In this document: one piece after another, positions 1 through 64,000 of the stretch
How positions within the stretch are numbered: the first letter of the stretch is position 1
Layout: each line of letters begins with the position of its first letter
Assembly: GCA_943736015.1 (NCBI GenBank)
Contig: OX031060.1
Location: forward strand, 13,095,501 to 13,159,500
Direction of reading: 5' to 3'
Origin: Tridacna crocea
Taxonomy: Eukaryota; Mollusca; Bivalvia; Cardiida; Cardiidae
Length of the DNA: 64,000 bases
Position numbers and translations under genes: made by a program
Notes under the pieces: model-generated
Database searches by the model: none
What the model was told of the DNA's origin: nothing
The model's input: the letters and a program-made list of their open reading frames with translations, nothing else

Positions 1-425
1 GTCATTGGGACAGGATTCATTCCTTTCTAAATACTTATCTTAGTTTCCATGAGGATTATGTGGAAAAGCAGCAAGTGGCTTGGAAAGAAAATTCTGGAGT
101 ACTGTTAACTCTTTACCAAATGACAACATTTAAGACTAATTCAAATTGGAAGCATTTGCGAACAACAAAGTAAATGTGAATCAAAAATTAAGATTTGACT
201 TGTGAGGGGTAGAAAACACTGGGAAAAGGAGAAAATGCTGGTCACCAGCATTTTCTCTTTTTCCAACAATGTTTTCAAAAGTTCTCTATTTCAGGGTCGT
301 TGAAAGTTGGGATTGTGTCGTAATGGAATGAAAGAAATTGCAGGAAATCATGGATAGGTGCACTGGCGGCCATGATATTACTGAAATATTGTTGAAAATG
401 GTGTTTAAGATCAATCAAATATGGC
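1..425 (+). mobile_element. SINE 3' body interrupted by TH-I element at 105-327
   Basis: Positions 1-104 carry the AAGTGGCTTGGAAAG motif and 328-425 carry GGATAGGTGCACTGGC and GAAATATTGTTGAAAATGG. The same blocks are contiguous in the SINE at 46037-46345, so one copy was split by the hairpin element. Confidence 0.65.
105..327 (+). mobile_element. TH-I hairpin element
   Basis: Begins TTAACTCTTTACC; the central palindrome is centred near 245; the right end (GTCGTAATGGAA) is decayed. It sits inside a SINE copy, whose two halves flank it. Confidence 0.85.
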
Positions 426-542
426 CAAATGTTCAAGGTTATCCTTTCAAGGATTAATTTCTTGATAATTGTGACCATAGTTAGTTTGTCACCTGCAAAA
501 AGTTTCGATTTGGACAAGTCTAAAAAAATTCTGGTTTAGAGT

Positions 543-771
543 TTAACCCATTACCACACAATCCCTACTTTTGACGACCCTGGGAAAGAAGCCTTTAGAA
601 AACAATGTGGGAAAAGGAGAAAATGCTGGTAACCAGCATTTCCTCCTTTTCTCACAATGTATTCTATCCTTCACAAAACAAATTTCAAATTTTCAGTCAC
701 TTATATTTTGTCGTCTGCAAATGCTTTCGATTTTGACAAGCCATAATTTTTGTCATTTGGTAAGGAATTAA
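543..771 (-). mobile_element. TH-I hairpin element, full length
   Basis: TTAACCCATTACC at left and TAAGGAATTAA at right, with an intact central palindrome around 605-660. Confidence 0.88.
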
Positions 772-884
772 AAGCAACATTTTTTTTTTCCAACTTGAAT
801 GGTCCTTGGTACATGTGTCATACATAACCTTGGTATGATTTGTTTTAAGTCTACATATATAATGATATTATGTGAAGTTATGGG

Positions 885-1080
885 TTAACCCATTACTACA
901 CAATCCCTACTTTTGATGCTCCTGAGAAAGAACCAGCATTGTCTCCTTTTCCCACAGTGATTTTTACCCTTCTGGGAAGTTCCCAGAACAAATTTCAATT
1001 TTTCAGTCACCTTTATTTTGTCGTCTGCAAAGCTTTCAATTTGAACTGGTCTAAAATTTTGTTGTGTGGTAACGAGTTAA
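885..1080 (-). mobile_element. TH-I element lacking its left hairpin arm
   Basis: Both TTAA ends are present, but the sequence passes from GAGAAAG straight into AACCAGCATT: one palindrome arm and the GAAGCC block are deleted. Confidence 0.82.
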
Positions 1081-1151
1081 AAGGCTTTTAACATACATTA
1101 TTAGTATTACATGAATGTCTGCTGTAACACTTTGCCACATGATCCCCAGTC

Positions 1152-1381
1152 TTAAATCTTTACCACACGACAAAAAAGTAGACTGGTCCAAGTTGAAAGA
1201 ATTTGCAGATGACAATTCAAATGTGACTGAAAAAGAAAGAATTTGTTTTTGAAAAAGTTGAAAACAATGTGGAAAAAGGAGAAAATGCTGGATACCAGCA
1301 TTTTCTCCTTTTCCCGCAATATCTTTAAAAGCTTTTTTTCTCAGCGCTGTTAAAAGTAAGGATTGTGGGGTAAAGAGTTAA
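1152..1381 (+). mobile_element. TH-I hairpin element, full length
   Basis: Starts TTAAATCTTTACC and ends GGTAAAGAGTTAA. A 25-bp right-end scrap of another copy precedes it (1129-1151). Confidence 0.85.
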
Positions 1382-1436
1382 TGACTCCTGAGATCGGCCT
1401 TTGTGAAAACATCGCAGGAAAAAGAGAAAATGCAGG
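1378..1436 (-). mobile_element. TH-I fragment (left third)
   Basis: TTAATGACTCCTGAG to GAGAAAATGCAGG, then cut off where the next element begins. Confidence 0.6.
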
Positions 1437-1663
1437 TTAACCTTTACCACACAATGACGACTTTTTATGACCCTGAGGAAGGAGCCTTTTGAAAACATTG
1501 TGGGAAAAGGAGAAAATGCTGGCAACCAGCATTTTCTCCGTTTTCCACAATGTTTTCTATCATATCAAACCAAAATTGTACCATTTGAGCCACTTTGAAA
1601 TTGTTGTCTGCATATGCTTTCAATTTGGATAGGTCTAGATTTTGCCTTGTGGTAACAGGTTAA
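1437..1663 (-). mobile_element. TH-I hairpin element, full length
   Basis: TTAACCTTTACC at left and GGTAACAGGTTAA at right, with the palindrome intact near 1520. It follows the preceding fragment directly, which suggests insertion into that fragment. Confidence 0.85.
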
Positions 1664-2101
1664 TAGCATGTTCTCCCGGAATGTTTTCAAAGCCAGCATC
1701 ATGGTCATTAAAACTCGGGAGTGTTTGCCGAAGAGTCAAATGTGAACTAATAGCGTCAGCAAACCTTTTCAATGAAATATTAATTGTTATCCATTAGTGG
1801 AATATTATTGTGATTGACAGTTTCGTGTGGTGCCTAGTATTCCCAGTGAAACCTCTATAATTTTGTAATGGCTGTGCTGTTGTTTGTTTTATTGAATTTT
1901 TCTCCATAGATTGAAAAGGTTTATCTTAAATTTTTTTAATCAAGGGAAAAAAAAAACAGGATGGTTTAACCCTTTGACTCCATGTCACACAGCATAATAT
2001 TAGACAAAAGAACTGAAGATGACAAATAGAGGAAGGTTCAAATGATGGAACATGTTTTCCGAAAGCAACCTAATTGAACAGTGAAAACACAATGGACTTA
2101 G

Positions 2102-2325
2102 CCTAACTCTATACCAAATGACAAAACTTGATACTGCCCAAATTGAAAGCACTTGCAGAAGACAAACGTAACTCAAAAATTGAAATTTGTTTTCTGCAGG
2201 GTAGAAAACATTGTGGGAAAAGGAGAATATGCTGGTTACCAGCATTTTCTCCTTTTCCCACAATGTTTTCAAAAGGCTTCTATCTCAGAGTCATAAAAAC
2301 CAGGGATTGTTTGGTAAAGGATTAA
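2102..2325 (+). mobile_element. TH-I hairpin element
   Basis: Left end CTAACTCTATACC is mutated; right end GGTAAAGGATTAA; palindrome centred near 2238. Confidence 0.85.
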
Positions 2326-2345
2326 CTTATGAAGTATAAGGTGAC

Positions 2346-3160
2346 AAAATTTCTGAAATTGAAACCATTTGCAGACAACATACCAAATATGGTTCAGTAG
2401 ATGCGATTTACATAACAGGGAGATAAAAGTGAATTTTCATTTTCAAATGACATTTTCCAACCTTAAGAGATACATCACATCAAGTGAATCAAACAACAAA
2501 ATTTTGGACTCAATCAAATTCAAAGCATTTGCAGGGGACAAATTATCCCTTTACCAGATGACAAAAGTTTAGCCCTGTCCAAATTGAAAGCATTTGCAGA
2601 CGACAATTTCATTGTGGCTCAAATGCTGCAATTGGTTATTGATAGGGAAGAAAACTTTGTGGTAAAAGGAGAAAATGCTGGTTACCTTTTGCCACTATGT
2701 TTTCAAGAGGCTTCTTTCCAAGGGTTGTCAAAAGTTGTCATTGTGTGGTAAAGGTTTTATTGTGGCTGAGATGATGATAGACTTACCTTTGACTGAGTAA
2801 AAAGAAAGATATGGGAAAAGGAGAATACTAGTATGTGTTTTCTCCTCTCACAATATTTTCAAATGGCCTCAGTATCTCAAAGTTGTTAAAACTCTGGATT
2901 GTGTTGTAAAGGATTTATTTGTTGCCTGCAAATTTTTTGTATTTGAACCCTATGTCTTAAATTCTGTAATCGGGCAAGCATTAAGGTAGATCTGAAGTTT
3001 CAACCAGGTGACAATTTTTAGACAATCTGTTTCCAATTTGATGACATGAGATAATAATGCTGGCATTATCAAGAAAAGGGTAGAAAAATTGTGGGAAAAG
3101 GAGAACTTGCTGGTTAGCTGTATTTCATTTTCATTTTTTTCCACTTTGTTTTCTGTAAGC
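2346..3160 (+). mobile_element. Cluster of decayed TH-I copies
   Basis: K-end fragments lie at 2352-2390 and 2497-2541. A fairly complete copy spans 2542-2757 but its right palindrome arm is reduced. Degenerate copies lie at about 2770-2915 and 2997-3160. The hairpin sequences are decayed, so these look older than most copies. Confidence 0.6.
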
Positions 3161-3499
3161 TTTGTTCCCTAGGAGCCTTAATCGTTATATCTCTAAATTG
3201 TTTCATATTGTATTGAATGATTCTTGGTTGTGATGCCTATTCTCCTTCAGCATGTTCAAAGTTAGATTGATTGATTGATTGCATGCTGTTTTGCGTCGCT
3301 TTCAACATGATTTTAGTCATTACTGTGGTGACAGCTCACTTATTCATGCAAGTCTTTTGTTTCAGCAGTAGCATGTGTCACACAGTTAAGTTAGGTTACC
3401 AAGGAAACCCCGCAAAAAAGACAGTGTGAAGGTTAGAAGCGAGTGAGAACGTGGATAAACATTTGAGATTTTCTCTCATAGCATTTTGTAAGTGGTAGA

Positions 3500-3727
3500 G
3501 TTAATGCCTCTATGGAATTTCAGTATTTTAGACTTGTCCAAGTTGAATGCATTTGCAGACGACACAGTTGAAAAGCCCAAAAAATTAGATGTTGCTTTCG
3601 ATAGAGTTGAACATGTGATTTGAAAAAGGGAACATGTTGGTTAACAACATTCCCCCCTTTTTTCAGAATGTTTGCCAGTCCTCTTGTTTAGGGCTGTTAG
3701 AATTCAAGATTGTTTGCAAAAGGGTTA
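3500..3727 (+). mobile_element. TH-I element, degenerate
   Basis: The GACTTGTCC and TGCATTTGCAGACGAC blocks, a decayed palindrome near 3645, and the end AAAGGGTTAA. Confidence 0.7.
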
Positions 3728-3731
3728 AAGT

Positions 3732-3956
3732 TTAACCCTTTACCCCACAATTATGACTTTTAATGACTCTGAGAAAGAAACTTTTTGAAAATATTGTGGC
3801 AAAAGGAGAAAATACTGGTAACCAGCATTTTCTCCTTTTCCCAAAATGTTTTCTAGCCTTTTCAAATGAAATCTTATTTAGTCACATGTATTTTGTTTTC
3901 TGCAAATGCTTTCCGTTTAGACCAGTCTGTAATTTTGTTGTTTGATAAGGAGTTAA
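3732..3956 (-). mobile_element. TH-I hairpin element, first of a pair
   Basis: TTAACCCTTTACC to TGATAAGGAGTTAA. Its right TTAA (3953-3956) is also the left TTAA of the next copy. Confidence 0.88.
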
Positions 3957-4181
3957 CTCATTACCACAGAATCCCTACTTTTGACGCCCCTGATAAAGAA
4001 GCCTTTTGAAAACATTGTGGGAAAAGGAGAAAATGTTTTTAACCAGCATTTTCTCCTTTTCCCACAATGTTTTCTACCTTTCACAAAACAATTTTAAAAT
4101 TTTTAGTCACTTTTATTTTGTTGTCTGCAAATGCATTCAATTTGGACCAGACTAAAATATTGTTGTTTGGTAATGGATTAA
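3953..4181 (-). mobile_element. TH-I hairpin element, second of a pair
   Basis: TTAACTCATTACC to GGTAATGGATTAA with a strong palindrome near 4040; head-to-tail with the preceding copy and sharing one TTAA. Confidence 0.88.
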
Positions 4182-4698
4182 TACGGAAATTACTCACATT
4201 GATAAGCATCATGTCTGGTTGCAATGATGCTTCTATTCAACATTTGCTAATTATAAAGGCATGGAGACTGCTTGATCCTTTATAGGAAGAAAGATTTTTG
4301 ACTGATTCCAAATTAAAAGCAATTACACTATGCTATGGTCTTTTGAAGAATGAATGAAATGCTATGAAAGATGACACTCTATTGTTCAGTATTTGGGCTA
4401 TTGCCTTTTTCATGAGGTATTTCCCTCAAATACTCACTTTAAATGTGTATTTCTGTCACCATAAGATTTTACATGTGTGAAGTGACACAGACATTGTTAC
4501 TTAAAGCCAGTGTTATTGCTGCATATAATTCGACCACAATTGTTATGTTATGAAAATGGAATGGGCCGAATTATGTAATTATGACGCGTGTTGAATACTC
4601 ATGAAACTTGTGTTTGTCTCATCAATATCTTGGAAAAGTGTGAAATTAGGTCACTTCAAGCAAATTATGTAACATAATCACCACTCTGTAGTAAGCAG
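4182..4698. other. No feature seen
   Basis: Between a TH-I pair and the first Mutator-like MITE. AT-rich, no coding signal or clear repeat structure found. Confidence 0.4.
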
Positions 4699-4707
4699 GT
4701 CTTTGAC

Positions 4708-5108
4708 CATCTTCACGAGTCAAGGTTAGGATCACTATGTGGATTTTACCTTGGCTGATTGAGCTCGATTTCGAGATTCCTGCAATGTGCCCTCTATTGT
4801 ATGCTGGTTATTACCCCCTTATCGTATTTCTAAAAGCCAGTGAAATATCGTTTTACAAACAGCTTACAAATACACATAAAGCGCGATAAGCAGACATCCA
4901 TGGGGTTTCCATGTTTACCCTCTATTCGAAATGTAGCGACCTTATTCTATTTTTATCAAAGATGAAATGCTACAAGCGATTTCATTGGTTGCAGTTGGAG
5001 CTGGCTGCATCCAATGAAAAAGCGTATCAGGGGAATGTAAAAATCAAGCTCGATCTGCCAAGGGTAGAGTTAAGCGTAGTGAATCGTCAGCCTTGGCTTG
5101 CGAAGATG
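4708..5108 (+). mobile_element. Mutator-like MITE, 401 bp, copy 1
   Basis: About 35-bp imperfect inverted ends (CATCTTCACGAGTCAAGG at left; TTGGCTTGCGAAGATG at right). Flanking 9-bp target duplication: GTCTTTGAC at 4699-4707 and CTCTTTGAC at 5109-5117 (8 of 9 match). The same 401-bp unit recurs at 33628. A 9-bp duplication with long inverted ends is typical of the Mutator/MULE superfamily. No transposase is present. Confidence 0.88.
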
Positions 5109-5297
5109 CTCTTTGACATCATTGCAGGTAAAACAGCATTAGCTTGGAAATGGTTGAAGAAAGGTATTGGTGTACACACAAAAAAAATTCCTGCAACTTA
5201 TTGTTTTCTGTCCAAGATTTTTTCTCTTCTGTAAAGTGGACTGATTAACAAAAAGCTTGGCTAGAGGAGAGGTTGCTCACCATATAGAATTTCTTCT

Positions 5298-5520
5298 TTA
5301 ACTCTTTACCAAATGACAAAATTTCAGATTGGTCAAAATTCAAAGGTTTTGCAGACAACAAATTAATTGTAACTGAAAGGATGATTTTTGTCTTTAATGG
5401 AGAAGAAAATATTGTGGGAAAAGGAAAAAATGCTGATTACCAGCATTTTCTCCTTTTCACATAATGTTTTCAAAAACCTACAGGGTCGATAAAAGTCATG
5501 ATTGTGTGGTAATGGCCTAA
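5298..5520 (+). mobile_element. TH-I hairpin element
   Basis: TTAACTCTTTACC to GGTAATGGCCTAA; right arm slightly changed (CACATAATG). Confidence 0.85.
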
Positions 5521-5536
5521 TGAGTTAACTCTTTAT

Positions 5537-7898
5537 TAGGGATGGCAACGAGTAACCGGTTAACCGAGTACTCGATCGAATGTCCGAGTATCGATTACTG
5601 AATTTGATATTCGAGTACTCGGTATTTTTTTCAAAAAAGTACCATTTTGCTTCCCGAGGAAACATTTCTTTGCAAAACAAACACTGCAGCTGATTAAATG
5701 TAATCAAAACATCGTTGCAAAAGTGCGGAAGTTACCGAAAGATGACCAAACAATTCACAATTTGACACGTGTTTGCAATAAACAACAACTGTGTCAATTA
5801 TAACGTTAAGCTTTTCACGTTAATCGCTATTCATTAAAGTTTTCGTAATTTTAGTAAATCAAAGGCTGGCTAATATGATCTAATTAGGGAGGAGAAAGTA
5901 ATCATCCTTAATCTTCACAGTATGACTGTGAAACTTATTTAGGGACCATGCGATCGCCAACATGCCGTTGTATACCTACCGTATTTTGCTTTAATTTTTG
6001 GGATAGTAAATTTTTTTTTCTTGTTCCAATACTAAGGTCTATAAAAAAATAATTATTTTATAAGCAGTCCCAAAACTTATGATCAGACAAGACACACTCG
6101 CAAACTGTAGGTCATTGACCCGTAACAAGTCGAACAATGCCGACATTAAAAAGCTACACCACTGATTTTATAAACCTACATCCTTATGCAGGTTGGTCTA
6201 TTTTTAGACAGATTGGAATTCCAGTCAATTCAATTTGTGCACTAAACAGTCCAAAACTTGGCTTTTTCCCATTGTTTTCGTTGATGATTAACTTGTAACT
6301 GATTATTGTCTATATCCTGGGCCAACGATGAAGATTGTTATTTTGCATTTTTTGGTAAAATCATGATATAATTTACCTGCTTACGTGGGGTGAATGACGT
6401 AAATTCCACTGACAAGGACCTGCTTGACTCGTTCTCAAATTTGATTGGTTCGTCGATCTTTGATCGATAAAACTCGGTTAGATTACTGAATGATTGATTT
6501 CTATTTATAAAGAACGAACCCGATTGACCGTGAAATACATGCTTGTCAACTCCATGGTAACCTCGGATGTATATGTATGTGTATCTTCAGCCCCTGCGAA
6601 AAGTAGTTCTTGAATTCATGAACAATTCCTGAACTACAGTTCATGAACAATCCCATGAACAGCAAATGGCCGGTTCATGAACCGTTTGTGTTCATGAACT
6701 TTTGGTTTTGTTCAACGAACAGTTCATGAACAGTTCATGAATAACCACTCTTAATCAGTTCAATAAACTGTTCCATGAATTAAAGTTCATGAACTGGTTG
6801 TAGTGTTTGAGACATACTTCTTTTTTGGTAGAAAACTTTGAATCTTAAATTCAACCCCTCCATTCCCATTGTTCAAAAAGGTTATGCAGCATCAAGTAGC
6901 TTTTTAAGGAGTTAGAGCAAAATGTACTTGTAGCCACACAGTAAATTATTATTTTTTGATTTGTTTAAAGTTACCCCTCTTACAGTAAATATCTGCAAAT
7001 TGCATGACTGAAAATGGGTTTAAGTTATTACCATCCTAATTCTTGTAGAAATTTCTTATCAGGTGATAAATAAGGATTTATACTGATATAATATTTTTGG
7101 GCTTTTCTAACTGACCAGAAATTGTTTTGATGTCCATCTTGAAATTATTTGTCGATATTTTGCAATTTTTCAAAAAAGGGAGGTAATTAATGTCTCCTTT
7201 TGTGATGAGAATAGAGTGGCCTAGATTTATAAGTGATAATTGTTAGATGGAATGAGTGGCTCAGTCAAAGTAGGACAATAATACTCATTTTTAATTATAG
7301 CACCTTTTTTAGGATACTATTACAGTGGAAATAGCTGTTTTCCATTAGAATGGTCCCACCTAAATACATCCTTGAACTTCTTAAAAAAAGCAAGTTCATG
7401 AATTGTTCAAGAACAATCAGTTCATGAACTGATGTAAGAGTCTATTTCATGAACTGTTAGTTATAGTTCATGAACACGGAGTTCATGAACCGCCAGTTCA
7501 CGAACAACTACATGACAGTTCACGAATTTTTCTACCAGTTCTTGAATAATTTATGAACAGTTCATGAACCGAAAACATGTACCATGAACTGTTCATGAAT
7601 TCAAGAACTACTTTTCGCAGGGGTGGGATACAAGCTTTATCACACCCTATATACACTTATATCCGAAATTTTTTGAATTGGGGTTTAAACAGTCTGTCAG
7701 GTGATTGGATTTTTAGGTCTTGCATCGGGAAACTCCCTTTGAAATCGTGGTGGGTTGGGAAGCATGCTTATGACGTTATGTGTGTAGAACTTGAAATAAA
7801 TGCTTGTAAACAAAGGGTGTCGTCCGAGTAACCGAGTACTCGATCGGAAGAATGACAGAGTACTCGAGTATTAAAATCGATACTCGTTGCCATCCCTA
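5537..7898. mobile_element. hAT-like non-autonomous element
   Basis: Inverted ends TAGGGATGGCAACGAGTA and CTCGTTGCCATCCCTA, with subterminal ACCGAGTACTCGATCG motifs on both sides. The 8-bp target duplication is CTCTTTAT / CTCTTTAC (7 of 8). Length is 2,362 bp, of which about 1,033 is a second inserted element. No transposase reading frame is recognisable. Confidence 0.85.
6591..7623. mobile_element. Inverted-end element with GTTCATGAAC clusters
   Basis: Perfect 33-bp inverted ends begin CCCCTGCGAAAAGTAGTTCT. The first and last ~200 bp are packed with the palindrome GTTCATGAAC and variants in both orientations, a pattern expected of transposase-binding subterminal repeats. The ~600-bp middle is AT-rich and non-coding. 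I could not see a convincing target duplication. It lies inside the hAT-like element at 5537-7898. Confidence 0.85.
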
Positions 7899-8479
7899 CT
7901 CTTTACCAAACGACAAAATTTTGGACTAATCCAGATTGAAAGCATTATGCAGACACCAAAATAAGTGTGACTCTAAAATTGAAATTTGATATTGGAAAGG
8001 TAGAAAACATTGTTTGAAAAGGAGAAAATGCTGGTTACCAGCATTTTTTTCTTTTCCTACAATATTTTCAAAAGCTTTCTTTCTCACGGTTGTTAAAAGT
8101 CAGCATCAATTGGTAAAGAATTAATGCTAGATTCTGAACTAGTATAGAATTTAAAACTTGGTCACAGCGTGGTTCAAGTCTTACTAGAAGCAATGGGTTT
8201 TTCATAGCATGATTCTGCTAAAATCCAGGACACTTACACATACGTGTTGAATACTTGTGAAATGCCATTCACTTTTCATGTAAATGTTTTACTTACATGT
8301 AGCTGTATACATGTACCTATGTATGTTACTGTAGTTAATTTTGATTACCAAAATTTAACAAGGCTGTTATCAAAGATATTTGCTTGCAGATTTGTTTCAG
8401 GGAGATAATGAGCTAAGATTAAAAAAGTTGAAATACAGACATGTATGCAAAAATTAGCAGCAAGACATGTTGCAGGGAA

Positions 8480-8860
8480 ACTCATTTTAGATCAATAATC
8501 AAGATAGGAAGTCTAGTGGTTGAGGCAACCCTTATCTTTGTAGATACCTGTTTCGCTTCCCAGCAGGGGTCTTGTCTGTGTAATGTGGGAAGGAATTTTG
8601 AATTTTAGGTAGGAAAAGTATGTTTTATTCTGTTTGTCTGGGCTGCTGGTGGCTCTAAGCTGGTGGCTATAGAACCTGTTTATCCTGGAAACTCGCTTTA
8701 GATGAATATAATCGTGATAGGAAGTCAAGCAGTTGAGGTAATCCTTATCTTTGTACAAACACCTTCGACTTAACAGATGGGTTTCTTTGTGTATCAGGGG
8801 ATGGGGGAATAGGGCATTGATAGTTTAGGTAGGAAGTCTATGTTTGATACCACATTTCTA
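8480..8860. repeat. Two tandem ~205-bp repeat units
   Basis: AGATAGGAAGTCTAGTGGTT (8502) and GATAGGAAGTCAAGCAGTTG (8717) begin related blocks. Both continue with GAGG.AA.CCTTATCTTTGTA and share GTGTAAT/GTGTATC and TTTAGGTAGGAA. They look tRNA-like (TAGTGGTTGAGGC), so this may be a SINE dimer. Confidence 0.5.
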
Positions 8861-8927
8861 GGAGTGGCCTACGACTAGCAGTTTCAGATCCCCTCTGCAA
8901 TACAGGTAAAAGCATGGGAGAATACAT

Positions 8928-8943
8928 GGGGGGGGGGGGGGGG
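8928..8943 (+). repeat. Poly-G tract (16 G)
   Basis: Uninterrupted G run directly seen. Confidence 0.95.
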
Positions 8944-8956
8944 CACAAAATGTGAT

Positions 8957-9113
8957 TGGCTAGCATTTTCTCCTCTTTCCACATTGTTTTCTTCCTTTTC
9001 AAAGACAATTAATGAGCTTCATCCTCTTTCTTGTGGGCAGATTTACTTTTTTGTCTACAGATGATTTCAGTATCAAAGACGTTAAAGTTGTCTTGTCTGG
9101 TACAGAGATAAGG
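8957..9113 (-). mobile_element. TH-I fragment
   Basis: Right hairpin arm (TAGCATTTTCTCCTCTTTCC) followed by a decayed K end (GTCTTGTCTGGTACAGAG). The left half is missing, next to the poly-G run. Confidence 0.6.
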
Positions 9114-9150
9114 ATAAGGATTGCGCAATCATTATAGCACCATAAACTGA

Positions 9151-9370
9151 TAAACTCTTTCCCAAACGACAAAATTTAAGACTTAATCAAACTTGAAAGT
9201 ATTTGCGTGCGACAAAATACATGTGATTCCATTTTCAAAGATTATTTTGGGAAGGGTAGAAAACATTGTGGAAAATGGAGAAAATGCTGGTTACTCTTTT
9301 CCCACTGTTTTTTCAAAAGGCTGTTTTTTTCAGGGTCTTGAAAAGTGGGGATTGTGTGGTAAAGGGTTAA
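9151..9370 (+). mobile_element. TH-I hairpin element, short right arm
   Basis: Starts TAAACTCTTTCCC and ends GGTAAAGGGTTAA. The right arm lacks CAGCATTTTCTCC. Confidence 0.8.
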
Positions 9371-9396
9371 ATAGATTAAACAAAACTTTGTCAAAC

Positions 9397-9619
9397 AGCC
9401 CTTTTGCCAAAAGAATCCCTGGTTTCTACGACAGTGAGTCAAAAGCATTGTGGGAAAAGGAGAAAATGCTGGTAACCAGCATTTTCTCCTTTTTCCACAA
9501 TGTTTTTTTTTCTAAGCTGCTGGAACAAATTTCAATTTTTTGTGTTACATTTATTTTGTTGTCTGCAGTCGTTTTCAATTTGGACAAGTCTAAATTTTTG
9601 TTGTTTGGTAAAGGGTTGA
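9397..9619 (-). mobile_element. TH-I hairpin element
   Basis: CCTTTTGCCAAAAGAATCCC at left, intact palindrome near 9475, right end GGTAAAGGGTTGA. Confidence 0.82.
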
Positions 9620-9824
9620 TGGACTGTATGGATTGTGGATTAGATTTAACAACCTGATCTCAGTCCACACTGACTGAAAAACTGCATTTGATGACCCATA
9701 GAAGCGTAAGAGTTTAATCAACATTATACTTTATTCAGACAAACTGTTGTTAAATTATTTTGTATGGACCTGAATGAGAGATACTCATTGCATCTGTAGA
9801 TCTGCAAAAAAAAAACATTTACAA

Positions 9825-10125
9825 ATGACAGTTTCACTGTGGCTGTAAAGGCCCACCTTTTCTCTGAAATGATGGAAAAATTGTGCTGGTTACCAGCATT
9901 TTCTATTTTAAATTCGACAAGTGTAGAATTTTATTTTCAAGACACATATCATTAAATTTTGTCCTCCGTAAGTCCCCTCAACTTGGACAAGTCACCTGGG
10001 TCCCAAAAAATTCAGAATTCTTACTTTTCTTCCTACCATTTTTCACTCATCCCACTGTTAGATAAAGAAGGATATTACTTACCCTTTGCCAGACGACTTA
10101 ATTGAAAGCATTTGCAGACGACTAG
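9825..10125. mobile_element. Degenerate TH-I fragments
   Basis: The palindrome centre TGCTGGTTACCAGCA lies at 9882-9896 in decayed sequence. A K-end scrap (ACCCTTTGCCAGACGACTTA) lies at 10080. Confidence 0.5.
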
Positions 10126-10383
10126 TAAGGACAAGCAGACAAGTTGATTTTTTTAGCCCTCATTTCATTCTCTAGAGAGCCTAGCAGTTTGTATATATGT
10201 TCCACTTCTGTTGAGTTCAAAATGATTTTGTATAAATCTAATCTTTGCAGTCTGATCTTTGATCTTTACCATAGGATGCTCTGCCAGAGAAAATAACAAA
10301 AAAAAAACACCCACTTTTTCTGCATAAAATGTAGACTTTCTGACTGAGAATGTTAATTTTAGTTCATTTATTTCTGCAAGGGT

Positions 10384-10516
10384 TAGTCCATTACAGACAA
10401 ATCGGGAGTTTAAACTACTCTGAGAAAGAAAGCCTTTGAAAACAATATGGGAAAAGGACAAAATGCCCCTTTCCCCACAGTTCTTTCTTTTCTTTAAGGG
10501 AAATAGGACCCATTTA
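10384..10516 (-). mobile_element. TH-I fragment without right half
   Basis: TTAGTCCATTACAGACAAATC to GGGAAAAGGACAAAATGCCC; cut off just before the next element at 10514. Confidence 0.65.
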
Positions 10517-10743
10517 ACCCTTTACCGTACGAAAAAAATTGTAGACTAGTCCGAATTGAAAGCATTAGCAGATGACAATGTTGGTATGGGGCAATAGTTG
10601 AAATTTGTCTTGGGAAGAGAAGAAAACATTGTGGGAAAATGAGAAAATGCTGGTTACCAGCATTTTCTCCTTTTCCTACAATGTTTTCAAAAGGTTTCTT
10701 TCTCAAGTTCGTTAAAAGTCGGGATTGTGTGGTAAAGAGTTAA
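10514..10743 (+). mobile_element. TH-I hairpin element, full length
   Basis: TTAACCCTTTACC and GGTAAAGAGTTAA ends; palindrome near-perfect near 10655. Confidence 0.9.
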
Positions 10744-11049
10744 TTTGTCATGTGCTATTGCTTTGAATTTTGTGTAGATGAAGTAAATTTTCTTACAAAT
10801 CAGGTTTCGAGTCTGTTATTTTCATGATGTTTGTGTGCTTATTTGTGAACATATTATGCACAACATTTACTTGTCTGTTAGGAGAATTTTATGGGCCAGT
10901 TATTGATGTAAAAGTCTGAGACATGCTGTAAAAGTTTTGCTTGTTGGAAGTTAATGACTAACTTTTGCACTGCATAAACTTAAAGTGTGGTTTGTTTGCG
11001 TAATAATAATTACCATAAATATATTCCGTTTTCAAATTAACCAAGGGAG

Positions 11050-11268
11050 TTAACTCATTACCAAACGACAATATTTTAGACTGGTCCAAATTGAAAGCAT
11101 TTTAAGACGACGAAATAAGTGAATGAAAATTTCAAATTTGTTCTGTGAAGGGTAGAAAACATTGTGGGAAAAGGAGAAAATGCTGGTCACCAGCATTTTC
11201 TCCTTTTCCCACAATGTTGGTTACCAGCATTTTATCCTTTTCCCGCAATGTTTTTTAAAGGCTCTAAA
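11050..11268 (+). mobile_element. TH-I element with duplicated hairpin arm, right end lost
   Basis: TTAACTCATTACC at left. After the palindrome a second TTGGTTACCAGCATTTTATC arm follows (11217-11250). The N end is missing. Confidence 0.78.
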
Positions 11269-11410
11269 GCATTTAAATTGATGTACAGAATTTCCATATG
11301 GTCTCTTTTTGCGTTAAGGGTCACATTAGTGCCATTATTTAAGCTACGTCTTACTTGCTAGCTTTAACCCCGAGGCTCAGCTAAGCAAGACTCAAGGACC
11401 TTTTCGGACA

Positions 11411-11459
11411 GTGTAGATCAGGATTAGAATGCACAGACTCAATCTTGGATCTACATTGC
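11411..11459. repeat. GATC palindromic repeat
   Basis: GTGTAGATCAGGATTAGAAT ... CAATCTTGGATCTACATTGC: a degenerate copy of the inverted repeat best seen at 34731 and 58383. Confidence 0.6.
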
Positions 11460-11574
11460 AGGATACTGAGATTTTTTCCTGTTAAAAAATACCTTTCAAC
11501 TTGAAGTGCAAGGCTTTGGGTTTTTACCATGGATTTGAAGATTTCGTGTCGTGTACAGTTATTTGCAAGTTACG

Positions 11575-11778
11575 GTAACTCTTTACGAAACAGTCCGGGG
11601 TTTTCACGACTTTTGTAAAGAAAAATGTGGGAAAAGGAGAAAATGCTGGTTACCAGCATTTTCTCCTTTTTCTACCACCACAGAACAAATTTCAATGTTT
11701 GAGTCACATTTATTTTGTCGTCTACAAATGCTGTCAGTTTGGACAAGTCCAAAATTTTGTTGTTCGGTAAAGAGTTAA
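11575..11778 (-). mobile_element. TH-I hairpin element
   Basis: GTAACTCTTTACG at left, GGTAAAGAGTTAA at right. The sequence between right arm and K end is shortened. Confidence 0.82.
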
Positions 11779-11934
11779 GGGTTTATTGATTTCAATTAAC
11801 ATTAATATGACTTCTTTTGTAAATGATTCAGAAATGTTTCTGCTCTACCCTGCAGACTCTCAGAGAGGATTATCTAATGAATTTCAAAACTTTCAGAGTT
11901 TTGAATGGATGCAGACATTGATAAATTGAGCCTT

Positions 11935-12155
11935 GTTAATTCTTTACAGTGGAAACAATCCCGAGTTTTAATTACTTAAGGGCAAAGTTTTTTTTTTTAA
12001 GAATATGGGGTAAGGCTACCATCTTTTTTTCTCTCCCTACTGTGTTTCCTACCCTTTCAAATTGAAATCTCACCATGTGAACCCCAGTTGTTTTATGCTC
12101 TGCAAATTGCCCTGAGTTTTGACAAGGCCACAATTCATATAATTATGAGGTAAAC
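11935..12155 (-). mobile_element. TH-I element, degenerate
   Basis: TTAATTCTTTACAG and CAATCCCGAGTTTTAA at left; decayed arms; TGAGGTAAACC at right. Confidence 0.55.
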
Positions 12156-12156
12156 C

Positions 12157-12352
12157 AGAGTTCCAGATTAGAGGGGGTGTATTCTAAATCCATTATTTCT
12201 TCTCCAAACCCTATGTTGTGGGCACTCATTAGAATCGTCTCTTTGAGACGATTCTGATGAGTACCCACAACATAGGGTCTAGTCGAGGATTATGGATTAT
12301 CAATATTTTCATTTTTGACATTGAAATCTCTCCCTTTATCTGGGGCTCTTGG
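12157..12352. mobile_element. Palindromic MITE (CCTATGTTGTGGG type), copy 1
   Basis: Central inverted repeat CCCTATGTTGTGGGCACTCA ... ACCCACAACATAGGG with arms of ~33 bp. Imperfect outer inverted ends (CCAGATTAGAGGGGGTG / TCTCCCTTTATCTGG). A second copy is at 15388. Confidence 0.75.
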
Positions 12353-12423
12353 GTAAAGAGTCTAAGATATAATTTTTTTACAAATTCGCAATAAGTATTA
12401 TTTCTATAATGTTTAACACCATT

Positions 12424-12817
12424 TTTTATACCCCCACAACAAAGTGAAGTGGAGAATACTGGAATCGCAATGGCTCTCTGTTAGTCTCATACTGGAATCG
12501 CAATGGCTCTCTGTCAGTCTCATCCGTCCATCTGTCCATCCATCCGTCCATAGACACAAATTTGTTGTAGCAATACTGCAAGACTTTTTCAGGTACTGAA
12601 CTCAAATTTACACATAGTGTACCTATAATTATGAAGTTGTGCATGTGCAATTTTCATGACCCTTCTTCGATTTGTTGCGGAATTATCCCTCCAGTTGAAT
12701 TTTTTTCAACTTTTACATGTACTTTTGTACTAAACCATTCTGTATTCTGTGACAATTAAATGCCAGTTTTCTTGACAAGGAGCTGCAGGGGGTATATTCA
12801 CATTTAGTGATAGCTCT
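12424..12817 (+). mobile_element. HINE-like element, TATACCCCC type, near complete
   Basis: Subterminal inverted repeats TATACCCCC (12429) and GGGGGTATA (12788). A CCGTCCAT/CTGTCCAT microsatellite and a duplicated CTGGAATCGCAATGGCTCTC. A 3' hairpin of the CACATTTAGTG type is followed by AGCTCTAG. This layout matches non-autonomous Helentron-like elements; no RepHel protein is present. Confidence 0.65.
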
Positions 12818-12860
12818 AGTGAACAATTTAGTCCAGATTTATAGCAGCAGTTATTTCATT

Positions 12861-13369
12861 TTAACCCTTGACCACACAAGAAAATTTTAGACCCATCGAA
12901 ATTGAAAGCAGTTACAAATGACAAAATAAATGACTGAAAAATTGAAATTTTGTTTTGGAAGGGTAGAAAACATTGTGGGAAAAGGAGAAAATGCTAGTTA
13001 CTTGCATTTTCTCATTTTCTCACAATGTTTTTAAAAGGCTTCTTTCTCAGGGTCGTTAAAAATCGGGCGCCTGAGTGGCTCAGTGGTGAGCATGTCAGAC
13101 TCATGACCTGGTGGTTGTGAGTTTGATACCTGGTTGAGGCAAACTTTCTTTCCGGCGTATTTTTGCCTCTCACCTCTGCTGAAGCATGTTAGAAATGTAG
13201 TCGGTGGCTTTGGAAAGACTGTTGTGTCATTACTGGTGTTAGAAAGCCAGGAAACATGTGTGTGTCACCGACCACCATGATGTGACCTTAGCTGTTAAAG
13301 TGGCGTAAACCCCAATACAACCAATACAACCAACCAATTTAAAATCGGGATTGTGTGGTAAAGAGTTAA
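12861..13369 (+). mobile_element. TH-I element split by a SINE
   Basis: TTAACCCTTGACC at 12861 runs to TTAAAAATCGGG (13067). It resumes at 13338 with TTTAAAATCGGG and ends GGTAAAGAGTTAA at 13369. The SINE therefore inserted in the N-end half. Confidence 0.88.
13068..13337 (+). mobile_element. tRNA-derived SINE, full length
   Basis: tRNA-like head with A box (TGGCTCAGTGGTGAGC) and B box (GGTTGTGAGTTTGATACC). The body contains GTCGGTGGCTTTGGAAAG and GACCACCATGATGTGACC. The tail is CCAATACAACCAATACAACC. It is flanked by a 12-bp duplication (TTAAAAATCGGG / TTTAAAATCGGG). The second-best copy is at 50092. It may belong to a known molluscan tRNA-SINE family; no library comparison was possible. Confidence 0.88.
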
Positions 13370-13384
13370 TTAGTGGTAGCCTCC

Positions 13385-13612
13385 GCATTACCACACAATC
13401 CCTACTTTTGACGGCCCTGCGAAAGAAGCCTGTAGAAAACATTGTGGGAAAACAAGAAAATGCTGGTAACCAGCATTTTCTCCTTTTCCCACAATGTTTT
13501 CTACCCTTCACAAAACAAATTTCAAATTTTCACTCACTTTAATTTTGTCATCTGCAATTGCTTTCAATTTGGACAATCTGAAAATTTTGTCATTTGGTAA
13601 TGATCGAGTTAA
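13385..13612 (-). mobile_element. TH-I hairpin element
   Basis: CGCATTACCACACAATCCC at left, intact palindrome near 13468, GGTAATGATCGAGTTAA at right. Confidence 0.87.
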
Positions 13613-13841
13613 ACTTTCCTAGAGTTTCCTTTTCCAGCACTTCGCACATAATTCTTTCCAAGCCACCGATTGCTTTCCCACAAAACTCTCATTAAAAAAA
13701 AATGATTAAGTGTAAAAAGGGAATGACAAAACCACTATGGTCAATAGAAGAAAATAAATTAGCCTAGCTGAGGATTCAAGCCAGCAACTCCCTTGTCTTA
13801 GGTCCTGCAAATTTCAGAATGCACTACTAGGCTTGGAAACC

Positions 13842-14283
13842 CAGTTGGGTCGACACTCAGTGGTTAGCATATCTGACTCATGACCAGATGGTTGCATGTT
13901 GGATACCTTAACTCTTTACGAAACAACAAAATATTGGACTAGTCCAAATGGAAAGCATTTGCAGATGACAAATGTAAATCAAAAATTGATTTTTGATTTG
14001 GGAGGATAAGAAACATTGTGGGAAACCGAGAAAATGCTGAGTACCAGCATTTTTTCCTTTTTCCACAGTGTTTTCAAAACCTTTCCTTCTCAGTATCGTT
14101 AAAAGTCTGGATTGTTTGGTAAAGAGTTAAGATGCGGCAAACTTTCTGTGAGCCTCTCAACTCGGTGATGAGTGTGACAAAAGTAGTCAGTGGCTTTAAA
14201 AGAAAGTTGTATCAGTACAGGTATGAGAAATCCAGGAAAAACACACATAGGTGCACTGACCACCTTGAAATGACAAAAGGCCG
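13842..14283 (+). mobile_element. tRNA-SINE copy split by a TH-I element
   Basis: The head (13842-13917: ACTCAGTGGTTAGC, GGTTGCATGTTGGATACC) and body (14131-14283: GCGGCAAACTTTC, CAGTGGCTTTAAAAG, GGTGCACTGACCACC) are separated exactly by the TH-I element at 13918-14130. Confidence 0.85.
13918..14130 (+). mobile_element. TH-I element inserted in a SINE at TTAA
   Basis: Both TTAA copies flank the element (13918-13921 and 14127-14130). Removing one copy plus the element restores SINE order (GGATACC-TTAA-GATGCGGC), aligning with GATACCTGGTTGAGGC in the intact SINE at 13068. This is direct support for TTAA target duplication. Confidence 0.92.
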
Positions 14284-14580
14284 TTAACTCTTTACCACAC
14301 AACAGAATCTTAGACTGTGCCAAATTGAAAGCACGGCAGGACTGGTGATAATACAAATGTGACTCATAAACTGAAATTTGTTTTAGGAAAGGTGGAAAAC
14401 TTTGTGCAAAAAGGAGAAAATGCTGGTGACAAGCAATTTCTCCTTTTCTCACAATGTTTTCAAAAGACTAGGAAAAAGAGAAAATGCGGGTGACCAGCAT
14501 TTTCTCCTTTTCTCACAATATTTTCAAAAGCTTTCTTCCAAAGGGTTGTTAAAAATCGGGATTGTGTGGTAAAGAATTAA
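14284..14580 (+). mobile_element. TH-I element with duplicated palindrome
   Basis: TTAACTCTTTACC to GGTAAAGAATTAA. Two consecutive hairpin cores (near 14430 and 14500) each have the TTTTCAAAAG flank, making the copy about 70 bp longer than usual. Confidence 0.85.
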
Positions 14581-15128
14581 AACCCAAAACATACAAACGT
14601 TAATACATGTAACTAGGCTTGGATCACAAATTTGCACTCGATCACTTTGAAACCATCTCTGTGAAATGTAGACTTCTACGGCATACTTGAGGTTTGATAA
14701 ATGAATGAATGTGAAAAAAAAAGAATGAGTAAGAAGAAATAGCTTATCAAAAGCAAAATAACCTTTGCTAACATGTTTTGAATGTGGTAAACTGCTGTCT
14801 GTATCACATGGATTAAAACTTTTCCGTTTGGAGGGAATGTGATTATGAAGATTTCACTGTAGAGAGCAAGGGAGTGGGGGCTATTCCTGAACTCCATTGC
14901 ATGGAAATAATTATGCAGAATTTAGTACAGGCTTGAACCACATATTCAGATTTGAAAGTTGCCAGGATTATTGATTTACTGAGAAAATCTTCCAGGAGAG
15001 TTACTCTTAACATGCTCTTTGCCAACACCAATCGGGCTCTGTGCTTTGTGAACAGATCAAGATCAGACAGAGTATAAAGTGGTTAGTGATTAGGGAAACA
15101 TATTTGAAAGCTCAGAATCTTGCATTGG

Positions 15129-15358
15129 TTAACCCTCAACCAAATGACAAAACTTTAGACTTGTCCAAATTGAAAGCATAATTATGCAGAGGACAAAATG
15201 AACATGATTGAAAAAATTGAAACCTTATTTTAGAAGAGTAGAAAACATGGGAAAAGGAGAAAATGCTGGTTACCAGCATTTTCTCCTTTTCGCACAATGT
15301 TTTCCAAAGGTTTCCTCCTCTGGGTCTTTAAATCAGGGATTGTTTTGTACAGGATTAA
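15129..15358 (+). mobile_element. TH-I hairpin element, full length
   Basis: TTAACCCTCAACC to TGTACAGGATTAA; palindrome near 15273. Confidence 0.87.
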
Positions 15359-15387
15359 CCTTTTCTGCAACTTAGTAGTCCATTGCA

Positions 15388-15578
15388 GATGCTCCAGAAA
15401 AGAGGGAGTGATGGTATTCTAAATCCATTATTTCTCTTCCAGTCCCTATGTTGTGGGTACTCATTAGAATTGTCTCGGTATGATGATTCTAATGAGTACC
15501 AACAACATAGGGTTTGGAAGAGAATAATTGATATTTTCAATTTTGAAATTAAAATCACTCCCTCCATCTGGGGCTCTG
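15388..15578. mobile_element. Palindromic MITE (CCTATGTTGTGGG type), copy 2
   Basis: Central inverted repeat CCCTATGTTGTGGGTACTCA ... GAGTACCAACAACATAGGG, with outer ends AGAGGGAGTGAT and ATCACTCCCTC. Same organisation as 12157-12352. Confidence 0.75.
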
Positions 15579-15592
15579 CCCTTGGTTTGACA

Positions 15593-15755
15593 ACCTTGAG
15601 GAGAAAGGCATTCTAATGCATTTTGGGAAAAGGAGAAAATTCTGGTAACCAACATTTTCTCCTCTTTTCACAATAACTTCTATTCTGTATTATTGACTAA
15701 AACCATAGTATGATGTTTTGATTGCATTTATTTTGTTTTCTGCACATGTGAAAGA
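15593..15755 (-). mobile_element. TH-I fragment
   Basis: Left GAGGAGAAAGGCATTC, one palindrome with changed centre (TCTGGTAACCAACA), decayed right part. Confidence 0.6.
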
Positions 15756-15950
15756 ATCCTGTGACAACCTCGAAGAGTTCACTTTGAGATTTTTCTCTTT
15801 CAGAAGCATGAAAAGAATTCAAGATAAACATGTATTTGTATTATTGTAATTGGGTTATTCTGTTTTCCAATGATTAGATTAATATCATGTCTTTTGGGAG
15901 TATTCTCAAAAAAGAGAGAACCAGACATTGACGCCAATCCTTAACTCTTT

Positions 15951-16164
15951 ACCAAACGACAAAATTTTAGACTCGTCTAAACTGAAAGCATTTGCAGACG
16001 ACAATATAAAAGTGACTGGAAATTTGAAATTTGTTTTGTGAAGGGTAGAAAACATTTAGGGAAAAGGAGAAAATGCTGGTTATCAGCATTTTCTCCTTTT
16101 CCCATAATGTTTCCTAAAGACCGCTTACTCAGGTTCGTCAAAAGTAGGGATTGTGTGGTTTATC
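15951..16164 (+). mobile_element. TH-I hairpin element, right terminus decayed
   Basis: TTAACTCTTTACC at left, palindrome near 16080; the N end stops at GTGTGGTTTATCC where another copy begins. Confidence 0.82.
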
Positions 16165-16358
16165 CTTTTCCACATAATTCAGAGTTTTTACAAATCTGAG
16201 GGAAAAGCCATTAAAATGGTATTCTGGATATTATCTTTGGCCCATAATGTTTTCTACCCAGCTACCAAAGACTAGCTACATCTTTTCAAATCTTGTTGTC
16301 TGCAAATTAACTTTTAATTTGAACAAGTATTAATAATTTTTGTCTGGTAAAAGATTAA
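16160..16358 (-). mobile_element. TH-I element, degenerate
   Basis: Starts TTATCCTTTTCC and ends GGTAAAAGATTAA; the palindrome centre is lost. Confidence 0.65.
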
Positions 16359-16779
16359 ATAATTCAATTACCCTGAAATAATTGCAGTAGGTAATTATAA
16401 ATCAAAAGAAACCATCTGACCAACTGAGAATGAGAAGTATCAGTTTATCAGCTAGTGCATGTCACTACCGTAAATATTGTGCCACAAACAATCCGTGGCT
16501 ACAAGCAATATCTCCGTTTGCCACAACTTTTTTTCCCAAGGAGCCAGCAACAAATAAAAAGTCATCTGAAGTCAGCATAATTTTATCCCTTTCTCAGAGT
16601 TTTAACATTAAATTTTTGTAGGAACAAGGTACTTGAAGGAAAACCAACATTTTAAAGATCTATTCATTGACCACTTGCAAGCTCTTTTTCTGTCGAGCAA
16701 CAGGCAGTTAGCTTTTTCAAAGATGTTGCCGCAAAGTTTGCATGTTTCTTTGTATTGATTTTCATTCTTTGCAAGAAAT
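16359..16779. other. No clear feature
   Basis: Short stretches at 16540-16620 recall a decayed TH-I N end, but nothing can be assigned with confidence. Confidence 0.35.
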
Positions 16780-17185
16780 TTTTTTTTTAGATTTTTCAAA
16801 ATTGAAAGCATTAATTTTGCAGGCAACAAGTTAAAAAGTTGGCTTAAATGGAAGAATTTGTCTTTGAGTAAGAACCATGTTGGTTGAACAGAAAAATCTG
16901 CGGTTTCATGTATTTTCTATTTTCCCCACAATGTTTTCAAAGGTCTTTTTATGTCCATGTCACTCAAATATAGAAATGTTTGCTAAAGGGTTGACTGTTT
17001 TGCACCTTACAGAATTTTAGAATGAACCAAAATGAAAAAATGTCCATTTAACAGATTATGACAGGATTTAATTGCATTCGTCTTTGATGTGGCTGAAAAC
17101 ATTGGTTAGAGAGAAAGTGCTTAAGTACAAGCATTTCTCCTTTTATCTCAATGTTTTTGAATGTATTCTCCTCCAGATTTGTTTA
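16780..17185 (+). mobile_element. Two strongly degenerate TH-I copies
   Basis: Copies at about 16780-16997 and 16994-17185 are recognised by AATTGAAAGCAT, CCACAATGTTTTCAAAGG and CTAAAGGGTTGA. Palindromes are mostly decayed. Confidence 0.5.
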
Positions 17186-17414
17186 ACCCTTTCCCAAACA
17201 ATCCCTGGTTTTTACGGGTTTGGAATAGTAGCCTTTTGAAAACATTGTGGGAAAAGGAGAAAATGCTGGTAACCAGCATTTTCTCCTTTTTCCACAATTT
17301 TTTCCACACTATTGTAGACAGAAATCATCTTATCAGCAAGAGATGAATTTTTGTCTGCAAATGCTTTCAATTTGGTCTAGTTCAAAAATTTGTTGTTTGC
17401 CGGAAAGGGTTTAA
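17183..17414 (-). mobile_element. TH-I hairpin element
   Basis: TTAACCCTTTCCC to GGAAAGGGTTTAA; palindrome near-perfect at 17245-17300. Confidence 0.88.
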
Positions 17415-17489
17415 CATGGAACCTTTGGTACAGGGTATTATGTAGAACATCTTGCCAAGAATGTTTTCATGATAATTTTTATGACTGGG

Positions 17490-17701
17490 TTAACTCTTTA
17501 TCAAACAACAAAATATTAGACTAGTCCATATTGAAAGCATTTGCAGACCGCAAAATCAACATGACTCAAAAAATGAAATTTGGTCTTGGAGGGTGGAAAA
17601 CTTTGTGGGAAAAAGAGAAAATGCTGTCTTTTTCCCACAGTGTTTTCAAAAGGCTTCTACTTCTGGGTTGTGAAAACCAGGAATTTTTGGGAAAGGATTT
17701 A
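17490..17701 (+). mobile_element. TH-I element, centre reduced
   Basis: TTAACTCTTTATC at left; the hairpin reads GAGAAAATGCTGTCTTTTTCCC, so most of the right arm is deleted; right end GGGAAAGGATTTA. Confidence 0.8.
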
Positions 17702-17922
17702 CTCCTTCCCACAGGATCCCATGTTTTAATGACCCTAAAGAAAGGCTTGTAAAAACTTATCTTGAGAAGGAGAACATTTTGTAACCAGCATTTTGTCATT
17801 TTCCAACAATGATTTTGTTTTCTCACTTTTGAAGATACTTATCCCACAGACCAGGCCAAAGTGAATCATTGACTGCAAAATCCTTTCAAACTGCTCCAGT
17901 CTGGAATCCGACTATTAGTTAA
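17697..17922 (-). mobile_element. TH-I element, degenerate
   Basis: TTTACTCCTTCCC to TATTAGTTAA, with GTAACCAGCATTTTGTC marking the centre. Its right TTAA is shared with the next copy. Confidence 0.65.
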
Positions 17923-18147
17923 CCGTTTTCCACACAATCCCAACTTTTAACAACCCTGAGAAAGAAGCCTATAGAAAACACTGTGGGAAAAGGAGAAAAT
18001 GCTGGTAACCAGCATTTTCTCCTTTTCCCACAGCGTTTTCTCCCCTTCCCAAACCAAGTTTTAATTTTTAGGTCACCCTTAATTTGTCGTCTGCAAATGC
18101 TTTCAATTTGGACCAGTCTAGGATTTCCTTGTGTGGTAAAGAGTTAA
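17919..18147 (-). mobile_element. TH-I hairpin element, full length
   Basis: TTAACCGTTTTCC to GGTAAAGAGTTAA; arms carry the CACTGTGGG / CCCACAGCG variant. Confidence 0.9.
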
Positions 18148-18425
18148 AGGGTAAATAGATTATCAGTGCAGAGAGGCTTGCCTCCTATTAGTGAAGCTTT
18201 CAAAGTATTGCAGAAGTTTTTTTTTCCATCTTCTTTCTAAATTTTGTAGGAATATTATTGATAAATGAAAGGAAATGAAGGACTAATTACTAGGAGAAAG
18301 CTTCATATATCCATGTACATAGGATAATGGATTCATTATAATTTGAAGGTGCAGCTTGACAGAAGGAAAAAGTTGTGGAGATAAGATCTGCTGTAACCCT
18401 TCACAAACAACCTGGGTTTTAACTC

Positions 18426-18661
18426 TTAACTCTTTACCATACAAACCAGACTTTTAACGAACATGAGAAAGAGACCTTCTGAAAACCTTGTGGGAAAAGG
18501 AGAAAATGCTGGTAGCCAGCATTTTCTCCTTTTTCCCACAATGTTTCCTTCCTTTTCCAAAAGAAATTTCAAATTTTCGATCACTTTTATTTAGTCAATT
18601 GCAAAATTTAATGTTTTCAATTTGGACCAGTCTAAAATTTTGTCATTTGGTAAATTGTTAA
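18426..18661 (-). mobile_element. TH-I hairpin element (chain of three, 1st)
   Basis: TTAACTCTTTACC to GGTAAATTGTTAA; shares its last TTAA with the next. Confidence 0.88.
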
Positions 18662-18886
18662 CCCTTTACCACACAAACCTGAGACTTTTAACAAACATGA
18701 ACAAGAGACCTTCTGAAAACCTTGTAGGAAAGGGAGAAAATGCAGGTAGCCAGCATTTTCTCATTTTCCCACTGTTTTCTTCCCTGTCCCAAGACAAGTT
18801 TCAAATTTTTCGGTCACTTTTATTTTGTTGTCTGCAATGCTTTCAATTTGGACAAGTCTTAAATTTGTTGTTTGGTAAAGAGTTAA
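18658..18886 (-). mobile_element. TH-I hairpin element (chain of three, 2nd)
   Basis: TTAACCCTTTACC to GGTAAAGAGTTAA. It shares the unusual ACAAACATGA...AGAGACCTTCTGA left part with its neighbour at 18426, so the two are closely related. Confidence 0.88.
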
Positions 18887-19092
18887 CCAATCAACAAAAT
18901 GTTATACCAATCCAAGCTCAAAGCATTGGCATGCAACATGATGAGTGTAACTCAACAATATTGAAATAAGTGAATAGAACAGAAGGAGACATCGTGGGAA
19001 AAGGAGAAAAGGCTGGCAATCAGCATTTTCTCTTTTTCCTACTGTGCTTTGAAAAGCTGTCGAGCTCAATGTGGTTAAAACTTGGGTATTAA
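18883..19092 (+). mobile_element. TH-I element, decayed ends (chain of three, 3rd)
   Basis: TTAACCAATCAACAAAATG at left, palindrome centre changed (GGCTGGCAATCAGC), TTAA at 19089. A further fragment follows to about 19190. Confidence 0.7.
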
Positions 19093-19195
19093 CCCCAAAG
19101 GAAAAAAGGCTTGTGAAAATATTCTGGTAAAAGCAGGAAAGATTTATGCTGGTTACCTGAGAATGTTCTTTAACTCTCACAGTGTTTTGCTATAA

Positions 19196-19330
19196 CCTTT
19201 GTGGCGTACAGGGCTTGAGAACGGGGGGGAGGGGGGGGGCGGTCGTGGGTTTGATCCCTGGCAGGCACAGCTAGTTTCTTTCCAAGGATTGATGATTATA
19301 AGTATTCATCATATATAATATTGCTATTTC
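19196..19330 (+). mobile_element. SINE head fragment
   Basis: Contains GTGGGTTTGATCCCTGGCAG (B box) and CTAGTTTCTTTCC after a G-rich run; resembles the tRNA-like head at 46037. Confidence 0.55.
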
Positions 19331-19361
19331 AAAAGTTGTTTTGGAGAATATTATCTCTTTA

Positions 19362-19432
19362 TTGGACAGTAATGATCAGTGATCATACTGCATGTTATGT
19401 GCAGTCTGATCTTGATCTACGCTGTCTGCAAA
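19362..19432. repeat. GATC palindromic repeat
   Basis: GATCATACTGCATGTTATGT followed by GCAGTCTGATCTTGATCTAC; imperfect inverted repeat. A further decayed copy at 19668-19730 (GACCAAAATCAGAC ... TCTGATTTGGACC) explains a chance open frame there. Confidence 0.7.
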
Positions 19433-19935
19433 AGTTAAGTGAATTGCAGTTACTAGACTAGGAGTAGACATGTTAAAAAACTTATCATTCTTGATGGTCT
19501 CGCAACTTCTTTGGTTCAAAGTTTGTAAGATTGCAAGAAGGGAAGGGACAGTTTGAATTAACTTTTATCATTTGTAAACAGATTCAACTTGAACATCTGC
19601 TCTTTTTTATCTGTGGTTTTCAGCATCTAATAACCTTTGTAGCAATGAACTATTCCATGAATGCTGATATTGTGGACCAAAATCAGACTTCATATAATGT
19701 GCATTCTGATTTGGACCCACTCACCCGGCTCCTGTACCAGACATTTGGAGACAGTGTTGAAATTAAACCTACAAGATCTTGTTTTATGTATAATTTACTG
19801 ATTTAGAATGTTCATTCAGTATACCAAGTGCTTCAAGGAAAGGGGTTCAAAATCTCTAGTATTGATTTCCATGGTTAAATTTGTTACCTGAGACAAGTTT
19901 TGCCACTGAGGACTTCGAAAGCATACTTGTGAAAT

Positions 19936-20143
19936 ATAGATTCTCACACAACAAAATTTTCGACGCATTCATTTTGAAGAATTAACAGACAATAGTCCAT
20001 TTACACGGATTTAGTGCACAGGTAGAAAACTTTATGGAAAAAGGAGAAATGCTGGTTGCCAGCATTTTCTCCTTTTCCCACAAAGTTTTCAAAAGCCATG
20101 ATTTTTCAGAAATGAATGAAACTCAGGATTGTGTGCTAATTCA
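19936..20143 (+). mobile_element. TH-I hairpin element, ends decayed
   Basis: CACAACAAAATTTTCGAC at left, palindrome with AATGCTGGTTGCCAGCATT centre, right end GATTGTGTGCTAAT. Confidence 0.75.
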
Positions 20144-20219
20144 AAATATGCTTTCTCTTTGCACCTGATCTTTTCTAAAGTGGTCCTCAGCAAGATATAA
20201 ATAGTCCTTTTAGTATTTT

Positions 20220-20496
20220 TAGCTCTCCTGGGGCAATAAGTGCTCAAGTGAGCTTGTGTGATTGTGCGGTGTCCACCATCAATTATGTAATTATACTCCC
20301 GCAAAACAAATGTCTGTCCTTGTGGCTGTCTGTGATCATATATTGGAAGATTTGCAAGACGCAATTTTAAGTCCCAACTCGTCCAAGTTGAGAATTATCT
20401 CCCCTTGAATGTGACAATTTTTTTCTGTCAAAGAGCTGCAGGGTATTAAGTCACATTTAGTGACAGCTCTAAGTTGTCATTGCATCATCAGTAATT
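20220..20496 (+). mobile_element. HINE-like fragment, TATACCCCC type
   Basis: TTATACTCCCGCAAAAC (20292) at the 5' side. GCAGGGTATTAAGTCAC plus the hairpin GTCACATTTAGTGAC and AGCTCTAA at the 3' side, as in 12424-12817. The first 70 bp are a separate inverted repeat (CTCCTGGGGC...GTGCTCAAGTGAGC). Confidence 0.55.
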
Positions 20497-20661
20497 ACCT
20501 TGTTTGCAGAGTGTTTCTTTGGATCATAGATCTCAGAATTGTTCGAAATTGGGTTCTTTTTGGTTAAAAGTAGCGTGTGTCACTAATCTTCGAAAAAACA
20601 TTTTTCAGTTTTATACTTATAAAACCTGGTCAGAAAATTTGCCTTGATATCCAGGACATAT

Positions 20662-20789
20662 AGGAATAGGAAACATTAAGGGAACAGGAAAAAATGCTAG
20701 TTACTAGCATTTTCTCCTTTCCCGCAATGTTTTTAAAAGGTTTCTTTTTCAGGGGTTTGAAAACCTGGGATTGTTTGGTAAAAAATTAA
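20662..20789 (+). mobile_element. TH-I right half
   Basis: GGAAACATTAAGGGAACAGG, palindrome, N end with GGTAAAAAATTAA; K end absent. Confidence 0.75.
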
Positions 20790-20824
20790 GGGTAAAAAGT
20801 TTTAACTTGTTTGAATTTAAATAC

Positions 20825-21053
20825 TTAACTTATTATCAAACAACAAAATTTCAGGCTTGTCCAAATTGAAAGCATTTGCAGATGACAAATTATAAGTGAC
20901 TGAAAATTTGAAATTTGTTCTGTGAAGGGTAGAAAACATTGTGGGAAAAGGAGAAAATGTTGGTTACCGGCATTTTCTCCTTTTTCCACAATGTTTACTG
21001 AAGGCTTCTTTCTCAGGGGCGTCAAAAGTAGGGATTGTGTTGTAATGGGTTAA
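20825..21053 (+). mobile_element. TH-I hairpin element, full length
   Basis: TTAACTTATTATC to TGTAATGGGTTAA; right part GGGGCGTCAAAAGTAGGG marks the subfamily also seen at 24719, 26103, 28585 and 44468. Confidence 0.9.
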
Positions 21054-21159
21054 AGTTCATTCTCACACTAGTACTGACACAACTTTGTTGTTAAGTCGCC
21101 AACTACTTTCTCACATGACTGTGCCCAAGATGTAACACAAAAAACTGCTGTAAAGAAAG

Positions 21160-21395
21160 TTGGCCTCATTTGAGTTTGATACTCTGTTGAGGCAAGCTTT
21201 CTTTCTAATGAATTTTTTGCCTCTCATCTTTGATGCACATGAGATGGTTATAAATCAGGGTTATTAGTCAGTGATTTGGAAAGGAAGTTGTGTCAGGACT
21301 GGTGTTTGAAAGCCTGGTAGCACTTGCATAGGTGCACTGACCACTGTGATACTACCCAAGCTGTTCAAAGAGCATTAAATTCCAGTTCAGTCATT
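21160..21395 (+). mobile_element. tRNA-SINE, 5' truncated
   Basis: GAGTTTGATACTCTGTTGAG, CAGTGATTTGGAAAGG, GCATAGGTGCACTGACCAC and AAAGAGCATTAAATTCCAG follow the order seen in the 13068 copy. Confidence 0.75.
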
Positions 21396-21597
21396 GAATC
21401 ATGTACATATAGGTTTTGAAAATATTGTGACAAATACAGATAATTCTCATAGTGAATAACAATTATGTTTGTCCTACATTGTCCCCTATACTTACTGGAA
21501 TTCCAGGAGGTGTCACATTTTATCTATAGAGAGTTTGGGATTGGTAAAGGGTTGATTGGCTAGACATGGTTTCTCCTGAATTTTATTTTATTGGCTT

Positions 21598-21837
21598 TTA
21601 ACTCTTTACCAAACAACTCAAATGTTTTATCAACCCGGTAAGAGAAATGCTTTTCAACACACTGTGGGAAAAGGAGAAGATTCTAGTGTCCAGCATATCC
21701 AGCATTGTTGTGTATTTCCTCCAGTGTTTTCTACTCATTGATTGACAATTCCATCGTTAGAGTCAGAACGAAATTTTTGCCTCCGAAATGCCTTCAATAT
21801 GGATGAGTCTAAAATTTTGTTGTCTGGTAAAGAGTTT
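21598..21837 (-). mobile_element. TH-I element, hairpin decayed
   Basis: TTAACTCTTTACC at left, GGTAAAGAGTTTG at right; centre reads TCTAGTGTCCAGCATATCCA. Confidence 0.75.
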
Positions 21838-21865
21838 GTATGTTATCTGAAGTCTATTCAATGCA

Positions 21866-22092
21866 TGAACTCTTTACCAAAACAAAATTTTGGACTGGTC
21901 CAAATTGAAAGCACTTGCAGACGACAAAATAACACAGCTCAAAAATTGAAATTTGTTTCCAGCTTGGTAGAAAACATTGTGGGAAAAGGAGAAAATGCTG
22001 GTTACCAGCATTTTCTCCATTTCCCACAATGTTTTCAAAATGTTTTCTATCTCAGGGTTGTTAAAAGTCAAGATTTTGTGGCAAAGAGTTAA
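21866..22092 (+). mobile_element. TH-I hairpin element
   Basis: GAACTCTTTACC to GGCAAAGAGTTAA; palindrome intact near 22003. Confidence 0.88.
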
Positions 22093-22360
22093 CTGTACTT
22101 AGTCACACATAACAAAACATATTTTTGTGAACAGAGAGATCGAGATCAGACTGATCCTTGATCAACTCTGTCCAATATGGTAGGATGCTTCTGTGTTAGG
22201 ACTCTGATGTTGTAATGTATTAGATATAGTACTTATGGAAAGAGATTTCCGTTTGATTAGAAGTGTTTAGGTTTTACGGCTGATCATATAAATGTGTTAA
22301 AAGGGCAGAGAGTTCTTACCTTTGAAGCACCTGTAATATGCAGATTTGCTTCTGCTGCCA

Positions 22361-22436
22361 GTGTAGGTCAAGATCAGAATGCACAAAACATGCAGTCTGA
22401 TCTGTGATCTGCACATTCTGCTGTACAAAGTCATGC
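22361..22436. repeat. GATC palindromic repeat
   Basis: GTGTAGGTCAAGATCAGAAT ... GCAGTCTGATCTGTGATCTG. Confidence 0.7.
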
Positions 22437-22461
22437 TGTACAAGAGAAGTAAATATTGCTG

Positions 22462-22694
22462 TTAACCCTTTACCCCATAAGGCATTTCTATGACATCTCT
22501 AATATTGACCCTAAATAACAGCAAGGATGAAGCGGCTTCTTATGTGTAAATGACACCTTTTGATAGCATAGAAAACATTGTGACAAAAGGTGAAATTGCT
22601 CGTCGCGAGCAATTATACCTTTTGCCACATTATGTTTTCCAAAGGCTCCTACAAGCGATGTGTAGAAATGAGTATCTATGGAGTAGAGGGTTAA
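22462..22694 (-). mobile_element. TH-II hairpin element
   Basis: TTAACCCTTTACCCCATAAG at left, GGAGTAGAGGGTTAA at right. Central arms are GACAAAAGGTGAAATTGCTC and GAGCAATTATACCTTTTGCC. Confidence 0.88.
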
Positions 22695-22713
22695 TTGGAT
22701 CTTATTTCTACAC

Positions 22714-22910
22714 TTAACTAATAACCAAACGACAATATTTTAGGCTGGTCCAAATTGAAAGCATTTGCAGAGGACAAAATAAAAGTGACTGAAAAAATTG
22801 AAATTTGTTCTGGGAGGGGTAGAAAACACAGTGGGAAAAGGAGAAAATGCTGCTTACCAGTGCTCTTTTCTCAGGGGCATCAAAAGTAGGGATTGTGTGG
22901 TACATGTAGT
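22714..22910 (+). mobile_element. TH-I element with right arm deleted
   Basis: TTAACTAATAACC at left; after TGCTGCTTACCAGTGC the right arm is missing; N end to GGTACATGTAGTGG. Confidence 0.8.
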
Positions 22911-23110
22911 GGGTTTCCCCAATACAACAGAATCCCGATTTTTAACAACTCTTAGACTTTGGCCTTTCGAAAAAGTGGGAAAAGGAGAAAATGCTGGTTA
23001 CCAGCATTTTCTCCTTTTCGCACGATGTTTACCACTCTTTGCTCATCAAAACTCACTTTTGAGTCGCATTTATTTTGTTGTCAGTGCTGAGCACCAGTAT
23101 GGTAAAGAGT
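22910..23110 (-). mobile_element. TH-I element, K end decayed
   Basis: CCCCAATACAACAGAATCCC at left, intact palindrome near 23000, ends TATGGTAAAGAGTC. Confidence 0.75.
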
Positions 23111-23409
23111 CTATTTGGGTTTATGAGGCGCTCTTGGTGTTTTGTGCAGACATGCATTACATAAACTTCATGTATGCAACAACCAAAATACCACCTGCTG
23201 ATCCCTCATAAATATTCATAGTTTGCATGATGTACCTATTTTATAGTGAATAGTGAGAGCCTCAAAATACAAAATTTTGTTTTATTGGTCTAGATGATTA
23301 AGGTTTGTATAAAGGATTATACAGCTGCAAACAGATCCGATTACTGCATTTGCTGTAATGATTTCAATTTTCGTAGTGCCAAGAAACGAACTGGACATTC
23401 CCAATCAGT

Positions 23410-23640
23410 ACTTGACTCTTTACCAAGTGACAAACTTTTGGACTAGTCCAAAGTGAAAGCATTTGCAGACGACAAAATAAATGTGAATCAAAATTGAAAT
23501 TTGATTTGGAAAGGGTAGAAAACATTGTGGGAAAAGGAGAAAATGCTGGTTACCAGCATTTTCTCCTTTTCCCACAATGTTTTCAAAAGGGGTTCAACCT
23601 CAGGGTCGTCAAAAGTCGTCATTGTGTGGTAAAGGGTCTA
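23410..23640 (+). mobile_element. TH-I hairpin element
   Basis: TTGACTCTTTACC to GGTAAAGGGTCTA; near-perfect palindrome 23516-23585. A SINE 3' half follows. Confidence 0.88.
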
Positions 23641-23682
23641 GACGAAGATATTACAATTTTAGCTGACCATTGTGTTGACAGT

Positions 23683-23835
23683 AACTGTTTTTTTGTGGAG
23701 AAGCAGCCAGTAGTTTGGGAAGAATGTTATGTGAAGCACTGGTGAGTGAGAAACTCCTGGGGAATGAATGGATAGGTGCACTGGCCGAAACAATATTACT
23801 GAAATATGCTTGAAATTGTGGTACCATCAATCACT
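23683..23835 (+). mobile_element. SINE 3' fragment
   Basis: CAGTAGTTTGGGAAG, GGATAGGTGCACTGGCC and TGAAATATGCTTGAAATTG in SINE order. Confidence 0.6.
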
Positions 23836-23968
23836 CAATCTGACAGGCATTGTTTTCGTGGGGCAGTATTTGGCAACTGTTGTTTGTTTTTGGGTAAACA
23901 TTTTAATGCTATTACTCTCAATGACAATAGACTAGCAATTTTATGATCTCTGGTCTAAAAACTGTTAG

Positions 23969-24600
23969 CTTAACCCTTTACCAAACAACAAAATGGAAGA
24001 CTCAGGTCCAAATTGAATCATCTGTTGAGGGCAAGTTACAGGGATAACAACCTATGTCATAGCATTCGTAATCGAAGACATATTAAATCTGCCATTTTCG
24101 TTTTAAAAAGGTAAGTTTTTCAGCTTGTACATTATTTTTATTGAAGATCTGTCCAAACAAAGCAGTGTGTACGGTACCTGACAACTTTCTTCGTTAGTAT
24201 ACATTAATATTTTGTTCATTACTTTCGTTGATTTTGCAGTTACCTCCACACAATTTTCGAAGCCGGTGATACACTTGTGATTTAAAAATAGATGTTGTAT
24301 ACAATGCCTTTAAAAATAATTGTGTTGAAGTGTTTAGAGCTACAACATTGTTTCATGGCATTTTGATTTCACGAAAAGGACAAAATATATTTACCGTCAC
24401 CAGATGAAGTAGGTATTCTATGTAAATTTTAGATACATATATCTTTATAAAGTAATTAATCTGCACTTGACCCACAAAATGGTGGCTTAGATTCCGACAC
24501 CTCTGCTATGATGTAGGTAGTCTCCCTTGACTTTAATTTGTCAAAGCTCTAGGGATTTGTATCACAGAGGGTGGAAATCATTGAGGGAAAAAGGATAGAT
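23969..24600 (+). mobile_element. TH-I fragment apparently split by a TIR element
   Basis: A K end (TTAACCCTTTACCAAACAAC) runs to about 24025, and GGTGGAAATCATTGAGGG resumes near 24570. Between them lies a ~500-bp segment with imperfect inverted ends (GGGATAACAACCTATGTCAT and GCTATGATGTAGGTAGTCTC). Confidence 0.5.
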
Positions 24601-24718
24601 GCTTCTTAAACCTAAACAAAATATTTTGTGATTTCGGTCACCCAATTGTGATTAATTTTTACGCCTGAGCCTTAACATTTTTTCAACAGATTTCATAATT
24701 AACAAAGCGTAATGTCCC

Positions 24719-24947
24719 TTAACTCATTACCACATGAGAAAATTTTAAACTGGTCCAAATTGAAAGCATTTGCAGACGACAAAATAAAGGTGACTAGAAA
24801 ACAGACATTTCTTCTGGGAAGGGTAGAAAACGCTGTGGGAAAAGGAGAAAATGCTGGTTACAAGCATTTCCTCCTTTTCCCATAGTGTTTTCAAAAGGCT
24901 TCTTTCTTAGGGGCGTCAAAAGTAGGGATTGTGTGGTAATGGGTTAA
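24719..24947 (+). mobile_element. TH-I hairpin element, young subfamily
   Basis: TTAACTCATTACCACATGAG to GGTAATGGGTTAA; the right part is the GGGGCGTCAAAAGTAGGG subfamily. Confidence 0.9.
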
Positions 24948-25264
24948 TGAGTGATCCACAAACTTTTTGTTTTCTTATTGAAAAATAAGTTTATGAGATG
25001 GCCAATCCATTGGTAAAGTTGAATAAACAGTCTGTATGAGCTGATGTAACATAAACATAATAGGATATTTGTTTTTTCCGAGGTGAAAGATCAAAATTTA
25101 TTTTATTTTGTTAAAACATCATTGGTAAGATTATCACCAGTGGTTGTGCCACAAGTGAAAACATTACTGATTATGTTCAAATGAAATTATTGCACCATGT
25201 GTGAAAATATTACCGATTATGTTCACAGTATGACATAAATTTCGATTGTTAGGAGAAAAAAAAT
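24948..25264. other. Short direct repeat, otherwise empty
   Basis: Two ~40-bp related blocks (GTGAAAACATTACTGATTAT at 25156 and GTGAAAATATTACCGATTAT at 25201). No gene seen. Confidence 0.45.
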
Positions 25265-25585
25265 ATTTTATTCATTTCATGCTTTTAGTCCTTTTTGGGG
25301 AGAAGAAAAGCCAGTACAGTTGTTATCCGTTATTCCTGGTGGGTACCCCTTCTGCATGCTAAGCAACGCATTGGAATATTAAAAGAAATGTGCGGTAAAT
25401 TACGTCGTATTTCCATCTGGTTGGGATGCAGGCGCAGTGTACCTATGTAACTGTTTAATCAGCCTTGAATTGAAGAGATAGAATGTAAAATCAGTATTTT
25501 TCACTGGTCGTAACCATGAAACATGGAAAAGTAATTCACTGTTATTTCTCGATATCCTTCTGGAAAGCATGAAATGATTAATCCT
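25265..25585. repeat. Possible short inverted-end element
   Basis: TTCATTTCATGCTTTTAGTC at left and GGAAAGCATGAAATGATTAA at right form imperfect inverted ends; nothing coding between. The two ~35-bp direct repeats at 25150-25235 are separate. Confidence 0.35.
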
Positions 25586-25697
25586 AATTCACAACTCTGA
25601 AGATATATGTCCAGTAACATAAGTTTCAGGTTACACAAATGTTGAGAAGCTGTAATAAAGTGAAAGAATCAAAGAGCATATTTATCATGAGTGCCAT

Positions 25698-25934
25698 ATT
25701 ACTCTTTACCATGCAGGTGATAAAATTTAGGAGTACTACTCCAAAATGAAAGCGTTTGCAGACGACAGATTTTTATGTGACTCAAAGTTTAAAGATTATT
25801 CAGAAAAAGGTAGAAAACATTTTGGGAAAGGGAGAAAATGCTGGTTACCAGCATTTTCTCCTTTTCCCAAAATGTTTTCAGAAAGTTTATTTTTCAGGGC
25901 CATCAAAACTCAGGATTGTGAGGTAAAGGGTTAA
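25698..25934 (+). mobile_element. TH-I element with co-changed arms
   Basis: TTACTCTTTACC to GGTAAAGGGTTAA. Left arm CATTTTGGGAAA pairs with right arm TTTCCCAAAATG, both differing from the usual CATTGTGGGAAA / TTTCCCACAATG. Confidence 0.88.
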
Positions 25935-26070
25935 CCCTTTACCAAACGACAAATTTGAGACTCTTCCTATTCAAGACACCTGCAGAACCTAAGTAAATGT
26001 TCTCACGAGTTGCAGTTCTCTGAAAGAAACACTGAGGGAGAGGGAGAAATTGTTGGATACGAGGATAAAT
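25931..26070 (+). mobile_element. TH-I left-half fragment
   Basis: TTAACCCTTTACCAAACGAC followed by decayed sequence to GGAGAAATTGTTGG; shares TTAA with the preceding copy. Confidence 0.6.
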
Positions 26071-26102
26071 TCAAAATTGTTGCAGTTGAACTAAAGCTCT
26101 TT

Positions 26103-26334
26103 TTAACTCTTTACCACATGAGAAAATTTTAGACTGGTCCATTTAATTAAAAGCATTTGCAGACGGCAAAATAAAGGTGACTGAAAAATTGAAATTTGTT
26201 CTGGGAAGGGTAGAAAACACTGTGGGAAAAGGAGAAAATGCTGGTTACCAGCATTTTCTCCTTTCCCTACAGTGTTTTCAAAAGGCTTCTTTCTCAGGGG
26301 CGTCAAAAGTAGGGATTGTGTGGTAATGGGTTAA
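26103..26334 (+). mobile_element. TH-I hairpin element, young subfamily
   Basis: TTAACTCTTTACCACATGAG to GGTAATGGGTTAA; arms carry CACTGTGGG / CCTACAGTG. A right-half copy follows directly (26335-26456). Confidence 0.9.
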
Positions 26335-26783
26335 GGTAGAAAACATTGAAGGAAAAGTAAAAAAAATGCTGGTAACCAGCATTTTATCTTGCTAACAATG
26401 TTTTAGAAATTATGTCTCCTTTACAAGGGTCCTCAAAAACCAGGATTGTTTGGCATCTAGTTTACATGTGAATTCATGAGAATAATGTATCAGATCTAAG
26501 ACTTACAGAATGTCTCCTTGAGTGCTGGTATTTTTTAAAAGTAGTGCATTTCATTTTGAAGAGGGAAGCTGTGTGCAGGTGGTCCTAGGCCATGAAAAGG
26601 CAAGGCTTTATTATTATTCAACATGCACTCAAGAAGTTGTTTATGTCTTCTTTACCCTTAATCCTATACCAGGTAACAAGCAATTTTAGACTTGTCCAAA
26701 TTGAAGCATTTGCAGACAAAGAAAAAAAGAAAGTAACTCTGATGCAGGAATCTTGTCTTAGAAAGGATTGGAAATGTTATTGG
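26335..26783 (+). mobile_element. Two TH-I fragments
   Basis: A right half at 26335-26456 (GGTAGAAAACATTGAAGG to GATTGTTTGGCAT) and a left half at 26658-26783 (ATCCTATACCAGGTAAC to GGAAATGTTATTGG). Confidence 0.6.
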
Positions 26784-26784
26784 T

Positions 26785-27262
26785 TTAACCCTGGCATTAC
26801 CACACAATCCCTAGATGACCCTGAGAAAGAAGCCTTTTGAAAACAATGTGGGGAAGGGAGAAAATGCTGTAACCAGCATTTTCTCCTTTTCACCCAATGT
26901 TTTCTACCCTTCACAAAAAAAATGCAAATTTTCAGTCACTGTTATTTAACCCTTTACCCTACAAGGCATTTCTATGGTATCTCTAATTGACCCTAAATAA
27001 CAGCAAGGATGAAGCCGTTTCTTATGTGTGTATGAGACCTTTTGATAGTGTAGAAAACATTGTGGCAAAAGGTGAAATTGCTCGTGATGAGCAATTTCAC
27101 ATTTTGCCACAATGTTTTCCAAAGGCTCCTACAAGCAATGCGTAGAAATGAGTATCTATGGAGTAAAGGGTTAAATGTTGTCTGCAAATGCCGCTATGTT
27201 TTCAGAAGGCTTCTTAGTCTGGTTCATAAAAACCTGAGGGATTGTTTGGTAAAGGGTAAAGG
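26785..27262 (-). mobile_element. TH-I element interrupted by a TH-II element
   Basis: TTAACCCTGGCATTACC at 26785, palindrome, then CAGTCACTGTTATT at 26945. TH-I sequence (ATGTTGTCTGCAAATGCCG) resumes at 27175. The tail after 27187 is a rearranged N-end half. Confidence 0.8.
26946..27174 (-). mobile_element. TH-II element inserted in TH-I at TTAA
   Basis: TTAACCCTTTACCC to GAGTAAAGGGTTAA with both TTAA copies. The flanks join as TTATT-TTAA-ATGTTGTCTGC, the expected TH-I order. Confidence 0.9.
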
Positions 27263-27722
27263 AGAAAATGCTTGGGTTACCAGCATTATCACATTTCCAT
27301 CGGAGTGTTTTGAAATTTTATTCTTTTTCTAGTCTCGGAATTATTTGATGGAGAGTTGAAATTTCTTTGACACTTTCAGTTTTCTGTGCAGTTAGTGTAG
27401 ATCAACACCAGACCGCACACATCTGGTTCATGGGGAGCTTTTTTTTTCTGATTGGATACCGTAATATATTGACTAGCTGCAAAATGAAGTCCGTATTTGG
27501 CGTTGAAAAGAGGTAAAGGACTAAGAATACTCTTAGAGTACTCAATTAAATTGAAATAATTAGTTGCTTAAAGAAGCCAAAGTTAAATAATTACAATGTT
27601 GTTGTATAAGAATATGCCAACTGAATAGCTTTCAGTATAGATCCAAGATCAGACTGCTGCACATTATAAATTATTAAGTCTGGATCTTCTTAGACTAGGT
27701 AAGATTAAGGGTGATATCCCAG

Positions 27723-27932
27723 TTAACTCATCACCAAACAACAATATTTTAGGCTTTTCCAAATCAAAAGCACTTTCACACGACAATATAAAAGTGACTG
27801 TAAATTTGAAATTTGTTTTGTGAAGAGTAGAAAACTTTGTGGGAAAAGGAGAAAATGCTGGTAACCACAATGTTTTCTAAAAGTGTCTTTTTCAGGGATG
27901 TCAGAAGTAGGGATTTTATGGTAATGGGTTAA
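27723..27932 (+). mobile_element. TH-I element with arm deletion
   Basis: TTAACTCATCACC to GGTAATGGGTTAA; reads TGCTGGTAACCACAATGTTTTC, so CAGCATTTTCTCCTTTTCC is gone. Confidence 0.85.
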
Positions 27933-28159
27933 CCCTTTACCAAACATTACCTGGTTTTCACGACCCTGAGATAGAAGCCATTATTTTGAAACATTGTGGG
28001 AAAAGGAGAAAATGCAAGCAACCAGCATTTTCTCCTTTTCCCGCAATGTTTTCTACCCTGGTGGAAACAAATTTCATTTTTTTGTTACAATTATTTCTTC
28101 ATCTGCATGTGCTTTATATTTGGACCAGTCTAAAATTTTGTTGTTTGCTAAAGGGTTAA
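27929..28159 (-). mobile_element. TH-I hairpin element
   Basis: TTAACCCTTTACC to CTAAAGGGTTAA; palindrome near 28023; shares TTAA with the copy at 27723. Confidence 0.87.
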
Positions 28160-28532
28160 TTACCATGTTGCGACATTTAACGCCCCTGCACTTGTCAACC
28201 TTTTTGAAACATTGGGGTAAAAGGTGCAAATGGTTGTGGCAAGCACTTGTTGCTGCTAAATCTGTACTTTCCCTACACTTTTTCACAACTTTTTGTCAAA
28301 TTACCTAATATTTCATTTTAAGATTTTTGAGAATCATTCTCAAAAATATAAGGTAAAAGATAAACTGCCACCACTCATTTAGCAATTATAAATTTAATGG
28401 CCCTAATGAAGAAGGCATGGGAAAAGTAAATAAAGCCTGTAACCAGCATCTTCTACTTTGCCAACAATATTTTCTACCCTATCATGGAAACACCTTTTAT
28501 TAGAGCCATGTCTTATTTGTCTTCTGCCTATG
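28156..28532 (-). mobile_element. Two decayed TH-I copies
   Basis: 28156-28290 (TTAATTACCATG, AACGCCCCTG, GGGGTAAAAGG) and 28395-28532 (GCATGGGAAAAG, TGTAACCAGCATCTTC). Palindromes are lost. Confidence 0.5.
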
Positions 28533-28991
28533 CTAAACCCTTTACCAGATGACAAAATGTTAGCCTTGTCCAAATTGAAAGCATTTAACTCTTTACCCCA
28601 CAAGACAATTTTAGACTGGTCCAAATTGAAAGCATTTGCAGACAACAAAATAAAGGTGACTAAAAAGTCGAAATTTGTTCTGGGAAGGGTGGAAAACACT
28701 GTGGGAAGAGGAGAAAATGCTGGTTACCAGCATTTTCTCCTTTTCCGATAGTGTTTTCAAAAGGCTTCTTTCTCAGGGGCATCAAAAGTAGGGATTGTGT
28801 GGTAATGGGTTAATTGCAGACCACAGTTTAATTGTGGCTCAGATTGTGCAATTTCTCTTGTATAGGTTAGAAAACATTGTGGGAAAAGGAGAAAATGCTG
28901 GTAACCAGCATTTTCTTCTCTTCTCACCATATTTTCAAAAGGCTTCTTTCCCAGGTTCGTTAATCATCAGCATTGTGCAGTAAAGGGTTAA
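28533..28991 (+). mobile_element. TH-I element split by another TH-I element
   Basis: The K end CTAAACCCTTTACCAGATGA runs to GAAAGCATT (28584). It resumes TTGCAGACCACAG (28814), has its own palindrome near 28895 and ends AGTAAAGGGTTAA. Removing 28589-28813 restores one element. Confidence 0.85.
28585..28813 (+). mobile_element. TH-I element nested in TH-I, young subfamily
   Basis: TTAACTCTTTACCCCACAAG to GGTAATGGGTTAA; intact palindrome; both TTAA copies present at the junctions with the older copy. Confidence 0.9.
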
Positions 28992-29026
28992 CTAAATACA
29001 AGTCTAAAAATTTGAGGAGTGATAAA

Positions 29027-29466
29027 GGGTTAACTCTTTACCTGGACCAGTATTCTTGAGAATAGTCTCTGTCTTATTCTTCAAGGTTTTCTACATTTGA
29101 AAGTAACACAACTTCTGATTAGCTAAACCGAATTGGTACCGAATGGTTTAGCCAATCAGAAGTTGTGTTACTTACAAATGTAGGAAATTCTTGAGAATAT
29201 GCTAAGGAACGTTCTTAAGAATGGTTGATGAATAAGGCCCAGATGACAAATTGTTACACCCCTCAGATTTGAAATCATTTGTAGGCAATACGTAAATTGT
29301 GGCTTGATTGACTAGATAAATTTGTATTTGAAGGGGTCGAAAACTTTGCTGGAAAACGAGAATATGCTGGTGACCAGCATTTTCTCCTTTTCCGACAAGG
29401 TTTTCAAATGCTTTCTTAAACAGGTTCATAAAAATTATAACTTGTTATTGTAAGCTTAGGAGTTAA
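29027..29466 (+). mobile_element. TH-I element split by a palindromic MITE
   Basis: TTAACTCTTTACC (29027) stops at about 29042. The K-end body resumes near 29239 (AGATGACAAATTG), with a palindrome near 29375 and the end AGGAGTTAA. Confidence 0.72.
29043..29238. mobile_element. Palindromic MITE
   Basis: Inner inverted repeat of ~40 bp (TAACACAACTTCTGATTAGC / AATCAGAAGTTGTGTTAC) around GGTACC. Outer parts ACCAGTATTCTTGAGAATA and TTCTTAAGAATGG...GAATAAGGCC. Confidence 0.75.
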
Positions 29467-29695
29467 CCCATTACCACACAATCCCTGAATACTTTAGACA
29501 ACCATGAGAAAGAACCTTTCAGAAAATATTGTGGGAAAAACGAGAAAATGCTTGTACCAGCATTTTCTTTGTCTCCAACTATGTTTTCTACCCTTCACAA
29601 ATCAAATTTCAAATTTTTCAGTCACTTTTATTTTTGTCTGCAAACATTTTCAATTTGGAGAAGTCTTCACTCTTGTCTTTTAAGTAAAGAGTTAA
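29463..29695 (-). mobile_element. TH-I element
   Basis: TTAACCCATTACC to AAGTAAAGAGTTAA; arms partly decayed (TTTGTCTCCAACTATG). Confidence 0.82.
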
Positions 29696-29850
29696 TGTAA
29701 ATTGAAACAAATTTCTGACAGACTGTATGAAGGTTTTACTTACACTCAGCTCTCATGTACAGACTTGCGTTCCAGTTTTTAGTTTATCGAAACCCTTGAC
29801 TGCTAAATTTATTACTTTTGCTGAACTGTGATATAGTGCTTTTAATGTGG

Positions 29851-29912
29851 ACTGTGCAGATCAGGATCAGAGTGCACATAATGTGAAATATAATTTTGAA
29901 TCTGCTCTGTCC
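29851..29912. repeat. GATC palindromic repeat
   Basis: ACTGTGCAGATCAGGATCAG ... GAATCTGCTCTGTCC. Weaker copies at 27384 and 27638. Confidence 0.6.
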
Positions 29913-30053
29913 ACTTCCATGCTAGATTTTGTCACCAGCTAGATATGTTTTAGATTGCAGTATCTGCATCTTTTTATGATACTGAGAATGCCCGTGTTCA
30001 TTTATCTAGCACCACAAGAATTTGTGTTACCCAACAAAATGCTTATTCTTCAG

Positions 30054-30200
30054 CCTTTTTACCCTTTAGGGCACAATCCCCGACTTTTAACAACCCTCAC
30101 GGAGAGAAGCCTTTTGAAAACATTGACGAAAAAGGAGAAAATGCCAATAACCAGTATTTTCTCCTTTTCCTACACTGTTTTCTACTGTATCAAAGAAACA
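30054..30200 (-). mobile_element. TH-I left half plus hairpin
   Basis: TTTTTACCCTTTAGGGCAC to CTACTGTATCAAAG; K end missing. Confidence 0.72.
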
Positions 30201-30302
30201 CTAAGAAACATTATAATTATACTCATCTGGTAAAAAGAGTGAAAAAGGCTAAAAATGCCCTGCAATGTACATAATTTGCCAAAATACTTACCATTTGGTG
30301 TC

Positions 30303-30525
30303 TCTTTTATACCACACGAGAAAATTTTAGACAGGTCCAAATTGAAAGCATTTGCAGACGACAAAATAAAGGTGACTGAAAAATTAAAATTTGGTTTGGA
30401 AAGGATAAAAAACACTGTGGGAAAAGGAGAAAATGCTGGTTACCAGCATTTTCTCCATTTTCCACAGTGTTTTCAAAAGGCTTCTTTCTCAGGGTCGTTA
30501 AAAGTCGGGATTGTGTGGTAAACAG
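30303..30525 (+). mobile_element. TH-I hairpin element
   Basis: TTTATACCACACGAG to GTGTGGTAAACAG; arms with CACTGTGGG / CCACAGTG; termini mutated. Confidence 0.85.
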
Positions 30526-30535
30526 ATATTGGAAA

Positions 30536-30653
30536 GTTCAGATCAAAATGAGGTGCCTAGCCTCTGTAGTACACTCTGGCAGTAGTGTACAGGACTCAAT
30601 AGCAGGGTTTTGCTGGTTCGATCCCTGGCTGAGCAGTATTAGTTGTATGGTCA
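30536..30653 (+). mobile_element. tRNA-like SINE head
   Basis: Contains GCTGGTTCGATCCCTGGCTG (B box) preceded by CTCTGTAGTACACTCTGG. Its body is replaced at 30654 by a foldback sequence. Confidence 0.55.
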
Positions 30654-30772
30654 GGTGGCAGGGGACTTTGAAACTTGTTCACAGCTGTGGTTAATCATGT
30701 CGCCCCGAGCCGAAGGCTAGGTGGCGACATGATTAACCACAGCCGTGAACAAGTTTCAAAGTCCCCTGCCAC
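30654..30772. repeat. Snapback inverted repeat, ~52-bp arms
   Basis: GGTGGCAGGGGACTTTGAAA to its near-perfect complement ending GTCCCCTGCCACC, with a ~13-base loop (GAGCCGAAGGCTA). One arm mismatch is visible (AGCTGTGG vs CCACAGCC). Confidence 0.9.
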
Positions 30773-31179
30773 CGCACAGTACAACAAATTTATAATATTG
30801 CAAAGTTTTACCCTTTCAAAGCGTGTTAAGTGAAATTTTCCTGTTTTATAATTTCACGAATCGAATATGCTGACGAAATAGACATTCCCTTCTGTGTGCC
30901 CCGATTCAATGAAAACTGGCGTCACTGGAAACTGACGTCACTAAAACATGCAGTTTGGTGCATAAATTTGCAGTCTGGTGATCGATCGACACGTTGCACG
31001 TGTATTGATGTTTACTGGGCACTTAAAAGGGAAACTGGTTTTATGTGGTTTTTGCCAGGGAACATGATATATTTTCCTGGCATGTTAACCAATCAGATCA
31101 CGAGAAATTTTGTTGCAGTATAATAATTTTCTTTCTGCCTGATATTCATGAACCATGGTCTAAATTTTTGTTGCTTGTT
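30773..31179. other. Unassigned sequence
   Basis: A 97-codon open frame exists but has no recognisable domain and no flanking splice logic. GC content is slightly higher than around it. Possibly part of an unrecognised element. Confidence 0.3.
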
Positions 31180-31405
31180 TGATGCCATGCTTGGCTAATT
31201 TCTTTCTGAGGACTGGTGATCATAATAGTGCGACAGGATTCATTCCTCTCTCACCGCTGACCATTGATTTGATGGTGGTTGTGTGGGAAAGCACACAGTG
31301 GCTTGGAAAGAATATTGTGCAGGGTACAGGTAAAAGAAACTTTGCGAAGGTGCACCAGCCAGTAACTGAAATAATGTGGAAAATGGCATTAAACACCATA
31401 CAAAA
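31180..31405 (+). mobile_element. SINE, 5' truncated
   Basis: GCTTGGCTAATTTCTTTCTG, CACAGTGGCTTGGAAAG, GTGCACCAGCC, GAAATAATGTGGAAAATGGC follow SINE order; the start resembles the sequence at the left edge of the window. Confidence 0.65.
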
Positions 31406-31879
31406 AATCAATTTTCCCCTTTAAAGATGGCCCTTCAATTTTTGAGACCAAAATTATACAAAAATAAAAAAAAGTCATCCTTATACTCCCAGAGACTTTT
31501 AATTTTTGTTCATAAAACCCCAGTTGTTGAAAATCATCTGACAACAAGAGAAATTAGAGATTTGCTATGGCCAAGGTCGACACCAACAGGAAACATGATC
31601 TATTTTTACATGGGCAACTCGCTCCTTTACATACTGGAAATACACAGATGAAGCTTCAAATATAGTGTCCGAAGAAGGCATTATGGAAAGTATACATGTT
31701 TGTTATGTTATATAATTTAAGGGTCAGTCACATTCCAATCACTTGACATTCCCACGATGGCTTTTTGATTTTTGGCGTGAAATCTAAAAATACCTTAAGA
31801 GGCTACGTAGCCTTTTAAGGGAACACCATCAAAAAGTTTTTTTTTTGTAATTTTATTATTCTGAATTATTGATGATTTG
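31406..31879. other. No clear feature
   Basis: AT-rich. A small stem AAGAGGCTACGTAGCCTTTT lies at 31798. No gene recognised. Confidence 0.35.
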
Positions 31880-32345
31880 TATTGTTTTTATACGCTCATC
31901 GAAGACGGGATGTATTGTGGGATCACCCATGGCGTCTGGGCTGGCGGGCAGGCGGATGGGTGGCGTCCAGTTCTTTGTCCGGAGCATAACGTTGTTGCAA
32001 AAATACAGAGTGCAGTGCAAATGAACCGTAACTCTACCTTGTGGTGTCTGAGTTATTTCCCTTTGATCATCATTTTACAGCATTTTCTTCTTTTCCGGAG
32101 CATAACTTTGTCATCTCAAGTCCGATTGACTTGAAACTTGGCAATTTTGTTTGTTGCAATAATACAGTGTGCAGTCCAAATAAACCGTAACTCTACCATG
32201 TGCTGTCTTTGAGTTATTACCCTTTGATCATCATTTTTATAGCATTTTCTGCTTGTCTGGAGCATAACTGTCATCTCTGGTCTGATTGACTTGAAACTTG
32301 GCATTTGAGTTTGTTGCAGTAATACGGAGTTTTTATATAAATTTC
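31880..32345 (+). mobile_element. HINE-like element, ACGCCCGTC type, diverged
   Basis: TTTATACGCTCATCGAAGAC with a GC-rich GGCGGGCAGGCGG stretch. Then about 2.6 diverged ~160-bp monomers containing TCCGGAGCATAAC and GAGTTATTNCCCTTTGATCA. The 3' terminus was not identified. Confidence 0.6.
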
Positions 32346-32865
32346 AGTGATATATTTGTTTTTTGATTTGGTGAGATGTGAAAAATCTTAATACCCACCT
32401 TTAACTCCTTTGGCGCCATGGGCAGAAACAGTGACTTTTGCAGATGACATACGTCAAGATCTGACGCTGCACAGAACATGCAGTATGATCTCAAACATGT
32501 GTACCATCGGCTTGTATAGTAAAGTCTGTTCTTCTGGTAATTGTCCTGTTTATTTGAGCATAAGCTTAGTTTTAGAACTTTATACAAAAAAAATATAACC
32601 TTTTTAAAAGGCAAATTTCTGAGAAACAAGCTGGGTGACTTATAACTTTTTGCACTGTAATCTCCTCGAGACCTGATGAGCTTTGTATGTGCAAATTTTT
32701 TTAAAAATCTGTTAGAAAAAATTGTGATACCGGTATATCGTTAAACTGCAATTTGTGTTAATTCTCATTATTTTACGATGATGATTTTACGTGTGACATC
32801 TGCTGAAAATTAATTAGTTTAGAAAATAGAGACAACCTTTACCAAAGTACTCCTTTTTTAATGAC

Positions 32866-33081
32866 CTTTTACCCTTTACCAAACAATACCTGAGATAGAA
32901 GCCTTTTGAAAACATTGTGGGAAAAGGAGAAAATGCTGGTAACCAGCATTTTCTCCTTTTCCCACAAAGTTTTCTACCCTGCTGGAAACAAATTTCAATT
33001 TTTGAGTTGCATCTATTTTGTCATCTGCAAGTGCTTTAAATTTAGACCAGTGTAAAATTTTGTTGTTTAGTAAAGGGTTAA
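32866..33081 (-). mobile_element. TH-I hairpin element
   Basis: TTTTACCCTTTACC to AGTAAAGGGTTAA; the GACCCTGAG segment is shortened. Confidence 0.85.
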
Positions 33082-33390
33082 GGAATGAGGCCTTTGAAAA
33101 TATTCTCGACAAAGGAGAAAATGGTGATAACCAAAATTTTTCCTTTTCCCACAGTGTTTTCTACCCGAACAAAGACGCCTTCTTTGTTTCAGCCAGGCTG
33201 AATTTATCATCCACAAGACTGCCTTTTCAAGTCGGCATTTCACTTGATGACAGATATACTTGGCTAAAACCATATTCAGAGATTTTTACAGACAACAAAC
33301 AGAATTAGGCTCAAAACATGTTATTTATATTATGATAGGAGAGAAAACATGGCCCAGAGATGGAGAAAATGCTGGTTATCAGTATTTTAC
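33078..33390. mobile_element. Two degenerate TH-I fragments
   Basis: 33078-33200 (-; GAGGCCTTTGAAAATATTC, GTGATAACCAAAATT) and 33262-33390 (+; TTACAGACAACAAAC, AATGCTGGTTATCAGTATT). Confidence 0.5.
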
Positions 33391-33395
33391 AACTG

Positions 33396-33604
33396 TTAAT
33401 TCTTTACCAAACGGCAAAATTACAGACTGGTCCAAATTGGAAAGCATTTGCAGGCGACGGAATTATAAATGTGACTGAAAATTGAAATTGGTTTGGGAAG
33501 GGTGGAAAATATTGTGGGATAAGTAGAAAATGTTGTGTTTTCTACCCTAACAATAAACAATTGTACCATCGGGGCCAAAATTTTGTTGTCTGGTAAAGAG
33601 TTAA
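33396..33604 (+). mobile_element. Chimeric TH-I element with K ends on both sides
   Basis: TTAATTCTTTACCAAACGGC and the GGTCC/GAAAGCATTTGCAGG block at left. The right end is also K type, inverted (GGCCAAAATTTTGTTGTCTG then GTAAAGAGTTAA). The hairpin is reduced to GAAAATGTTGTGTTTTC. Confidence 0.78.
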
Positions 33605-33627
33605 GTCATTTCAGATACAGTGCATTC

Positions 33628-34028
33628 CATCTTTGCGAGCCAAGGTTACGATCACTACGTGGATCTTACCTTGGCTGATTGAGCCCGATTTCAAGATTCC
33701 TGCAATGCGCCCTCTGTTGGATGCTGGTTATTATCCCCCTTTACATCATATTTCTGAAAGCCAATGAAATATCGTTTTACAAATGGCTTATGAATACAAT
33801 TATTCAACATGAAGCGATAAGCAGACATCCACGAGGGTTTCCATGTTTACCTTCTATTCGAAAGGTCGTGACCTTATTCTATTTTTATCAAAGATGAAAT
33901 GCTATATACGAGCGATTTCATTCGATGCAGTTAGAGCTGGCTGCATCCGTTGAAAAAGCGTATGGGGGGATAGTAAAAATCAAGATCGATCCACCAAGGG
34001 TAGTCGTCAGCCTTGGCTTGCGAAGATG
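33628..34028 (+). mobile_element. Mutator-like MITE, 401 bp, copy 2
   Basis: Ends CATCTTTGCGAGCCAAGG and TTGGCTTGCGAAGATG, with a perfect 9-bp duplication AGTGCATTC at 33619-33627 and 34029-34037. Same length as, and colinear with, the copy at 4708. Confidence 0.92.
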
Positions 34029-34304
34029 AGTGCATTCTGTCTGATCCAAAATCAATTCTAGCAGGTTGTAACTTGATTTGCCAGTTATAATTCCACTTTG
34101 GTAAAAAAAGAGAAGCCGAACAATTTTACCAGTCAATCGCCTGTATGGAGACCTCAAAGTAAAAGTTTTTATCAAAACATTGTTGGAAATTTTTAAATAC
34201 TGGTAAACTTTATCCTTTTTTTTTTGTACATTTCAAAGAAAAAATTTAAGTGGTTGATCCATGTTTAATTGCCGACTGACATCAGCAAAGGTGTTGTTCT
34301 CGAT

Positions 34305-34525
34305 TTAAACAGCCTACCAATCAATCTTGAGTCTTAACAACCCTTACTGAGAAGGCTTTTGACAACATTGTGGAAAAAAGAGGAAATGCAGGTAACCAGC
34401 ATTTTCTCCTTTTCCCACAATGTTTTCTATTCAAAGGTGTTCCATTAATTTTCCTAGTCAAATTTAATCTGTAATCTGCAGAGGCTTGTGATTTTGAATT
34501 GTCTAAAATTTTTGTTGTTCCGTTC
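34305..34525 (-). mobile_element. TH-I element, decayed ends
   Basis: CAGCCTACCAATCAATC at left, palindrome near 34395, right end TTTTTGTTGTTCCG. Confidence 0.7.
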
Positions 34526-34730
34526 AGTTTATGTGTTGGTTTGAGGAACGAAGAGCAATGGAAGAGGAACTGAAATGTAACATGCCTTGAAGAACAGAGA
34601 TACTATTGATTTTTTAAAAAACTCTTTCACGGCTAGGAAATTAGGAATTCTCAATGGTTAAAATTAAACAAACCACAGTGATACTCTAAGAATTTTTTTT
34701 TTTGTTGGAAAGCTTTACTTATCAAGAAAG

Positions 34731-34795
34731 GCTATAGATCAAAGATCAGATTGAACTTTTTTTGTGCAGTCTGATTCTGATCTATGTTGTATGCA
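34731..34795. repeat. GATC palindromic repeat
   Basis: GCTATAGATCAAAGATCAGA ... GCAGTCTGATTCTGATCTAT; clear inverted repeat. Confidence 0.75.
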
Positions 34796-34835
34796 CAAAA
34801 GCATGTTTTTATGGCATTCAGGGCCCCAGATAGGG

Positions 34836-35065
34836 TTAACTCTATACAAAATGACAAAATTTTGGACCAGTCCAAATTGGAAGCATTTTGCAGACAACAA
34901 AATTAATGTGACTCAAACATTGAAATTTGCTCTAGGAAGGATGGAAAACATCGTGGGAAAAGGAGAAAATGCTGGTTACCAGCATTTTCTCCTTTTCCCA
35001 CAATGTTTTCAAAAGGCTTCTTCGTCAGGGTCATGAAAACCAAGGATTGTTTGGAAAAGGGTAAA
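34836..35065 (+). mobile_element. TH-I hairpin element
   Basis: TTAACTCTATACAAAATGAC to TGGAAAAGGGTAAA; near-perfect palindrome near 34978. Confidence 0.87.
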
Positions 35066-35287
35066 ATAAAGCTGAACATGTTCTTCTCATATTTCTCTCA
35101 TTCATGCTAACTGCATAAAAGCCGGAGAGCTCAAGGCTCACAGAATTTTAGTTCTTCTTTGTAAATTATCCAACATATTTGAAAACTACTGTATATACAG
35201 TTATGTACTAAGATTCTGCCAAGGAATTGAAATATACTGTTTGAAAATAAGTTTTGTTTGGTTCACATAGTGTTTTCAACATTATTA

Positions 35288-35420
35288 TCCCCCGTTGAAG
35301 CTGGAGGGATATAGTTGTAGCGTTGTCTGTTGGTCCTTTCATCTGTGCATCAGTCTGTGTGTCGGTCTAGGTGAATATCTCTAATAGCTTTGGACGGAAT
35401 TTCGTGAAACCTTTTTTTGC
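35288..35420 (+). mobile_element. Possible 5' end of another HINE-like element
   Basis: TATCCCCCGTTGAAGCTGGA with an inverted CCCCC...GGAGGGATATA stem. Then a GTGTGTCGGTCTAGG microsatellite-like part. The 3' end was not seen. Confidence 0.4.
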
Positions 35421-35724
35421 TTCGATGCAAAATGGCCGACTGGGAGGTAATCTTTTTCGGCGGGGGATATCATTCAATGAAATTGCTTGTTTCATTTATT
35501 TCACAGTGGCAAGTGCAACTGTACAGTGCTGCTGTGCAGTTTCTTTTACCAGTATTTTGGACAACATTGTTTCCTAGCCAGTGGCAGCTTCTTCATATCT
35601 TGAAAACAGCGTTCAGTGGTGTTAGTAGTAATCCTTTGAAAGAATTTTGCCATTTTAGCCTATTTTATATAGAAATCAAACCTGCGCCTGGTTTAAAACC
35701 CTGTTGGTTAGTGACTGAGCTATC

Positions 35725-35961
35725 AACCTCCTTACAACATGACAAAAAAGTGGGCTTGTTCAAATTGAAAGAACTTGCAGAGGACAATTTGAATTTGGCC
35801 AAAATGATGAAATTTGTCTTTTAGTTACTGAATTAAAAAAGATTGTGGGAAGAGGAAAAAATGCTGCTTACCAGCCTTTTCTCCTTTTATCACAATTTTT
35901 TTTTTAAAAGTCTGCCTCCTTAGGGTCGTTAAAAGTCAGGATTGTTTGGTAATGGATCAAG
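35725..35961 (+). mobile_element. TH-I element
   Basis: TATCAACCTCCTTACAACATG to GGTAATGGATCAA; arms partly decayed. Confidence 0.75.
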
Positions 35962-36546
35962 TGAGTGAAATATAAAGTATCAGTTCATAGAAGAGGTAGA
36001 CTCCTTGGGCTAGTTTTAATCTATTTCCATTGAACTTCCATTTTTTGTGTCCTTTCAGTGCATTGTGGGATGTTGAAAATGTGTTTGGAAAAGTAACTGC
36101 TGATAACACATTTTCTTGTTGCTTTCATATTATTGAAACTTTTGCATTAATTTTATCATTTTGACACAGAATGAAAGTTTTTTAAAGAACATTTTGATGA
36201 TGGTTTTATTCTGTCAACTGGTTACACATATTTACTGGAGATGTACCAAATAATAATAAACAGTCTACTAATATAGATTATCACCATACAAGTAATGGAC
36301 TTCTACCAAATAATATGAGGTGCAATGCATGAGAACTGGGAAAAACTTTCTTTCAACATACTATGAATGGAAATGTACGAAACACGAACATACGAGGAAA
36401 TTGTACTGGTCCCGTGACATGCTTAGGTTATAAATAGTCAGGTGCATCCAAAAACCGAAATTTGCACGCATCTGTCCACTAAAATTTTGAACAAAATGCT
36501 CAAAACTTCCCACTGGATGGAATGAGCATCATAGAGCATATTCGAA
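35962..36546. other. No feature seen
   Basis: AT-rich unique-looking sequence between TH-I copies. Confidence 0.35.
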
Positions 36547-37855
36547 CTTTTTACCACAATCTCAAATTTCAACAGCCCCGAGGAAGATGCCTTTTGAAAA
36601 TGGAGAGAAGAGAAAATGCTGGTAACCGGCAGTTTCTCCTTTTTCTGCAATGTTTTCTAGCCTTCCAAAACGGAAATTCAAGTTTTCAGTCACATTTACT
36701 TTTTATACGCCCGTCGAAGACGGGACGTATTATGGGATCACCCGTGCCGGGCGGGCGTCCGATGCGGGCGGGTGGGCGGGCGGCGTCCAGTTCTTTGTCC
36801 GGAGCATATCTCCAAAACTATACAAGCTAGGGTTATGAAATTTCATGGGTGGATAGATCTCATGGAGGGGGAGTGCAGTGCACAGGAATCATAACTCTTG
36901 CTCGCTTAACTTTTGAGTTATTGCCCTTTGTTGTTTTTCATACTTGAATTTTGTCCGGAGCATATCTCCAAAACTATACTAGCTAGGGTTATGAAATTTC
37001 ATGGGTGGATAGATCTCATTGAGGGGGAGTGCACTGCACAGGAATCATAAGTCTTGCTTGCTTATTTTTTGAGTTATTGCCCTTTGTTGTTTTTCATACT
37101 TGAATTTTGTCCGGAGCATATCTCCAAAACTATACTAGCTAGGGTTATGAAATTTCATGGGTGGATAGATCTCATTGAGGGGATGTGCAGTGCACAGGAA
37201 TCATAAGTCTTGCTTGCTTAATTTTTGAGTTATTGCCCTTTGTTGTTTTTCATACTTGAATTTTGTCCGGAGCATATCTCCAAAACTATACTAGCTAGGG
37301 TTATGAAATTTTATGGGTGGATAGATCTCATCGAGGGAGAGTGCAGTGCACAAGAATCATAACTCTTGCTTGCTTAATTTTTGAGTTATTGCCCTTTGCC
37401 GTTTTTTATACTTGAATTTTGTCCGCTGAATATCTCCAGAACTATACTACCTAGGGTTATGAAATTTCATGGCTGGATAGATCTCACAGAGGGGGAGTGC
37501 AGTGCACAGGAATCATAACTCTTGCTCGCTTTATTTTTGAGTTATTGCCCTTTGTCGTTTTTCATACTTGATTTTTGTCCGGAGCATATCTCCAAAACTA
37601 TACTAGCTAGGGTTATGAAATTTCATGGGTGGATAGATCTCATTGAGGGGGAGTGCAGTGCACAGGAATCATAACTCTTGCTCGCTTAATTTTTGAGTTA
37701 TTGCCCTTTGTTGTTTTTCCATACTTGAATTTTGTCTGGTGCATGCCCCAGCTTTACAACTTGGGGTAAGACGGGCGTGTCTTGCGACAATTTGCCGCTC
37801 TTGTTTAATCTGCTAATATTTTCAATTTTGACCGGTCTAAATGGTAAAGAGTTTA
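36547..37855 (-). mobile_element. TH-I element split by a HINE-like element
   Basis: CTTTTTACCACAATCTC through the hairpin to TCACATTTACTTT (36702). It resumes after the insertion at 37805 with TTAATCTGCTAATATTTTC and ends GGTAAAGAGTT. Confidence 0.82.
36703..37804 (+). mobile_element. HINE-like element with six 156-bp monomers
   Basis: Subterminal inverted repeats ACGCCCGTC (36707) and GACGGGCGT (37770), and a GC-rich 5' microsatellite. TTTGTCCGGAGCATATC-type monomer starts lie at 36794, 36950, 37106, 37262, 37418, 37574 and 37731. The 3' stem TGTCTTGCGACA is followed by CTCTTGT. It lies between two T residues of a TH-I element, as known for Helentron-type insertion. Confidence 0.82.
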
Positions 37856-37904
37856 TTACAATTTGATGGTTGCTTTTTTCTTTAGCATCTAGAATAAGAG
37901 GAAA

Positions 37905-37963
37905 GTGTAGACCAAAGATTGGAATGCACTTTTTGTGCAGTGGGATCTTGATCAACTGTGGCT
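37905..37963. repeat. GATC palindromic repeat
   Basis: GTGTAGACCAAAGATTGGAA ... GCAGTGGGATCTTGATCAAC. Confidence 0.6.
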
Positions 37964-38119
37964 GGTAAAGCAACTACAATAATTGTTAAAGGCACTTTTG
38001 GTGTTAAAAAATAAATGAAAATGCTAGGTCTGTTACTCATTGAGTACTCTATAAAATGACAGATTTTATCTGGATTTGCACAATAAACAATCCCTTATAC
38101 TATTCTTTAGTTAACTTGA

Positions 38120-38226
38120 TAAAACTTCCGGCTTGTGTATTGTGAAAGCTTTTTTAAGATGCCAAGTATCATTTTTTACATGATGGGTAGAAAACATTGT
38201 AGGAAAAAGAAAATGCTGGTAACTAA
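38120..38226 (+). mobile_element. TH-I fragment
   Basis: GGGTAGAAAACATTGTAGGA to AAAATGCTGGTAACTAAG; only the left arm survives. Confidence 0.55.
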
Positions 38227-38955
38227 GAGCTAAAAATAAGAGCTCATTTGGTAAAATGTGTAGGTGTGAGGGAAGAAGTTTATCCGTCATTTTATGCTTG
38301 TGTTGGTTCAGCCATTAAAGACTACCTCATGAAATATGAAATTAAGAAGTTGTATGATGAAGGAGTGATTACACAGTTGATTTTCTTTCTTAAAATTTAT
38401 AAATTCTATTCAACCATTTCTTTTTTGCATTGGACCACTGTTTTGGAAACATTTTAGTAAGTAAAAAAAGCATATTACTGAGCAATCACTCCTTTTGCCT
38501 GCATGATATTGGTTGTTTATGCATTTATGAATTCAATGAATTCATTTACAGATTGTTTTGTACTATTGTTGAACTTTTGGAAGGATGTTTGAAAAGTTGT
38601 CTTTTCTGAATTCTGTTGTGGAAATAATTTACAAGTGGGGGAGGGGGGGGGGGGCATAGAAGTGTTTGTTTTTCATTTTTCATGCGCTTGTCCTTGGGCA
38701 AAACATTTCAGAGCCCTGGTCTAGTACTTGTAAAACCCAGGAATATGTGAATACATGTATGTAAGCAATAGCAGTAATATGATTGAACCAATGTTAAAAG
38801 CACCGTAAAACACTCAGCTCTATGTGTTATTTAATTTCTCAACATGGTAAAGTTTCATGACATAAAATTAAAACTGAGTTATGGGGCTGGGCTAAAAAGA
38901 TGCACAAATACCTACTGAGACATGAACAGCTGTCATGATATGAAAATGTGTCATC
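38227..38955. other. No gene; G-rich run only
   Basis: A 69-codon open frame at 38248-38457 shows no recognisable domain. The region holds the G-rich run at 38637. Confidence 0.35.
38637..38654 (+). repeat. G-rich run
   Basis: GGGGGAGGGGGGGGGGGG, directly seen. Confidence 0.9.
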
Positions 38956-39184
38956 TCAACTCTTTCCCAAACAAGCCCTTGTTTTTTACGTGTCTGCAGG
39001 AAAAGTCTTTTGAAAACAGTGTGGGAAAAGGAGAAATTGCTCGTAATGAGCAATTTCTCCTTTTCCCACAGTGTTTTCTATCCTTTCTAAGAACTTTTTG
39101 CCATTTTGTCCAAATCTAAAATTGTCGTCTGCAAACTCTTTCGGTTTGGAAGAGTCCAAAATTTGTTGTTTGGGAAAGGGTTAA
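38956..39184 (-). mobile_element. TH-I element with TH-II hairpin core
   Basis: TH-I termini and flanks (TCAACTCTTTCCCAAACAAG ... GGGAAAGGGTTAA), but the apex reads GAAATTGCTCGTAATGAGCA, the TH-II type. Both arms match each other. Confidence 0.9.
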
Positions 39185-39411
39185 CTCTTTATCAGCCGAC
39201 AAAATTGTAGACTGGTCCAAATTGAAAGCATTTGCAGACGAGAAAAGGAAAGTGCTTGGAGAATTGAAATTTGATTTTGGAAGGGTAGAAAACATGGCGG
39301 GAAAAGGAGAAAATGCTGGAAACCAGCATTTTCTCTGTTTCCCACAATGTTTTCAAAAGGTTTCTTTCACATGGTCTTTAAAAGACGGGGGATTGTGTGG
39401 TGAAGGTTTAA
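39181..39411 (+). mobile_element. TH-I hairpin element
   Basis: TTAACTCTTTATC to GGTGAAGGTTTAA; shares TTAA with the hybrid copy before it. Confidence 0.88.
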
Positions 39412-39422
39412 CCCTTGAAGGT

Positions 39423-39663
39423 TTAACCCTTTACTTATACGTAGCAACTCGGCCCTCAAACAGTCCAAACAAGGAATCTTTTGCAAACATTATAGTAAAA
39501 AGAAAAAAAATGCTGTAACCAGCATTTTTGTCCTTTTCCCACAATGTTTTGCATGGTGTCGAAGAAATTTGTTCATTTGTACCACTTTTTAATTTGTCAT
39601 TAAGTCTCGCATCATACTTTCAATGTGGTTGCCTAAGATATTTGTCATTTGGCAAAGGGTTAC
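39423..39663 (-). mobile_element. TH-I element
   Basis: TTAACCCTTTACTTATACG to GGCAAAGGGTTAC; hairpin partly decayed. Confidence 0.78.
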
Positions 39664-39764
39664 AGTTGAAAAGTGTTCTTACTTTGTGTTTGGATTTTCT
39701 AGACTGCTTGACCCATTATCACACAGAATGTGAAATACTACTCCAAATGCCAGTCCGTCAATTG

Positions 39765-39996
39765 ACAGCCCTTTACTCCATAGATACTCATTTCTACGCA
39801 TTGCTTGTTTGGGCCTTTGGAAAACATTGTGGCAAAAGGTGAAAGTGCTCGTGATGAGTAATTTCATCCTTTGTGACAATCTTTACTATGTTATCAAAAG
39901 GTGTCATATATATAATTATAAGAAAAGTTTTCATCCTTGCTGTTATCAAGGATCAATTAGAGATACCATAGAAATGCCTTATGGGGTAAAGGGTTA
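39765..39996 (+). mobile_element. TH-II element, right arm decayed
   Basis: GACAGCCCTTTACTCCATAG to GGGGTAAAGGGTTAA; right arm TTTCATCCTTTGTGACAATC diverged. Confidence 0.82.
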
Positions 39997-40382
39997 AATA
40001 AGAATTGTGAGAAAGGAAAAATAGTTTGTAAGAAGAAAATTCATTGTCACAATGTTTAGTATTAATTTTCAAAAAGATGTTTTATTCAGATCTCTGGAGT
40101 GTGTCGCTTAGTTTGTGGTATAGTCAATGGCAAGCTGTATGAGAATGAGTTAACCCATTTCCTCATGTAAACAACTCCTTATTCCCTTTAAAGCAACTTT
40201 CACAATTGCTTTGCGACAGCTTGATGAGTATCTGCAGCACATTTTGAGCAGTGGGCATCCACCTTTTTTTTTCATGGTGTCTTGCTGGCTGTTTTGGTAA
40301 TTTTGTAAGTCGTAAGCAGATGCAACCATCTCAGGCTCATTTGACTATTCACAGACACTGAATTGAGTGGGGCTTGAATATC

Positions 40383-40514
40383 AACCCTCCGAAAAGACGA
40401 AAGACAAGGAAACGAGAAAATACTTGTCACCATCATTTTCTCCTTTTCACAGGATGTTTTTAAAAGCCTCTGTCCTCAGGTTTGATTACAATGGGGATCG
40501 TTTAGTAAAATATT
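40383..40514 (+). mobile_element. TH-I right half
   Basis: GGAAACGAGAAAATACTTGTC through the hairpin to TTTAGTAAAATATTAA. Confidence 0.65.
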
Positions 40515-40532
40515 AAGGGTTAAAATACACAC

Positions 40533-40761
40533 TTAACTCTTTACCAAACAATTCCTGGTTTTCACAACTCTGTAGAAGAACGTCATTGAAAGCACTGAGG
40601 GAAAAGGAGAAAATGCTGGTTACCAGCATTTTTTCCTGTTCCCACAATTTTTTGTATGGTTTCCAAAACAAACTTCAGTTTTTGGGTCACTTTAATTTTG
40701 TCATCTGCCTAGGTTTTGAGTTTGGAACAGTGTAAAATTTTGTGGTCTGGTAAAGAGTTAA
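40533..40761 (-). mobile_element. TH-I element (chain of three, 1st)
   Basis: TTAACTCTTTACC to GGTAAAGAGTTAA; its last TTAA is the first of the TH-II copy at 40758. Confidence 0.88.
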
Positions 40762-40986
40762 CCCTTTACTCCATAGATACTCATTTCTAAACATTGCTTG
40801 TAGGAGTCTGCGGAAAACATTGTGGCAAAAGGTGAAAATGCTCGTGACGAGCAATTTTACCTTTTGCCACAATGTTTTCTACAGTATCAAAAGGTGTCAT
40901 TTACACATAAGAAACGGCTTCATCCTTGCTGTTATTTAGGCTCAATTAGAGATACCATAGAAATGCCTTTTGAGGTAAAGGGTTAA
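40758..40986 (+). mobile_element. TH-II element (chain of three, 2nd)
   Basis: TTAACCCTTTACTCCATAG to GGTAAAGGGTTAA; arms GTGGCAAAAGGTGAAAATGC / GCAATTTTACCTTTTGCCAC. Confidence 0.9.
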
Positions 40987-41211
40987 CTCTTTACCACACA
41001 ATCCCAACTTCTAAGGACCCTGAGAAAGAAAGCTATAGAAAACATTGTGGGAAAAGGAGAAAATGCTGGTAACCAGCATTTTCTCCTTTCCCACAATATT
41101 TTCTACCTTATCAAAGTCACAAATCGTCATATTAGAAAAGATTTAATTCATTTGCAGATGCTTTGAATTTAACCCAGTGCAAAAAAATTTGTCGTCTGGT
41201 AAAGAGTTTAA
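40983..41211 (-). mobile_element. TH-I element (chain of three, 3rd)
   Basis: TTAACTCTTTACC to GGTAAAGAGTTTAA; intact palindrome near 41075. Confidence 0.88.
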
Positions 41212-41337
41212 CAGAACAATTTGAAAACACAACATTTGAATCCATGATATTACTCTCAGACGATAGCAGTGTCTTTTTAGGGTCGACTGACTTCATAATT
41301 ATAGGGGAAACAGGTATTCCTTTCAGCTTAACCCTTT

Positions 41338-41545
41338 ACTCCATAGAAACTCATTTCTACGCATTGCTTGTAGGAGCCTTTGGAAAACATTGTGGCAAAA
41401 CGTGAAATTGCTCGTGATGAGCAATTTCACCTTTTGCCACAATGTTTTCTACACAATCAAAAGGTGTCATATACGGCTTTATCCTTGCTCTTATTTATGG
41501 TCAATTAGAGATACCATAGAAATGCCTTACGGGGTAAAGTTTTAA
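41338..41545 (+). mobile_element. TH-II element
   Basis: TTAACCCTTTACTCCATAG to GGGTAAAGTTTTAA; near-perfect palindrome 41383-41450. It is 137 bp upstream of REV3L exon 2. Confidence 0.9.
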
Positions 41546-41681
41546 ATACCCGCTTTACTGTCTTTGTAATGAAGCGATGTATTTTACCTGTCTTACCTTT
41601 TATGTGTTTGTTTTGTTGTGTTGTGTTTGTCAACAAAGGTTTAAATTATCATCTGAGAGTAATATATATATTATATTACAG

Positions 41682-41868
41682 GTCAGAAGACATGTATGCA
41701 CATCCATGGAGTGTTCCCCTATCTGTATGTGCCATATGATGGAACAGTGCCCTTGGACAGGTACCAGAGACAGTTTGCCGCTAGTCTGGACAAGGCCATC
41801 AACGTAGCCCAAGGTCAAGGGCAGTCGAATCAGCAGCATGTCTACAAAATTGTGTTGGTTTCTGGAAT
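41682..41868 (+). CDS. REV3L: REV3L coding exon 2: start of N-terminal domain, DNA polymerase zeta catalytic subunit
   Basis: The exon encodes a split Gly, then QKTCMHIHGVFPYLYVPYDG, then RQFAASLDKAINVA and HVYKIVLVSG, ending inside the Met codon (AT|G). This is the conserved N-terminal domain of the B-family polymerase Rev3, which extends primers past lesions together with REV7 and the POLD2/POLD3 subunits in the nucleus. The acceptor is TTATATTACAG and the donor GTAAGTTC. The entry phase is 1, as expected if the preceding exon ends with the G of a Gly codon like the vertebrate first exon. The upstream exon carrying the start Met is not seen. The family assignment rests on strong remembered similarity to vertebrate REV3L and on the order of the following exons. 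Confidence 0.95.
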
Positions 41869-41912
41869 GTAAGTTCTTTGTTAATTTAAATTCTTTACCA
41901 ATAGGCTGGCAT

Positions 41913-42141
41913 TTAACTCATTACAAAAGAACAATATTTTACGCTTGTGCAAATCAAAAGCATTTTGTAGACGTCCAAATAAAAGTGTCTGAAAATTTGA
42001 AATTTGTTTTGTGAAGGGTAGAAAATATTGTGGGATAAGGAGAAAATGCTGGTTACCAGCATTTTCTCCTTCTCCCACAATGTTTTCTAAAGGCTTCTTT
42101 CACAGGATCGTCAAATGTAGGGATTGTGTGGTAATTGATTG
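41913..42141 (+). mobile_element. TH-I element, REV3L intron 2
   Basis: TTAACTCATTACA to GTGGTAATTGATTGA; palindrome near 42055. Confidence 0.85.
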
Positions 42142-42264
42142 ATTTATATTTGATAATGCTGTATGCAAATACCATACTTTGAATTTTCACTAGTCTTAAT
42201 TTTTTTTAGTGAAGACAAAATTCAGGAGGTGATGAGCAGATTAAAACTTAGTTTATTGCTTCTC

Positions 42265-42655
42265 TTAACCCTTTACCAAACATTCCTTTGTTTTAACAAC
42301 TCTGGGAGTGAAGCTTCTTGAAAATATTGTAGGAAAAGGAGAAAATGCTCGTAACCAGAAATTCAGTTTTTGAATTGCATTGATTATGTCATCTGCAAAT
42401 TCTCCCAATTTGGACTAGTCTATAATTAGGTTGTGTGGTAAAGAGTTGAAATTTTATCCTGTTTTTGAAATTTGAAAATTTGAAAATTTTTTGATGGAAA
42501 GCAGTCGCAAGGAAAATAGTAAGTACTCAAGTAATAGAGTTTGTATCTTGAATGGTAGAAAACATCGTGTGAAACAGAGCATTTTCTCTTGTTTCCACAG
42601 TGCTATCTATAGGCTTCATCTCGGGCTTTTTGAAATGGGATATTACAGCAAAACA
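42265..42655. mobile_element. TH-I copy lacking its right arm, plus a degenerate copy
   Basis: 42265-42449 (-): TTAACCCTTTACC to GGTAAAGAGTTGA, passing from TGCTCGTAACCAG into AAATTCAGTTTTTG with no right arm. 42530-42655 (+): GGTAGAAAACATCGTGTG and a decayed hairpin. Confidence 0.7.
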
Positions 42656-42697
42656 GTTCTTCAAAGCTGAACTCATACATTTCTACTTTCATTTCAG

Positions 42698-42772
42698 GTC
42701 TATATATGGTTACCATGACAAAGACCAGCAGTTTCTTAAGATTTATATGTACAATCCACAGCTCATCAGAAA
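42698..42772 (+). CDS. REV3L: REV3L coding exon 3
   Basis: It completes the Met and encodes SIYGYHDKDQQFLKIYMYNP then QLIRK. This continues the N-terminal domain; vertebrate REV3L has a closely similar FYGYHEKE...MKIYLYNP stretch. The acceptor is TTTCATTTCAG and the donor GTAAGTCA. Entry and exit phases are both 2. The 829-bp intron before it holds three TH-I copies or remnants. Confidence 0.95.
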
Positions 42773-42922
42773 GTAAGTCATACTGTCAAATTAGTTGTTC
42801 ATCTCTATATACAGCTATCTTGTATGTAAGTTAAGAATAAGCATTGGAAAATAATGTGGGGAAAAATGTGGATGGTCATCACTTTTGCATTTTTTCACAT
42901 TGTTTTTTTTTTTTTCACACTC

Positions 42923-43151
42923 TTAACCCTTTACCCCATAAGGCATTTCTATGGTATCTCTAATTGACCCTAAATAACAACAAGGATGAAGCCGTTTCTT
43001 ATGTGTATATGACACCTTTTGATAGTGTAGAAAACAATGTGGCAAAAAGTGAAATTGTTTGTCACAAGCAGTTTCCCCTTTTCCCACAATGTTTTCCAAA
43101 GGCTTCTACAAGCAATATGTAGAAATGAGTATCTATGGAGTAAATGGTTAA
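42923..43151 (-). mobile_element. TH-II element, REV3L intron 3
   Basis: TTAACCCTTTACCCCATAAG to GGAGTAAATGGTTAA. The right arm has drifted to CCCCTTTTCCCACAATG, resembling TH-I. Confidence 0.88.
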
Positions 43152-43254
43152 AGACAAAAAAATTTATGCTAATTAGCACACAGTTTGTAATATTTGATAT
43201 CTTACGAACAAAGTCTGCAACAAAGAAAAAAATGGACAAATGCATAGCAGAAAT

Positions 43255-43460
43255 ACACAGACTAGGCAGGATTCTAATTTAGGACGCCTGGAAGAAAGGC
43301 CAACACCATAATCACTGAGCTAAAGAGAATTCTACCTAGTGCAGTTGTTAGTTATTGCATTTAAATTGGGATGGTGCCATGCATGAAAGATTCGTTGATG
43401 CCTAGATGAAAGGTAAATACCATAAGAGAATTCTCCCTTATGCAGTTGTAGGTATTGTAT
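43255..43460 (-). repeat. Minus-strand tRNA-like SINE fragments
   Basis: CACCATAATCACTGAGCTAA reads on the minus strand as TTAGCTCAGTGATTATGG, a tRNA A-box-like string. A second related block follows (GCCTAGATGAAAGG ... TGCAGTTGTAGGTATTG), repeating GAGAATTCT and TGCAGTTGT at ~100 bp spacing. Confidence 0.45.
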
Positions 43461-43690
43461 TTAACCCTTTACTCCATAGATACTCATTTCTACACATTGC
43501 TTGTAGCAGCCTTTGGAAAACATTGTGGCAAAAGGTGAAGTTGCTCGTGATGAGCAATTTCACCTTTTGTCTCGACGTTTTCTATGCTATCAAAAGATGT
43601 CCTATACACATAAGAAACAGCTTCATACTTGATGTTATTTAATGTCAATTAGAGATACCATAGAAATGCCTTATGGGGTAAAGGGTAAAA
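43461..43690 (+). mobile_element. TH-II element
   Basis: TTAACCCTTTACTCCATAG to GGGGTAAAGGGTAAA; right arm CACCTTTTGTCTCGACG decayed. Confidence 0.87.
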
Positions 43691-43859
43691 CGGATAAAAC
43701 CTTGCATGAAGGAGTTGTCTCCCATAACACATAGAACAAGCTTTTATGTTGATGATAGCTTTTGAACAGGTAAGGTTGTATGGACCACTGCAAGTTATAA
43801 TAAGGAAGTAGGAATATTTGTCTTGACTATTAATATTTGATTATGTGTAATAATTTCAG

Positions 43860-43941
43860 GGCCGCAGATTTACTTCTTGGAGGGGCAGTCCTAAACAAAC
43901 CTTTTCAGCCCCACGAATCGCATATACCATACACCTTACAG
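43860..43941 (+). CDS. REV3L: REV3L coding exon 4
   Basis: It encodes (K)AADLLLGGAVLNKPFQPHES then HIPYTLQ, matching the vertebrate NKFYQPHEAHIPYLLQ segment of the Rev3 N-terminal domain. The acceptor is TAATTTCAG and the donor GTAAGTCA. Entry phase is 2 and exit phase 0. The preceding intron carries two TH-II elements. Confidence 0.95.
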
Positions 43942-43959
43942 GTAAGTCAATCCTCAGAG

Positions 43960-44165
43960 CAGATAACCCTTTTACAAGCAAATATGTGTTTTAACAGCCT
44001 TGTAGAAAAAAAAAAACTTTGTTGAAATGATTGTAGAAAAAGAGGAAAATGATGCTAAATAGTATTTTCTCTTTTTCCCATAAAAAGTTTTTTTAGGCTT
44101 TCTTATACAACTTTGGCTATTTCAGCCACATTTGTTTCTGTAAAAGGTTTCATTTGATTCTGCAA
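43960..44165 (-). mobile_element. TH-I element, degenerate
   Basis: GATAACCCTTTTACAAGC, GTGTTTTAACAGCC and decayed arms AGAGGAAAATGATGC / GTATTTTCTCTTTTTCCC. Confidence 0.55.
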
Positions 44166-44212
44166 AAGGTGTCAGTATGCATGATTCAAAAATTTTTATT
44201 ATCCGCTGTAAA

Positions 44213-44241
44213 GGGGGGGGGGGGGGGGGGGGGGGGGGGGG
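44213..44241 (+). repeat. Poly-G tract (29 G)
   Basis: Uninterrupted 29-base G run in REV3L intron 4, directly abutting the TH-I element at 44243 (its terminal TTAA reads GTAA). Confidence 0.95.
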
Positions 44242-44242
44242 T

Positions 44243-44471
44243 GTAACCCTTTACCAAACAATCCCTGGTTTTTACGACCCTGAGTTTGAAGCCTTTTGAA
44301 AACATTGTTGGAAAAGGAGAAAATGCTGGTAACCAGCATTTTCTCCTTTTCTCACAATGTTTTCTACCCTCCTTGAGAATAATTTTAATTTTTGAGTTCC
44401 GTTTATTTTGTCGTCTGCAAGTGCTTTCAATTCCGACCACTGCGAAATTTTGTCGTTTGGTAAAGGGTTAA
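44243..44471 (-). mobile_element. TH-I hairpin element
   Basis: GTAACCCTTTACC to GGTAAAGGGTTAA; palindrome near 44335; shares the last TTAA with the next copy. Confidence 0.9.
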
Positions 44472-44696
44472 CACATTACCACATGAGAAAATTTTAGACT
44501 GGTCCAAATTGAAAGCATTTGCAGACGACAAAATAAAGCTGAGTGAAAAACAGAAATTTGTTCTGGGAAGGGTAGAAAACACTGTGGGAAAAGGAGAAAA
44601 TGCTGGTTACCAGCATTTTCTCCTTTTCCCACAGTGTTTTCAAAAGGCTTCTTTCTCAGGGGCGTCAAAAGTAGGGATTGAGTGGTAATGGGTTAA
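44468..44696 (+). mobile_element. TH-I hairpin element, young subfamily
   Basis: TTAACACATTACCACATGAG to GGTAATGGGTTAA; nearly the same sequence as 24719 and 26103; perfect palindrome with CACTGTGGG / CCCACAGTG. Confidence 0.92.
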
Positions 44697-44699
44697 TGT

Positions 44700-44905
44700 G
44701 TGGCTCAGGGGCGAGGTTTGGGATTTGTCAGGTTTGATCCTCGCTTGTAGCACCAGGTTTTTTTTGTTGGAATGTACTTGGAGGAGACATGTTGGACCCC
44801 TAGCCTTATACTGTTTAAACCAAGGAATACATTAACAACTGGGCTGTTTCCTTGATACTAATAAATTGGTGTTGAAAGTTTTGTTAAAGCACCATTCCAT
44901 CCATT
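44700..44905 (+). mobile_element. tRNA-like SINE, diverged
   Basis: GTGGCTCAGGGGCGAGG (A-box-like), GTCAGGTTTGATCCTCGC (B-box-like), then a body ending GTTAAAGCACCATTCCATCC. Confidence 0.55.
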
Positions 44906-44917
44906 GTTATTGTCAAT

Positions 44918-45100
44918 GTTTTCGAAAGCCTTCTTTTTCAAGATCATGAAAACCAGGGATTGTTTGGGAAATGCTTAACGCTTTACCACATAGTGACTAC
45001 GTTTAACAACCCTGAAGAAGACACCTTTTAAAAACATTGTGGGAAAAGGGGAAAATGTTGGTAACATCCTTTTCCCACAAAGTTTTCAACCCTATCAAAG
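44918..45100. mobile_element. TH-I fragments
   Basis: An N-end scrap at 44918-44978 (+) joined through TTAA to a left half at 44975-45100 (-) whose palindrome reads GTTGGTAACATCC with the arms shortened. Confidence 0.65.
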
Positions 45101-45243
45101 AAAATGGTGATATTTGATCCACCTTGATCTATACTGTCTGCTCTGCGGAAACACTCTAGACAAATCCAACCATAAAAATGTGATGAGTTGGGTTTTACTT
45201 CTGCACTGAAAAGGTGTGTGGGGTTAATTTAATACTCCAAAGG

Positions 45244-45474
45244 TTAACTCTTTCCCTAACAACAAAATGTTAGACTGGTCTGTATTGAAAGCATTTGCAG
45301 AGGAAAAATGAAAAGGGTCTTGATTCATGAAACTTGACTCAGAAAGGATAGAAAACCTTGTGGGAAAAAGAAGAAAATGCTGGTTACCAGCATTTTCTCC
45401 TTTTTCCCACAAGGTTTTCAAAAGCCTTCCTTCCCAGTGTCATGAAAACCAGGGCTTGTTTGGTAAAGAGTTAA
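45244..45474 (+). mobile_element. TH-I hairpin element
   Basis: TTAACTCTTTCCC to GGTAAAGAGTTAA; arms CCTTGTGGGAAAAAG / CTTTTTCCCACAAGG are co-changed relative to the consensus. Confidence 0.88.
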
Positions 45475-45656
45475 TCCTTTACCAAACAGTCCATTGTTTT
45501 TTCGACCTTGTGATAGAAGCCTTTCGAAAACATTGTGGGAAAAGGAGAAAATGCCGGTAACCAGCCTTTTCCAAATTTTTTTGTTGTGTTTATTTTGTCG
45601 TCTGCAAGTGCTATCAATTGGGATCATTCTGAAATTATGTTGTTTGGTAGAGTTAA
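45471..45656 (-). mobile_element. TH-I element with right arm deleted
   Basis: TTAATCCTTTACC to TGGTAGAGTTAA; goes from GCCGGTAACCAGCC into TTTTCCAAATTTTTTTG. Confidence 0.82.
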
Positions 45657-45879
45657 AACTGTTATACCTCTGTTCCAAATTTTCACTCAACTTCAGCCCA
45701 GCTTTAGAATCCGAAAAGATTGCTTTTTCTCATGTAATGTAGATCTTGGCAGGTCTTAAAACTACTTTTATAGTAAAATTTAAAGTCGCTCTCATAACAG
45801 TGCCGCTTCGTTTACCTGTGTAAAATATCATGAACCACAAAACATTTACATATTGCAGTTTTGTTTCATACAATTTCAG

Positions 45880-45958
45880 TTGTTTATTGACTACAACCTC
45901 TATGGAATGAACCTGGTGAATGTGGCTGCTGTAAAATTTAGAAAAAGACTAGATAATG
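45880..45958 (+). CDS. REV3L: REV3L coding exon 5
   Basis: It encodes LFIDYNLYGMNLVNVAAVKF then RKRLDN and ends in phase 1. This is one of the most conserved blocks of the Rev3 N-terminal domain (vertebrate LFIDYNLYGMNLINLAAVKF). The acceptor is CAATTTCAG and the donor GTGAGTTT. The 1.9-kb intron before it holds several TH-I elements and a 29-base poly-G run. Confidence 0.96.
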
Positions 45959-46036
45959 GTGAGTTTTGTCCTGATGTTAAGGTGACATATGATGTGCTTA
46001 GTATTGGTTTGGATATGCATGATATGAAAACTGTTT

Positions 46037-46345
46037 GAGGATGCCGAGCCCTGGTTAGCTTAGTAGCATGCAGGACATGGCGTCCAGGGTTGATCCTTGG
46101 CTTACAACCACTGACTTGCTTGGCCAATTTCTTTCTTTCTAATTGATCATAATACACCACACAACCCCCCCCTCCCAACAATTGTTTCTACAATGATTAT
46201 TTGGGAAAGCACCCAGTGGCTTGGAAACAAAATTGCGCAGAATGCTAGTAAAAGAGACTCCAGGAAAGCACGGATAGGTGCACTGGCAGCCGCCATACAA
46301 CTGAAATATTGTTGAAACTGGCATTAAACATCATACAACCAACAA
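46037..46345 (+). mobile_element. tRNA-derived SINE, near full length
   Basis: Head GATGCCGAGCCCTGGTTAGC and B-box-like GGGTTGATCCTTGGC. Body CCAGTGGCTTGGAAAC, GGATAGGTGCACTGGC, GAAATATTGTTGAAACTGG. Tail ATACAACCAACAACC. Located 79 bp after the exon 5 donor. Confidence 0.8.
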
Positions 46346-46370
46346 CCAGTTTTGCGGTCCCTGGATTTTA

Positions 46371-46599
46371 TTAACCCTTTACTCCATAGATACTCATTTC
46401 TACACATTGCTTGTAGGAGCCTTTGGAAAACATTGTGGCAAAAGGTGAAATTGCAGGTCAAGAGCAATTTCACCCTTTGCCTCAATGTTTTCTATGCTAT
46501 AAAAAGGTATCATGTAAAGATAAGAAACAATTTCATCCTTGCTGTTATTTAGGGTCAGTTAGAGATACCATAGAAATGCCTTATGGGGTAAAGGGTTAA
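46371..46599 (+). mobile_element. TH-II element, REV3L intron 5
   Basis: TTAACCCTTTACTCCATAG to GGTAAAGGGTTAA; hairpin centre TTGCAGGTCAAGAGCAA partly decayed. Confidence 0.88.
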
Positions 46600-47007
46600 G
46601 TTAAACATAGTAATTTTACGTCGATGAAGAAACAAGTTCTGTAGCAAATCTTGAAACCTTTTTTTGATAGCTGAAAACACCATTCGGTGGTATTTGTTTA
46701 GCACTCTAGTAACTAAGATGTCTCCATGCAAAAGATAATGTGACCAAAGCTCCCGGTTTGAAGTGTGCACAACTTTGCTTGTACTAGTTTTGTATTTGTT
46801 GAAAAGTACCAGACAATAGGCATTGAAAATTTATGACAGACGGAAAATACCTTTCTATGAGTTTTGTTTCCTTTTGCTACTTTTTTTTTTTTTAAATGAT
46901 GCAGTACAAGACTGAAGAAATCTGATGAAGATGGCAATTGGGTAAAGAACAGTGAAATGAAAACCCACTTCGGGATATGTTTACCCTAGTTTTACCTTTA
47001 TTCACAG

Positions 47008-47176
47008 AAAATGAAAAGCAGAGGAAGTATAGGAGAGAACCCTTCTTATGCAGCCAGGGATCAGATGAAGGGATTGGATCAGACCCTAAAACACCGTCAA
47101 ACATGTCTACTTTGTTGAGTAGAACCTCATCTCTTACACCAGCTGTAAAGTTCTGGGAGTACGAGAATATACCAAG
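47008..47176 (+). CDS. REV3L: REV3L coding exon 6: variable linker
   Basis: The exon reads (E)NEKQRKYRREPFLCSQGSDE, then a Ser/Thr-rich linker, then TPAVKFWEYENIP and a split Ser. Only the last part (FWEYENIPS) resembles the vertebrate FRWEQDEIPS block; the linker is divergent. The acceptor is TTATTCACAG and the donor GTAATTTC. Phases are 1 in and 2 out, fitting both neighbours exactly. Exon choice rests on phase continuity and the recognisable C-terminal block. Confidence 0.88.
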
Positions 47177-47204
47177 GTAATTTCCTATACTATTCTCTAC
47201 TTAT

Positions 47205-47425
47205 TTAACTCATTACCAAACATCAAAATTTTAGGTCCAGATCAAAAACCTTTGCAGACGACAAAATAAAACTAACTGAAAATTTGAAATTCGTTATGTG
47301 AAGGGTAGAAAAAAGTGTGTGAAAAGGAGAAAATGCTGGTAACCATCATTTTATCCTTTTCCCACAATGTTTTCAAAAGGCTTCTTTCTCAGCATCTTCA
47401 AAAGTAGGGATTGTGTGATAATCTT
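47205..47425 (+). mobile_element. TH-I element, REV3L intron 6
   Basis: TTAACTCATTACC; palindrome with arms AAAGTGTGTGAAAAGG / CCTTTTCCCACAATG; right end GTGATAATC. Starts 29 bp after the exon 6 boundary. Confidence 0.82.
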
Positions 47426-47464
47426 TGTAACAAGCATAGTCGACTCAATACATTGTTTGTGATA

Positions 47465-47830
47465 TTGAGCTTTTTACCATACCAAAAATTTTTAGACTCT
47501 TCTAAATTGAAAGCACTTGCAGATAAATAATGAAATGGTGCTTAACCCTATACCAAATGACAAAATTGTAGACCAGTCCAAATTGAAAGCATTTGCAGAC
47601 AACAACCTAAGTATGGCTCAAAAATTGATATTTGTCTTGGGAAGCATAGTAAACATTGCTGGAAAAGGAGAAAATGCTGGTTACCAGCATTTTCTACTTT
47701 TCCTACAATGTTTTCAAAAGGCTTCTTTCTCAGGGTCTTTGAAAGCGGGGATTTTTCTTGGAAAGGGTAGGAAACATTCCGGATAAGGAGAAAAAGCTGA
47801 TTACCTGCTACTCTTAAGATCTTGTTTTTT
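47465..47830 (+). mobile_element. TH-I element plus flanking fragments
   Basis: A K-end scrap at 47470-47528. Full copy 47542-47767 (TTAACCCTATACC, hairpin near 47690). A following scrap (GGAAAGGGTAGGAAACATTC) runs to about 47830. Confidence 0.78.
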
Positions 47831-48220
47831 AAAAGGTATTTAAAAGTTACTGTGTTGTAGAAGGTTACTGATGAAAGGAATTCTAAGTTAAGGCAACGAA
47901 ATTCTTGTCTTTCCAAAGCACCTTTCTATTAGACAACTGAACAACTAGAAATTTAAGAAAACATTTGTGATCGGTCACATAAAAAGGGACCATCTGGAAA
48001 CTGCAAAAAGTATTAGATATTTTCTGTTTGAAAAGTGGTCATTCTACCTCACTATACAATCAGTTTCGAACCATCAGCTTGAATTGACCTGCACTATCTT
48101 TGTTCTGTTTTCATCATAATGATGTAAGGAATTGCAAAATTGTCCCTTTTTGTGTGATAGGTCCCATTTTATCGACAAAACAAAATGCAATGACACACTT
48201 TGTTACAATGCAAAGATACA

Positions 48221-48452
48221 TTAACTCTTTACCACAAAATCCGGACTTTTAACAACCCTGAGATAGAAGAAGCCTTTTGAAAACATTGTGGGAAAAGGAG
48301 AAAATGCTGGTAACCGGCATTTTCTCCTTTTCCTACAATGTTTTCTACACTCCCAAAATCAAAAAAACAATTTTTGATTTACATTTATTTTGTCGTCTGC
48401 AAATGCTTTTGATTTGGAGTAGTCTAAAATTTTGTTGTTTGGTAAAGAGTTA
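48221..48452 (-). mobile_element. TH-I hairpin element
   Basis: TTAACTCTTTACC to GGTAAAGAGTTAC; ends 46 bp before REV3L exon 7. Confidence 0.88.
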
Positions 48453-48498
48453 CAGGACCTTTATCCAGTGTGGAGCTAATCTGTGATGTTTGTTTCAG

Positions 48499-48596
48499 TG
48501 AGATGTTTGTTGAGAACAGTGTAGAGAGACAGAGTGTTTGCGAATTAGAAGTGGATGTGGTGGCGGCTGACATTCTTAACAGGCTGGAAGTTGATG
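48499..48596 (+). CDS. REV3L: REV3L coding exon 7
   Basis: It encodes (S)EMFVENSVERQSVCELEVDV then VAADILNRLEVD. The CELEVDxVAADILNRL string is diagnostic of Rev3 orthologues. The acceptor is TTTGTTTCAG and the donor GTAGGTTG. Phases are 2 in and 1 out. The preceding 1.3-kb intron is mostly TH-I copies. Confidence 0.96.
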
Positions 48597-48724
48597 GTAG
48601 GTTGATGTGGCATTGTATTCACCAACTTTTTAATTTCTAGTAAAGTTCTAAATTTTTGGTCTATTCTTTATTTGTGTAGGTATGCTTTTATAAACAAAAA
48701 AAGACCTTGATAACTTAAAGAGCA

Positions 48725-49190
48725 AAGATTTAAGTATCAATTAGCTCATTAGAGCCTGAAGGAAGTGGCAGATGGCTTCAGAAAGACCGTTATGATATAA
48801 GGCTTACCAACAAGGAGGAAAGTCTACTTTATTAACTCTTCACCAAATAATCCCTGGTTTTTATGCACCAGAGGAAGAAAACTTCTAGAAACATTGTGGG
48901 AAATGGAGAAAATGCTGGTGGTTTCCTTCACTTCTAGAGTCAAGTTTCAATTTTTCAATTAATCACGTTTATTTTTTTTGTCATCTGCATTTACTTTCAA
49001 TTTGGACTAAAATTCTGTCATTTTGTGAAGAGTAAATGTGCTTGTTGGAAGGAAGTTTATGGCTTCGACAGAGTGATGTTATATCTACTTGTGAGAGAAA
49101 TTCAAGAAGATTATGGATAGATGTACCAACTGCTATTTCAAAACTAAAATACTCTTAAAAACAGCATTATGCAGCATGTAAAACAGAAAA
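48725..49190 (+). mobile_element. Possible SINE interrupted by TH-I at 48832-49034
   Basis: GTGGCAGATGGCTTCAGAAAG upstream of the insertion, and ATGGATAGATGTACCAACTG and AAAACAGCATTATGCAGC downstream, resemble SINE body blocks in order. Confidence 0.4.
48832..49034 (-). mobile_element. TH-I element with right arm deleted
   Basis: TTAACTCTTCACC at left; after AAAATGCTGGTGG the right arm is absent; ends TGTGAAGAGTAAA. Confidence 0.78.
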
Positions 49191-49249
49191 CAGTCAAGGT
49201 ATTTGACATGACCCAGCAATTTTGAATGACTAAAGTCAACTGTATTCAC

Positions 49250-49511
49250 TATATGGCTTGGAACATGCGAAAAAGGGCATTCGGACATTTGCGTAAAGTG
49301 TCGTTTCGGATCAGCCTGCGCAGGCTAATCCGAGACGACTCTTTCCGTTTTTATGTAATTTTCTGTTTTGCACAAGTCTACTGTAGCACAAAATCTAATG
49401 GAGTTGTAAAGTGCCGTCTCGGATTAGCATGCGCAGACTGCGCAGGCTGATCCGAGACGACACTTTACGCAAATATCCGAATGTCCCTTTTCGCATATTG
49501 CAAGCCATATA
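49250..49511. mobile_element. Palindromic MITE with ~75-bp inverted ends
   Basis: TATATGGCTTGGAACATGCG ... CGCATATTGCAAGCCATATA, continuing inward through GGACATTTGCGTAAAGTGTC and GGATCAGCCTGCGCAGG. It is flanked by TA on both sides, suggesting a TA-target element. The ~60-bp unpaired centre is AT-rich. Confidence 0.85.
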
Positions 49512-49585
49512 TCTTGCTTGTACACTACTACTTCCTTTTATTGAAAACTATTAGTAAAGATTTTGTTGTCATTATTTTGTATTAG

Positions 49586-49693
49586 CTAATGTGGGGGCTA
49601 ATCCAGGCCTTGCTGCTCTTTGGGAAGATGAAAGACAAAGACGACGGGAAAGGGGAGAACCTGTGGATAACATAGCACCCCCAGACTCTCAAG
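49586..49693 (+). CDS. REV3L: REV3L coding exon 8
   Basis: It encodes (A)NVGANPGLAALWEDERQRRR then ERGEPVDNIAPPDSQ. The NPGLxAxWEDExQRRR motif matches the vertebrate NPGLQAIWEDEKQRRR segment. The acceptor is TTTTGTATTAG (a weaker pyrimidine tract) and the donor GTAGTATT. Phases are 1 in and 1 out. Confidence 0.95.
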
Positions 49694-50060
49694 GTAGTAT
49701 TTTACATTAGAGATACAGATTAGGAGAGAATGAAAGGCCCAGGAATACATTTAATTTGATCTTCATAAGAAAATAAATAATATGCGGGTACTCAAAATAA
49801 TTGTCTTTTACGAGTAACCACAACAAGAGTTTTTGCAAAGAAATAATGCTTCTAGAATTCAATAGTATCCCCGAACTGGACATGTGATGCATGTTTCATA
49901 ACTTACAAAAGTTCATGTGACATTTAAACTAAGTTCAAAAGTCTTATAAACCTTAGACAGCTGAGGAAGCTCAATGAAATATCAGCACAGAGTTTAAACT
50001 CAAGAACTGGGAATTGTCTTGGTAAAGGGTTACATAATTTCAAAGGAACAGTGTTTTTTC

Positions 50061-50534
50061 TTCTGTACAAAATGACAAAATTCTGGACCAGTGCCCACCT
50101 GGGTGGCTTCGTGGTGAGCGTGTTGGACTCGTGACCTGGTGGTTGTGAGTTCGATACCTGGTTTAGGCGAACTTCCTTTGAGGCATATTTTTGCCTCTCA
50201 CCTCTGCTGAAGCATGTGAGAAAACTAGTCGGTGGCTTTGGAAAGAAAGTTGTGTTAGTACTGGTATGAGAAAGCTAGGAAATACATGTACATCACCGAC
50301 CGCCATGATATGACCTTAGCTGTTAAAGTGGCATTAAACCCCAAATTCAAAGCATTTGCAAACATCAAAACTAACGTGACTCAAAAACTGAAATTTGTTC
50401 TGTGAAGGGTGGAAAAAATTGTAGAAAAAGGAGAAAATGCTGGTTACCAGCATTTTCTCCTCTTCCCTCAATGTTTGCAAAAGGCCTCTTTCTCAGAATT
50501 ATGAAAAACAGGGATTGGTTGGTAAAAAAGTTAA
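50061..50534 (+). mobile_element. TH-I element split by a SINE
   Basis: TTCTGTACAAAATGAC...TGGACCAGT, then the SINE, then CAAATTCAAAGCATTTGC, a hairpin near 50445 and GGTAAAAAAGTTAA. Confidence 0.82.
50092..50345 (+). mobile_element. tRNA-derived SINE, full length
   Basis: Head GGGTGGCTTCGTGGTGAGCG and B box GGTTGTGAGTTCGATACC. Body GTCGGTGGCTTTGGAAAG. Ends TTAAAGTGGCATTAAACCCC. Colinear with 13068-13337 but lacking its CCAATACAA tail. Confidence 0.88.
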
Positions 50535-50679
50535 GGTCAAGCAAAACTTTCACATTTGTAATGTATACTGGATAGGTTTATCACCTTTCATGTTAAAGAA
50601 GTTACCATCTCTAGGGTCTTTTGTCAGTACTCAGGAACTACGTTGAAGCAAAGAAGCATTTTTATACACTTGAAGGGTC

Positions 50680-50880
50680 GTAATATGTTATGACACTCAT
50701 GGTCGTCTGTCCATCCATCTGTCCATTAGCGATTTTTTGTGCGCGCAACTCCTCCTACAGTTTTCATCAGAATAAGTCCAAACTTACCACAGTGAATCTC
50801 TAATGTGTAGTTATGCGTGCGACTTTAAAAATTTTACAGCAAATTTTAAGCCTTTCCACTGACAAGCCCCTTCTTGTGTA
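50680..50880 (+). repeat. HINE-like fragment (CTGTCCATCCATCTGTCC)
   Basis: A short microsatellite followed by GCGCAACTCCTCCTACAGTT; resembles the 5' part of TATACCCCC-type elements but lacks their termini. Confidence 0.4.
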
Positions 50881-51139
50881 TATGCGCTGCTTTGGGAAGC
50901 TCTTATTACAGAAGATTTGTAATGAACATGCATTATAGTTGATTACATCATGACAAAAAAGGAAAAAATTCCTCACACAAATCAAAGTGAAATATGCTAC
51001 GGCCAAAAGAGAATCTTACTGAATTTACTAAATTTCCCCTTTTGCCACAATGTTTTATTAAATGCTTTGCTTTAAGAGAGAAGGGTTTTCCTGCCGCTTG
51101 TAATATGACAAGTTACTGGCAAAGACAAGAAGATTTTCA

Positions 51140-51326
51140 CCTACTTTTGATGACCCTGAGAAAGGAGCCTTTGGAAAGTATTGTGGTAACCAGCATTTCT
51201 CCTTTTCCCTTATTGTTTTCTACCCTTTATAAAACAAATTTTTAATTTTCAGTCACTTTTATTTTGTTGTCTGCAAATGCTTTCGATTTGGACAAATCTA
51301 AAATTTTGTTGTTTGGTAAAAAGTTA
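51140..51326 (-). mobile_element. TH-I element, left arm missing
   Basis: TACTTTTGATGACCCTGAG, then ATTGTGGTAACCAGCATTTC without GGAGAAAATGC; right end GGTAAAAAGTTAA. Confidence 0.8.
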
Positions 51327-51419
51327 ACTTCCTCAGGAAACTTACAAAATTTTTATGTCTTAAAAGCTTCATGTCATGTCTTTGCATAACCTTGCTTCTA
51401 TACATTTATTTCTCTACAG

Positions 51420-51504
51420 AGAGAGTTGGAATTGAAGAGTCAGACAGTGAGCAGATACTTAGGGAGAGACTGAAACAGATCATTCAAGACTTGCAACCAT
51501 TTAT
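51420..51504 (+). CDS. REV3L: REV3L coding exon 9
   Basis: It encodes (E)RVGIEESDSEQILRERLKQI then IQDLQPF and a split Met. It corresponds by position and pattern to the vertebrate SEKKFQKRLQEILKQND helix. The acceptor is TTTCTCTACAG and the donor GTAAGTTC. Phases are 1 in and 2 out. Sequence similarity is modest; phase continuity and splice sites carry the call. Confidence 0.9.
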
Positions 51505-51511
51505 GTAAGTT

Positions 51512-51868
51512 CAGCACATGCTTAATTCATCTGCGAAAAGATTGACCCAGGCCAGCCTGCACAGTCGGCACAGTCTTGAGGGGGCCGAAACTTTTCGCTT
51601 CTGGTCAGTGTTCTGTTTGTCAAAGGACCAATCTATCCCATGATTAAGCCATGAATAAGCCGGTTATTGAAAAAAAGTGGCTCCTTCATATCCATAAATA
51701 TGTGATGACTTGTGCTAGTATCAAGTTTAAAAACACCAAGATGCATTAAGCCCCCTTTTGCCAGAGCACAGCCCATAATTAAACCGTGTTTTGTTCAATG
51801 CATCTGTAAAAAGCATCAACTCGTTTCAGACTGGCCAACCTGGGACAAAACCTTTTGCTTTGATAAAC
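51512..51868 (+). repeat. Low-copy dispersed repeat candidate
   Basis: Two related blocks: CATCTGCGAAAAGATTGACC / GGCCAGCCTGCACAG at left and CATCTGTAAAAAGCATCAAC / GGCCAACCTGGGACAAAACC at right. The origin is not recognised. Confidence 0.35.
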
Positions 51869-51887
51869 TTTCTGCATATTAAAATAC

Positions 51888-52696
51888 TAGGGATGGTAAC
51901 GGTTAGTAAATTTGCTAACTGGTTAACCGTTCAATCTTTCAATCGGTTAACCGGTTAACCGAACGACCATGTAAAAACATTTAAAATGAAGGTTCCTGCT
52001 CGATATGTCAACATTGACAACCGGTGCATGAGTAATGCATTCCCGTGATGTTTACTATTTCTGTACTGTAGCGCATAAGATGGCCAATTTATCGACGATC
52101 TCTCACCCTCTCGGCAATAAAATCATTTTTCCACAATGTTTTCTATAGAGGACTAGAAATTACCAGGCCATTTCAGTGTTTCTACTACGCAAATTATTGC
52201 GTAAATCACCTAATAGAACTGAAATTTACGTAAAAAAAAGTTTGGTTTCACGCGAGACCTCACGTTGGAAAGAAAAAAAAAACATTATCTGCTTAACTTG
52301 TGTAAAATACCAGGATTTGAAGTACTTGCTACCCATTTTGATAAATGACTGTCAAATCAGGCGGAAATACCTACCCATAAATTAAAACACATGAAAAAAT
52401 GCTCGATACAAGAAACACGGAAACCCATGACAGAACAGAATGTTCCTTTCGACATTATCCGATCAGAGTCACTTCAGATCGTCTTTTCAGCTTTTAAATG
52501 CGTAATAAATATCCATAGATATATTAATAACAGACTTTAGTGCTGCATCGAAAGAAAAACTAGTGGGATCACTGCTATTTACAACTTCAAAAAAATCTAC
52601 AAACAGAATCATACATGGTATGGTTATTGATTGTCAAACGTCCTAACCGGTTAATCGGTCATTCGATCAGTTAACCGGTTAACCGTTGCCATCCTA
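51888..52696. mobile_element. hAT-like non-autonomous element with perfect duplication
   Basis: Ends TAGGGATGGTAACGGTTA and TAACCGTTGCCATCCTA; subterminal GGTTAACCGGTTAACCG motifs on both sides. The 8-bp duplication TAAAATAC is at 51880-51887 and 52697-52704. The 809-bp interior has no transposase. Ends are related to the 5537 element. Confidence 0.9.
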
Positions 52697-52704
52697 TAAA
52701 ATAC

Positions 52705-53162
52705 CATTCTATTTTATTCTTCTACAAGGTTAACCAGTTCTTTTGTTTGAATGGGTCTGCCTTGTGTAACAACTTGCTTGATGTGGTGCATCACAAAAAT
52801 GCGTTAAACCTGCCCAGAAATAATGGATATTTCTGTCAGCTTTCTCTCTAAATTGATGCAGGTGATTGTTGTACAAATATAACATAAGCATCATTTTCCT
52901 GCCATGGTAAAACTTACATTACTGTTATGATACAAAAACTTTATTGGTCTCCATTTTAACTTTCACTAGTGGGCTAGATGAAAAAATGGAGGAACTGCAG
53001 GTTACTGTATTTTTGGGCACAAAACAAAAATGTTGCTATCAAGAAGAAATTTTGATATCAAGAAGACAGATTTTATTCTGTCATTGTACACCAAACATAA
53101 AGGTAGAGGTTATTGTCTCTTGTTAAAAAAATTTAACTGAAATTGGCGTCAGAAAGGTGAAG
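52705..53162. other. REV3L intron 9 sequence without recognised repeats
   Basis: Between the second hAT-like element and the TH-I copy at 53163; nothing assignable. Confidence 0.4.
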
Positions 53163-53390
53163 TTAACCCTTTACCACACATTGATGAGTTCTGAAGACCT
53201 TTGGAAAGAAGCCTGTTGGAAACATTGTGGGAAAAGGAGAAATTGCTGGTAACCAGAATTTCCTCCTTTTTTCACGATGTTTTCTACCTATCGATAAATA
53301 ATTTTATCAATTGAGCCACATTGGAATTGTCGTCTGCAAATGCTTTCAATTTGGATGGGGCTAAAATTTTGTTGTCATGTAAAGGATTAA
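53163..53390 (-). mobile_element. TH-I hairpin element, REV3L intron 9
   Basis: TTAACCCTTTACC to ATGTAAAGGATTAA; ends 35 bp before exon 10. Confidence 0.87.
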
Positions 53391-53425
53391 AACCCTTTTT
53401 CAACACTTGTGGAATTTAATTTCAG

Positions 53426-53517
53426 GGATAGCCAGTCAGATTCAGAAATGGAAACATCTCAGGATGACATTGTTCCATCCACACAAGCCTCGCAGCTAGA
53501 GCTTCATTTATCACAAG
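53426..53517 (+). CDS. REV3L: REV3L coding exon 10
   Basis: It encodes (M)DSQSDSEMETSQDDIVPSTQ then ASQLELHLSQ, acidic and Ser/Gln-rich. ASQLELHLS may correspond to the vertebrate AELTLHSE stretch. The acceptor is TTTAATTTCAG and the donor GTAAGTTT. Phases are 2 in and 1 out. It contains several SQ/TQ dipeptides, which are possible ATM/ATR kinase sites (inference). Confidence 0.88.
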
Positions 53518-53830
53518 GTAAGTTTTATTTGTCATAACCCAATACCAGGAAAAATTAAGAATTATTGGAATGGGAAGTTTTGCAGGCAACAGACTGAATG
53601 TTGAGATTTGTCCCTGAAATGGTGAAAATTATTATGAAGCAGGGCTCAGATATTCTTAACAGGAATTGGCATGCCTCTGAATAATATAAACACATCCTGC
53701 ACAGTTGAGACTGATGATAAAAAATGAAATTTCGATTTAGATTGTGATATTTTGTGAAAGATGATATTGAAGACTTTGCATGCTTTTGGATGAAATGACA
53801 TTCATTGATTATTGTATTTGCACATTATAG

Positions 53831-53971
53831 ATGATATAGGAGGGTCTCAGGATACAATAACCTTCAATGAGGAGGATGCAGAAGAAGAGGCTGTCATAGA
53901 TGAGGACTCTGTTAGACATGTTGTGGCCAAGAGTGAAAGTTTCTGTGCCAGAGAACCGACTCTACTAAAAG
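53831..53971 (+). CDS. REV3L: REV3L coding exon 11: acidic segment
   Basis: It encodes (D)DIGGSQDTITFNEEDAEEEA then VIDEDSVRHVVAKSESFCAR and EPTLLK. An acidic run (EEDAEEEAVIDED) is followed by a short basic part. Vertebrate REV3L has a comparable VEEALINEEAILNLMENS region. The acceptor is CACATTATAG (poor pyrimidine tract) and the donor GTAAATGT. Phases are 1 in and 1 out. The intron before it is the only one without a mobile element (313 bp). Confidence 0.87.
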
Positions 53972-54004
53972 GTAAATGTGAGTGGTATAACCTGAGCCTT
54001 GCAG

Positions 54005-54229
54005 CACCCTGTACCAAACGGCAAAATTTAGACTGGTCCAAATTGAAAGCGCTTGCAGACAACAAAATAAGCGTAACTCAAAAATTGAATTTGTTTCCAG
54101 CAGGCTAGAAAACATTGTTGGAAAAGGAGAAAATGCTGGTTACCAGCATTTTCTTCTTTTCCCACAATGTTTTCAAAAGGTTTCTATCTCAGGGTCATAA
54201 AAACCAGCGATTGTTTAGAAAAGGATTAA
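54005..54229 (+). mobile_element. TH-I hairpin element, REV3L intron 11
   Basis: CCCTGTACCAAACGGC to AGAAAAGGATTAA; near-perfect palindrome; starts 34 bp after exon 11. Confidence 0.87.
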
Positions 54230-54460
54230 CACTTTACCACACAATCCTGACATTAAATGACCCTGAGAAAGAAAGGCTTTGAAAACACTGTGGGAAAAGG
54301 AGAAAATGCTGGTAGCCAGCATTTTCACCTTTTCCCAAAATGTTTTCTACCCTGCTGGAAACAAATTTCACTTTTTGGGTTGCCTATAGCTTGCTTGTCT
54401 TCTGCAAGTTTTTTTCAATTTGGCATAGTTTAAAATTTTGTCGTTTGGTAAAGAGTTTTA
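54226..54460 (-). mobile_element. TH-I hairpin element
   Basis: TTAACACTTTACC to GGTAAAGAGTTTTA; shares TTAA with the copy before it, in opposite orientation. A terminal scrap (TAACTCTTTACCACACAC) follows. Confidence 0.87.
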
Positions 54461-54639
54461 ATAACTCTTTACCACACACAAAAATGGAATTGTCGATATT
54501 GATGGAATGTATAAATGAGAATACAAATGAGCCATGCTCAATAAAAAACCCAAAACTTTTGTGCAGTATTGAGGCAACATTTTCAGTGCAATACTTATGA
54601 AAGTTTTTCAGAATGTTAATCTTGATATTTTGAATGAGA

Positions 54640-54690
54640 TCGGAAATGGTTCATATGAGGTCAAAAGGCCATTGTGGCCCTCTTGTTTGA
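54640..54690 (+). mobile_element. Solo HINE 3' terminus
   Basis: GGCCATTGTGGCC stem followed by CTCTTGTTT, the same terminal design as at 55970-55992, with no body attached. Confidence 0.5.
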
Positions 54691-54719
54691 TAATGGCTGA
54701 GTTTTTCCCATATTGGCCT

Positions 54720-55992
54720 AGTTAGCTCCACTGGCTGAAGGCCAGCGGGCTTATGTCATGGCCCGGTGTCCGTTGTGCGTCCGTCCGTCTGTGCGTGTGT
54801 GCGTCCGTCCGTCCGTCCGTGCGTACGTGCGTTAACTTTTATTTCAAACATCATCTTCTCTGAAACTACCCATCCAATTTTGATGAAACTTCACAGAAAT
54901 GATCCTGCCATGGTCCTCTTCAGAATTCCTTGAAAGAATTTTATTCCTTCAAAAACTGTGGTTGCCATGGCAACAAAACTGAAAAATATTGAAAATTTTT
55001 GAAAATCTTCTTCTCTGAAACCATAAGGCGTAGGGCTACCAAATTTGGCATGTAGCTTTATCTAGTGGACCTCTACCAAGTTCCTTCAAATATTAGCCCT
55101 GGGGTGAAAATTGGCCCCACCCCGGGGGTCACAAGTTTTATATGGGCTTATATAGGGAAAACTTTAAAATCCTTCTGGTACCTAGCCATAGGGCCTAGGG
55201 CTGCCAAATTTGGCATGTAGCTTTATCTAGTAGATCTCTACCCTGAGTGCCCAAATAATAGCCCAGAGGTCAAATTTGGCCCGGCCCCGGGGGTCACAAG
55301 TTTTATATGGGCTTATATAGTGAAAACTTTAAAAATCTTTTCATACCAAGCCATAAGGCCTAGGGCTACTCAATTTTGCATCTAGCTTTATCAAGTGGTT
55401 GTCTACCAAAGGTGCCCAAATTGTAGCCCTGGGGTCAAATTTGGCCCTGTCCTGGGGGTCACAAGTTTTACATGGGCTCATATTGGGAATTTTTTAAAAA
55501 TCTACTTGTACCTAGCTATAAGGCCTAGGGCTACCAAATTTTGCATGTAGCTTTATCTAGTGGGCCTCTACCAGGAGGGCCCAAATTATAGCCTTAGGGT
55601 CAAGTTTGTCCCCACACCAGGGGTCACAAGTTTTACATGGGCTTTTGTGATGAAGATTGTTACTAACCATAATAAAGACTAGGACCACTAAATTTAGCCC
55701 TGTCTCATGGATTTTATGTTTTACAGGGCCTTTTTTTTTATAACCACACATTCTAGACCTGTGTTATTTGGTATGGGGCTTTATCTTGTAGACCTCCACC
55801 AGGATTCAAGTAATTATAGCTTTGTGGCCAAAACTGGATTTGCCCAGGGGTCACAAATTTATTTGGTTTTTATGGAAAAAAATTGTATGCCCTCAAGTTT
55901 GAAACCAGTTGGCCAAATAATGTAATGTTTAGCTTGTAGTGTTTTTACGAATTAGCCAGTGGAGCGATACAGGGCCATCATGGCCCTCTTGT
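54720..55992 (+). mobile_element. HINE-like element with 165-bp monomers
   Basis: Perfect 12-bp subterminal inverted repeats GCTCCACTGGCT (54725) and AGCCAGTGGAGC (55954). A CGTCCGTCCGTC microsatellite at 54776-54832. Monomers carry TAGGGCTACC(A)AAATTTGG at 55031, 55196, 55361 and 55526 (exactly 165 bp apart), and a shorter fifth near 55680. The 3' stem GGGCCATCATGGCCC is followed by CTCTTGT. This is the textbook layout of non-autonomous Helentrons. Confidence 0.85.
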
Positions 55993-56175
55993 GTTTGAAT
56001 ATTACCCAGGTTTGTGATATGGTATGGAACAAACATTTTCATCACATAAATGCAATAACATGGGTTTGTCAATTAGTCATGATGTATAAAACTTGAGCTC
56101 ATGCTTTTATTAATATTTTGCAAGGACAGTTGCACCAGCTGCAAAGTAGTAACTGGAGATATGAATCAGCTTCAT

Positions 56176-56300
56176 TCTAGACTACAAAATTCAGCTCATA
56201 TCGTTTGAAACCATTTGCAGAAAATGAATTAATGTGACTCAAATAACAGAAAATTTGTCTTTTTAAGAGTACTTTTTTTTTTTGCCAAGAATACATAAAT
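56176..56300 (+). mobile_element. TH-I K-end fragment
   Basis: AGACTACAAAATTCAGCTC and ACCATTTGCAGAAAATG, then decayed. Confidence 0.5.
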
Positions 56301-56734
56301 ATTGCATTTGTATTCTTCATAGATCATGTTTTCATTTGTAAATGCTGTATCCTATAGATAATTTATGGGATAATTTGACATGAAAACAGTAAAATAGTCT
56401 TTTTGTTGAGTAAACATTTGTATCTCATGCATTTGAGACTGGTAGAGTTTGGCTGGTATCACCTTTAAATTGCTTATGTACATGATTATATGGTAGCATG
56501 GGGAACAAGAAATAGCTTTATAAAACAATGTATGTAGTAAATATGCCAACAAATAGGCAGAGGCCCTTAGAAGAAACATGTCTTCATTTTGGAAAAAATA
56601 CAAATTTCTATTTACTAATTTGTTATCAGTAAATAACAGTTGGTCACAAGCCAGCCCATGCAAACCAGGGTAGTTACTGATTATATAAAGTTGCAACTGT
56701 CAGAATTTCATTTAATTCATTTTACATTTGTCAT

Positions 56735-56944
56735 TTAACTCTTTACCAAATGGCAAATGTGTAGGATGGTCCAAATTGAAAGAATTTGCAGATAACAAAT
56801 TGAATGTAACTGAAATGATGGTTTGTGTTTTGGATGGGGAAGAAAACATTGTGGGAACCAGCATTTTATCCTTTTCCCATGATGTTTTCAAAAGGCTTCT
56901 ATCTCAGGGCTGTAAAATCCAGGGAGTGTTTGGTAAAGGGTTAA
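56735..56944 (+). mobile_element. TH-I element with arm deletion
   Basis: TTAACTCTTTACC to GGTAAAGGGTTAA; reads CATTGTGGGAACCAGCATTT, so the left arm's AAAGGAGAAAATGCTGG is missing. Confidence 0.85.
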
Positions 56945-57118
56945 CTATTTCTTGAGGTTGAAATTTTGGCTGAGAAAGGTGATGAATAATCAAAGGGTAG
57001 AAAACATTGTGGGAAAAGGAGAAAATGCTGGTTATCCACATTTTCTCATTTTCCCACAATTTTTTCCAAAAGCCTTCTTTTATATGGGTATTTAAACTTG
57101 GGAATGTGTAGTAAAGAG
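56941..57118 (+). mobile_element. TH-I element, K end decayed
   Basis: Shares TTAA with the previous copy; hairpin near 57035; ends TAGTAAAGAGATAG about 120 bp upstream of exon 12. Confidence 0.72.
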
Positions 57119-57239
57119 ATAGATATTTATTTAAGTTCTGAATTATTCTGTTGTATATCTGTGTACGCTATTTCTGCATTTACCACAATTTTTTCCTTTT
57201 GCCATTTTATTGACAAGGATCTTATTTTTCGTATCCCAG

Positions 57240-57456
57240 TAGCCAGTCAAGACAGATCCTTGGTGGACATTCTGGCAGCTTTAGCAGATGATGCAAGTAT
57301 TCCATCGTCACAGCAAGCTGTTGTTGAAGCTGTTGCTCTTGAAGATCATGACAGCATGTTAGCTGGGACATCTAGACCAAGAGACAAAGAAATGGACAAA
57401 TTGGAAGAGGAAGAGATATTAGAAATGTCCCAGAAAATCTGGGACGGGGATGAGAG
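57240..57456 (+). CDS. REV3L: REV3L coding exon 12
   Basis: It encodes (V)ASQDRSLVDILAALADDASI, a Val/Ala-rich helix, and an acidic C-terminal part, KLEEEEILEMSQKIWDGDE. The first block matches the vertebrate ALVHLLAGLESD and the last the EEMELSLVMSQRWD segment. The acceptor is TTCGTATCCCAG and the donor GTATGAAT. Phases are 1 in and 2 out. An ATG-initiated open frame starts at 57098 in the intron, but phase and homology support the splice start at 57240. Confidence 0.92.
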
Positions 57457-57526
57457 GTATGAATTGGCAATAAGCACAACTGATATAATACTTCTTGATA
57501 TGCAGATGTAGCACATACCTTTGTTA

Positions 57527-58643
57527 TACCCCAGCAAAACAAATGTTTTTTGGGGGAAATACTGGGATCAGTCTGTCTGTCCATCTGTCTGTGTGTCTGT
57601 CCGTCTGTGTACAAAATACTAGATATTTTGTGTAATAAACTCCTCAAAATTTTTTTGCTATATTGTATTGAAAGTTTGGTGATACATTGATCGTATACTG
57701 AAGTTGTGCAAGACACAGTTTTCAATCATCTGCTCCCCATAATTTTCAATATCAATATCAATATACCTTTATTCAGTATTTAGGCCTCTGGCCCATATAC
57801 ACTTACATAATATTCAACAATTTTGTACAATGAGTGACATATTTACAACAATTTATAAGCTCCTGCGGTTAACAACTCTTGAGAAAATTATGATATACGC
57901 TTGTAACACATCTTCAGCTTATAATAGAAAAAAAGAAAGAGAAAATATAATACCTACTGACAATGTTCTTTAACCAATTAAGATGTGAGCAAAAAATCGG
58001 ATAGTTGGAAGACCTTAAAGAAAAAAATTGTGACAGAAGATCCTAATACAACTAAATGTTAACATTTAAAAAATAAATTCTCAATGTCTTCCCACAAGTT
58101 TGCTAATTATTTTAATGTTTCAGTGTGTTTGTTGCCCTCAGGTAGTTAACAATTTTGAAAATATTGTGACAGAAGTGTGTTATTCATGGAAAAGATTAAA
58201 AAAAAAAAAATAAAAATAAAAAACTATGTTTGTCTTCAACCTTTTGGAAACATTATGACAAAAGATAGATTCTTTACACTTATTCTGCCAAATTACTCAA
58301 ATAAATCTTTCGAGCCGTTAGTAAAACCCAACCAATAATATTTCAAATTTATTTTATGGAGAGAAATAACCTCCCTATGGGACAGTGTAGATCCGAGATC
58401 AGACCATACGTTTTGTGCAGTCTGATCCTGATCCACACAGCCCATCAGCTGTCATCGAGTAGCACTTAGCAGCCTAGGGGTTAAACGATTGGCAAAGAAT
58501 CAAAGTACATATGACAATGCTGCTAGAATATAACAGTGTTTTCAAGGGAAATCTCCCCTTGAACTTAGAAATTTTTTTGCTAAATTGCCTGTTTCTGTCA
58601 AAGCTGTTGCAGGGGTATTATGTCGCATTCAGTGACAGCTCTA
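57527..58643 (+). mobile_element. HINE-like element, TATACCCC type, probably interrupted
   Basis: TATACCCCAGCAAAAC and a CTGTCTGTCC microsatellite at the 5' side. GCAGGGGTATTATGTCGC, a TCGCATTCAGTGACAG stem and AGCTCTAA at the 3' side. Roughly 700 bp of AT-rich unrelated sequence lies between, including the GATC palindrome at 58383. Confidence 0.5.
58383..58441. repeat. GATC palindromic repeat
   Basis: CAGTGTAGATCCGAGATCAG ... GCAGTCTGATCCTGATCCAC; clear inverted repeat. Confidence 0.75.
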
Positions 58644-59161
58644 ATTTTACCTGTAAACTAAAGGTTAGGTATCACTCTATGAAATGTCAACATGTTTCAT
58701 TTATTGCTTTTGGATGAATAAGACATCTATATTGATGCTGTCATTGGCTTTACAGAAATCTTTGCTTTTTCATACTGCTGGCTGTGTACTTCATAAAAAT
58801 TATATGATTAAAACCCACTATAACTTTCTGCATAGTTTGGAGGGCCACACAATTTGACAATATTCCCACCTCCATTATTCATATGGTCCTGTTGAAATAG
58901 ACATTGGTACATGGATTATGAGCATAATATCAATGTAAACTGTTACAATTAAAGTGCCAAAACTACATGTAAATACCAAAAGTGTTTCGCCAAAGCTGTA
59001 TTAAAGGAACAAATTTTTCTTTTCCCATACAGTTGTCTAGGTCTTCTATTATATCAGGTGACTAGTGTTAATAAGGTTTTGAGGTATCCTGTGCACTGAC
59101 ATATAAGTAGGTTACTACATGCAAAACTAATTACATATTATGCTTTTTTCTGTTCTTTCAG
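58644..59161. other. REV3L intron 12 3' part, no recognised repeats
   Basis: AT-rich sequence with TTCTGTTCTTTCAG as the exon 13 acceptor; no mobile element identified. Confidence 0.4.
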
Positions 59162-59340
59162 AGATGCTGAAGGTGTTAGTGCTGACTTTAACCTAGAAGG
59201 TATGGATGACACTTGGATAGAGTCTCCAAGGCAAATAAAAGCAGACAAAGATCATGTTGTCGAAGGCGACCAGTCAGACAGTGATGCAGATAGTGACATT
59301 ATTCCACAGTATGATGGACCAGGAGATGAAAAGTCCACAA
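59162..59340 (+). CDS. REV3L: REV3L coding exon 13: acidic, DS-rich
   Basis: It encodes (R)DAEGVSADFNLEGMDDTWIE, then SPRQIKADKDHVV and an Asp/Ser-rich end (DQSDSDADSDIIPQYDG, DEKST). The acceptor is TTCTGTTCTTTCAG and the donor GTAAGTCA, both strong. Phases are 2 in and 1 out. Its position matches the vertebrate SSTEDDDSSSGEEMEW acidic stretch, but alignment is weak. The SDSDAD run is a plausible CK2-type phosphorylation site (inference). Confidence 0.88.
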
Positions 59341-59484
59341 GTAAGTCAAAGCATCACCTTCTGCATAGAGCACTTTGTCTTGGTCAGCAGATATTTGCAA
59401 GAAAAGCCATTGCTTGTTGTGAGCAATTTTTCTTTCTGACACATTGTTTTTACCTCGTGTGGATATAACGAGCAATAATTCATG

Positions 59485-59854
59485 TTAACCAGTTATAGCA
59501 TTACAAAATTTTAGACTGATCCAAATTGAAAGCATTTGCAGACTACGAAATAAAGGTGACTGAAGAATAGAAATTTGGTTTGAGAAGGGTAGAAAAAATT
59601 GCGGGAAAGGGTGAAAATGCTGGTTACCAGCATTTTCTCCTTTTCCCACAATGTTTTCTGAAGGTCTACATCTCAGGGTCATAACTTTGAGATTGTGTAG
59701 TAAAGAGTTGACTAAATTTGGTTTGGGAAGGGTAGAAAAAATTGCGGGAAAGGGAGAAAATGCTGGTTACCAGCATTTTCTCCTTTTCCCACAATGTTTT
59801 CTGAAGGTCTACATCTCAGGGTCGTAAATTTGAGATTGTGTGGTAAAGAGTTAA
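59485..59854 (+). mobile_element. TH-I element with tandemly duplicated right part
   Basis: TTAACCAGTTATAGC at left. The segment from GAAATTTGGTTTGAGAAGGG through the palindrome to GTAAAGAGTT (about 59568-59711) is repeated at 59712-59854, ending GGTAAAGAGTTAA. The two copies share the odd AAAATTGCGGG and GAAGGTCTACATCTC variants. Confidence 0.88.
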
Positions 59855-60071
59855 CTAGTTTTGACATAACCAATACATGTATGTAAGGAATCTTGGACAC
59901 TTTTAAACATTCAGTAAATAGGGACAATACCAAAGCATATAATAAAACCAACATTTTGTTGAAGATTGCCCATAATGACTTTGTGTCAATCAGAGATCAT
60001 CTTTCATGATTCTTCATGAAGAATTTTGATTTATGCCTACTTGTCAACAGAAGTTGTTTTGCATAGAAGTG

Positions 60072-60210
60072 TTAACCCATTACCACACTTTTGATGACCC
60101 TGAGAAAGAAGCCTTTAGAAAACACTATGGGAAAAAGAGAAAATGCTGGTAACCTTTTTCCACAATGTTTTCCATCCTTCACAAAAGAAATTTCAAATTT
60201 TAAGTAGCTC
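60072..60210 (-). mobile_element. TH-I left part
   Basis: TTAACCCATTACCAC; hairpin reduced to AATGCTGGTAACCTTTTTCC; stops at TTTTAAGTAGCTC where the HINE-like array begins. Confidence 0.75.
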
Positions 60211-60215
60211 TTCTC

Positions 60216-61431
60216 TTGAAATTTTGTCAGAATGTTTGCCTCGATGAAATCTCGGACAAGTTCGAAATTGGGTAAAAAACTAGGTCATTAGGTCAAATCT
60301 TAGAAAAACCTTGTGTACGCTCTAGAGGCCACATATTCAGTCCGATATTCATGAAACTTCGTCAGAATGTTTGCCTTGATGAAATCTCAGATGAGTTTGA
60401 AAATGGGTCATGTTGGGTAAAAAACTAGGTCACAAGGTCAAATCTTATAAAAACCTTGTGTATGCTCTAGAGGCCACATTTTCAGTCCAATACTCTTGAA
60501 AGTTGGTCAGAATGTTTGCCTTGATGATATCGAGGTGGAAAATGGGTCATGTCGGGTCAAAAGCTAGGTCACTGTTTTTAAAAAAACATTGTGTATGCTC
60601 TGGAGGCCACATTTTCATTCCAAAACTCTTGAAAGGTGGTTAGAATGTTTGTCTTGATGGTATCTTACATGAGTTTGAAAATGGGTCATTTTGGGTGAAA
60701 AACTAGGTCACCAGGTCAGTTGTTAGAAAAACCTTTTGAACGCTTGTAAAGGCCACATTTTCAGTCCAGAACTCTTGTAAGTTGGTCAGAATGTTTGTCT
60801 TGATGATATCTCTGACATGTTTGAAAATGGGTCATGTTGGGTCAAAAATTAGGTTACCAGGTCAAGTCTTAGAAAAACCTTGTATACGCTCTGGATGCGA
60901 CATTTTCAGTCCAACACTTTTGAAAATTGGTCAGAATTTTTGCCTTGATAATATCTTGGATGAGTTTGAAAATGGGTCATGTGTCAAAAACTAGGGCAAT
61001 AGGTCAAATGTTATAAAAACCTTGTATTTTTCTCTGGAGGACACATTTTCAGTCCTATACTCCTGAAACTTGTTCATATTAATTGTCTTGGTGATACCTT
61101 GAATGAGTTTTGAAAATGGGTCATGTGGAGTGAAAAACTAGGTCAGAGGGTAAAATATTAGAAAAACCTTGTGTATACTCTAGAGGCCACATTTTCTGCC
61201 TGATACTCTTCAAACTTGGATTTGGTGATGTCTCAAAAGAGTTTGATTATGGGTAATTGTCAGGTCCAAAACTAGGTCACTTGGTGAAATCTTAGAAAAA
61301 CCTTTTGTAGGCTGTAGAGGCCGTATTTTCCGTCCAATACTCATGAAACATGTTCAGAATGTTTTGTCTTATTGATATCTCAAAAGTGTTTGATAATGGG
61401 TCCTGTCTGGTAAAAAACATGGCCCTCTTGT
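60216..61431 (+). mobile_element. HINE-like tandem array, 5' truncated
   Basis: About eight to nine ~133-146-bp monomers. Units begin near 60226, 60361, 60506, 60639, 60785, 60930, 61072, 61216 and 61352 (GTCAGAATGTTTGCCTTGAT). Each has GAAAATGGGTCATG, AAAACTAGGTCA and AGGCCACATTTTCAG blocks. The 3' end GGCCCTCTTGTTTT matches the other HINE elements. No 5' terminus is visible. Confidence 0.75.
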
Positions 61432-61508
61432 TTTCTTTTTCCACATTATTTTTATAAAAGCCTATTTTGAAAGAGTCGTCTGAGCACATGATTATTTCGT
61501 AAAGGATT
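61432..61508 (+). mobile_element. TH-I right-end fragment
   Basis: CTTTTTCCACATTATTTTTA, AAAGCC and CGTAAAGGATTAC. Confidence 0.55.
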
Positions 61509-61529
61509 ACAGTGTTTTTGTCACTGACT

Positions 61530-61693
61530 TAACCATTTAAAAAGCAATCCAGTAACCAGCATTTTCTTTTTTCCCACAATGTTTTCAGCCCTATCAAAGA
61601 TGGAAATCATCATTTGAGCTACATTTAAACTGTTGACTTCAGATGCTTTTAGCTTGGTCCAGTCCAAAATTTTGTCGAGTGGTAAAGGGTTAA
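61530..61693 (-). mobile_element. TH-I element, 76 bp upstream of REV3L exon 14
   Basis: TTAACCATTTAAAAAGCAATC at left, left arm missing (CCAGTAACCAGCATTTTC), right end GGTAAAGGGTTAA. Confidence 0.78.
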
Positions 61694-61769
61694 GGTGTTC
61701 ATTTATTAGTTGACTGTCATAGAGATAGGTACTTTTGTTAATTTTTTTTTTTTTCTCTTTTTGTTCCAG

Positions 61770-64000
61770 GAAGAGAAGTGAAAGAAATGGTGACAAAACG
61801 CCTTGGAATGAGAGGGCCAGTATATAACATGGCTCAAAGAGACATGGGTGTCATGCAAGATCACTCTGGTCAGTATGGACAGTACAATCCTCCCATGGGC
61901 AATTATGGAGGGTATCCAATGCATCAAAATTCTTCAATGTCAATGAGTCAGGCTCATCAAAGACCTTACCCAATGATGTCAACTCAGCAGAATCCCTCTA
62001 ACTGGGGGTCACCAATGTACCCACATCAGCAAACCCATGCAACCATACAGCAGCCACACAGGGGAGCAGGAATGATACATCAACCACCTGGGACAATGCA
62101 TCATTCCCCTCGGCATCATTCTCCTGGAAGAATGCAACATCCAAGCGGTCCAATGCAGCATTCTGGAGGTCAGATGAATCATTCACAACATGCGATGTGT
62201 CAGATCCAAACAGGTGGTAGCAATATTCCCCCATCTCATGGAAATGTGCAAATGTCTCATTCTACCATGAATGCTTATAGGGATCCTAATCTGCCTATGT
62301 ATCCAGGTGGTGATAAGGCTGGATTTGACCATGGAGGAGATATGGGTTTGAAAGACGGGAATGCATATGGTCATCAACTGAACCAGTATGGTGACAAGTC
62401 AGTGATCCCATCAATAAGTCAGTCAGGATTCATGCCAAACTATCAGAATCCAGTGTCATATGCTTCGAAGCAAATACACATGCCTTTTGAGCGTTTAGCT
62501 CACCCAAGTAGTCAATCAAATCATCCTTTTGCTCAGCACCATCATCCTGGTCAAGCAACATATCAGCAAAGACAGACCTTGTCACATCATCAAGGGCATC
62601 CTCAGCAACCAACTTCTATACACCAGTCATTTGCTGACCCCAGGCAGATGCAACAACAGCATGGGAACCAGTTCCAGCTGGCAGGTCCAGTTGAATCATC
62701 TTTTCATGCAATGAAAATGCCAGCAGTAAGGCAGCAAAGTCTTGGCAACCAGGATGCTCATAATACTAAAATTACAAGTGTTATGCCAGTGTCACAATCA
62801 CAATCAAGCGTTTTGCCGGTGTCTCAGTCACAATCAAGTTTTAGTAATCTTTCACCAGAGCACTTCATTAGGCAACAGCCAAGTGGAGTTGGTTACTCTC
62901 AAGGTGCACAGGAAAATTCTGTGATGAGTCAAGCATTAACAGCATCACATTCTCCAAGAAGCACAAATTTAAGTCCAGGAAGTGATATGTCTGCTAAAAT
63001 TACTAAGCAAGCAGCAAGTTATCTATTAAAGCGACCACAGTCAAAAGGTTTAATGTCGGATATTGACCCTAAACAAAGCCATAGTCCTGGTAATGTACAA
63101 CTTTCAGATGTGGACTTGTATAACTCATTTGATCCGCATCTTCCATCACCCGGAGAAAGTAAGGCAAATCAGTCTCCAGTGATGCAAGGACTCTTCCAAG
63201 GATCACCTCAAACACCATCAGGAAATACCTACCATTTAAGTAAACCAGTGTGCCAAAATCAGGGTAGTTCTTCAAACTTTCAAAGCTCATCCCATATATC
63301 GAGGGCAACTGATTTAGTGAGATCCACAGATAGTCACGGAGGTTCTTGGGGACAAACCAGAATATTTTCTTCAAATTCTCCACAACAGAGTAACATTGTG
63401 AATGAGACCAGAGATGCTACTAATTTGTTTGGGCATAAGAAGTTATGTTATGAACAGATAAGTCCTCCATCTACCCCATCTATGGAAAAAAGTCATTCCA
63501 TATCAAAACCATTGTCATCAAGTCCAGTTGCCTCACAGCCCAAGATGGAAAGCCAGCTTAGTCCTCTTCAAAAGTTATTACTGGAACCCGCTACAGATCG
63601 AAGTGGTTCAAAGATATCAACAATACAGAGAAGTCAAAGTCGCAACTCTGTTTCTAGTGTTTCTTCAGTATCCTCGGACAGGGTTAATCAAAATATTCCA
63701 ATGAAAAAGACAGATAGTCTGCAGGGTGATTCTAAACAATGCTTATCTCACGTAGATAGTCCTGCTGCAAAGTCGGGAGCTGATACCTCAAATGAGTCAA
63801 AACTTTATAATTTACTGTCTAGTGACACTGAGATGAAAAGCAGGTTAGAAGAGAAAGGATCGTTAGTTGGTTCCAGAGACAAACTAAATGACAGTCAACA
63901 AGATTTATTTTCAGACAGTCTTCTATCACCAACTATGTCAAGTAGTGGAAACCCTCAGGAGTCACAAACTGGAAATGACAGTTTGACCTCTCTCTTTAAT
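61770..64000 (+). CDS. REV3L: REV3L large central exon 14 (5' part, runs off window)
   Basis: The frame stays open for 744 codons from a split Arg (RREVKEMVTKRLGMRGPVYN) to the window edge with no stop. In vertebrates the matching position is the giant central exon of several kb coding for the unstructured Rev3 insert, so one long exon here is expected. Residues ~30-320 are very rich in Q, H, M, P, G and S (QYGQYNPPMGNYGGYPM; MHHSPRHHSPGRMQHP). A short internal duplication reads VMPVSQSQSSVLPVSQSQSS. The rest is Ser-rich and disordered with many SP and SQ sites. The REV7-binding motifs and the polymerase palm lie beyond the window. The acceptor is TTTTTGTTCCAG after a T-rich tract. Confidence 0.93.

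What the first reader, a model, noticed from the sequence alone, without database searches (positions are those of the whole stretch)
105..61693. A dominant hairpin-centred TTAA element family (TH-I), ~110 copies in 64 kb
Seen: ~225-bp units with TTAACYCTTTACC...GGTAAAGRGTTAA ends, two different subterminal halves, and a ~66-bp near-perfect central palindrome present in nearly every copy. Density is about one per 500-600 bp, in both orientations, across the upstream region and most REV3L introns. Known: TTAA target sites and CCC...GGG-type termini are piggyBac hallmarks. Inference: a piggyBac-mobilised MITE whose large central palindrome is unusual for this superfamily, since palindromes in MITEs normally are the inverted ends themselves.
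Basis: partly seen in the sequence, partly recalled or inferred. Interest (0 to 1): 0.85.

Follow-up and report, generated by a model that had tools for sequence, protein, structure and literature searches.

The report
Palindrome-centred piggyBac mini-transposon flooding a genome
A 229-base parasitic DNA element, very probably moved by cut-and-paste enzymes of the piggyBac type whose genes lie elsewhere in the same genome, fills over a third of this window and carries inside it a long mirror-image sequence that stayed paired while the rest of the element drifted, which suggests the hairpin helps it spread.

Summary
The window holds 139 copies or fragments (130 family A, 9 sister family B; 37.5% of its bases), 72 of them end to end. 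The 1.05-Gb host genome holds 114,197 complete elements with exact ends. Ten arbitrary 5-kb stretches are 14.5% element.

The piggyBac reading is supported. A copy inside another piggyBac transposon (L031) shows a clean 4-bp TTAA duplication. Two transposase-bearing piggyBac families, L040 and the 7.2-kb PB4, share the 5' end: main subfamily 30/35 positions to L040, CCCATTACC subfamily 28/35 to PB4 (and to L040); other piggyBac families 18 or less.

The palindrome is the new part. It sits at the same columns (56-122 of 229) in both families and was present in 60 of 60 elements fetched by their ends (of 100 listed). In the window it is as conserved as the ends (10% and 11% divergence, flanks 22%). 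All four paired differences between A and B are mirrored double changes. Resident copies carry mostly unpaired mutations, so pairing is kept in spreading lineages and not repaired in place. I infer a cis-acting role in transposition; the mechanism is unproven.

The parts
105..61693 (.). span holding 139 copies or fragments of families A (130) and B (9) on both strands
543..771 (+). full family A copy, TTAA at both ends
44468..44696 (-). near-consensus family A copy of the CCCATTACC subfamily (S1), both TTAA intact
44573..44643 (-). hairpin of that copy (model columns 54-124), with the paired C-G variant at columns 63/115
40533..40761 (+). family A copy, first of a chain of three sharing TTAA sites
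40758..40986 (+). family B copy (different halves, same length and hairpin position), middle of the chain
40811..40881 (+). hairpin of a family B copy; the four paired differences of the B consensus from A are mirrored double changes
40983..41210 (+). family A copy, third of the chain
38956..39184 (+). family A copy whose hairpin centre is of the B type (two paired changes), an intermediate hairpin
1437..1663 (+). family A copy inserted at the hairpin centre of an older A copy; one alignment fits a 4-bp TTAA duplication, an automatic count is mixed
28585..28813 (-). family A copy nested in another A copy (28536-28585 and 28814-28991); joined flanks fit no duplication, an exception
26946..27174 (-). 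family B copy nested in an A copy; duplication length ambiguous
13908..14130 (-). family A copy in a SINE-like repeat; duplication length ambiguous
59486..59854 (-). locally duplicated A copy (143-bp tandem duplication, two hairpins)
61550..61693 (+). last A copy of the span, truncated on its left

Best explanation
TH-I is a non-autonomous piggyBac-superfamily element (a MITE). It is excised and pasted into TTAA by transposases of two related piggyBac families in the same genome, the L040 type (6.4 kb) and PB4 (7.2 kb). Its left 38 bp is the autonomous 5' end cut down to one of the four 35-bp subterminal repeats. Different TH-I subfamilies appear to follow different autonomous families. Its 33-pair palindrome, at a fixed distance from both ends, is kept paired and kept in sequence in the copies that give rise to new copies. 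The most likely reason is that it acts in cis as DNA during transposition, for example as a dyad-symmetric site for transposase C-terminal domains, or as a bend or cruciform that helps synapsis. Shown: ends, TTAA duplication, candidate partner families, hairpin in the sampled complete elements, covariation between lineages, decay in copies. Inferred: that PB4/L040 transposase moves TH-I, and that the hairpin helps it.
For: TTAA duplication against intact paralogs. End match: A 30/35 to L040, S1 28/35 to PB4, other piggyBac families 18/35 or less; at the three columns that tell S1 from A, PB4 has the S1 base at 3 of 3 and L040 the A base at 2 of 3. End type and left-half motif are linked: 28 and 9 against 5 and 47, P 1.5e-10, near-duplicates removed. 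L040 and PB4 align at both extreme ends and share the four-repeat array; a second L040-type copy starts at the same base. Transposase identity. Hairpin in 60 of 60 fetched end-selected elements. Divergence of 78 window A copies: ends 0.111, hairpin 0.097, halves 0.218. A/B: 8 changed paired positions form 4 mirrored pairs, P 6e-6. 56 double-changed cells against 16.7 in shuffles, 0/500. In young family B, 63 single against 3 compensated double changes in 24 copies.
Against: No hairpin was found in L040 or PB4 outside nested TH-I copies (palindrome scans; partial arm-like matches remain), so the enzyme does not need it for its own element. S1's left end matches L040 as well as PB4 overall (28/35 each); only the diagnostic columns separate them. 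TH-I's right half beyond about 13 bp matches neither autonomous 3' end. Window copy 28585-28813 fits no TTAA duplication and three others are ambiguous. In 26 B copies the hairpin diverges slightly less than the halves (0.0446 against 0.0581, P 0.039), so weak copy-level effects are not excluded. The number of distinct pairs with double changes exceeds shuffles only weakly (13 against 9.7, 29/500). All five near-identical PB4 transposase matches show one in-frame stop in the alignment to L040.
Confidence: 0.75

Rival explanations
1. The palindrome has no function in transposition: it is kept paired by hairpin-templated repair (quasipalindrome correction), and looks conserved because few source lineages spread.
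For: A palindrome can correct one arm from the other (established mechanism, recalled). Some single A copies carry double changes not seen elsewhere in the sample. Compensated doubles in B are 3 against 0.5 expected, though shuffles give mean 1.0 and up to 4.
Against: Correction keeps pairing but not sequence, yet A and B hairpins keep 61 of 71 bases while halves keep 18 of 41 and 36 of 93. In B 63 changes are single and 3 compensated, so correction is rare in resident copies.
Confidence: 0.2
2. The hairpin acts as RNA: transcribed copies fold into a 32- to 34-bp double-stranded stem that feeds small-RNA or editing pathways and favours persistence of the element.
For: The RNA folds at -54.4 and -55.0 kcal/mol, z -15.8 and -14.2.
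Against: No Rfam family reaches its threshold in the window. A near-perfect stem with a 3-nt loop is not a typical microRNA precursor (recalled). No expression data are available here.
Confidence: 0.2
3. The element belongs to Kolobok, the other superfamily that duplicates TTAA.
For: TTAA target; the Kolobok lineage KolobokP is rich in bivalves (PMC9587614 abstract and passages).
Against: Kolobok termini are 5'-RR...YY-3' (PMC9587614); these are 5'-CY...RG-3'. The end-matched autonomous elements encode a piggyBac transposase.
Confidence: 0.02
4. The hairpin is an ancient separate palindromic element that landed in a TTAA MITE and hitchhikes, conserved by common descent alone.
For: The window holds two copies of a different free palindrome (12208-12278, 15432-15524).
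Against: Hairpin divergence equals that of the ends while the halves drifted about twice as far. Mirrored substitutions accumulated stepwise (A, intermediate, B). Hitchhiking predicts neither.
Confidence: 0.1

Closest known systems
piggyBac superfamily MITEs (for example mPok1 and mPok2 of Daphnia Pokey)
   Same: As recalled: TTAA target, CCC/CTC...GGG/GAG type ends, short TIR, no ORF, trans-mobilised by a piggyBac transposase. Pokey MITEs were seen only in a search listing; their piggyBac membership is recalled.
   Different: A 33-pair conserved palindrome between two unlike halves, and copy number near 10^6 by extrapolation.
piggyBac and piggyBat transposons
   Same: piggyBac's ends are asymmetric (35-bp and 63-bp minimal ends, PMC7351741 passages). 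Transposase C-terminal domains bind a 19-bp palindrome in piggyBac; in piggyBat's left end an imperfect palindrome and a G motif recur, the motif at bp 11, 55 and 99 (PMC11707139 passages). The L040/PB4 array recurs every 35 bp. The L040 ORF aligns with piggyBat from its residue 73 to its last residue.
   Different: The TH-I palindrome is about 67 bp, lies at 56-122 bp, and was not found in its candidate partners outside nested copies.
Nematode PALTTAA2 / piggyBac palindromic repeats
   Same: Repeat family named for TTAA and palindromy and annotated with piggyBac (PMC1431705 passages).
   Different: As I recall, there the inverted ends themselves form the palindrome; here it is a separate internal block.
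Bacterial REPINs
   Same: A family of miniature mobile DNA with palindromes and hairpins (title and abstract start seen in a listing; movement by a transposase in trans is recalled).
   Different: Bacterial, unrelated transposase, no TTAA (recalled); analogy only.
Kolobok
   Same: TTAA duplication.
   Different: RR...YY termini and a different transposase.

Membership tests
piggyBac superfamily (non-autonomous) | 4-bp TTAA target duplication | tested here: met
   L031:844-1070 in a PB2 copy; joined flanks match intact paralogs L015 and L017 at 116 of 117 with one TTAA. 9 shared-TTAA chains, inside the 5-95% range under random TTAA targeting (9-20) though below the mean of 13.6-15.2. L033 one base off. 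Window 28585-28813 does not fit; 26946-27174, 13908-14130 and 1437-1663 ambiguous
piggyBac superfamily (non-autonomous) | termini of CCCTT/CCCAT type with short TIR | tested here: met
   TTAACYCTTTACC / TTAACYCATTACC; PMC10813416 passages list CCCTT and CCCAT among conserved motifs
piggyBac superfamily (non-autonomous) | autonomous relative with the same ends and a PF13843 transposase | tested here: met
   L040 and PB4. The match covers the 5' 38 bp and the first bases of the 3' end, not the TH-I right half. Whether the transposases are active is unknown
piggyBac superfamily (non-autonomous) | seamless excision and transposase-dependent movement | not testable with these tools
   needs an excision or transposition assay
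MITE | short, no coding capacity, high copy number, uniform length | tested here: met
   229-bp consensus; 29 of 60 fetched elements are exactly 229 and 46 of 60 lie in 228-230 (the pattern allowed 216-246); 114,197 exact complete copies
Kolobok | 5'-RR...YY-3' termini | tested here: not met
   termini are CY...RG; Kolobok rule from PMC9587614
Kolobok | Kolobok transposase with these ends | not tested
   no Kolobok profile was searched in the genome

The most novel reading that the evidence does not exclude
The palindrome is a second, internal pair of transposase-recognition sites: each arm holds an inverted, end-like motif (CCTTTTCC-CACAAT against the end CCTTTACCACACAAT), so one TH-I carries four end-like sites. 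By keeping one of the four 35-bp subterminal repeats of its autonomous parent and gaining the hairpin, it became a better substrate than the parent, which would explain roughly 10^6 copies against about a hundred transposase matches.
Probability: 0.15. Interest if true: 0.8.

Novelty: new variant of a known kind. Interest (0 to 1): 0.55.

Why it matters
MITEs are usually read as passive deletion products whose only working parts are the ends. Here an internal palindrome evolves under about the same restraint as the ends, by paired substitutions, in a very large piggyBac MITE expansion (about 15% of a 1.05-Gb genome by a 50-kb sample). It comes with two transposase-bearing candidate partner families, so the question of what makes a MITE win can be tested directly. 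If the hairpin raises transposition, it bears on how piggyBac ends are recognised and on the design of compact piggyBac vectors.

Tried and rejected
Rejected: Kolobok (termini wrong); an Rfam RNA (0 matches at gathering threshold); other piggyBac families as partners (PB2, PB3, PB5, L011, L039: 18/35 or less against the A and S1 left ends and 21/35 or less against all five tested TH-I ends, the highest being L039_3 against B_5). A partner for family B was not found.

Led nowhere: Pfam on nine window ORFs found no transposase, only one sub-threshold FTH match; exact hairpin core in viral contigs and genome contigs, 0 and 0. Paper searches listed no piggyBac MITE with a conserved central palindrome; one search held an ill-formed term and returned nothing, and Repbase and Dfam were not available, so this is weak. 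The TIR-like motif in the hairpin arm reaches 22 of 2000 shuffles in the best of 18 tests, not significant after correction. A planned genome-wide count of double hairpin mutants at one base pair did not complete.

Dropped rows and biases: the A profile uses 34 of 46 candidate full copies (7 went to B, 5 poor ones were left out). In the loci sample overlapping or duplicate loci were left out (34 used) and copies with an identical central 50 bp removed (109 to 106); this missed some repeats, so one search removed rows 97% alike or more (A 185 to 177, B 26 to 24) with little change. Divergence counts use copies with at least 60 or 62 of 71 hairpin columns. The 60 C1 elements were chosen by me from 100 listed places to enrich B-like and odd left ends, all within the first 1.6 Mb of C1; they were selected by exact ends, so any sample with them understates divergence of the ends (the window-only figures are free of this). 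83 gap-free hairpins were aligned: 82 of the 83 printed (L029:3094-3168 left out) plus L063; this favours better-kept hairpins and includes a few near-duplicates from PB4 copies (78 rows remain if near-duplicate locus rows are dropped; the pair counts were not repeated on the 78).
Full report
WHAT IS THERE. Ends within two mismatches occur 76 and 74 times on the + strand of the window. Profiles of two families, built from 34 full copies (A) and 7 (B), find 139 non-overlapping copies or fragments, 130 A and 9 B. These cover 24,006 bases (37.5%); 72 run end to end and 105 cover the hairpin. Of the 72, 35 keep TTAA at both ends, 29 at one and 8 at neither. The window is G000:C5:13095501-13159500 of a 1.05-Gb assembly in 31 contigs.

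ANATOMY. Both consensus sequences are exactly 229 bp: TTAA, a CYCTTTACC-type end, a 53-bp left part in all, the hairpin block (columns 54-124), a 105-bp right part, TTAA. The palindrome proper occupies columns 56-122 (33 pairs round one unpaired base) in both families without a gap. A and B agree at 12/12 and 11/12 of the end bases and 61/71 hairpin bases, but only 18/41 and 36/93 in the halves. With the best-matching edges excluded the left half is at chance (columns 14-45, P 0.25) and the right half only weakly above it (130-216, P 0.03), so A and B halves may be very diverged homologues or partly unrelated. Offset zero is the best of 25 offsets for the right half.

TARGET SITE. The cleanest proof is outside the window. 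A TH-I copy at L031:844-1070 sits in a PB2 piggyBac copy; the flanks joined over one TTAA match the intact paralogs L015 and L017 at 116 of 117 bases with no gap. A second insertion in PB2 (L033) differs by one base in a T/A run. In the window 9 pairs of copies share a single TTAA. Random insertion into TTAA would give 13.6-15.2 for 72 insertions, 5-95% range 9-20, so there is no excess of self-targeting. Against: 28585-28813, nested in another A copy, fits paralogs only if no target bases were duplicated (40 of 40 paralogs). Two further cases (26946-27174 in an A copy, 13908-14130 in a SINE-like repeat) are off by two or three bases. For 1437-1663, inside a hairpin centre, the alignment fits four bases, but the automatic count, which set the border one base off, gave 2 for 15, 0 for 6 and 4 for 1 of 22 paralogs.

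THE PARTNER TRANSPOSONS. The genome holds 118 matches to the piggyBac transposase profile PF13843, in several families with different ends. Two families match TH-I. L040 (G000:C7:18507265-18513640, 6,376 bp) begins and ends with TTAACTCTTTCCCACACA, has a 35-bp subterminal array (3.7 units of ACAATCCCGACTTTTAACGACCC...) at its 5' end, and matches A over 38 bp at 89%. Its 508-aa reading frame matches PF13843 at 4.4e-89 and aligns with piggyBat (residues 73-508 against 141-575, E 6.6e-40). PB4 (7.2 kb; two copies 99.93% identical over 7,200 bp at unlike sites, C9 and C15) begins TTAACCCATTACC, has the same four-unit array at the same spacing with the variant TTTTGACGCCCCT, and ends GGTAATGAG-TTAA in two of three right junctions read; the C9 copy reads AATC there. 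L040 and PB4 align with each other at both extreme ends, which fixes L040's borders. A second L040-type copy (L117) starts at the same base.

SUBFAMILIES AND PARTNERS. Over columns 5-39, A matches L040's 5' end at 30/35 and PB4's at 25/35. Subfamily S1 matches both at 28/35, so total identity does not choose between them. The three columns that tell S1 from A do: PB4 has the S1 base at all three, L040 the A base at two and another base at the third, and PB4's right end GGTAATGAG is that of the S1 consensus. The best other piggyBac end scores 18/35 against A or S1. Across copies the state of the end and the left-half motif go together: A-type ends 28 GACGC against 9 AACGA, T-type ends 5 against 47, P 1.5e-10 (27 of 116 copies with mixed motifs left out). 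The TH-I right half beyond the terminal bases matches neither partner. TH-I keeps one of the four subterminal repeats. In piggyBat, subterminal sites inhibit transposition and their removal raises activity (PMC11707139 abstract and passages). By analogy, loss of three repeats may have made TH-I a better substrate; this is inference.

SCALE. Exact 13-bp ends: 279,935, control 157. Complete elements with exact 12-bp ends: 114,197, control 0. The window has 11 of these, so it is about 1.6 times denser than average by this measure. Exact 29-bp hairpin cores: 110,483 + 111,106, control 0. Ten 5-kb stretches taken at position 20,000,001 of ten contigs hold 41 hits and 7,265 bases (14.5%), range 4.5-36%, all ten with at least one. 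This extrapolates to about 860,000 copies and 150 Mb, a rough figure.

THE HAIRPIN IS A CONSERVED PART. Of 100 listed complete elements found by ends alone I fetched 60 (favouring B-like and unusual left ends): 60 of 60 have a palindrome whose centre lies between columns 78 and 99, mostly at 89; scores run from 7 to 35. In 78 window A copies divergence from consensus is 0.111 in the ends, 0.097 in the hairpin and 0.218 in the halves; in 134 A copies of window and loci 0.112, 0.110 and 0.230. Adding the end-selected C1 copies gives 0.096, 0.098 and 0.215 for 177, with the ends biased low. Part of the larger divergence of the halves is subfamily structure: close pairs (flank distance under 0.15, 31 pairs) differ by 0.119 in halves and 0.095 in hairpins, while distant pairs (0.35-0.40, 380 pairs) differ by 0.376 and 0.184. 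In the young family B, halves and hairpin differ by 0.063 and 0.064 in 10 copies not chosen by their ends, and 0.059 and 0.045 in all 24. So restraint acts between source lineages and is weak or absent on resident copies.

COVARIATION. A and B differ at eight paired hairpin positions, forming four complete mirrored pairs (chance 6e-6 for the placing alone). Intermediates exist: 38956-39184 and L063 have the inner B-type pairs with the outer A-type pairs. Of 100 listed cores matching a pattern that allowed every combination at two such pairs, 95 are A-type and 5 double-changed, none mixed (single mutants are expected to be few, so this is supportive only). On 83 gap-free hairpins 56 cells are changed on both sides against 16.7 +/- 3.7 in shuffles, 0 of 500; pairs with a double change are 13 against 9.7, reached by 29 of 500 shuffles, and further pair types 44 against 41.0, reached by 77 of 500. 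Slid controls give 20-24 double-changed cells. The evidence is strong for double-changed cells and weak for the number of distinct pairs, and relatedness inflates the former. In resident copies most changes are single: in 177 A copies 796 single, 86 compensated and 55 uncompensated double (shuffle mean 29.6, maximum 47 of 300); in 24 B copies 63, 3 and 1 (shuffle mean 1.0, maximum 4). In the window alone, 24 compensated against a shuffle mean of 11.7, maximum 23 of 1000, with 7 of the 24 the C-G type at one subfamily pair (63/115).

HOW IT PROBABLY WORKS. Shown: a TTAA-inserting element whose ends match resident piggyBac transposons. Established for the superfamily: the transposase excises through hairpin intermediates and pastes into TTAA (PMC7351741 passages). 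Inferred: PB4/L040 transposase supplies the activity. For the palindrome, three main readings remain. (a) A DNA site acting in cis; piggyBac and piggyBat bind palindromes with paired C-terminal domains, though theirs are shorter and mostly nearer the tip. I rate this near 0.5. (b) An RNA hairpin, 0.2. (c) Passive upkeep by hairpin-templated repair, 0.2, which explains pairing but not conserved sequence. Palindrome scans of L040 and PB4 found the hairpin only in nested TH-I copies; partial arm-like matches elsewhere in both look like old fragments. That argues for an advantage peculiar to the short element and not a requirement of the enzyme.

NOVELTY. The element is a member of a known kind, a piggyBac MITE, in an unusual variant: off-centre palindrome, unlike halves, evolution by compensated changes, very high copy number. 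My paper searches listed nothing like it, but they cover one open library, and repeat databases were not available. A survey of bivalve transposons found MITEs to fill a considerable part of genomes and did not classify them further (PMC10294476 passages).

Noticed in passing
window 12208-12278 and 15432-15524: Two copies of a different, nearly pure palindrome (CCCTATGTTGTGGG.ACTCATTAGAAT...) outside the TH-I hits: another foldback-type repeat.
   Followed up: no
window 49406-49468: A further 63-bp imperfect palindrome (GTAAAGTGCCGTCTCGGATTAGC...) outside the TH-I hits.
   Followed up: no
window 13079-13225, 50111-50253 and the flanks of 13908-14130: A SINE-like repeat (tRNA-like by eye), about 70% alike between copies, used here as an empty-site test.
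   Followed up: partly
window 36794-37744, 55021-55644, 60268-61418: Satellite-like tandem arrays of 156, 165 and 145 bp units.
   Followed up: no
window 14409-14530, 59571-59857: Local tandem duplications of TH-I hairpin regions (64-bp and 143-bp units), suggesting slippage at the palindrome.
   Followed up: no
L013-L019, L023 (PB2), L021-L022 (PB3): Other piggyBac families with long open reading frames and copies up to 99.9% identical, so several piggyBac lineages look recently active in this genome.
   Followed up: partly
L041:3154-3587 and 5911-6076 and other PB4 copies: Copies of the young PB4 transposon carry TH-I elements nested inside them, so PB4 spreads TH-I passengers as it moves.
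   Followed up: partly
L039:1924-6178: A 4.3-kb piggyBac candidate with TTAACCCTATCCTCCACA ends and a 491-aa frame; its 3' end scores 21/35 to family B's 5' end, a weak lead to B's partner.
   Followed up: no
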